Shown one piece after another: positions 1 through 22,851 of a DNA stretch of 22,851 bases. Under the pieces are notes generated by a model. The model worked only from the letters and a program-made list of their open reading frames with translations, was not told the origin of the DNA and did not search any database. Positions within the stretch are counted from its first letter, which is position 1. Every line of letters starts with the position of its first letter. A program made the position numbers and the translations under genes. The DNA lies in the IMG/VR virus record IMGVR_UViG_3300045240_000197, positions 1 to 22,851 of that record. One strand, 5' to 3'. Source of the DNA: a virus.

Positions 1-117
1 TCATCCGATCCCTCCATGCAGGACCGCGTATGTGCCGGCCGTGAGGCAGAGCACGCCCAGACCCAGCAGAAAGCGGCGGGTCGATTGCGGGAACAGGTGC
101 GGGCGATAGGTCCTCAT
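1..117 (-). CDS. Small single-span membrane protein, first gene of a leftward operon
   Basis: This is a 38-residue reading frame (begins MRTYRPHLFP, ends LHGGIG) whose stop codon is the first three bases of the window. A basic N-terminus (R2, R5, R14, R15) precedes one hydrophobic stretch at about residues 16-34, so a single membrane span with N-in topology is likely. The last bases read ATGA on the minus strand, so another leftward gene probably starts just outside the window with an overlapping ATG. No Shine-Dalgarno is visible. The promoter at 124-152 would start transcription almost on the ATG, so translation may be leaderless. Function is not recognised. Its promoter contains the same operator as the repressor region, so it should be induced together with the rest of the element. 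Confidence 0.5.
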   Translation of the reverse strand: MRTYRPHLFPQSTRRFLLGLGVLCLTAGTYAVLHGGIG

Positions 118-123
118 GCGCCG

Positions 124-152
124 ATAATAGGAAATTTCCTATCCATGGTCAA
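124..152 (-). promoter_or_regulatory. Leftward promoter (PL-like) with embedded operator
   Basis: On the minus strand there is a -35 TTGACC (147-152), a 17-bp spacer and a -10 TATTAT (124-129). This matches the sigma-70 consensus at 5/6 and 5/6 positions with ideal spacing. The predicted start, around 117, falls on the ATG of the leftward small gene. A perfect operator palindrome fills the spacer, and a half-site (TAGGAA, 153-158) touches the -35, so bound repressor would block polymerase. Confidence 0.7.
127..142. promoter_or_regulatory. Operator palindrome OL-like, ATAGGAAATTTCCTAT
   Basis: A perfect 16-bp palindrome. Its TAGGA...TCCTA core is the same as that of the sites between the divergent repressor and rightward operon (1061-1118). 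It overlaps the spacer and the -10 of the leftward promoter. It is probably a binding site for the S24 repressor encoded at 336-1046; that assignment is inferred from the shared motif and position. Confidence 0.7.
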
Positions 153-201
153 TAGGAAACCCGTTGCCAGCCCAGGTTTCGTATTCAATTCACCCGCTCA
201 C

Positions 202-303
202 TGTCATGGCCCGCGACTGCGGGCCACCCAGGTGACGCCGCTCAACCTTCTCAGAACCGAGCCGGCTGCAGCTGGGTGGCCCGCACTCCGGCGGGCCATG
301 ACA
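202..303. repeat. Pair of inverted extragenic palindromes (BIME-like)
   Basis: Two GC-rich units face each other. TGTCATGGCCCGC (202-214) matches the complement of 291-303, and TGCGGGCCACCCAG (218-231) matches the complement of 272-285. Each unit is also a hairpin on its own (GGCCCGC/GCGGGCC). About 40 bp separate the units. They lie downstream of the repressor stop and upstream of the leftward promoter. Neither side has a convincing T-run, so this looks more like an interspersed extragenic palindrome pair, of the kind common between genes in alphaproteobacterial chromosomes, than a standard intrinsic terminator. It could still cap the repressor transcript. Confidence 0.7.
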
Positions 304-335
304 CCTGGCGAGTGGGTTCTCACCACACCTTCTGC

Positions 336-1046
336 CTAAGGCTCGCCGCTGGCGACGATGCGGTGGATGCCTTTGACCAGCTTCATGTCGATCTCGATCG
401 TCTTGGGCGGATTGAGCTGGGCTAGGAACAGCTTGGCCGGCGTCTGGCGGACATATTCCTTGATCAGCGCGCGGGCCGTCGAGCTCGATGGATCGCTGGC
501 CGCGCCGATCTGCACCAGCACGTAGCAGCCTCTGCTCGGCGGCCGGCCGGGATGCATGAAGACGAGCTCGCCGTGACGATAACGCGGCGCCATCGAGTCG
601 CCATAGACATAGACCGCATAGGCGTTGGGAACGCCGATCAGCGATTGCGGCCGCGCGACGTTGTCGACTGTCTCGCCGTTCCATTCGTTCTCGCCGTCGC
701 TGCCTCCGGCGCCGGTTCCCTTCACCGGCACCATCTCCGGCCCGCTGTAGGAGAGCGCGGGGCTCATCGCACGATAGAGCGGCGAACTCTGGATCGTGCG
801 GCCTTGCGGGAACTCGCCTTGATCCGGCGGGCGCAGCATCTGCTCGTCGATGTCGAGAAGACGGGCGAGCTTGCCGCGCTGGATCTCGGGCAGCCATTTG
901 GGACTGCCCTTGGTGAGATATTGCTGAACGTAGGTCTGGTTCATGCCGATCTCGCGCGACAGCCTGGCCATGTCCAGCCCGTGCTCCTTGATCTTCGCCG
1001 CCACCAGCCGGCGCGCCGGATCGTCCTTGAAAGATTCAATGGTCAT
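336..1046 (-). CDS. LexA/CI-like S24-family repressor
   Basis: This DNA-binding repressor likely maintains the silent state. Starting from the ATG at 1046 the protein is 236 residues. An N-terminal helix-turn-helix covers about residues 14-50 (ARLSREIGMNQTYVQQYL), followed by a linker and a C-terminal S24 peptidase fold. In this numbering the nucleophile is Ser151 in GDSM, the general base is Lys196 in ALIKEY, and the candidate self-cleavage bond is Ala113-Gly114 in GTGAGG. The Ala-Ser distance of 38 and Ser-Lys distance of 45 resemble lambda CI, so RecA-stimulated autocleavage is plausible. Starts at 1058 and 1070 are also open. The 1070 start lies inside an operator and 1046 begins nearest the conserved fold, but none has a good Shine-Dalgarno. 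It is transcribed divergently from the regulatory operon at 1151 onward. Confidence 0.9.
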   Translation of the reverse strand: MTIESFKDDPARRLVAAKIKEHGLDMARLSREIGMNQTYVQQYLTKGSPKWLPEIQRGKLARLLDIDEQMLRPPDQGEFPQGRTIQSSPLYRAMSPALSYSGPEMVPVKGTGAGGSDGENEWNGETVDNVARPQSLIGVPNAYAVYVYGDSMAPRYRHGELVFMHPGRPPSRGCYVLVQIGAASDPSSSTARALIKEYVRQTPAKLFLAQLNPPKTIEIDMKLVKGIHRIVASGEP

Positions 1047-1060
1047 GATTCGGAGCATAA

Positions 1061-1118
1061 TAGGGAACATCCTACGAGAAAAGTAGGAACATCCCTTTAC
1101 TTAATAGGAAACGTCCTA
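1061..1118. promoter_or_regulatory. Three-site operator array (OR-like)
   Basis: Three copies of a TAGGA-n-TCCTA type site occupy the divergent intergenic region: TAGGGAACATCCTA (1061-1074), the weaker TAGGAACATCCCTT (1084-1097) and TAGGAAACGTCCTA (1105-1118). Centres are about 23 and 21 bp apart, roughly two helical turns, which suits cooperative binding on one face. Site 1 overlaps the upstream starts of the repressor gene; site 3 fills the spacer of the rightward promoter. The repressor's own promoter is less clear; a TATTAA at 1101-1106 on the minus strand is the best -10 candidate. Confidence 0.75.
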
Positions 1119-1124
1119 CATAGT
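1096..1124 (+). promoter_or_regulatory. Rightward early promoter (PR-like)
   Basis: TTTACT (1096-1101), a 17-bp spacer and CATAGT (1119-1124) match sigma-70 at 4/6 in each box with ideal spacing. The spacer is almost exactly operator site 3. The predicted start near 1131 gives a leader of about 20 nt to the ATG at 1151, which has GGAG at 1141-1144. Confidence 0.55.
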
Positions 1125-1150
1125 GCCTGCATCCAAGAGCGGAGTACGAC

Positions 1151-1462
1151 ATGAGCGCTTTCACCCAGCGCATGCAGGACTGCCTTCACTTCATCGAGAC
1201 CAGCATCGCGGCGAAGGGAATCTCGCCGTCGATGCAGGAGATCTGCGCGGGCGTGGGCCTCAGCCCCAAGTCCAAAGCCTATGCCTCGGCTCTGGTGCGC
1301 TGCCTTGAGGAGCGCGGCGCGCTCAGGCGCGTGCGCATCAAAGACGGCCAGGTCGCGCGGCGGGGAATCGTTCTTCTCGCTCAGCGCTGCCCCAAATGCG
1401 GCGAGGCGCTGCCGCCCGGCGTCGCGGCGCCCGACACCACGCTGTCGCACGAGGCGCCCTGA
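1151..1462 (+). CDS. LexA-type winged-helix DNA-binding protein (Cro-position regulator)
   Basis: A 103-residue protein. Residues about 8-55 follow the pattern of the LexA N-terminal domain: a first helix (QRMQDCLHFIETSI), a GISPSMQEIC segment like the Gly-x-x-Pro-Ser-x-x-Glu-Ile of LexA, then GLSPKSKAYASALVRCLEERGALRR as recognition helix and wing. There is no peptidase domain. The tail has one CPKCG pair (about residues 80-84), possibly half of a zinc site. It is the first gene of the rightward operon, divergent from the repressor, which is the cro/early-regulator position. The ATG has GGAG six bases upstream. It overlaps the next gene by one base (TGATG). It could act as an anti-repressor-type switch, but this is inferred from position only. 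Confidence 0.75.
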   Translation: MSAFTQRMQDCLHFIETSIAAKGISPSMQEICAGVGLSPKSKAYASALVRCLEERGALRRVRIKDGQVARRGIVLLAQRCPKCGEALPPGVAAPDTTLSHEAP

Positions 1463-1827
1463 TGCAGACGGGTTTCACGCTTCAAGTCATCAAGCGCCGC
1501 GCCAGGCAGCCGCAGCCGCCGTTCCGCGAGTCGCTGCTCGGCGTCCTCAAGCACGCGCTCACGCGCGAGACGGCGTTCTTCGCCGTGCCGGAAGGCGCGA
1601 GCGGCGTGGGCGTGATCCTTGTCCATCGCGGGCGCTCGTTCGGGCTGGAGCTCAAGGAGCGGCACAGTTCGCTGAGCGTCGAGGAGCGCGCGGCACAGGT
1701 CAGACTCCGTGACGCCGGCATGCGCGTCGAAGTGGCGCGCGACCTGGACGAGGCGTTGATGCATCTGGCCCAGATGGGCATCCCTCTGCGCCGCGATGAG
1801 ATCTCGCGCCGCCGCAAAGCGGCTTGA
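1462..1827 (+). CDS. VRR-NUC-like protein, apparently degenerate
   Basis: A 121-residue protein with the alpha/beta layout of small VRR-NUC nucleases. A FFAVPEG strand is followed by GVGVILVHRGRSFGLELK, an LSVEER segment and the closing RDAGMRVEVARDLDEAL. The E-x-K of the family is present in LELK. The Asp normally found at the GxPDL position is replaced (GVGVIL), and the Gln usually following LSP is Glu. Catalysis is therefore doubtful, though a structural or regulatory role remains possible. An in-frame ATG exists at 1396, but 1462 gives the natural one-base overlap with the upstream stop and keeps the family's usual length. It is co-transcribed with the regulator upstream and the membrane protein downstream. 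Confidence 0.6.
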   Translation: MQTGFTLQVIKRRARQPQPPFRESLLGVLKHALTRETAFFAVPEGASGVGVILVHRGRSFGLELKERHSSLSVEERAAQVRLRDAGMRVEVARDLDEALMHLAQMGIPLRRDEISRRRKAA

Positions 1828-1838
1828 GGGAGGCGAAG

Positions 1839-2015
1839 TTGGGGCAGGCCGCGAGCGAGGACGATCCCAGAGCCTTCGACGTCAAGCGCACGACATGGTT
1901 CGAGCTGCTCTGCGAGTCGCGCCTGTTCTGGCTGGGCTTCACGTTCTGGATCGGCTCGACTTTGGGGTTGGGCCTCGGCTTCTACCTCGGCGTCCAGGCG
2001 GTGATGGGCTGGTGA
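1839..2015 (+). CDS. Small membrane protein (58 aa)
   Basis: An acidic and basic N-terminal half (QAASEDDPRAFDVKRTTWFELLCESR) leads into one hydrophobic segment from about residue 29 to the end, rich in Gly, Leu, Phe and Trp, consistent with a single C-terminal membrane span. TTG at 1839 is the chosen start because GAGGGAGG (1826-1833) lies six bases upstream. A TTG at 1824 in the same frame would overlap the previous stop and has no such signal. The gene sits one base from the following ATG and belongs to the early operon. Function is not recognised. Confidence 0.6.
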   Translation: MGQAASEDDPRAFDVKRTTWFELLCESRLFWLGFTFWIGSTLGLGLGFYLGVQAVMGW

Positions 2016-2016
2016 G

Positions 2017-2622
2017 ATGAGCAAGGCAAAATCGATGATCACGCTGCCCGCGATGGAGAAGCATGGCCATGACGGGCGTCCGCCGGTGCTCCAGGCCGTC
2101 GACGGGATCGAAGAGAAGGATTTGAGGGCGCGCACCGTCGTCAAGCGCAACACCAACCACTGCACGCTGTGCCGCCTGCATCATCTGGGGCATCTGCGCG
2201 ACCGGCCGAGCGACGACCTCAAGCTCGCCAACATCCGTCACGCCGCGGGCGAGAAGCTGCAGGACGATCATTCGCTTGCCGGGCTCGCCTCGATCCCCGG
2301 AACGCTGCGCTTCGGTCCGCGCGGCGGAAGTTACGGCCCGGTCGATGTGAGCCAGATCCGCATCGACGCCGCCGGCCGCAAGAGAACGGCGTTGCGCGCG
2401 GTGGGACGCAGCGCGCAGTTCCTGCTCGAGCACATCGTGATCGACGACCTCACCCTGGCGCAGACCGCGGCGATCATGAGCGTCAAGGACAACGCGGTGC
2501 TGCCGGCGCTGCGCGTGGCGCTCGACGCACTCGCGGCACATTACGGTATCGTCTTCGAGACGCGCGGCGCGATCCGCGGCGGCGCCGCCGATCCAATCCA
2601 CCCCTTCCAGCAATTCGATTGA
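2017..2622 (+). CDS. DUF6456-like regulator, candidate late-gene activator or antiterminator
   Basis: A 201-residue protein. From about residue 77 it follows the pattern of the alphaproteobacterial DUF6456 family: AAGEKLQDD-x-x-LAGL, a basic glycine-containing stretch (RFGPRGGSYGP), then a helical C-terminal part ending ALRVALDALAAHYG. A possible metal site lies earlier, with H48, C49, C52, H55, H56 and H59 in NHCTLCRLHHLGHL. DUF6456 domains occur with helix-turn-helix regions, which favours a DNA- or transcription-related role. It is the last gene before the promoter/terminator unit at 2739-2822, which is where Q sits in lambdoid phages. The late-regulator role is inferred from position. Start: ATG one base after the previous stop; an internal ATG at 2035 is a weaker choice. 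Confidence 0.65.
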   Translation: MSKAKSMITLPAMEKHGHDGRPPVLQAVDGIEEKDLRARTVVKRNTNHCTLCRLHHLGHLRDRPSDDLKLANIRHAAGEKLQDDHSLAGLASIPGTLRFGPRGGSYGPVDVSQIRIDAAGRKRTALRAVGRSAQFLLEHIVIDDLTLAQTAAIMSVKDNAVLPALRVALDALAAHYGIVFETRGAIRGGAADPIHPFQQFD

Positions 2623-2642
2623 GCTTTATCGTCCCGCCATCG

Positions 2643-2670
2643 CGCTCTGCGAACGAAGGTTCGCGGAGCG
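2643..2670 (+). terminator. Stem-loop after the early operon
   Basis: CGCTCTGCGAAC (2643-2654) pairs with GTTCGCGGAGCG (2659-2670) over 12 bp including one G-U, with a GAAG loop. It starts about 20 nt after the stop of the DUF6456-like gene. The following TGCGTCGTTT is only weakly T-rich, so it may be a weak or factor-assisted terminator, or a 3' protective stem. Confidence 0.45.
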
Positions 2671-2705
2671 TGCGTCGTTTATGATCGACAGTGCCGAAAA
2701 TTTTC

Positions 2706-2738
2706 TCGCGAAATTTCTCTCGCGAACGATTTTCGCGA
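2706..2738. repeat. Three spaced TCGCGA motifs upstream of the late promoter
   Basis: TCGCGA occurs at 2706-2711, 2720-2725 and 2733-2738, at 14- and 13-bp steps, in a locally AT-rich block that starts with the palindrome GAAAATTTTC (2696-2705). The last copy touches the -35 at 2739. Placement is typical of activator sites, but the binding protein is unknown and the regular spacing could be chance. Confidence 0.4.
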
Positions 2739-2767
2739 TTGACAGGGGGACCCCTTCGGCGTACTCA
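2739..2767 (+). promoter_or_regulatory. Late (structural operon) promoter
   Basis: TTGACA (2739-2744), a perfect -35, a 17-bp spacer and TACTCA (2762-2767) as -10. The spacer contains AGGGG-GA-CCCCT (2744-2755), a short palindrome between the two boxes. The predicted start is near 2774. It is the only strong promoter seen before the long block of same-strand tail genes, so it probably drives them. Confidence 0.65.
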
Positions 2768-2788
2768 TTTCGTCATGGTGAGTTGATG

Positions 2789-2822
2789 CGCCTCGCGGAC
2801 GAAACGTCCGGCGGGGCGTTTT
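2789..2822 (+). terminator. Leader terminator (attenuator-like) just downstream of the late promoter
   Basis: CGCCTCGCGGACG (2789-2801) folds on CGTCCGGCGGGGCG (2805-2818): 13 pairs including one G-U, one bulged G, and an AAA loop. TTTT directly follows, then CATTT. This is the shape of an intrinsic terminator, and it begins about 15 nt after the predicted transcript start and before any structural gene. Constitutive initiation with termination here unless relieved would match an antitermination switch. The rest of the gap, up to 2914, shows no reading frame that I would support. Confidence 0.6.
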
Positions 2823-2914
2823 CATTTCCGGACCTCGCCGGCGCCATTTCCTTCCCACCGATCACGCACGAACGCGCACGGCTCCGTCGCGCGTCGAACG
2901 AAAGGATGTTCGCC

Positions 2915-3094
2915 ATGCCCAAGAACAACGAAGAGTTCGTCGATTTCACCGCCCGCGACGGCGTCACCATCTACACCGCCCGCGGCGTCACCGGTCACAA
3001 GGCCGGCACGACCGTGCGCCTGCCCAAGAGCCATGCCGATGCGCTGTCCCATGTCGCGCATCACGCCGCAGGCCCGGCGAAGCTGACGGACTGA
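2915..3094 (+). CDS. Small unknown protein preceding the tail genes (59 aa)
   Basis: The protein begins MPKNNEEFVDF and contains a probable small beta region (TARDGVTIYTARGVTGHKAGTTVRL) followed by a short helix with three histidines. ATG at 2915 is preferred because GAAAGGA ends about eight bases upstream. An in-frame ATG at 2906 abuts that signal. In Mu a short DUF2635 protein (gp38) occupies a similar place next to the sheath, and size and beta character are compatible. The sequence match is too weak to assign. It is the first gene of the late operon. Confidence 0.55.
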   Translation: MPKNNEEFVDFTARDGVTIYTARGVTGHKAGTTVRLPKSHADALSHVAHHAAGPAKLTD

Positions 3095-3103
3095 AATCTC
3101 CCC

Positions 3104-3124
3104 GCGGCCGTGCGGCCCGGCCGC
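3104..3124 (+). other. Intergenic hairpin in the late operon
   Basis: GCGGCCG (3104-3110) pairs with CGGCCGC (3118-3124) around a TGCGGCC loop, followed by TCTCTT. It lies between the 59-residue gene and the tail terminator gene. It could be a partial terminator or an RNA stability stem. Confidence 0.35.
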
Positions 3125-3162
3125 TCTCTTCCACTCTCATCTCTTAAGGCACGGAGGCCGCG

Positions 3163-3972
3163 ATGCTTTGGCGGGCGATGCTGCGCGGCACCGCGCTCGG
3201 GCTTCTCGCGAATGCGGCGACCGCGGCGGGTATCAGCCCGTCCTGGTTCTCCGTCTATTCGCGCGACAGGAAGCGCGGCGACTATGGCGGTGCGCCGGAG
3301 TTCGAGACCACTAACGAATTCCGCGTCGAGATCCGCGCCGAAGCCTCTGCGCCCGACGGCACGCCGTCGGATCAGATCGAAAGCGTGGCGCGCGCACTTG
3401 CGCAGAGCAAGCTCGATGCGCTGTGCGAACTCGCGGAGCAAGCCTTGCTCGGCGGGCAGGGCTTCGACGTCACCATCGCCTGCACTGCCGACAGCGCCAC
3501 CGCCACGCCGGCGAGCCTCACCGGCCTGGCCGTGGGCATGATGCTCAGCGGCCCGGGCATCAGCCCGCGCGATCCGTTCCTCGCGATCGCGGCGATCAAT
3601 ACCGGCGGCACGGTGACGCTGTCGGCGCCCTACCAAGGGTCCACCGGCAGTTATCTCTTCACTGCCGGATCCTTCATCGCCCTGTTCGAGCGCATCGACA
3701 GCGTCGATTCCTATCCGCGTCACCGCGGCATGGAGGGGACGAGCTACATCGCGCGCGAGACCATCCAGATCACCGGCCACGTGCACGAAATCTTCGAGCC
3801 GTCGCGCGGCTCCGACCTCAGCGGCATCAACCTCTACGTCGATGCCGTCAACATCTTCGACCCGAACGGCGACTTCGTCGGCCAGGAACCGTTCGCCGTC
3901 GTGCCCGCGCCGCGTACGGCCGGGCCCGACGGGCGTCCCGACATCGTGGCCGACGTCGATACCAACGCTTAA
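3163..3972 (+). CDS. Tail terminator-like protein with an inserted beta domain
   Basis: A 269-residue protein directly upstream of the sheath. The N-terminal third (SWFSVYSRD, ETTNEFRVEIRAEA, then ALAQSKLDALCELAEQALLG) has the strand-strand-helix look of tail terminator/completion proteins, which cap the sheath and tube. Residues about 103-165 (CTADSATATPASLTGLAVGMMLSG, NTGGTVTLSAPYQG) resemble the small Gly-rich beta motif common in phage tail and fibre proteins and look inserted. The core resumes at about 170 with IDSVDSYPRHRGMEG and ITGHVHEIFEP. Usual terminators are roughly 130-180 residues, so this one is long. The start has GGAGG (3153-3157) five bases upstream. In a headless particle it would close the head-distal end. 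The family call rests on position and fold pattern. Confidence 0.6.
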   Translation: MLWRAMLRGTALGLLANAATAAGISPSWFSVYSRDRKRGDYGGAPEFETTNEFRVEIRAEASAPDGTPSDQIESVARALAQSKLDALCELAEQALLGGQGFDVTIACTADSATATPASLTGLAVGMMLSGPGISPRDPFLAIAAINTGGTVTLSAPYQGSTGSYLFTAGSFIALFERIDSVDSYPRHRGMEGTSYIARETIQITGHVHEIFEPSRGSDLSGINLYVDAVNIFDPNGDFVGQEPFAVVPAPRTAGPDGRPDIVADVDTNA

Positions 3973-3984
3973 AGGAGACCCACC

Positions 3985-5625
3985 ATGGTGGATATCGGTT
4001 TCAACTACGTTCCTTCCAATCAACGCATTCCCGGAATCTATCCCGAAGTCGAAGGCGACATCCCCGGCCAGCCGCCGCAATGGTCGCTTCTGATCGGCCA
4101 GGCGGCCAGCACGGTCACCTCGTTGCCGGGTTCGCCGCTCATGATCAGCTCGGTCGCCGCGGCGGTCAGGCATTTCGGCGCCGCGTCCATGATCGCCTCG
4201 ATGGTCGAGCGCTATATGGGCTCGGATCCGAACGGCACGCTCTGGGTGATGGCATTGCCCGAGCATAGCGGCATGGCCTTCGCCAAGGGCTCGATCACCT
4301 TCGCCGGCACCGCGACGGAAGCCGGCACGATCAACCTCTACATCGGCGGCCGCTTCGTCAGCGTCACCGTCAACCTGGGCGACACGGCGGCGACGATCGC
4401 GACGAATGTCGTCAGCGCGATCACCAACTACTTCGACTCCAACCAGCTGGGCCTCAAGGCCAAGAACCGTCAGTTCCTCGGCGTGAAGATGCCCGTGGGA
4501 GCTGCGGTCGACGGCACCACGGCCGGCAAGGTCGTCCTCACCTGCACCTTCAAGGGCACGGCGGGCAACAAGATCGACGTCCAGCTCAACTACTACGGCA
4601 CCAGCGGCCGCGAAGAGCTGCCGGCCGGCATCACCGCGACGGTCAGCGCGATGGGCGTCGATCAGGCGGGCGCGGGCGATCCCGACACCAGCGGTCTGGA
4701 TGCGATCCTCACCGACACGAAATACGACTTCATCGTCCAGCCCTGGGCGACCAATCCGGATCCGGCCCATCCCGGCAACAGTCTGTCCGTGCAGTCGCTC
4801 ACCGACTTCCAGACGCTCATGGCCGACGACACCGGCCGCTGGTCGCCGCTGCGCAAGGTCTACGGCCACGTCTTCTCGGCGGCGTCCTTCTCGACGAACG
4901 GCAACGACGCGGTGAGCTTCGGCGCCACGCGCAACGACCGGCACATGACCATCGTCGCCTATGAGCAGTCGGCGCCGATGCCGCCCTACGACGTGGCGGC
5001 GGCCTATGCCGGCGCGTTCGCGGCGAGCTCGCGCGTCGATCCGGCGCGGCCGAGCCAAACGCTTCCCGTCGTCGGCATCCTCGCCCCGCACAGGAGCGCA
5101 CGTTTCAGCGCCGCGACGCGTCAGACGCTGCTCGGCGTCGGTCTCGCGCTGATGGACTACGAGCCGGACTACACCTGCCGCATCCTGCGCGCGGTCACGA
5201 CCTACCAGCTCGACGAGAACGGCAGTCCGGACATCTCCTATCGCGACACCGAGACGCTCTACACGCTGATGGCGGTGGTGCGTCAGATGACGGCGGATTG
5301 GGGCGCGGCCTATCCGCGCGCCAAGATCATCGACGACGACGTCGCCTTCGGCCCCGGCAGCAGCTTCGCCGCCGGTCTTCCCGATCAGCCGGTGGTGACG
5401 ACCAAGAGCGGCAAGGCGGTGCTCACCGCGTCCTACTCGCGCATGGCAAACGGCAACAGCCAGGCGATCTGGGTGACGGACACCGACTCGTTCGCGAGCA
5501 ACCTGATCCTGCAGCGCAACGGCCTGGATCCGACGCGTCTCGACGCGTTGCTTCCGATCGTCCTGGCTTCGGGCCTCAGGGTCACGGCGATGAAGGTCGA
5601 TTTCGCGCTGCAGGCTGCCGCCTGA
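3985..5625 (+). CDS. Contractile tail sheath protein (Mu gpL-like)
   Basis: A 546-residue protein beginning MVDIGFNYVPSNQRIPGIYPEV, the Mu gpL-type opening with the RIPG-Y motif that extends into the neighbouring subunit. Middle domains follow (about residues 95-230, with Ig-like strands TFAGTATEAGTINLYIGG). The conserved C-terminal part includes GRWSPLRKVYGHVF, the ATRNDRHMTIVAYE segment and a terminal MKVDFALQ strand that completes the handshake. Mu gpL is about 495 residues, so this is slightly longer. It polymerises around the tube and contracts to drive it through the target envelope. AAGGAG lies upstream of the ATG. Its presence shows that the particle is of the contractile (myovirus/R-type) kind. 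Confidence 0.95.
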   Translation: MVDIGFNYVPSNQRIPGIYPEVEGDIPGQPPQWSLLIGQAASTVTSLPGSPLMISSVAAAVRHFGAASMIASMVERYMGSDPNGTLWVMALPEHSGMAFAKGSITFAGTATEAGTINLYIGGRFVSVTVNLGDTAATIATNVVSAITNYFDSNQLGLKAKNRQFLGVKMPVGAAVDGTTAGKVVLTCTFKGTAGNKIDVQLNYYGTSGREELPAGITATVSAMGVDQAGAGDPDTSGLDAILTDTKYDFIVQPWATNPDPAHPGNSLSVQSLTDFQTLMADDTGRWSPLRKVYGHVFSAASFSTNGNDAVSFGATRNDRHMTIVAYEQSAPMPPYDVAAAYAGAFAASSRVDPARPSQTLPVVGILAPHRSARFSAATRQTLLGVGLALMDYEPDYTCRILRAVTTYQLDENGSPDISYRDTETLYTLMAVVRQMTADWGAAYPRAKIIDDDVAFGPGSSFAAGLPDQPVVTTKSGKAVLTASYSRMANGNSQAIWVTDTDSFASNLILQRNGLDPTRLDALLPIVLASGLRVTAMKVDFALQAAA

Positions 5626-5669
5626 TCGGCGCTCTTCCGCAATAACCAAATCACGCAATGGAGTGAAAC

Positions 5670-6041
5670 ATGGCCGGTCAACGTATTGGCGGTACCCTCT
5701 TTCTGATGATCAACGGCGTCCAATATCCCGCGCGCGGGAGTTGGGAATACACCCCCACGATGAGCGAGCGCACCGGCATCGCGGGGCAGGACGGCGTCCA
5801 TGGCTACACCGAGAAGCCGACGGTGCCGTCGATGAAGGGCGACGTCTCCGATTTCGGCGGCATCTCGATCCAGGCGCTGCAGCAATCGACGGTGTCGGTG
5901 GCGACGCTCTCGCTCGCCAACGGCAAGGTCGTCGTCGGTCACGATGGCTGGGTGAAGGGTGCGATCACCTCGCACACCGAGGACGGCAAATACTCGCTCG
6001 ATCTCGAGTTCACCCGCGTCATCGAGCAGCCGTCGAGCTGA
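5670..6041 (+). CDS. Tail tube protein (Mu gpM-like)
   Basis: A 123-residue protein starting MAGQRIGGTLFLMINGVQYPARG, typical of the Mu-type tail tube family. The following GSWEYTPTM, GVHGYTEKPTVPSMKGDVSDFGG and LANGKVVVG segments fit the beta-barrel that stacks as hexameric rings. It would form the inner tube whose length is set by the tape measure. GGAGTG lies upstream of the ATG. The sheath-tube adjacency is the standard contractile-tail arrangement. Confidence 0.92.
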   Translation: MAGQRIGGTLFLMINGVQYPARGSWEYTPTMSERTGIAGQDGVHGYTEKPTVPSMKGDVSDFGGISIQALQQSTVSVATLSLANGKVVVGHDGWVKGAITSHTEDGKYSLDLEFTRVIEQPSS

Positions 6042-6086
6042 CCTTCACCCCTCCGTTAAGCCAGCGTCCCACTTAAGGAGACTCTC

Positions 6087-6428
6087 ATGGATACCATCAC
6101 GCTCACCCTTTCCGAGCCCATCCAGGCGCACGGCAAGGAGATCACCACGCTCGAGTTCCGCAGGCCCACCGGCGCCACCATCCGCCGCTGCGGCGCGCCG
6201 ACCAAGATGCAGCGCGTCGAAGGCGGCGAGCCGGTGGTGCTGCTCGACATGGACTCGTACGCCCGCTACGTCGCCGAGTGCGCGCAGATCCCCGCGCCCT
6301 CGGTCGATCAGCTCGCGGCCGAGGACTTCTTCGCCTGCGTCGGCGTGGTCGACGGTTTTTTCGGACAGTCGAAGACCCGCGAAGAGTCTGGGACGGACAC
6401 CAGCTCCTCGAGCAATACCACAGCCTAG
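6087..6428 (+). CDS. Tail assembly chaperone (Mu gp41-like), zero-frame product
   Basis: A 113-residue protein, MDTITLTLSEPIQAHGKEITTLEFRRPTG, the opening of the Mu gp41/E-type tail assembly chaperones that coat the tape measure during tube assembly. The conserved core runs to about residue 92 (AAEDFFACVGVVDGFF). The remaining Ser/Thr-rich tail (SSSSNTTA) looks non-conserved, as expected for a product that ends shortly after a frameshift site. TAAGGAG lies upstream. It lies between tube and tape measure, the universal position for this pair. Confidence 0.88.
   Translation: MDTITLTLSEPIQAHGKEITTLEFRRPTGATIRRCGAPTKMQRVEGGEPVVLLDMDSYARYVAECAQIPAPSVDQLAAEDFFACVGVVDGFFGQSKTREESGTDTSSSSNTTA
6356..6362 (+). 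promoter_or_regulatory. Programmed -1 ribosomal frameshift site, T TTT TTC
   Basis: In the zero frame the codons read GGT TTT TTC GGA, so T-TTT-TTC fits X-XXY-YYZ. A -1 slip keeps TTT in both decoding sites and opens the frame that runs to 6538. No clear downstream pseudoknot or strong stem was found by eye. Frameshifting at this gene position is well known for long-tailed phages, including Mu-type gp41/gp41'. Confidence 0.85.
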
Positions 6429-6538
6429 CGCTCGCCTATCACGACCTCTCGGTCTTCGACTGGTCGTTCGACGAGGTCGAACGCTCCGTTCCCATCCTCA
6501 ATCGCATCACCGAACGCTGGAACAAGGAGGAGACGTAA
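6362..6538 (+). CDS. -1 frame extension of the tail assembly chaperone (gp41' part)
   Basis: After the slip, residues 1-92 of the zero-frame protein join 58 residues that begin RTVEDPRRVWDG, giving a protein of about 150 residues. The extension has a coherent helical pattern (HSLALAYHDLSVFDWSFDEVE, PILNRITERW), typical of the GT-type partner that contacts the tape measure. It ends at 6538, one base before the tape measure ATG. The frame has no good start codon with a ribosome site of its own, which supports expression only by frameshift. Confidence 0.82.
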   Translation, partial: RTVEDPRRVWDGHQLLEQYHSLALAYHDLSVFDWSFDEVERSVPILNRITERWNKEET

Positions 6539-6539
6539 C

Positions 6540-8678
6540 ATGGCTTTTGCCGCCGCTGTTCCTTTTCCGGCGCTCAACGGCGCTCTCGAGCGCTTCGCCA
6601 AGCTCACCACCGGCGTCACCGGCTCGACCTGGCGCTTCGGCCGCCTGTTGGACAACACCAATGACCGTCTGGGCGATCTCGCGCGATCGTCGGACGCGAC
6701 TTGCAACGCGATCGACAAGCTGGGGCAGGCTTGTTCCGCGCTGCTCTCGCAGTTCCAGCGCGGCGGCAAAGCGCTCGCGCAGGGCCCCACTTCGACGTCG
6801 CGCCATGTGCCGCCGACGGCGACGGGCGGACAAGCGTCCACACCGCCTATTCCTCGTACCAGACCGGGCAGCGGTGCCCCGCATCCGGCGGCGCCGAGCA
6901 AGTCCTGGCTCGACCATGTGTTCGACGTGATCGGCGACATACATGAGCGTGCGGACAAGGCATCGGTTCCGTTCTACGCGGGCAAGGCCGGTTTCGACGT
7001 CGTGAAGGGCATCGGCGAGTTTTTCTCCAAGCGCTCGCATAAGAAGCTTACGGGATTTCGAAAGTTCGCGCATGAAGGCACGAAGCTCCTCGGCAGCACT
7101 CTCGATATCGGCGCTTATACCGCCGACGCCGTGTCCGATTCGATGGATGCGTTCCAGAAGCTGCGCGAGGGGAAATTGTCGGAGGCCGCGGCCGATGCCG
7201 GCAAGGTGTTCGACGATATCGGCGACATCCGCACCGCGTGGAAGGGGCCCACGCGCTTCCTGCGCAGCAATTTTTTCGCCAAGGAAGGCGAGCACGCGCT
7301 GACGCACAATATGGGCTGGGGCAGTAGAGCTTTCCAAGCGGCGCGAAACGCCCCTCCCGCCTTGAGAAGCGGGCTGAGCCGGCTGCTTTCCTTCGGCGGC
7401 CGCGCCGCTGCCACGGAAGGCCTCGAAGCCGGAGGCACGCTGCTCGAAGCAGGCGCGGCCGGCGGCGAAGCGCTGGCGGGCGGCGAAGCCTTGGCCGGCG
7501 GTGCCGGGCTGCTGGAAGCCGGCGGCGGAATGGCCGCGCTGGCCGGCCTCGAAATGACACCCGTGGGCTGGGGCCTCACCGCCGCGGCCGTCGCGGGGTT
7601 TGCGGGTTACGAAGCCTACAAGCATCGCAAGCAGATCGCGCAATTCGCCTCGAACATGTGGCAGAAGAGCGCGCCGCTGCGCAACGCCGCCTACAACGCG
7701 CTGCCGTTCATTCCCGGCGGCAACCTCATCAAGGGCGCGATCGACGCCGCACCTGCGCTCGCGAAGATGGCGCAACCGGCGGTGAACAAGGTGAAAGCCG
7801 GTGCCAACTGGGTCGGCGATTTCGCCGTCGGTCTCGGCGACATGGCGTGGCAGGGGTTGAAGAAAGGCGCGCAGGGCGTCAAGGCGCTCGCGAGCTCGGC
7901 CTGGTCCAACGTCACGCAGAAGGCGCACGCCGCCTGGAACACCGTCACCACGAAAGCGGGCGCCGCATGGCATGCGGTGACGACCCGCGCCCAGTCGACC
8001 TGGAAAAGCGTCACCACCGTCGCCGCCAATGTCGGCCACAAGGTTGCCGACGCGGTCAAGAGCAAATGGTCGCAAGCCACCAGCTTCTTTGGCGGTCTGT
8101 GGCACAGCGCGACGAACGTGGCCTCGCAAGTCTGGGCGAAAGCAAAGCCCTTTGTCGACAAGGCCGGCCACGCGGTGAAGACCATGCTCGACAAGCACGG
8201 CGTCACGGCGCTGGCGCATCGCGTCGTCAACACCGTGGCGGCGGTGAAGAACAATGTGGTCGCCACGGCGGTCCAGCTTGGTCACGCGCTCGACAAGGTC
8301 GCGCAGCACGGCCATGAGATCCGTCAGGGCTGGGCCAAGGACGAAGCGGCGCAGAAGCGTGCGGCAAACACGGGCGCGCAGGCCTTGAAGAATGCGCAGG
8401 CGCACGCCCGCGTCCACGCGACGACGCTCAGGCACGCGCATCACGCCGTGCATCGCCACCTGCATCCGCATCATCATCGCCATCTGGGCGTGCACGCGCC
8501 GGCCGATATGCAGGGGCTCAGGGGGCGGCCGGGCGGCTCGTCTCAGGGCGGCGGCGGGTCCGGCTATGCCGACATCCGCGTGCATTTCGAAAATGCGCCG
8601 CAGGGTACGCGCGTCAGTACGCGCACCGGCGGCTGCTGCCCGCCGCATGTCGAGACCGGCGTCGCTTTCGGGCACTAA
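6540..8678 (+). CDS. Tape measure protein
   Basis: A 712-residue, largely helical, Ala/Lys-rich protein following the chaperone pair, with AAGGAGGAG upstream. Visible regions: a helical start; a Pro/Gly/Ser-rich linker (about 80-120); a Gly/Ala/Glu stretch and a hydrophobic segment near residues 340-360 (GWGLTAAAVAGFAGY), as often seen in tape measures that enter the inner membrane; eight 11-residue units with Trp at 455-532; a His-rich stretch (about 622-652, including HPHHHRH); and a Gly-rich end with CCPPH. At about 0.15 nm per residue it would set a tail near 105 nm, within the range of R-type particles. I see no lytic transglycosylase or peptidase motif, so no muralytic domain is assigned. 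Confidence 0.88.
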   Translation: MAFAAAVPFPALNGALERFAKLTTGVTGSTWRFGRLLDNTNDRLGDLARSSDATCNAIDKLGQACSALLSQFQRGGKALAQGPTSTSRHVPPTATGGQASTPPIPRTRPGSGAPHPAAPSKSWLDHVFDVIGDIHERADKASVPFYAGKAGFDVVKGIGEFFSKRSHKKLTGFRKFAHEGTKLLGSTLDIGAYTADAVSDSMDAFQKLREGKLSEAAADAGKVFDDIGDIRTAWKGPTRFLRSNFFAKEGEHALTHNMGWGSRAFQAARNAPPALRSGLSRLLSFGGRAAATEGLEAGGTLLEAGAAGGEALAGGEALAGGAGLLEAGGGMAALAGLEMTPVGWGLTAAAVAGFAGYEAYKHRKQIAQFASNMWQKSAPLRNAAYNALPFIPGGNLIKGAIDAAPALAKMAQPAVNKVKAGANWVGDFAVGLGDMAWQGLKKGAQGVKALASSAWSNVTQKAHAAWNTVTTKAGAAWHAVTTRAQSTWKSVTTVAANVGHKVADAVKSKWSQATSFFGGLWHSATNVASQVWAKAKPFVDKAGHAVKTMLDKHGVTALAHRVVNTVAAVKNNVVATAVQLGHALDKVAQHGHEIRQGWAKDEAAQKRAANTGAQALKNAQAHARVHATTLRHAHHAVHRHLHPHHHRHLGVHAPADMQGLRGRPGGSSQGGGGSGYADIRVHFENAPQGTRVSTRTGGCCPPHVETGVAFGH
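7899..8162 (+). repeat. Eight 33-bp (hendecad) repeats in the tape measure gene
   Basis: Trp codons sit at 7902, 7935, 7968, 8001, 8067, 8100 and 8133, each a multiple of 33 bp apart; only the unit at 8034 lacks Trp (Gly). Typical units read AWSNVTQKAHA, AWNTVTTKAGA and AWHAVTTRAQS. An 11-residue period equals three helical turns, which suits a straight or right-handed coiled coil. Confidence 0.85.
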
Positions 8679-8693
8679 CCAACGGGACATCCG

Positions 8694-9896
8694 ATGGCGT
8701 GGAATGATCATCTGCTGCCGGCGTCGTTTCGCGGCGTCGCCTTCCACTACGACGACACCAGGCGCAGCGGCGGCCGCAGGCTGGTCGAGCACGAGTTCCC
8801 GCTGCGCGACGATCCTTACGTGGAGGATCTCGGCCGCAAGAAGCGCGAGCACAAGATCACCGGCTATGTGATCGGCGACGACTACATGAGCCAGCGCGCA
8901 GCCCTCGAGGTCGCGCTCGATGGCGCCGAGGCTGCGACGCTGGTGCATCCCTATCGCGGTCCGCTGCTCGTCAGCATCCGCAGCTGGACCAGCCAGGAGG
9001 TGCGCGACGAAGGCCGCATGGCGCGCTTCGACATCGACTGCGTCGAGAGCGGCAGCCAGCCTTCGCCGCTCGCGATCCTGGCGACGGCGCAATCGAGCCT
9101 TTCCTCAGGCAACGACACGACGACCCAGCTTCAGGTCTCGTTCCTCGTGAACTGGCTCATCGGCGCCGGCAACACGGTCGCCGCTGCCGTGCAGCTCCTC
9201 GACGATCTGTCCGACGCGCTCGGCATGCTGCTGAGTTGGCCCGATATCGACACCTCCGGCATCGCGCCCTTGATCGCGGGGCTTTCCGGCGATCCGACCG
9301 ACGTCGCCGGGATCGCTTCTGCCGTCACTGGCTTCTTCTCCGGCTATGCGAGCGCGGTGCTCGCCGCGCAGGAACCGTTCGACGAGGCGCTATCCTCGCG
9401 TGGACCGCTTCCCGTGATCGACCCGAGCTGCGGTCTGGCCCAGATGGCGAGTTGGGGCGGGAGCGAGCCGCCGCCGCCCGATGCGCAGAGCCTCGCCAAC
9501 CAGGAGGCGCTGATCGCGCTGGTGGGAGGTGCGGCCGCGGTGGCGCTGTCGCAGATCTATGCGAGCACGGCCTTCCATACCCAGGACGACGCCGACACGG
9601 CGCGCGATCAGCTGAGCACGATGATCGACGGGCTCGCCACCACGTCGGCGGATTCGGGTGACGACGACGCGTTCACCTCCTGGCAGAAGCTCTATCAATC
9701 TTCGACCGACGATCTGACCAACCGCGCCAAGCAGGCGCCGTCGACCGTCACCTTCACGCTCGGCAGCGCGCTGCCCGCGCTGGTGCTGGCGCAGCGTCTC
9801 TATCGCGATCCGTCGCGCGCCGGCGAACTCGTCGCGCGCAACGACGCGCCGCATCCGCTCTTCGTTCCGCCCGTCGTCGAGGCCTTGAACTCATGA
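8694..9896 (+). CDS. Mu gp43/gpN-like protein (DNA circularisation N-terminal family)
   Basis: A 400-residue protein whose first about 115 residues (LLPASFRGVAFHYDDTRR, VEHEFPLRDDPYVEDLG, HKITGYVIGDDY, LVHPYRGPLLVSI) match the DNA_circ_N family. The family name is historical. In Mu-like tails this protein joins the tube to the baseplate hub. The rest is Ala-rich and helical with a closing LVALRNDAPHPLF-like segment (actual text ELVARNDAPHPLF), typical for the family. Its place between tape measure and gp44 fits the Mu order. The stop overlaps the next start (ATGA). Confidence 0.9.
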   Translation: MAWNDHLLPASFRGVAFHYDDTRRSGGRRLVEHEFPLRDDPYVEDLGRKKREHKITGYVIGDDYMSQRAALEVALDGAEAATLVHPYRGPLLVSIRSWTSQEVRDEGRMARFDIDCVESGSQPSPLAILATAQSSLSSGNDTTTQLQVSFLVNWLIGAGNTVAAAVQLLDDLSDALGMLLSWPDIDTSGIAPLIAGLSGDPTDVAGIASAVTGFFSGYASAVLAAQEPFDEALSSRGPLPVIDPSCGLAQMASWGGSEPPPPDAQSLANQEALIALVGGAAAVALSQIYASTAFHTQDDADTARDQLSTMIDGLATTSADSGDDDAFTSWQKLYQSSTDDLTNRAKQAPSTVTFTLGSALPALVLAQRLYRDPSRAGELVARNDAPHPLFVPPVVEALNS

Positions 9897-10990
9897 GCGA
9901 CGAGATCGCGCTCGCCATCGACGACGAGGAATATCTGGGCTGGAGCGAGATCAAGGTCTCGCGCGCGCTCAAGGAGGCGGCGGCGACCTTCGACATCGCG
10001 GTGAGCGAGCGCTGGGCCGGCATCGTCGCGCCGCCCGCGCCGTGGCAGATCCTGCCCTTCAAGCAGGCGACCGTGACCATCGGCGGCGAGCCGGTGCTCA
10101 CCGGCTGGGTGGAGAGCTACGAGCCGTCCTACGGCGCCAACGAGCACAGCGTGCGCATCGGCGGGCGTTCCAAGACCTGCGATCTCGTCGATTGCATGCC
10201 CGATGTCGGCACCGGCGAGTTCAGCGGCTTCAAGCTGGACGCGATCGCGCGCGCGCTGTGCGCCCCCTACGGCATCGGCGTCGAGGTGCAATGCGACATC
10301 GGCGATCCGCTCCCCGACGCGACACTGGAGAAGACCGAGACCGCGTTCTCCTTCCTCGAGAAGCTGGCGCGGCTGCGCTCGGTGATGCTGACCGACGACG
10401 CCGACGGCAATCTCGTGCTCACCCAGGCCGGCAAGCAGGGCAGCGGCGGCGCGCTGATCGAAGGCAACAACATCCTGAACGCATCCGCCAAGCTCACCGG
10501 CAATGAGCGCTTCCAGCAATATGCGGTGTTGAGCCAGACGCCGCTCGCCTATGACGGCGCAGATTCGCAGACCCAGGTCGTCGGCACCGCGACCGATCCC
10601 GGCTGCACGCGGGGCCGCCGCCATGCCGAGATGGCGGAGAACCCCTCCGACCAGACGCGCGCCACCGCCCGTGCCAAATGGCGCGCGCTGCACAATTTCG
10701 GCATCTCGACCGAGGCGACGATCACGGTGCCCGGCTGGCGCCAGCCGGGTCCCTCGGGCGCGCCGAACGGCGAGCTCTGGAACACCAATCTGCTCGTGCC
10801 GGTGAAATGCCCCTTCCTCGCCATCCAGCGGCAATTGCTGGTGAGCAAGGTCGAGTTCGAGTTCGACAACAGCGGCGGACGCCGCACCACCTTGACGCTC
10901 AGTCCCCAGGAAGCCTTCGCGCCGGAAGGCGACAGCGGCAGCGGCGGCTCCTCCGGCAAAAGCAACGGCATCTGGAATCAAGGACCTTAG
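9893..10990 (+). CDS. Baseplate hub protein (Mu gp44/gpP-like)
   Basis: A 365-residue protein with the gp27-like hub pattern: N-terminal strands (DEEYLGWSEIKVSRALKEAAATFDIAVSE), KQATVTIGGEPVLTGWVESY, then HSVRIGGRSKTCDLVDC, a signature stretch of Mu gp44 and phage late control D type proteins. It forms the trimeric hub above the spike and accepts the first tube ring. It starts within the previous stop codon (ATGA), which suggests translational coupling. The C-terminal Gly/Ser tail (about 345-360) is low complexity. Confidence 0.92.
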   Translation: MSDEIALAIDDEEYLGWSEIKVSRALKEAAATFDIAVSERWAGIVAPPAPWQILPFKQATVTIGGEPVLTGWVESYEPSYGANEHSVRIGGRSKTCDLVDCMPDVGTGEFSGFKLDAIARALCAPYGIGVEVQCDIGDPLPDATLEKTETAFSFLEKLARLRSVMLTDDADGNLVLTQAGKQGSGGALIEGNNILNASAKLTGNERFQQYAVLSQTPLAYDGADSQTQVVGTATDPGCTRGRRHAEMAENPSDQTRATARAKWRALHNFGISTEATITVPGWRQPGPSGAPNGELWNTNLLVPVKCPFLAIQRQLLVSKVEFEFDNSGGRRTTLTLSPQEAFAPEGDSGSGGSSGKSNGIWNQGP

Positions 10991-10992
10991 AC

Positions 10993-11568
10993 ATGCGCGC
11001 AGTCCTAGACCGCATGGCCGCCCGCGTGCGCACCATGGTGACGCGCGGCCGCGTCACCAGCACTACGCTCAATCCCAAGCGGCCGCTGGTCCAGCTCTCC
11101 GGCCTCGCCGGCGAGGTCAAGACCAAGATCGAGCTCTTCGTTCCGATGGGCATGAGCGTCTATCCGACGGGCAACGAGGACGTGCTGCTGCTGCAGATCG
11201 ACGGCTCGCGCTCGCATCTCGTGGCGATGTTCGCCGACAATCCGGCGCTGCGCATCCAAGACCTGCAGCCGAACGAGTTCGGCCACCGCGACGCCAACGG
11301 CCAGCAGATCGTCTTCCGCCAGGACAAGCTCGAGATCACCTCGCCCTTGAAGATGGTGGTGAACATCACCGGCGACGTCGACCTCACCGTCGGCGGCAAG
11401 GTCGTGGGCAGCGCGCAGGAGTGGGACCTGACCGGCAACGTCAAGGTCACGGGCGACATCAGCGCCACGGGCCAGGTCAGCGACGGCGTGCGCAGCATGC
11501 AGGGCGACCGCAACATCTACAACGGCCATCACCACGGCTCGAGCTCCACACCGGATCATCTGCAATGA
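10993..11568 (+). CDS. Baseplate spike protein (Mu gp45/gpV-like)
   Basis: A 191-residue protein. An OB-like N-terminal part (RGRVTSTTLNPKRPLVQLSGLAGEV, VFVPMG-type strand) is followed by a repetitive beta section (KLEITSPLKMVVNITGDVDLTVGGKVVG, GNVKVTGDISATGQ) that predicts a trimeric beta-helix needle. It ends in NGHHHGSS (H179-H181), the His-x-His metal site at the tip of Mu and P2 spikes. The spike pierces the target outer membrane when the sheath contracts. ATG at 10993 with AAGGA nine bases upstream was chosen. Overlaps the next gene by ATGA. Confidence 0.92.
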   Translation: MRAVLDRMAARVRTMVTRGRVTSTTLNPKRPLVQLSGLAGEVKTKIELFVPMGMSVYPTGNEDVLLLQIDGSRSHLVAMFADNPALRIQDLQPNEFGHRDANGQQIVFRQDKLEITSPLKMVVNITGDVDLTVGGKVVGSAQEWDLTGNVKVTGDISATGQVSDGVRSMQGDRNIYNGHHHGSSSTPDHLQ

Positions 11569-12182
11569 GCGACATCGCTTCCCTTATCGTGCAGGACAAC
11601 GACACCGGCGCGATGCGCATCGACTGGCTGATGGACGGCCCCGATCTCATCGGCGACAACGGGCTGGCGACCGCGGTCACGATCTCGCTGTTCACCGACC
11701 GCCTGGCAGATGCCGACGACATCATCCCGGGCACGGCCCCGACCAACGCCGCCGGCCCCGCCGACCGCCGCGGCTGGTGGGGCGACATGCCGGCCGATCC
11801 TTCCGATCTTCAGGGCGCATCGGCGCTGATCGGCTCGCGGCTGTGGCTGCGCACGGGCTGGCCGCCCAACGACGAGACTGCGCGCCGCATCGAGCTCGAC
11901 GTGCGCGAGGCGCTGCAATGGCTGATCGATTGCGGCGTCGCGGAGCAGGTCGAGGTGACCACGGGCTGGCTCATGCCCGACCTGCTCGGCCTCAATCTTT
12001 CGATCGCGCAACGCAGCGCCAACAGCGCGCCGCAGATGTACGAATACGAATATGCCTGGAGCCCGACCATCGCCGCCGCTGGCGACACCGTGCCGGTCGC
12101 GCCCGTGCCTTTCGGCATCCTCACCGAATCCGGCGGCCAGTTCGTCAACGAGACCGGCACCGGCGCGCTGTTCGAGGAATAG
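11565..12182 (+). CDS. Baseplate protein Mu gp46-like (gpW/gp25-type wedge)
   Basis: A 205-residue protein. The first about 150 residues show the GP46 family pattern: DWLMDGPDLIGDNGLATAVTISLFTDRLA, RRGWWGDMP, GSRLWLR, and LDVREALQWLIDCGVAEQVEV. This protein anchors the first sheath ring on the baseplate wedge. A C-terminal extension of about 45 residues (from YAWSPTIAAAG) is beyond the usual length. It starts within the stop of the spike gene. The normal next gene in Mu (gp47) is displaced by about 7.4 kb of fibre genes. Confidence 0.92.
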   Translation: MSDIASLIVQDNDTGAMRIDWLMDGPDLIGDNGLATAVTISLFTDRLADADDIIPGTAPTNAAGPADRRGWWGDMPADPSDLQGASALIGSRLWLRTGWPPNDETARRIELDVREALQWLIDCGVAEQVEVTTGWLMPDLLGLNLSIAQRSANSAPQMYEYEYAWSPTIAAAGDTVPVAPVPFGILTESGGQFVNETGTGALFEE

Positions 12183-12185
12183 ACG

Positions 12186-14006
12186 ATGGGCGGAAGCAAG
12201 ATCAGCGATATGGACGCGGCATCGCTGCCGCTCACCGGCGAGATGGTGCCCTGCGTACAGGACGGCGCCAATGTCCAGGTTCCCGCCGCGGCGCTGGGCG
12301 TTCCGGTCGCGGGCCTCACGCCGCCTGCGACGCCCACGGCCTACCAGAGCTGGATCGACGAGAGCACCGCGCCGCCGACGCTTCGTCTCTATCTCGGCGG
12401 AAATTGGACCCCGCTCTACACCATCGACACCGACGGCACGTTGGGTCTGGCGCAGCCGCTGACGCTTCCGGCCGAGCCCGCGAGCGGCGACCAGGCGGCG
12501 ACGAAGAGCTACGACCCGAGCGTGGTGTTCAAGGGCGTCATCGATTGCTCGGCGAACCCCAACTATCCGGCCGCGCGTCTCGGCGATTTCCATGTCGTGA
12601 GCGTTGCAGGCAAGATCGGCGGCGCATCGGGCGTCACGGTACGGATAGGCGACACGCTGCTCTGCCGCATCGACAACTCGCCGTCCGGCAGCCAGGCGAG
12701 CGTCGGCGCGAATTGGACGATCGGGCAGGGGAGTGTGGCGAATGCGGCCTACGGGCCGGCCTCCGCGACGCTGGGCGATTTCGCGCTGTTCGACGGCACG
12801 AGCGGAAAGGCGATCAAGGACGGGCCGCTCTCGTTCGACACCGATCCCGCGATGGCGGCGAACAGCGACGCGAACGTGCCGTCGCAGAAGGCGGTCCGGA
12901 GCGCGCTCGGCGGCGTCGTCCTCGGCGACGCGGCGCTCGCGCAAGGGCAGGGCTGGATCTTCGACGGTGCGACGGACGCGTTTCGCGCGCGTGACGGCGA
13001 GGGCGAGAACCTGCTCGTCAACTCCGCCTTCGACATCTGGCAGGAGAACACGAGCTACACGCTCAACACCATCGGCAACAAGCTGTTCATCGCCGATTTC
13101 TGGAAGCTTGGCTCCAACGGAACGGGAACGACGAAGACGATCACCCGCGTGGCCGGTCTTTCGGGCGCGCGATACGCGCTGAAGGCTCAACGCGTTCCCG
13201 GCTCCACCGACATCACGCATGTGCGGCTGGCGCAGCAATTCGGCCAGTCGGAGTCGCTGTTCCTTGCCGGCAAGACCGTCGTGGTGTCGTTCGACTTCGT
13301 CGCCGGCGCGGACTTCAGCGGCCAGGGTCCGGCAGCCACGATCTACTACGGCACCGGCATCGACGAGGATTTCGTGATGACGGGCCTTGGCCCGCACTTC
13401 CCGACCGGTGCAGGCAATACCGGTCTGGGCACGCCGCTTTCTGTCGCGCCGGCGGGACAGGTGGCGCGGCTCATAAGTCCGCCGCTCGCGATCCCTACGG
13501 GTGTCACCGAAATCGCCTGCGACATTCATGCCGGACCCTATCTGACAGGCGCGGCGGGCGCGGACGACAGCTTCACCATCGGCAACATCAAGCTCGAGAT
13601 CGGCAATGCCGCGACACCCTATGTGCGTCCGGATCCGGGTGATGAGCTGCGGCGCTGCCAGCGGCGTTATTGGAAGACGTTCTTGAGCGCTGCCGTGCCG
13701 GGCGACGGTCCCGGTCTCGCCAGCGGCGAGCATCGCGCCGCGGCCACGAAGGCAGGTGCCGTTGCGCAGACGCTGGGAATGGTCCGGTTTCCGGCGATGC
13801 GCGCTGCGCCGAGCGTGAGCCTGTTCAATCCCGCGCCGGGAGGCGCGGCGGGGCAGGCGCGCGACCTCACCGCCGCCGCGGACTGCTCCGCGACCGCGGC
13901 GCAGAACCTCGCCGAGGGCAGTTTCGAGATCGTGGCCACCGGTGCCGCATCGACCGCGAGAGGAAACACGCTCGGCGTCCACGTCGTCGCCGACGCGCGG
14001 CTTTGA
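12186..14006 (+). CDS. Tail fibre protein 1
   Basis: A 606-residue protein. Layout: docking domain (1-95; LPLTGEMVPCVQDG, WIDESTAPPTLRLY, LYTIDTDGTLGLA); one 135-residue shaft module around residues 115-245 (CSANPNYPA, VVSVAGKIGGASG, PSQKAVRSA); a beta-sandwich at about 275-490 opening NLLVNSAFDIWQENT with ADFWK and AQQFGQSESLFLAGKTVVVSFDF, the pattern of carbohydrate-binding tip domains; a CQRRYWK motif (C491); and a C-terminal tip ending GVHVVADARL. It probably recognises a cell-surface polysaccharide. No Tfa-type chaperone gene follows. The docking domain is shared with the three following genes, so all four should compete for the same baseplate site. GAGG precedes the ATG, and only three bases separate it from gp46. 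Confidence 0.85.
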   Translation: MGGSKISDMDAASLPLTGEMVPCVQDGANVQVPAAALGVPVAGLTPPATPTAYQSWIDESTAPPTLRLYLGGNWTPLYTIDTDGTLGLAQPLTLPAEPASGDQAATKSYDPSVVFKGVIDCSANPNYPAARLGDFHVVSVAGKIGGASGVTVRIGDTLLCRIDNSPSGSQASVGANWTIGQGSVANAAYGPASATLGDFALFDGTSGKAIKDGPLSFDTDPAMAANSDANVPSQKAVRSALGGVVLGDAALAQGQGWIFDGATDAFRARDGEGENLLVNSAFDIWQENTSYTLNTIGNKLFIADFWKLGSNGTGTTKTITRVAGLSGARYALKAQRVPGSTDITHVRLAQQFGQSESLFLAGKTVVVSFDFVAGADFSGQGPAATIYYGTGIDEDFVMTGLGPHFPTGAGNTGLGTPLSVAPAGQVARLISPPLAIPTGVTEIACDIHAGPYLTGAAGADDSFTIGNIKLEIGNAATPYVRPDPGDELRRCQRRYWKTFLSAAVPGDGPGLASGEHRAAATKAGAVAQTLGMVRFPAMRAAPSVSLFNPAPGGAAGQARDLTAAADCSATAAQNLAEGSFEIVATGAASTARGNTLGVHVVADARL

Positions 14007-14023
14007 GCTTCAGGGAATAGATC

Positions 14024-15868
14024 ATGAGCGACGCTTCCATCAGCGCCTTGAACCCGGCTGACCTGCCGTTGTCGGACGAGCAGATCCCTTGCGTGCAGGC
14101 GGGCATCAATAAGCGTGCTCCCGCCGCTGCGTTCGGCGTGCCTGTGGTGGGTCTCAGCACGCCCGCGCTGGCGCAGTACCAGACCTGGATCGATACGAGC
14201 ACCACGCCGCCGGCGCTCAGGATGTATATCGGCTCGGACTGGGTGGCGCTCTACACCATCGCGGGCGACGGTTCGCTCGCGCTCGCCAGGCCGCTCGCGC
14301 TGCCGGGCGATCCCGCCTCCGACCTCGACGCCGCGACCAAGAGCTATGTCGACAACAATCCGGCCGCGCCCGGCGCGCTGATGTTCGTCGCCCCGATCGA
14401 TTGCTCGACCAATCCCAACTATCCCGCCGCCAACCAGGGCGCGGTCTATATCGTGAGCGTCGCGGGCAAGATCGGCGGCGCCTCCGGCATCAACGTGCAG
14501 ATCGGCGACATGCTGCTCTGCCTCGTCAACGGCTCGATATCGGACACCCAGGCCGGTGTCGGTGCGAATTGGACGATCGCGCGCGGCATCGGCGGCGCGG
14601 TCATCGGCCCGAGCTCGGCGGTGAGCGGCAATTTCGCGCTGTTCGGCGACGCGACCGGCAAGGCGATCATCGACGGCAGCATCTCGCTCGACACCGACGC
14701 GACTTTTGCCGCGAACAGCGACACGCGCGTCCCGTCCCAGAAGGCGGTGAAGAGCGCGATCGGCGGCAAGCTCTTGAGCACCGACACGCTGACACAGGGA
14801 CAGAGCTGGATCTGGGACGGTGTCACCTCGACCTTCCGCGCGCGCGACTGCGAGGGCAAGAACTTCCTCGGCAACCCCGCGTTCGACATCTGGCAGGAGA
14901 ACACCGCCTACACGATCTTCGGCGGCACGCCGCGCACGCACACGGCCGATTTCTGGAAAGCCGGGACCAAGGACACGTCCGGCGCGGCCAAGACGGTCAC
15001 CCGCGTCGCGGGTCTTTCGGGAGCGCAATACGCGATGAAATGCCAACGCACGGCTGGCGACAGCGTCTGTCTCGGCAAGTTCCGCATCGCCCAGCAATTC
15101 GGCCAGGCCGAGTCGATGTTCCTCGCCGGAAAGAACCTCGTGGTGTCCTTCGATTTCGTGGTCGGCGCCAATTATTCGGCGACGGTCGGCGATCTGATGT
15201 TGAACTTCGCCTGCGGCAACGGCGTGGACGAGGCGCTCGATCTGCATCTCGGCACGCCGCAATTCGCCACCAATCCCGTCCTCGTCGGCTCCGCGGCGCT
15301 GACAGGCCAAGTCGCCGCGGCCGGCACGGTGGCACGCATCAACAGCGGCCCGATCGCGATCCCCGCGGGCATCACCGAGCTCGCGATGTTCATCCGCACC
15401 GGCGACTACACCGGCACGGCCGGCGCCGACGACAGCTTCACCATCGGCAACGTCAAGCTGGAGATCAGCAATCTCGCCACGCCCTTCCGCAAGCCCGACA
15501 CCGGCGACGAGTTCCGGCGCTGCCAGCGGCGCTATTGGAAGAGCTTCCTCAAGGCGACCGTTCCGGTCAACGCCGCCGGCGCCGGCACGGGCGAGCATCG
15601 CGCCGCCGCGACGAAAGCGGGCGCGGCTCAGCAGACGCTCGGCACGGTGCGCTACCCGGCCATGCGCGCGGTCCCGGCGATGACGCTGTTCAATCCCGCG
15701 ACGGGCGCGAGCGGACAGGCGCGCGATCTGACGGCGGCCGCGGACTGCACTTCGACCGCGGCGCAGAACATCTCGGACGGCGGCTGCGAGATCGTCGCCA
15801 CCGGCGCCTCGTCGACCGCGCTCGGCAACACGCTCGGCGTCCATGTCGTCGCCGATGCGCGGCTCTGA
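14024..15868 (+). CDS. Tail fibre protein 2 (paralogue of fibre 1)
   Basis: A 614-residue protein co-linear with fibre 1: docking domain (LPLSDEQIPCVQAG, WIDTSTTPPALRMY, 1-95), one shaft module (about 120-250; VVD-free SVAGKIGGASG, PSQKAVKSA), beta-sandwich from N280 (NFLGNPAFDIWQENT, AQQFGQAESMFLAGKNLVVSFDF), CQRRYWK motif (C500) and the same ending GVHVVADARL. Differences from fibre 1 concentrate in the sandwich loops (for example the segments after YAMKCQR and around GNGVDEALDLH), which suggests different ligands on one scaffold. AGGGA lies about ten bases upstream of the ATG. It is an in-place duplicate rather than a fragment. Confidence 0.85.
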   Translation: MSDASISALNPADLPLSDEQIPCVQAGINKRAPAAAFGVPVVGLSTPALAQYQTWIDTSTTPPALRMYIGSDWVALYTIAGDGSLALARPLALPGDPASDLDAATKSYVDNNPAAPGALMFVAPIDCSTNPNYPAANQGAVYIVSVAGKIGGASGINVQIGDMLLCLVNGSISDTQAGVGANWTIARGIGGAVIGPSSAVSGNFALFGDATGKAIIDGSISLDTDATFAANSDTRVPSQKAVKSAIGGKLLSTDTLTQGQSWIWDGVTSTFRARDCEGKNFLGNPAFDIWQENTAYTIFGGTPRTHTADFWKAGTKDTSGAAKTVTRVAGLSGAQYAMKCQRTAGDSVCLGKFRIAQQFGQAESMFLAGKNLVVSFDFVVGANYSATVGDLMLNFACGNGVDEALDLHLGTPQFATNPVLVGSAALTGQVAAAGTVARINSGPIAIPAGITELAMFIRTGDYTGTAGADDSFTIGNVKLEISNLATPFRKPDTGDEFRRCQRRYWKSFLKATVPVNAAGAGTGEHRAAATKAGAAQQTLGTVRYPAMRAVPAMTLFNPATGASGQARDLTAAADCTSTAAQNISDGGCEIVATGASSTALGNTLGVHVVADARL

Positions 15869-15879
15869 TTGAGGACGCG

Positions 15880-16575
15880 ATGAAAGACGATCTGAGCCGC
15901 GAACGCCTGCCGCCTGCGTCCCTGCCGCTCGTCGGCGAGGCCGTGACCTGCGTGCAGGACGGCATCCGCGTCACCGCGCCCGCCGCGGCGTTCGGCATTC
16001 CGGTGGCGAGCGTGTCGGCGCCGCCGCCGCTCGCGCCATTCCAACTCTGGATCGACCAATCCACCTGGCCGCCCAGCTTGCGCATCTATGTGGACGAGCG
16101 TTGGATCGCGCTCTATGCGATCGGCGACGACGGCACGCTTGCGCTCTCGGCCGCGTTGGGCCTGCGTGCGACAGCGATCGCCGACGCACCGTCGCCTTCG
16201 ACGGCAGGCCGGATATCTTTCCATTCCGATGCGCAAGAAGGCCAGGGCGATCTCGCCGTTGATACCGGCACGGCCTGGCGCCATGCGGGCCAGGCCGCGG
16301 TCCGGACGCTGAGCACCGATGCGGATGCGAGCTACGCGCCGCGCCTCGATGGCCGCATCGTCCGTGACACGGCTGCACTGACGGCCGACCGCGCGCTGAC
16401 GCTTTCGAACGCGACCGACGGCTACAGGATCGACGTCACGCGCCGCAATTCGTCCGGCGGTCACCTCCGCAACGTCACTCAGCAGGACGGCACGACGGTG
16501 ATTGCGGCGCTCGCCGACGGAGCGAGCGCGGCCTTCATCTACGACGCGACGAGCGGCGCGTGGTTCCAGCTCTGA
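15880..16575 (+). CDS. Short tail fibre/tip protein 3 with shared docking domain
   Basis: A 231-residue protein. The first about 95 residues repeat the docking domain of the neighbours (LPLVGEAVTCVQDG, WIDQSTWPPSLRIY, LYAIGDDGTLAL). It lacks the shaft module and the NLLVNSAF sandwich. The rest is a different short beta region (STAGRISFHSDAQEGQGDLAV, DTAALTADRALTLSN, IDVTRRNSSGGHLRN, FIYDATSGAWFQL) resembling end-cap modules of fibre and appendage proteins. It could be a short alternative fibre or a stopper that occupies fibre sites. ATG at 15880 is the start that preserves the docking domain. Confidence 0.75.
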   Translation: MKDDLSRERLPPASLPLVGEAVTCVQDGIRVTAPAAAFGIPVASVSAPPPLAPFQLWIDQSTWPPSLRIYVDERWIALYAIGDDGTLALSAALGLRATAIADAPSPSTAGRISFHSDAQEGQGDLAVDTGTAWRHAGQAAVRTLSTDADASYAPRLDGRIVRDTAALTADRALTLSNATDGYRIDVTRRNSSGGHLRNVTQQDGTTVIAALADGASAAFIYDATSGAWFQL

Positions 16576-16597
16576 CTTTTCTTCGCAAGGTATCCCG

Positions 16598-19525
16598 ATG
16601 AGCGACAGTACCATCAGCGGCATGATGCCCGCGTCGTTGCCGCTTGGCGACGAGTCCGTGCCCTGTGTGCAGGACGGCAACAACGTCCAGGCGCCGGCCG
16701 CCGCGTTCAGCATCCCTGTCGCCGGCGACTCCGCGCCCACGGCGCTGGCGCAGTTCCAGACCTGGATCGACACCTCCACCGCACCGCCGGCACTGAAGAT
16801 GTATGTCGGCTCGGCTTGGGTCGCGCTCTATACGGTCGGCGGCGACGGGACGCTGGCGCTCGCCAAACCGCTCGGGCTTTCGAGCGACGACCGGTTGACG
16901 AGCGCGCTCAGGTTCAAGAGCGTCATCGACTGTTCCGCCAGCCCCAACTATCCGCCCGCCGATCTCGGTGACTTCTATGTGGTCAGCGTCGCGGGCAAGA
17001 TCGGCGGCGCGTCGGGCGTCAGCGTGCAGGCGGGCGATACGCTGCTCTGCCTCGCGAACGGCACGCCGTCGGATACCCAGGCCAATGTCGGCGCAAGCTG
17101 GACCATCGGCCAGAACAACATCGTCGGTGCGGTCACCGGACCTGCTTCGTCCACCGTTGGCGGTTTCGCCGCCTTCGCCGATGCCACCGGCAAGGTCGTC
17201 CAGGACAGTGGTGTCATCCTCGACACCGACACGGCGATGGCCGCCAATGTCGACAGCCGCATCCCGTCGCAGAAGGCGGTGAAGAGCTATGTCGGCGGCC
17301 AGCTGAGCGGCGCACTCTTCTATCGCGGCTCCATCAGTTGCTCGGGCTCGCCCAACTATCCGTCGGGCAATACCGGTGACTTCTATGTGGTGAGCGTGGC
17401 AGGCAAGATCGGCGGCGCCTCGGGCCCCAATGTCGAGATCGCCGATACCTTGACGTGCATCGCCGCCAATGCGGGCGGCACGCAAGCCGCGGCCGGGGCG
17501 AATTGGACGATCGGACAGGGCAACATCGACGGCGCGGTCACGGGTCCCGCCTCCTCGACCAGCGGACATTTCACCCAATTCGCCGACGCCACCGGCAAAG
17601 TCGTCCAGGACAACGGTATCATCCTCGACACCGACCCGGCGCTGACCGCCAATGTCGACAGCCGCATCCCGTCGCAGAAGGCGGTGAAGAGCTATGTCGG
17701 CGGCCAGCTCAGCGGCGCGCTCTTCTATCGCGGCTCCATCAATTGCTCGGGCTCGCCCAACTATCCGTCCGGCAATATTGGTGACTTCTATGTGGTGAGC
17801 GCCGCGGGCAAGATCGGCGGCGCCTCGGGCCCCAATGTCGAGATCGCCGATACCTTGACGTGCATCGCGGCCAATGTGGGCGGCACACAAGCGTCGGTCG
17901 GCGGCAGCTGGACGATCGGGCAGGGCAATATCGACGGCGCCGTCACCGGTCCGGCTTCGGTGACCGGCGGTAACTTCGCTTCGTTCAACGGCACGACGGG
18001 TAAGATCATCCAGGACGGCAGCGCCGCGCTGGACACCGATCCGAACATGACCGCCAACCTCGACAGCCGCATCCCGTCGCAGAAGGCGGTCAAGTCCTAC
18101 ATCTCCGCCAACGGAACGGTACCGGCGGGGACGGTGATCTATCGTGGCGGCCTCAGCTGCAGCGCCAGCCCGAACTATCCCACCGCCAACCAGGGTGATT
18201 TCTACGTCGTCAGCGCCGCGGGCAAGATCGGCGGCGCCTCCGGACTGAATGTCGAGATCGGCGACACGCTGCTCTGCACCACCTCGTCCGCCAGCGGCAC
18301 CCAGGCCGGCGTCGGCGCCAATTGGACGATCGGGCAGGGCAATATCGACGGCGCGGTCACCGGCCCGGCATCGGCGACGAGCAACGGTTTCGCGCTGTTC
18401 AACGGAACCACCGGCAAGATCATCAAGGACAGCCTGGCCACGTTCGACACCGACGCGACGATGGCCGCGAACAGCGACAACCGCATTCCCTCGCAGAAGG
18501 CGGTGAAGAGCTATGTCGGCAACTTCGTAGGGCCGAACCTGCTCGTCAACTCCGCCTTCGACGTCTGGCAGGAGAACACGGCCTACACGCTGTCCTCGGG
18601 GTCGACCAAGACCCATCTCGCCGATTTCTGGAAGGGCGGCTGCGAGAACAGCGGCACGCGCACGGTTTCCCGGGTGACCGGCCTGCAGGGCTCGCTTTAC
18701 GGCCTGAAGATGCAGCGCCCTTCGAGTTCCGCGGCCGCCACGGCCTCCCATCTCGTGCAACAGTTCGAGCAGCGCGAGTCGGTCTACCTCGCGGGCAAGA
18801 CGGTCACGGTCTCGTTCGACTTCACGATCGGCGCGAATTATTCGCCGGCAACCGGTCCGTTCGTCGAGCTGTTCTACGGAACCGGGAACGAGGAGGATCT
18901 GGTGATGAACACCAGCCCGCCGGCCTTCCCGTCCGGCGGCAGCAGCGTTTCGTCGCCGGATCTTTCAGCGCAGGTCGCCGCTTTCGGCTCGACGGCGCGG
19001 ATCAGCGCCACGTTGACGCTGCCGTCGACAGCGTCGGAGGTCGCGCTCGGCATTCGCTCCGGCGTCTACACCGGCACCGCGGGTGCCGATGACAGCGTCA
19101 CCATCGACAATGTGAAGCTCGAGATCGGCAGCGTGGCCACGCCTTATCGCAGGCCCGACTATCGCGATGAGCTCGAGCGCTGCCAGTGGCGCTATCAGAA
19201 ATCGTTCCTGCAAGGCACGGTGCCCACGACGAATGCCGGCGTCTATACCTGCCAGTTCATCTTCCGGCGCATCCTCTCGGGCGTAACTTTCGAAGCCTGC
19301 TGGGTGCCTTTGCGGCGCAACATGCGCGGCGTGCCGGCGATCACGCTCTACAATCCCGAGAACACCAACAGCCAGATTCACAACGACAATACAACCGCCG
19401 ACTGTTCCTCGAGCACGACGGACTACACGACCGAATTCGGCTTCCGCGTGAGCTGCCTCGGCGACAGCGGTGGCGTGCCGGGCAATGCGCTGTGCGTCCA
19501 TTGGGTAGCAGACAAGCGCCTCTGA
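16598..19525 (+). CDS. Long tail fibre protein 4 with tandem shaft repeats
   Basis: A 975-residue protein from the ATG at 16598 (CAAGG upstream). Layout: docking domain (1-95; LPLGDESVPCVQDG, WIDTSTAPPALKMY); four tandem shaft modules of 135-138 residues (about 106-640), each with CS-x-SPNYP, GDFYVVS-AGKIGGASG, a WTIGQ segment, and PSQKAVKSY; the beta-sandwich from N647 (NLLVNSAFDVWQENT, QQFEQRESVYLAGKTVTVSFDF); CQWRYQK; and a C-terminal tip quite unlike fibres 1 and 2 (CQFIFRRILSG through CVHWVADKRL). Same scaffold, about 400 residues longer shaft and a new tip, so it should reach farther and bind something different. An in-frame ATG at 16502 would run into fibre 3 and is not favoured. Confidence 0.87.
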   Translation: MSDSTISGMMPASLPLGDESVPCVQDGNNVQAPAAAFSIPVAGDSAPTALAQFQTWIDTSTAPPALKMYVGSAWVALYTVGGDGTLALAKPLGLSSDDRLTSALRFKSVIDCSASPNYPPADLGDFYVVSVAGKIGGASGVSVQAGDTLLCLANGTPSDTQANVGASWTIGQNNIVGAVTGPASSTVGGFAAFADATGKVVQDSGVILDTDTAMAANVDSRIPSQKAVKSYVGGQLSGALFYRGSISCSGSPNYPSGNTGDFYVVSVAGKIGGASGPNVEIADTLTCIAANAGGTQAAAGANWTIGQGNIDGAVTGPASSTSGHFTQFADATGKVVQDNGIILDTDPALTANVDSRIPSQKAVKSYVGGQLSGALFYRGSINCSGSPNYPSGNIGDFYVVSAAGKIGGASGPNVEIADTLTCIAANVGGTQASVGGSWTIGQGNIDGAVTGPASVTGGNFASFNGTTGKIIQDGSAALDTDPNMTANLDSRIPSQKAVKSYISANGTVPAGTVIYRGGLSCSASPNYPTANQGDFYVVSAAGKIGGASGLNVEIGDTLLCTTSSASGTQAGVGANWTIGQGNIDGAVTGPASATSNGFALFNGTTGKIIKDSLATFDTDATMAANSDNRIPSQKAVKSYVGNFVGPNLLVNSAFDVWQENTAYTLSSGSTKTHLADFWKGGCENSGTRTVSRVTGLQGSLYGLKMQRPSSSAAATASHLVQQFEQRESVYLAGKTVTVSFDFTIGANYSPATGPFVELFYGTGNEEDLVMNTSPPAFPSGGSSVSSPDLSAQVAAFGSTARISATLTLPSTASEVALGIRSGVYTGTAGADDSVTIDNVKLEIGSVATPYRRPDYRDELERCQWRYQKSFLQGTVPTTNAGVYTCQFIFRRILSGVTFEACWVPLRRNMRGVPAITLYNPENTNSQIHNDNTTADCSSSTTDYTTEFGFRVSCLGDSGGVPGNALCVHWVADKRL
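16913..18520 (+). repeat. Four in-frame tandem repeats of about 408 bp in fibre 4
   Basis: The proline codon of the SPNYP motif falls at 16943, 17351, 17756 and 18170, giving periods of 408, 405 and 414 bp, all multiples of three. Repeats 2 and 3 are nearly identical DNA (about ten differences by eye in their first 175 bp). Repeats 1 and 4 are more divergent. Single copies of the same module occur in fibre 1 (Pro codon at 12558) and fibre 2 (14414). Confidence 0.9.
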
Positions 19526-19556
19526 TTTTCAGCATCCATCTCTCACAGGTGATCCC

Positions 19557-20612
19557 ATGCCGTTCCGCCGATCCACGCTGAGCGATCTGCGCCTGCGCGC
19601 GCGCTCCATCTTCGCCGCCAAGCTCAAAGGCGCCGATGCCACGCTGCCCAGATCCAACATCACCGTGTCCTCGGACGTGATGGCGGCCTTGGTCTACGGC
19701 ATCTTCGGCTATGCCGATTGGCTGTCGCGCCAGGCGCTGCCGAACACCGCCGACGATTGGTATTACCTGCTTCGCTGGGGCTCGCTGTTCGGGCTCGCGC
19801 CCAAGCCCGCGGTGGTGGCGAGCGGCAACGGGCTCTTCACCGGCACCGCAGGCACGAATGTGGCGCTGCACACCAAGCTCCAGGACAGCCAAGGCAATCT
19901 CTATCAGACGACGGCGGCAACGACCTTGATCGCCGGCAGCACCACGATCCCGGTGGTGGCGATGACGGGCGGCGACTTCGGCAATCTGCCCGCGGGCGCG
20001 CTCCTGGCCTTCGTCACCGCGCAATCGGGCGTCGACGGCACGGTCACAGTCGACGGCAGCGGTTTCTCCGGCGGTGTCGATGCGGAGAGCGCCCAGGCTT
20101 TCGGCGCGCGTATCTCCGCCCGCATCCAGAACCCGCCGAGCGGCGCGGGCACCATCTCCGACTATCAACGCTGGGCGATGAGCGTCGCGGGCGTCACGCG
20201 CGCCACCGCCACCGCGGGCGAGCGCGGCGTAGGCACCGTCAATGTCCGCTTCGTCATGGACGGCCAGGCCAACATCGTCCCGACCACGGCACAGATCGCG
20301 GCGGTGCAGGCCGTGCTCAACATCGAGAAGCCGATCACCGACGATGCCCAGGCGATGGCGCCGGCGAAATTGGCGGTCAACTACACGCTGTCGAACTCGC
20401 TCGTCGCGACCAGCGTACGCCCCGCCATCGCGCAGGCGCTGGCCACCATGCATTCCGGCCTCGCGATCGGCGCCGGCCTTTCCGTGCAGGGCCAGATCAT
20501 CCCGGCGATCACGTCAGTGGCCAAGCTCAACGGCACCTTCCTGAGCGCGCCCGCCGACACGCCGGCGAACACGAGCAAAGTCCTAACCCTTGGAACGATC
20601 ACCTACTCATGA
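19557..20612 (+). CDS. Baseplate J-like protein (Mu gp47)
   Basis: A 351-residue protein with the baseplate J pattern: an N-terminal helix region (LSDLRLRARSIFAAKL, YGIFGYADWLSRQALPNTAD, LLRWGSLFGLAPKPA), an internal beta insert (about 95-165), then ESAQAFGARISARIQNPPSGAGTISDYQRWAMSVAGV and the ferredoxin-like closing part (VNVRFVMDGQANIVP, IEKPITDDAQAMAP). It forms the wedge ring with gp46 and gp48. In Mu it directly follows gp46; here four fibre genes lie between. AGGTGA is five bases upstream of the ATG. It overlaps gp48 by ATGA. Confidence 0.93.
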   Translation: MPFRRSTLSDLRLRARSIFAAKLKGADATLPRSNITVSSDVMAALVYGIFGYADWLSRQALPNTADDWYYLLRWGSLFGLAPKPAVVASGNGLFTGTAGTNVALHTKLQDSQGNLYQTTAATTLIAGSTTIPVVAMTGGDFGNLPAGALLAFVTAQSGVDGTVTVDGSGFSGGVDAESAQAFGARISARIQNPPSGAGTISDYQRWAMSVAGVTRATATAGERGVGTVNVRFVMDGQANIVPTTAQIAAVQAVLNIEKPITDDAQAMAPAKLAVNYTLSNSLVATSVRPAIAQALATMHSGLAIGAGLSVQGQIIPAITSVAKLNGTFLSAPADTPANTSKVLTLGTITYS

Positions 20613-21112
20613 GCGGACCCTACACATCCCTGACGGCCGACGATTATCTCGCCGCCGCCCAAGCCCTGTTGCCGCGCGGAGCGGCGTGGTCGCGCGACCC
20701 CGACGCGAACCTGACCAAGTTCTTGAGCGCGGTCGCCAACGTCGCCTATCTCCCGCACCAATCGCTCGCCGGCCTGTTCGAGGTCGAGCTCGATCCGACG
20801 CAGACGGTCGACCTGCTGCCCGATTGGGAGGCGGCGTTCGGCATCACCGCGCGCGGCTCGCAGGCCAACAGGCGCGCGAACCTCAAAGCGGTGATCACCG
20901 ATCCGGGCGGCTTCAGCGCCGGGCATTATGTGGCGCTCGCCGCCACGCTCGGCATCACCATCGGCACCACCAACGTCATCAGGACAGGTGCCTTCAGCTG
21001 GAAGATCCAGGCGCAGACGAGCCTGAGCGCGGCGCTGAAGACCGCGCTGCAGAACCTGATCGCTCAGCACAACCGCGCCACCTGCACCGTCGCTTTCGAC
21101 TACAGCCTCTAG
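20609..21112 (+). CDS. Baseplate wedge protein Mu gp48-like (YmfQ/DUF2313 family)
   Basis: A 167-residue protein opening SLTADDYLAAAQALLPRGAAWSRDPDANLTKFL, the start typical for gp48/YmfQ proteins, then LDPTQTVDLLPDWEAAFGI, another family signature, and a C-terminal half with GHYVALAATLGITI and LIAQHNRATCTVAFDY. It closes the wedge and normally bridges to the fibres. ATG lies in the stop of gp47, so the two are probably translationally coupled. In Mu the fibre genes follow this one; here they precede it and the lysis-type genes follow. Confidence 0.92.
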   Translation: MSGPYTSLTADDYLAAAQALLPRGAAWSRDPDANLTKFLSAVANVAYLPHQSLAGLFEVELDPTQTVDLLPDWEAAFGITARGSQANRRANLKAVITDPGGFSAGHYVALAATLGITIGTTNVIRTGAFSWKIQAQTSLSAALKTALQNLIAQHNRATCTVAFDYSL

Positions 21113-21122
21113 GAGGTCCCTC

Positions 21123-21485
21123 ATGAGCATTCTCAAATGGCTGCTTTCGCGCAGCTTCGTGCAATCCTTCGCCACCAAGGAAGTGCGCCATCTCGCGACC
21201 GCCGCCGCCGGCGCGATCGCATCATGGCTCGTCGCCCATCAGGCGAGCCAGAGCGATGCGGCGAACATCGCGCAAGCGCTGAGCGCGCTCATCGCCGGCG
21301 CCGCGGGCTATGGCCTCAGCCTGCTGAACGCCGCGAGCAACGAGGCGCGCGTACAGGCCGCTGCCGCCACCGGGCAGGTGGTCTCGGCGCCGCAGGCGCG
21401 CGCGATCCTGGCGCAGAGCGATGCGGCCGCGCCCACGGCGAAGAGCGCGCTCATCGCCGATCTCGAAGCGGGTGGCCCGAAGTGA
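21123..21485 (+). CDS. Holin candidate (Pam3_gp28-like)
   Basis: A 120-residue protein with TAGGAGG upstream of the ATG. A basic start is followed by two hydrophobic segments (about residues 23-40, HLATAAAGAIASWLVAHQ, and 48-67, ALSALIAGAAGYGLSLL) with a short polar turn. The arrangement resembles the Pam3_gp28 family of putative phage holins. The Ala-rich tail (ARVQAAAATGQ to the end) is probably cytoplasmic and helical. It leads an overlapping trio with the lipoprotein and the coiled-coil protein. The holin role is inferred from topology and position. Confidence 0.65.
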   Translation: MSILKWLLSRSFVQSFATKEVRHLATAAAGAIASWLVAHQASQSDAANIAQALSALIAGAAGYGLSLLNAASNEARVQAAAATGQVVSAPQARAILAQSDAAAPTAKSALIADLEAGGPK

Positions 21486-21745
21486 GGTGCGCCGCGATCG
21501 TTCTTTGCGCGGGCCTGGCGCTTGCCGCCTGCCGATCCGCGCCTGCGCCAGAGCCCGCGCTTGGGCCGCAAGCCGAGCCCGTCTGCGCGCCGTTCCGTGC
21601 CTGGAGCGATGCGGATCTGAAGGCGCTCGCTGAGGCGCTGGCGCCGCTCCCGGACAATTCGATCATCATCCGCATGGCGCTCGACTGGCGGCGCTATTAC
21701 GGCGACGCCAAAGCATGCGTACCCAAAAGCACAAGGCCCGGATGA
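21482..21745 (+). CDS. Small lipoprotein (spanin-position)
   Basis: An 87-residue protein starting at GTG 21482 inside the holin stop codon. The start reads MRCAAIVLCAGLALAAC, a short hydrophobic signal ending in the lipobox LAAC with C17 as the lipidation site. It is followed by a Pro/Ala-rich linker (SAPAPEPALGP) and a short helical region (DADLKALAEALAPL, MALDWRRYY). Rz1-type outer spanins are also short, Pro-rich lipoproteins, so an envelope-disruption role is possible. Its neighbours are holin-like and XhlA-like, which supports a lysis context. The C-terminal half is not typical of Rz1, so the spanin assignment is tentative. Confidence 0.65.
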   Translation: MRCAAIVLCAGLALAACRSAPAPEPALGPQAEPVCAPFRAWSDADLKALAEALAPLPDNSIIIRMALDWRRYYGDAKACVPKSTRPG

Positions 21746-22116
21746 CCCGCAGGAAGACCTCCGACGAAAGGTGGGACGATGTGCAGCGTCAGCTAGGCCG
21801 CGTCGAGGAGGCGCAAGACCGTGCGGTCGAGGATCGCGCCGAGATCAAGGAGGCGATCAAGGAGTGGCGCGAGGTAGTGAGCGAGTTGCGCGGCGCGGTC
21901 AGCGGCCTCACCCAGACGGTGCAGTCCATGACCTCCCAGGTGCTCGCGCTGAACGCGGAGAAATGCGGCCAGCGCCTCGACGCCATCGAGCTCAAGAACC
22001 AGCATTACGACCGCATGTTAGGCCGCGCCAGCACCTTCGTGTGGCGCGTGCTGCTCTATTTCGCCTTCGCCGCGATTGCTGGCGGTGCCGCCGCGAAGTT
22101 CATCGAAGTGTTCTGA
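21742..22116 (+). CDS. Coiled-coil protein with C-terminal membrane span (XhlA-like)
   Basis: A 124-residue protein. Residues about 8-80 form a charged, heptad-like coiled coil (DDVQRQLGRVEEAQDRAVEDR, KEWREVVSELRGAVSGLTQTV). After IELKNQHYDR comes one hydrophobic C-terminal segment (about 101-118, RVLLYFAFAAIAGGAAAKF). This is the architecture of XhlA-type lysis accessory proteins and unlike i-spanins, whose membrane span is N-terminal. ATG at 21742 overlaps the previous stop (ATGA). An ATG at 21715 would add nine basic residues and a 31-base overlap. It may help membrane permeabilisation together with the holin candidate. Confidence 0.65.
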   Translation: MTRRKTSDERWDDVQRQLGRVEEAQDRAVEDRAEIKEAIKEWREVVSELRGAVSGLTQTVQSMTSQVLALNAEKCGQRLDAIELKNQHYDRMLGRASTFVWRVLLYFAFAAIAGGAAAKFIEVF

Positions 22117-22131
22117 AGACTCGCGCCCCGT

Positions 22132-22223
22132 CGGGGGACCATCCGGAACCGCTGCGTGTTCGACCGTCCCCTTGAGGGTGGCTGTCGGCAGGGACGCCGT
22201 GGCGGCTTCCGGATGGTCGCCCG
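22132..22223. ncRNA. Long nested inverted repeat, possible structured RNA
   Basis: CGGG-n-GACCATCCGGAA-CCGC (22132-22152) pairs with GCGG-c-TTCCGGATGGTC-n-CCCG (22202-22223): 20 pairs with one mismatch and one bulge. Inside, CGTCCC (22165-22170) pairs with GGGACG (22191-22196) around a 20-nt loop. The 92-nt element begins 15 nt after the XhlA-like stop. It might be a 3' RNA structure, a small RNA or an extragenic palindrome; the sequence alone does not decide. Confidence 0.4.
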
Positions 22224-22274
22224 ATCGGGCGCGGCTTCACGCTTGCCCAGTGCTCGGCTAGCAATGCGCGGGCA

Positions 22275-22358
22275 ATGACGGCGCCTGCGACGATCACCGA
22301 AGACCACCAGCCTTCGCGCGATCGGGTGCTCGCCGCCTATCGCGCCTGGTTCGACTAA
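22275..22358 (+). CDS. Possible 27-residue microprotein
   Basis: ATG to TAA encodes MTAPATITEDHQPSRDRVLA and AYRAWFD. It lies in the otherwise gene-free right-hand stretch, and a stable hairpin starts on its stop codon. No clear Shine-Dalgarno precedes it, and a frame this short is expected by chance. Listed because the hairpin coincides with the stop and the composition looks protein-like. Confidence 0.25.
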   Translation: MTAPATITEDHQPSRDRVLAAYRAWFD

Positions 22359-22394
22359 AGCGAAATCGCGCTTCTTCGAATCGCGGTTTCGCTT
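22358..22394 (+). terminator. Stem-loop, first of three at the right end
   Basis: AAGCGAAATCGCG (22358-22370) pairs with CGCGGTTTCGCTT (22382-22394), 13 pairs with one G-U, around an 11-nt loop. CAGCTCTTTGATT follows, which is weakly T-rich. It probably ends or trims the transcript of the lysis-type genes. Confidence 0.5.
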
Positions 22395-22410
22395 CAGCTC
22401 TTTGATTGGC

Positions 22411-22454
22411 GCGCAATTTCTCGGGCGAACCGCTCACGCTTCGCCCGATTGCGC
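22411..22454 (+). terminator. Stem-loop, second of three
   Basis: TCGGGCGAA (22421-22429) and TTCGCCCGA (22440-22448) form a perfect 9-bp stem around a 10-nt loop. GCGCAA (22411-22416) pairs with TTGCGC (22449-22454) to extend it across an asymmetric bulge. TTTAG follows. It could be an intrinsic terminator. Confidence 0.45.
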
Positions 22455-22490
22455 TTTAGCGAGCCTCAAACCCTGACACGCCGTGCCGGC

Positions 22491-22514
22491 GAGCCGTCCT
22501 TTTCGGGACGGCTC
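22491..22514 (+). terminator. Stem-loop, third of three
   Basis: GAGCCGTCC (22491-22499) pairs perfectly with GGACGGCTC (22506-22514) around TTTTCG. Only TTC follows, so termination efficiency may be low. It lies 43 bp before the ATG of the last gene, inside or just upstream of its leader. Confidence 0.5.
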
Positions 22515-22557
22515 TTCGATGCGGCGCGGCTGCATCTTACCCTCAAGGAGATAACCC

Positions 22558-22851
22558 ATGACTTTCCTCGAAAGCATCTGGACGCTGCTGAAAGCGGACG
22601 CCCTGTCGATCTGGTCGCGCGTGTCGGCGGCCTTCAACACCATCCTGGGCGAACTGCCCGACGACGAGATCAACATCTTCCACGGCGCGCAGACCACCTT
22701 CACCGGCGCGCTCAAGGCCGGCAAAGGCTGGGGCGACGCCGTCGCCGAGACCTGGACCTATGTCGAGAACCAGGAAGGCCAGGAGCTCGGCAAGGTCACC
22801 AACCTGCTGCTGCAGGCCTTCATGGCGAAGTTCGAGACGCCGGCCGGCTGA
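22558..22851 (+). CDS. Unknown 97-residue protein at the right end
   Basis: The protein begins MTFLESIWTLLKADALSIWS and ends KFETPAG, with its stop codon the last base of the window. CAAGGAG (22542-22548) gives a very strong ribosome site. The pattern is amphipathic helices with regularly placed Trp and Phe: residues 1-30, then an acidic turn (ELPDDEIN), and a second helical part (AQTTFTGALKAGKGWGDAVAETWTYVENQEGQELGKVTNLLLQAFMAKF). I see no membrane span and no signal peptide. I do not recognise the family. Separation by three hairpins suggests its own expression level. It may be an accessory, scaffolding-type or immunity protein; none of these is shown by the sequence. Confidence 0.7.
   Translation: MTFLESIWTLLKADALSIWSRVSAAFNTILGELPDDEINIFHGAQTTFTGALKAGKGWGDAVAETWTYVENQEGQELGKVTNLLLQAFMAKFETPAG

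Follow-up and report, generated by a model that had tools for sequence, protein, structure and literature searches.

Known headless tails and the present locus

According to the part of PMC10811719 (2024) that was available, no tailocin had been reported in Alphaproteobacteria before rhizoviticin of Allorhizobium vitis, which arose from a prophage that lost its head, the same origin that we propose here. Phage-like bacteriocins of Rhizobium, alphaproteobacterial like the island described below, appear as titles of 1973 and 1974 papers in the reference list of PMC10598620, a likeness by title only; because of these titles, we make no claim of a first contractile tailocin in the class. No sequence-defined alphaproteobacterial R-type tailocin was found in the literature surveyed, including the accessible portions of PMC10811719, PMC10598620, PMC11080155, and PMC12142844. 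An SfV-type headless cluster of Pseudomonas fluorescens Q8r1-96 (EU982300, "phage DVM-2008") has the same tail order as our locus from the gene in the terminator position to gp48. It also resembles it in a Cro/CI-type repressor and in its sheath (34% identical), and the 30 features of its annotation include no named head gene.

The stretch analyzed here, the window, is the whole of IMG/VR record IMGVR_UViG_3300045240_000197 (22,851 bases). We propose, with a probability of about 0.82, that it carries a chromosomal R-type tailocin island whose ancestor, a headed Mu/SfV-type myophage, would have lost its head and packaging genes. The first-pass annotation had read the headless tail as tailocin-like, and the comparisons below support this: the regulators, layout, and promoter block are common to the window and to an island in the relative G001, heads are found in neither, and a headed cousin, L003, provides the contrast. 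The host appears to be an uncultured soil alphaproteobacterium, and a REP-like element that marks the host order lies at 208–235. Genes and transcription signals are on the plus strand unless stated.

Contractile tail and candidate release genes

Pfam and PHROGs matches identify a complete contractile tail gene set of the Mu/SfV type, in the order sheath, tube, tail assembly chaperone, tape measure, gp43, gp44, gp45, gp46, gp47, and gp48, with the fibre genes placed between gp46 and gp47. The sheath (3985–5625; phrog_165, 1e-121) is followed by the tube (5670–6041; PF10618, 5.8e-23) and the chaperone (6087–6428; PF10109, 1.4e-13), which is extended to 6538 by a −1 frame ORF (6278–6538) with a T TTT TTC heptamer at 6356–6362. 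The 712-aa tape measure protein (6540–8678; phrog_58, 4e-14) has a C-terminal tail motif encoded at 8568–8615. The baseplate comprises a DNA-circularisation/gp43-like protein (8694–9896; phrog_184, 2.8e-81), a gp44-like hub (9893–10990; phrog_177, 7.5e-102), a gp45-like spike (10993–11568; PF06890, 3.4e-10), and wedges resembling gp46 (11565–12182; PF07409, 2.6e-25), gp47 of the baseplate J type (19557–20612; PF04865, 5e-47), and gp48 (20609–21112; PF10076, 2.3e-11). The earlier claim of an intact contractile tail holds, as sheath to wedges are named by the two profile sets and the core tail ORFs are open. Fibres had also been noted, and their count is now corrected to four genes: fibre 1 (12186–14006; phrog_4492, 9.8e-30), fibre 2 (14024–15868; 59% identical to fibre 1), a short paralog of 231 aa (15880–16575) that has its first ~95 residues in common with the other fibres, and the 975-aa fibre 4 (16598–19525), a paralog with internal repeats.

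Downstream of the tail, a 120-aa protein (21123–21485; 82.5% identical in G001) is a candidate holin solely on account of its location and its hydrophobic stretches, and it had no significant family match in PHROGs or Pfam. A hemolysin/holin-like small protein (21715–22116) matched phrog_937, "hemolysin" (3.7e-5), and phrog_689 (0.021), and a 97-aa protein (22558–22851; 84–86% identical in both relatives) ends the record. No endolysin was identified among the scanned window ORFs. The first-pass annotation had combined intact regulation with holin-type genes; the regulators were indeed found, and the holin-type label comes down to the weak phrog_937 match (3.7e-5).

Head genes in the window and in related loci

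The gene calls confirm that the gap between the regulators and the sheath (2622–3985) holds only two ORFs, one of 59 aa and one of 269 aa resembling a tail terminator. The 59-aa protein (2915–3094), whose reading frame stays open back to 2681, has a homolog 3' of the capsid gene in L003. The 269-aa protein (3163–3972) contains an insert, encoded at about 3463–3672, that corresponds to a module also present in the C-terminal portion of the capsid protein in L003. The predicted models of this protein (pLDDT 50.4) and of the DUF6456 protein discussed below (pLDDT 36.0) were too poor for a fold search.

Profile searches disclosed no head set. Across 20 of the 25 called ORFs, the only head-type PHROGs matches were two scaffolding families hit by a 133-aa coiled-coil protein (E 0.41 and 0.47), and Pfam gave no head family in 23 of the 25. 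A tblastn search of the window with 12 head proteins from three phages returned a single match, the module common to the capsid and the 269-aa protein. Terminase, portal, and capsid are thus absent from the record by PHROGs (20 of 25 ORFs) and tblastn. Apart from the terminator-like protein, no head-tail connector was recognized in the island, and no replication or integration gene among the scanned window ORFs.

The record begins at the stop codon of a minus-strand ORF encoding 38 hydrophobic residues (1–117) and ends at a stop codon, a pattern typical of trimmed proviruses, and therefore contains none of its own flanking sequence. G001 has a 38-aa ORF too, of a make-up that is similar as judged by eye. 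Its island (locus L002), on a 172-kb MAG contig (C37), follows the same order from the S24 repressor to the 97-aa protein, with a sheath 68% identical to that of the window, and is flanked by host-type genes. The first-pass annotation had proposed looking for a head set beside the island; around that of G001, none was found in 39 kb to the left or 23 kb to the right. This result covers 59 of the 67 flanking ORFs, the other eight being two that span the locus ends and six of ≤61 aa, and means that none matched a PHROG named for head or packaging at E 1e-8, many PHROGs having no function name. When 100 kb of G001 was searched by tblastn with the 12 head proteins, nothing matched apart from the shared surface module. 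PF03237 gave a single terminase match in this genome, within an RcGTA-like cluster that sits on a different contig and has tail genes of its own; G001 thus contains a GTA-like cluster as well as the tail island. Comparison of the right end of the relative, at a tRNA-Thr, with its left end gave no convincing attachment-site repeat (best match 12 bases, E 0.073).

The sheath of L003 is about 60% identical to that of the window, and its genes run terminase, portal, protease, capsid, 59-aa-like protein, head closure, tail terminator, and sheath. On sequence comparison, this cousin shows which genes the island would have lost. Of 15 other alphaproteobacterial sheath loci, 14 likewise have head genes no more than 12 kb upstream of the sheath; the remaining one, L066, had none among its five upstream proteins. 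Since heads were found in L003 and in these 14 loci, the search is able to detect them, with tblastn alone failing on 6 of the 14. For seven loci of the class, 42 of 88 upstream ORFs were scanned, and the families listed are 25 of 37.

The island is rare in GTDB, IMG/VR, and order scans. Sheath searches gave one locus in GTDB and three in IMG/VR, one of them the headed L003. Among 96 genomes of the order of G001, the only strong match was G001 itself, together with a distant sheath in G034 (L008); in 385 genomes of the class, other sheaths reached at most 325 bits vs 1067. IMG/VR queries with the sheath, a sheath alignment, the DUF6456 protein, the 97-aa protein, and the cargo domain described below returned the loci named here. 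Over 37,974 bases, record G003 has the same sequence as G001, and the two count as one island. G004 is truncated on the left, within the tail terminator gene, which leaves G001 as the one relative with both flanks.

Regulators and the candidate tail-operon promoter

A CI/LexA-type S24 repressor of 244 aa (336–1070, minus strand; PF00717, 3.7e-7; phrog_4, 8.7e-21) is 85.7% identical to its copy in G001; a PDB sequence search with it gave no match. Operator-like sites flank its gene on both sides, in the window and G001 alike. On one side is the palindrome TAGGAAATTTCCTA (128–141), with sites at the equivalent place in G001; on the other, between the divergent regulators (1061–1118), are three sites of the form TAGGANNNNTCCTA, exact at 1105, with one mismatch at 1061 and two at 1084. 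Exact TAGGANNNNTCCTA matches number two in the window (128 and 1105) and one in the 100 kb of G001 (39717); a one-mismatch copy also occurs at 10118 inside the hub gene, and looser matches are scattered. Opposite the repressor lie a protein with a LexA DNA-binding domain (1151–1462; PF01726, 4.6e-8), a small ORF (1462–1827) with weak Holliday-junction-resolvase/endonuclease matches (phrog_5702, 0.013; phrog_93, 0.068), and another (1824–2015) without a family match.

The last gene before the gap encodes a DUF6456 protein (2017–2622; PF20057, 2.8e-7), a candidate late activator or antiterminator of the GafA/GafZ family. Its match is weak, 31.2 bits against a curated cut-off of 26.3, with 40.7 bits for the copy in the relative; among 14 control genomes, Caulobacter gave a PF20057 match at the genome level. 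A PDB sequence search with the DUF6456 pair matched no solved structure. The regulators of phage Mu differ from this set of S24 repressor, LexA-domain protein, and DUF6456 protein, so the "Mu-like" label of the first-pass annotation fits the tail and not the control genes.

A terminator-like hairpin (2641–2672) lies 3' of the DUF6456 gene. It is followed by a candidate tail-operon promoter (2739–2767; TTGACA, 17-nt spacer, TACTCA) that is conserved in G001, with the palindrome GGGGGACCCC (2745–2754) inside the spacer, and by a conserved hairpin and TTTT (2789–2822) between promoter and first tail gene. In this promoter-palindrome-hairpin block, 43 of 50 bases are identical to G001, where shuffles (n = 30) reach ≤30, and the stretch has no open frame in G001. 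Neither the 2739 promoter nor the 2789 hairpin was among the signals that a consensus scan of the window reported; the scan counted 2 terminators, no excess over shuffles (mean 2.4). The conserved block suggests that the DUF6456 protein probably switches on the tail operon there, and by analogy we infer that it may do so through antitermination at the promoter-internal palindrome.

Cargo-like proteins in relatives

Two relatives carry proteins between the tape measure and gp43-like genes that begin with a domain resembling the tape-measure tail. Their C-terminal parts are varied, two with HEIGH/HETGH motifs, and one of the genes precedes an acidic ORF; from these features, the extra proteins seem to be toxin-like cargo. 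The possibility that the extra genes form part of one long tape measure was rejected, as the gene calls show separate ORFs. The window has no such gene: its tape measure ends at 8678 and the gp43-like gene begins at 8694, and a cargo-domain profile run against its six frames at E 1 matched only the tape measure (the E-values of this search apply to six proteins only).

A loading rule is suggested by the relatives, in which an effector with a tape-measure tail docks at the tape-measure site and rides in the tube. We tentatively envisage, at somewhat below even odds, an alphaproteobacterial tailocin family that combines a GTA-type antiterminator with effectors bearing a copied tape-measure docking tail, the window being its cargo-free form. 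If true, pore-forming tailocins and effector-injecting systems would be linked through such a family.

Proposed mechanism and alternatives

In the proposed tailocin, a DNA-damage signal would trigger self-cleavage of the S24 repressor, and its loss would open the operator-like sites beside the gene and allow the DUF6456 protein to be made. Acting like GafZ of the Caulobacter GTA, this protein would bind the palindrome inside the tail promoter and carry RNA polymerase beyond the early hairpin and on into the tail operon of about 20 kb. Tails without heads would then form around the tape measure, and holin-like proteins may aid their release. The fibres would select a related cell as target, and the contracting sheath would punch and depolarise the membrane of this cell.

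The record is a trimmed provirus with unseen flanks, and loci that combine a related tail with a head are common in the class; the window might thus be part of an ordinary headed prophage, with the head genes beyond its ends. We consider this improbable, given that L003 and 14 of 15 loci have heads ≤12 kb upstream of the sheath, where the window has repressor and regulators like G001, that G001 is free of heads over the flanks scanned, and that hipA lies directly right of the 97-aa gene in both G001 and G004. A decaying remnant without function would account for the rarity of the island, its short fibre ORF, and the lack of a recognized endolysin, integrase, or replication gene among the scanned ORFs. 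Decay is at odds with the open core tail ORFs, with the retention of regulators, operator-like sites, and promoter block between islands of such diverged sheaths, and with dN/dS between G001 and G004, which is 0.16–0.58 in 14 island genes and hipA (<1 in 15 of 15) and, at 0.3–0.58 in several structural genes, indicates only moderate constraint; a remnant is similarly improbable. As G001 has clustered terminase, portal, and capsid genes on a different contig, the island might also be half of a split virion that obtains its heads from elsewhere in the genome, for instance from a GTA cluster. Such a split virion is highly improbable, as the cluster in G001 looks RcGTA-like and includes a head-tail adaptor, a major tail protein, and a short tape measure of its own, and the terminator-like protein is the only connector recognized in the island.

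An effector-delivering contractile injection system would overlap with the tailocin and differ from it in the harm done to the target. It draws on the cargo-like proteins of the two relatives and on tape-measure-related effectors known in actinobacterial systems, as described in the available parts of PMC11126660 and PMC13277306. For the window we regard it as unlikely, though deserving of attention: no cargo gene lies between the tape measure and gp43-like genes, and Pfam gave no AAA ATPase or DUF4157 match in 23 of 25 ORFs. An AAA+ ATPase gene in the cluster is a feature of Afp/PVC-type extracellular contractile injection systems.

Comparison with known systems

The tailocin reading thus places the island beside several described systems. 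EU982300 starts with PrtR, Com, holin, and colicin-M-like genes, where the window has the LexA-domain and DUF6456 proteins instead; its fibres follow gp48 with assembly proteins, in contrast to the four paralogs between gp46 and gp47, and it has an annotated lysozyme, whereas none was identified in the window. Rhizoviticin, in the accessible text of PMC10811719, is F-type and non-contractile, unlike the contractile tail here, and still has replication-related genes as well as an integrase remnant, neither of which was recognized among the scanned window ORFs.

The cargo-like proteins of the relatives recall Tme and Sle1 of actinobacterial systems, which, in the portions of PMC11126660 and PMC13277306 at hand, have sequence in common with tape measures and a variable or enzymatic C-terminal part. 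The shared part of Sle1 is an N-terminal coiled coil, whereas the relatives have a short tape-measure C-terminal tail at the N-terminus; Tme and Sle1 are both linked to DUF4157 (PMC11126660, PMC13277306), which had no match in 23 of 25 window ORFs.

The control region compares with the GafYZ-controlled GTA of Caulobacter, as far as the available part of PMC11150451 describes it. Both have a DUF6456-family protein, a likeness at the level of the PF20057 domain, a palindrome between −35 and −10, and a terminator, putative in the island, near the operon start. GafZ works with GafY and IHF on a headed GTA (PMC11150451), whereas the island is headless. Tailocins are already known; judged from sequence, what appears new is the GTA-type control, together with the cargo proteins of two relatives, not of the window. 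The island is a sequence-defined contractile tailocin candidate in Alphaproteobacteria, and the comparison suggests that control by a regulator family of gene transfer agents extends to a tail weapon.

Contractile Tail Gene Set of the Window

The window, 22,851 bases long, is an entire IMG/VR record that opens with a stop codon on the minus strand and closes with a stop codon. Provirus records trimmed at gene borders begin and end in this way; the window being such a trimmed record, its neighborhood is therefore readable only in relatives. A gene caller, for which the unambiguous tail genes served as training set, returned 25 ORFs, of which 23 were run against Pfam and 20 against PHROGs. The first-pass annotation had described a complete, intact contractile tail with only a 59-residue protein and a tail terminator-like protein between the regulators and the sheath. 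Both points were borne out; all the Mu/SfV-type contractile tail parts were present and open according to Pfam and PHROGs, and the interval from the DUF6456 gene (a candidate GafA/GafZ-family regulator) to the sheath contained only 59-aa and 269-aa ORFs. The chaperone gene is extended in the -1 frame and contains a T TTT TTC heptamer. The tail genes follow the annotated order of phage SfV and of the headless P. fluorescens cluster EU982300, except for the position of the fibers; four fiber paralogs (606, 614, 231, and 975 aa) lie between gp46 and gp47 at 12186-19525. The last fiber contains internal repeats and varies from 975 aa in the window to 2222 aa in the relative G001 (fiber 4, L015:10327-16995) and 1941 aa in a second relative, G004.

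Search for Head Genes Around the Island in Relatives

The only genome match of the sheath scan was L002, on a 172-kb contig of the alphaproteobacterial MAG isolate Centralia_MAG_140 (G001). Synteny was confirmed in this genome, which shares the island from the S24 repressor through the 97-aa protein. We examined 100 kb of the contig. An alpha/beta hydrolase and a Glu/Leu/Phe/Val dehydrogenase are among the genes to the left of the island, while a small ORF, hipA, tRNA-Thr, and EPSP synthase are found to the right. Of the 67 flanking ORFs, 59 were scanned and none matched a PHROG named head or packaging at E 1e-8, and tblastn of 12 head proteins from three phages against the 100 kb gave a shared surface module as its sole match. 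In both relatives hipA is positioned directly right of the 97-aa gene (L015:2604-3821, minus strand; the last gene of G004), past the window end. G001 also has an 865-aa protein (L015:4812-7409, minus strand), fiber-like by eye, encoded between its holin-like gene and its 97-aa gene; this protein has no Pfam match and is absent from the window.

The sole PF03237 terminase match of the G001 genome resides on a different contig from the island, together with portal, capsid, adaptor, major tail protein, and short tape measure genes. Judging by its predicted genes, this cluster (C43, L068), which occurs alongside the tail island in the genome, is RcGTA-like, its own tail included.

The headed cousin locus L003 encodes, in order, terminase, portal, protease, decoration, capsid, head closure, tail terminator, and a sheath that is 60% identical. 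A search of 385 genomes of the class yielded 15 other sheath loci, and 14 of them have head genes within 12 kb upstream of the sheath. The search method is therefore able to detect heads. The fifteenth locus, L066, revealed no head gene among five upstream proteins scanned singly; transposase-type families occurred among the pooled upstream proteins of the class-locus scan that included it.

The 269-aa protein of the window is a relative of the L003 tail terminator and also contains an insert resembling the C-terminal region of the major capsid protein encoded in L003 (38.6% over 70 residues). The module of about 65 residues common to the two spans L003:5793-5990 in the capsid and 3463-3672 in the window terminator. 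A look-alike module with weak likeness to the terminator insert appears twice within the G001 and G004 sheaths (L016:13987-16026; L005:259-2289) and is absent from the window sheath. A homolog of the 59-aa protein comes after the capsid gene in L003.

Conservation and Host

Comparison of G001 and G004, the two relatives with alignable DNA, gave dN/dS of 0.16 to 0.58 in 14 island genes and hipA, showing constraint, though not the strongest. The proteins most alike between the window and G001 are the repressor (85.7%), the 97-aa protein (84%), the tube (83.7%), and the 133-aa (83.2%) and 120-aa (82.5%) proteins. The best segment of the sheath reaches 68%; likeness between the tape measures is confined to their C-terminal ends.

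A REP-like element, with a chance expectation of none in the window, is located at 208-235 and has 107 copies in G001. It was detected in 35 of 96 genomes of G001's order, at up to 121 copies per genome. Only 3 of 289 genomes sampled from the class have it, and each of these is likewise on the order list. Since the element marks G001's order, the host of the window very probably belongs to this same alphaproteobacterial order.

Candidate Regulation of the Tail Genes

Common to the repressors of the window and G001 are a near-identical linker containing an Ala-Gly pair, a serine region (GDSM), and a lysine region, which we take to be the autocleavage features of an S24 repressor. Sites of the form TAGGANNNNTCCTA flank the repressor gene on both sides in the two islands.

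The predicted DUF6456 protein of the window belongs to the same family as GafA of the Rhodobacter GTA (PMC9638019, PMC9765227). Among 14 control genomes, the Pfam model matched Caulobacter alone, and the likeness to Caulobacter GafZ is drawn from this shared model. PMC11150451 reports GafZ to be an antiterminator whose binding site is a palindrome between -35 and -10 and which enables polymerase to get past a terminator located after the first gene. G001 also encodes a strong DUF6456 protein (133 bits) on contig C8 (L042); the one in its tail island is divergent.

Right after the DUF6456 gene, the window displays TTGACA, a spacer with GGGGGACCCC, TACTCA, and a hairpin with TTTT, followed by the 59-aa gene. 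Nowhere in the intergenic region is conservation higher than in this block, where 43 of 50 bases agree with G001 versus at most 30 in 30 shuffles. The spacer palindrome has GGGGGGCCCCC as its G001 counterpart, and one hairpin pair changes from T-G to T-A. The frame is open to the 59-aa gene in the window and closed within the block in G001; the block is therefore not kept as protein. Several points weigh against such control: the -10 (TACTCA) of the candidate promoter is poor, a consensus promoter/terminator scan of the window reported neither this promoter nor its hairpin, and terminator-like sites are no commoner in the window than in shuffles. Antitermination by the DUF6456 protein appears somewhat likely.

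Cargo-Like Proteins in Two Relatives

In G001 and G004, several genes separate the tape measure from the gp43-like gene; the window is without a cargo gene. Four of the products (400, 769, 594, and 507 aa; L016:9974-11176 and 7131-9440, both minus strand, and L005:5158-6942 and 7323-8846) begin with some 100 to 130 similar residues, a tape-measure-tail-like N-terminal domain. In the G001 genome, a profile of this domain matched the tape measure at its C-terminal end (E 1.3e-16). Run against six tape measures, it matched those of G001 (3.2e-20) and G004 (2e-11) well; matches to the tape measures of the window, SfV, EU982300, and BgVeeders33 were weak. The common core approximates I-x-V-x-F-x-N-x-P, from which BgVeeders33 deviates.

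The C-terminal parts vary. The 769-aa protein contains HEIGH twice and HETGH once, with a sub-threshold Pfam match to an ATLF domain (24.4 versus 27.4 bits), and the 507-aa protein has a single HEIGH. The 594-aa protein (pI 9.4) carries one HEPPH, and an acidic 109-aa ORF (pI 4.4) comes after it, an arrangement frequent among toxin and immunity pairs. The 400-aa protein has no HExxH-type motif, which was also absent from the remaining proteins of the comparison, and the 400-, 594-, and 507-aa proteins had no significant Pfam match.

We propose, from two relatives and as the boldest part of our reading, that these proteins are tape-measure-tail cargo. The tape-measure tail would dock at the baseplate, and the cargo proteins, copying this tail, would hence dock in the same way. 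Tape-measure-related effectors of a different layout are known from Streptomyces, as described in PMC11126660 and PMC13277306. Among the literature matches listed on tape measures or cargo in tailocins and polymorphic toxins, none presented such cargo in a tailocin at the title/abstract level.

Comparison with Known Tailocins

With a complete contractile tail and no head genes recognized in the window or around the G001 island, the R-type bacteriocin proposed at first pass is the best reading of the island. We consider the island a candidate contractile, SfV-tailed tailocin of Alphaproteobacteria with probable GTA-type control, a variant of known tailocins.

Follow-up and report, generated by a model that had tools for sequence, protein, structure and literature searches.

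A GafZ-like gene, a palindromic promoter, and a terminator-like hairpin form a probable antitermination switch in a tailocin-like gene cluster

The stretch of DNA analyzed here, called the window, is a linear 22.9-kb record (22,851 bases) from a virus collection. It carries a CI-like repressor gene, a divergent early operon, and a long series of contractile tail genes followed by a putative lysis cassette, with a short control region between the early and the tail genes (Table 1). In addition to the three operator-like repeats next to the repressor gene, a fourth lies at 128-141 (repeat form TAGGnnnnnnCCTA). A left-facing promoter-like site (124-152, minus strand) overlaps this fourth repeat and could drive a 38-amino-acid membrane peptide (118-2, minus strand). 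The small gene at 2915-3094 occupies the position of the DUF2635 gene that is annotated before the sheath gene in SfV-like phages.

Table 1. Genes and control elements of the window, with the basis for each assignment.
Feature	Positions	Strand	Basis
S24/LexA-type repressor gene (CI-like)	336-1070	-	Pfam Peptidase_S24, E 3.7e-7
Three operator-like repeats, TAGGGAACATCCTA, TAGGAACATCCCTT, TAGGAAACGTCCTA	1061-1118	.	Between divergent repressor and early operon
Early gene, LexA-type DNA-binding domain	1151-1462	+	Pfam LexA_DNA_bind, E 4.6e-8
Early ORF	1462-1827	+	Open frame; conserved in G001; no Pfam match (scanned from 1396)
Small early ORF, predicted membrane segment	1824-2015	+	Sequence; no Pfam match
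GafZ-like (DUF6456) protein, proposed antiterminator	2017-2622	+	Last early-operon gene; Pfam PF20057, hhalign
Conserved CGATTTTCGCG	2728-2738	+	Adjoins -35; identical in L006
-35 element TTGACA	2739-2744	+	Unique TTGACA of window; identical in L006
Palindrome AGGGG-GA-CCCCT, proposed GafZ-like loading site	2744-2755	.	In -35/-10 spacer
Weak -10 TACTCA	2762-2767	+	L006 counterpart TAGTGT
Predicted transcript start and conserved initial transcribed region CATGGTGAGTTGAT	2774-2787	+	L006 identical bar one base
Intrinsic-terminator-like hairpin and T-tract	2788-2822	+	Fold energy; uniqueness in window; pairing kept in L006
Small first tail-operon gene	2915-3094	+	Matching ORFs in L006, L003
Contractile tail genes	3163-20612	+	PHROGs
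Sheath	3985-5625	+	PHROGs
Tube	5670-6041	+	PHROGs
Tape measure	6540-8678	+	PHROGs
Hubs	8694-10990	+	PHROGs
Fibres	12186-19525	+	PHROGs
Wedge	19557-20612	+	PHROGs
Putative lysis cassette (holin-like, spanin-like ORFs)	21123-22116	+	Translations read by eye; no family match

The gene set of an R-type tailocin is present in the window, with sheath, tube, tape measure, baseplate, and fibre genes, and none of the genes scanned, in either the window or a collinear copy of the cluster, was a head, terminase, or integrase gene. That copy is chromosomal: it was found in G001 (JAJPHG010000014.1), an alphaproteobacterial genome from a metagenome, where mutL, a gene for phosphoglucose isomerase, and dsbD, all housekeeping genes, flank it on one side. 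Its operator-like repeats occupy the same places as those of the window. On this gene content and chromosomal setting, the cluster resembles an R-type tailocin or the remnant of a headless prophage. An initial annotation of the window had placed everything that the particle needs downstream of the late promoter; the structural genes do lie there, and the particle itself looks like a headless contractile tail. Matches of the sheath protein among GenBank phages were all below 60% identity. Related parts are found among the three consecutive fibre-like genes, and the G001 cluster has a different number of such genes, including a 2222-amino-acid version; the fibres have likely diversified by duplication. 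At the place of the tape-measure gene, G001 carries an 833-amino-acid ORF (L029, 4132-6633, minus strand) that is weakly similar to a Pfam metalloprotease-toxin domain (24.0 bits, below the cut-off of 27.4). A short dispersed repeat at 196-242 of the window (GTCATGGCCCGCGACTGCGGGCCACCC...) occurs in many copies around and inside the G001 cluster, one site being between its GafZ-like gene and its late promoter.

The initial annotation had described a perfect TTGACA, a 17-bp spacer containing a palindrome, a TACTCA, and, about 15 nt past the predicted start, a 13-pair hairpin with TTTT, and each of these elements was found where it had been placed. The TTGACA is the sole copy on both strands of the window, in which shuffled sequences lead one to expect 4.8. 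It is separated by 17 nt from a -10 element that matches TATAAT at only 2 of 6 positions. The palindrome takes in the final A of the -35 element, and the pattern TTGACAGGGGGNCCCC, with up to two mismatches allowed, occurs once in the window and in none of 100 shuffles. The conserved CGATTTTCGCG that adjoins the -35 is a possible accessory site, and three imperfect TTTCTCGCGAA-like repeats are found directly 5' of it, within 2695-2738.

The hairpin at 2788-2819 has the sequence GCGCCTCGCGGACG-AAA-CGTCC(G)GCGGGGCGT and is predicted to fold into 14 pairs with one bulge, or 13 pairs without the outer G-U, at -24.1 kcal/mol (z -4.4). It is followed by a T-tract at 2819-2822 (TTTTCATTT) and begins about 15 nt from the predicted start near 2774. 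On both strands of the window it is the sole hairpin with at least 11 pairs and a T-tract; shuffled sequences gave 0.23 such hairpins per strand, and none with at least 13 pairs was seen in 30 shuffles. Both the promoter and the hairpin were missed by a generic scan, whose criteria call for a -10 closer to consensus and probably for a stem without a bulge. The same scan found a second 14-pair stem, without a good T-tract, at 2641-2672.

The promoter and the hairpin are conserved as a single block. Positions 2728-2830 are 88% identical to the chromosomal relative L006, while the next 98 alignment columns are only 37% identical, and the stem at 2641-2672 falls within a poorly aligned part 5' of the block. 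The intergenic length differs between the window and the relative because the latter carries inserted repeats. In L006 the pairing of the hairpin is kept, one G-U having become A-U and the triloop a GAAA tetraloop, and the palindrome retains GGGG-N2-CCCC in an unchanged position. The bases at the predicted beginning of the transcript, CATGGTGAGT(T/A)GATG, are strongly conserved, and so is CATGGT near +1 to +6. The collections searched contained only one independent close relative of this block.

The gene at 2017-2622 ends 117 bp upstream of the -35 element, and its product matches Pfam DUF6456 (PF20057) with 31.2 bits against a cut-off of 26.3. The regulator of the relative, 74% identical (L002/L006), scores 39.9 bits, and an hhalign comparison of a profile of nine GTA-type DUF6456 proteins with the window protein and its relative gave a probability of 96.4 (E 1.4e-9, 136 columns). 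Caulobacter was the sole match when 14 named control genomes were searched for DUF6456. Relatives of the regulator were found only in G001 among 96 order-level and 385 class-level genomes, and a protein search of GenBank phages returned no close relative. As to the sigma-like helix-turn-helix expected of a GafZ-type protein, the C terminus (L002) has a weak match to sigma factors (E 9.3e-4, far under the curated cut-off). An AlphaFold2 model of the regulator, built from two sequences, was unusable (pLDDT 36) and was discarded. A chromosomal GafZ-like gene that lacks the phage layout is conserved in genomes of the G453 group (L105-L117); several of these copies have a stop codon within the match, and the gene is possibly a decaying or repurposed paralogue.

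DUF6456 proteins include GafA, a regulator of gene transfer agents (GTAs) (PMC9638019, PMC9765227). GafZ is homologous to the C-terminal part of GafA, which in Caulobacter is split into GafY and GafZ (PMC9632790). Caulobacter GafZ is a demonstrated antiterminator that travels with RNA polymerase, NusA, NusE, and NusG; it requires a near-perfect palindrome between the -35 and -10 elements, and polymerase with GafZ passes both natural and foreign terminators (PMC11150451). Given the DUF6456 match and the palindrome in the spacer, the window thus has the GafZ protein family and a DNA site where one is expected. The early ORFs of the window gave no DnaA-like Pfam match that would point to a GafY-like partner (DnaA domain IV-like); such a partner may be encoded elsewhere. 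The initial annotation had seen here a candidate antitermination switch with the layout of the lambdoid pR'-tR' region, where Q acts; the antitermination layout is supported by the upstream DUF6456 gene, the conserved block, and the recurrence described below, whereas homology of the regulator to lambda-type Q found no support, with no Q-family match in PHROGs, Pfam, or NCBIfam. Pfam and NCBIfam likewise gave no match to an AlpA-type homologue.

The arrangement of a GafZ-like gene, a palindromic promoter, and a hairpin is also seen ahead of late genes in other phages of alphaproteobacteria. When viral contigs were scanned for TTGACAGGGGNNCCCC, 57 loci were obtained, at four of which (L045, L046, L047, and L049, all of the GGGGG-N-CCCC type) a GafZ-like gene lies directly upstream; the remaining 53 showed neither a hairpin nor a GafZ-like gene. 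Neither feature was found at any of 46 loci with TTGACAGGGG followed by a base other than G, and the shorter palindrome alone is therefore uninformative. L046 is the relative already known. The other three, retrieved by TTGACAGGGGGNCCCC, have the GafZ-like gene upstream and a hairpin downstream, and their palindromes have the same axis as that of the window. The L047 protein matches DUF6456 (27.4 bits), with the hairpin 62 nt past the -35 and a portal gene downstream. At L045 (3705) and L049 (934), the GafZ-like gene ends in a TGA that falls inside the TTGACA of the next promoter. These two proteins are linked to DUF6456 by alignment and by phrog_21451 (E 9e-5 for L045 and 1.7e-15 for L049) and not by Pfam; phrog_21451, a family with no functional annotation, also matches Caulobacter and, weakly, L002 (0.017). 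Downstream of L049 are a minor tail protein gene, a terminase small subunit gene, and a portal gene, and downstream of L045 are replication genes rather than late genes. The hairpins of L045, L046, and L047 were found by the same script, and that of L049, with a weak T-tract, by eye.

Two further loci were retrieved by protein similarity alone and not by a DNA pattern. L126 has TTGACA, a perfect 12-bp palindrome (AAGCGCGCGCTT), and a hairpin with T6, followed by a terminase small subunit gene; L124 has TTGCTA, AAGGT-AA-ACCTT, and a hairpin with T5, followed by a gene for a head-tail adaptor. In Bradyrhizobium phage ppBeUSDA76-2, a GafZ-like gene, ACCTG-TTAG-CAGGT, and an 11-pair hairpin with TTTT precede the terminase gene, with no clear -35. 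The palindrome sequences thus differ between loci, and the position of the axis is nearly constant. All seven full-layout sites have palindrome arms of at least 5 bases (5 to 6 bases, with the axis 11.5 to 12.5 bases from the first T of the -35), compared with 4.5% of 374 background TTGAC sites, of which 2.1% have arms of at least 4 bases and an axis at 11.5; four of the seven were chosen or came to attention through the palindrome itself, which leaves L126, L124, and the relative as the only sites without bias in this respect.

A fresh out-of-sample scan with TTGACBGGGGGNCCCC returned 24 loci, and at one of these, L159, a GafZ-like gene ends 36 nt upstream (E 5e-15). It is the sole independent match to the profile, the E-values for L045, L047, and L049 being circular as these are members of it; L159 has the palindrome and the GafZ-like gene and no hairpin. 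Directly 5' of its GafZ-like gene is an ORF with a LexA-type DNA-binding domain (9768-10040, reverse complement), as in the window, which suggests that the two may form a conserved early pair. The layout does not extend to every DUF6456-type locus: at L020, L119, and L131 there is a promoter without a T-tract hairpin, and L021-L026, L123, L129, and L130 show no such layout. A post hoc Fisher test comparing the presence of hairpins between loci that have a GafZ-like gene and loci that lack one gave 1.4e-4, a value that serves as a guide only, the loci being non-independent. Conservation of the promoter-hairpin pair, which the initial annotation had named as a check, was seen in the close relative, and the pair recurs in unrelated phages.

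The family of the regulator gene and the DNA elements were observed directly, as were the conservation and recurrence of both. From this we consider it likely that the late genes of a tailocin-like contractile-tail cluster are controlled at 2739-2822, by GafZ-type antitermination. The steps that we infer, from repressor cleavage through binding, loading, termination, and read-through, would run as follows. RNA polymerase would start near 2774 and, in the uninduced state, mostly stop at 2822, leaving an RNA of about 48 nt. Inactivation of the S24 repressor, presumably by DNA damage, would allow transcription of the early operon from about 1120, and its last gene would supply the GafZ-like protein. 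This protein would bind the palindrome in the promoter and load onto RNA polymerase, and the loaded polymerase would then pass the hairpin into the tail and lysis genes. The perfect -35 would spare the need for GafY, because the Caulobacter GTA promoter, when given a consensus -35, became independent of an activator (PMC11150451).

The main rival, and in our estimation an unlikely one, is pure activation by the regulator. The 2017-2622 protein would then be a transcription activator at the weak -10, either an alternative sigma-like factor or a recruiter, and the hairpin would be a leaky leader or the end of the early operon. The poor -10 and the faint sigma-factor likeness of the regulator's C terminus fit such a role, as do the proposal that GafA is a sigma-like factor acting via omega (PMC9638019) and the roughly 4-fold drop in PgtaT activity on deletion of gafZ even without terGTA (PMC11150451). 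However, the -35 is perfect here and not degenerate as in the Caulobacter GTA promoter, the hairpin is conserved as well as the promoter and recurs with it in unrelated loci, and a terminator 15 nt past the start must be passed either way. It is far less probable that the spacer palindrome is an operator through which the S24 repressor directly represses the late promoter, the hairpin being incidental. AGGnnnnnnCCT loosely fits the operator core, but a matrix made from seven early operators of two clusters, which gives true sites 14.7 to 24.7 bits, scores the late palindrome at -2.5 in the window (rank 55) and -12.6 in the relative (rank 1694), despite repressors that are 86% identical between the clusters. 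The same G5/C4-5 palindrome also occupies the same place in other contigs, and an S24 operator in the spacer was rejected on the matrix score.

We give equally little credence to an RNA attenuator, in which the 48-nt leader would sense something, or act through an alternative fold or a leader peptide, with no protein loaded at the promoter. The strong conservation of the initial transcribed region would suit it, and ATG GTG AGT TGA could form a 3-codon leader; this mini-ORF, however, is broken in L006 (AGT AGA), and the leader 5' of the hairpin is only about 15 nt. A search of Rfam gave no match to a known RNA family. An attenuator would, moreover, leave unexplained the conserved palindrome upstream of the start and its recurrence with GafZ-like genes. 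Least probable of all is a chance promoter before the ordinary terminator of the early operon. Terminators between operons are indeed ordinary, the -10 is poor, and a long stem without a good T-tract occurs nearby at 2641-2672; yet the promoter and hairpin are each unique in the window and conserved as one block, and that other stem lies in the poorly aligned part before it.

GafZ-type antitermination, if it operates here, would be new in its use by a tailocin-like cluster, in a terminator placed directly after the start, and in the absence of a detected GafY. The recurring layouts are a sign that GafZ-like switches with their own palindromes may be widespread in alphaproteobacterial phages. 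A broader proposal, to which we lean only slightly, is that in many temperate phages and tailocins of alphaproteobacteria the part of "Q" is played by GafZ-like proteins, each encoded just 5' of a late promoter with its own palindrome (axis about 11.5 bases from the start of the -35) and a nearby terminator, and that the GTA regulators GafA and GafYZ are a domesticated form of this phage late switch. Were the phage forms the source, the origin of the GTA regulators would be explained. To our knowledge, late-gene switching in alphaproteobacterial phages and tailocins is largely unexplored, and the literature searched contained no case of antitermination control of an alphaproteobacterial tailocin. 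With one gene, one palindrome, one hairpin, and a strong -35, the system would be easier to work with than the GTA of Caulobacter, and the recurring pairs of GafZ-like gene and palindrome offer matched sets for specificity tests.

Several known systems resemble parts of this arrangement. Rhizoviticin, an F-type tailocin of Allorhizobium vitis, is likewise encoded by an alphaproteobacterial headless tail cluster with a LexA-like CI repressor, but its tail is noncontractile, whereas the present cluster has a sheath gene; the word antitermination is absent from the paper describing it (PMC10811719). The window shares with the lambdoid Q and pR'-tR' region the position of the regulator gene at the end of the early operon and just before the late promoter, a site in the spacer, an early terminator, and structural genes downstream, and differs in the family of its regulator, as noted above. 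AlpA of Pseudomonas aeruginosa (PMC7969949, PMC9371919) also has a binding element between the -35 and -10 and an early intrinsic terminator, and controls a DNA-damage-induced program. Its terminator tB begins 54 nt from the transcription start, farther than in the window, no sequence relation between AlpA and the window regulator was detected, and GGGACGN5GGTA, the AlpA motif, is only partly matched in the window and has no match in L006.

The closest parallel in protein family is GafZ (CCNA_01112) at the gtaT promoter of the Caulobacter crescentus GTA (PMC11150451, PMC9632790). There, GafY and IHF are needed; among the early ORFs of the window, no GafY-like partner was found. The -35 is degenerate in Caulobacter and perfect in the window; three 150-bp repeats after the first gene take the place of the single hairpin about 15 nt past the start; the regulator is encoded elsewhere on the chromosome and not directly before its promoter; and the palindrome has a different sequence. 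The window, moreover, encodes a contractile tail without detected head genes, under an S24 repressor. Common to both are a regulator of the same DUF6456 family, a palindrome between the -35 and -10, a terminator downstream (predicted in the present case), and an operon for a phage-derived particle.
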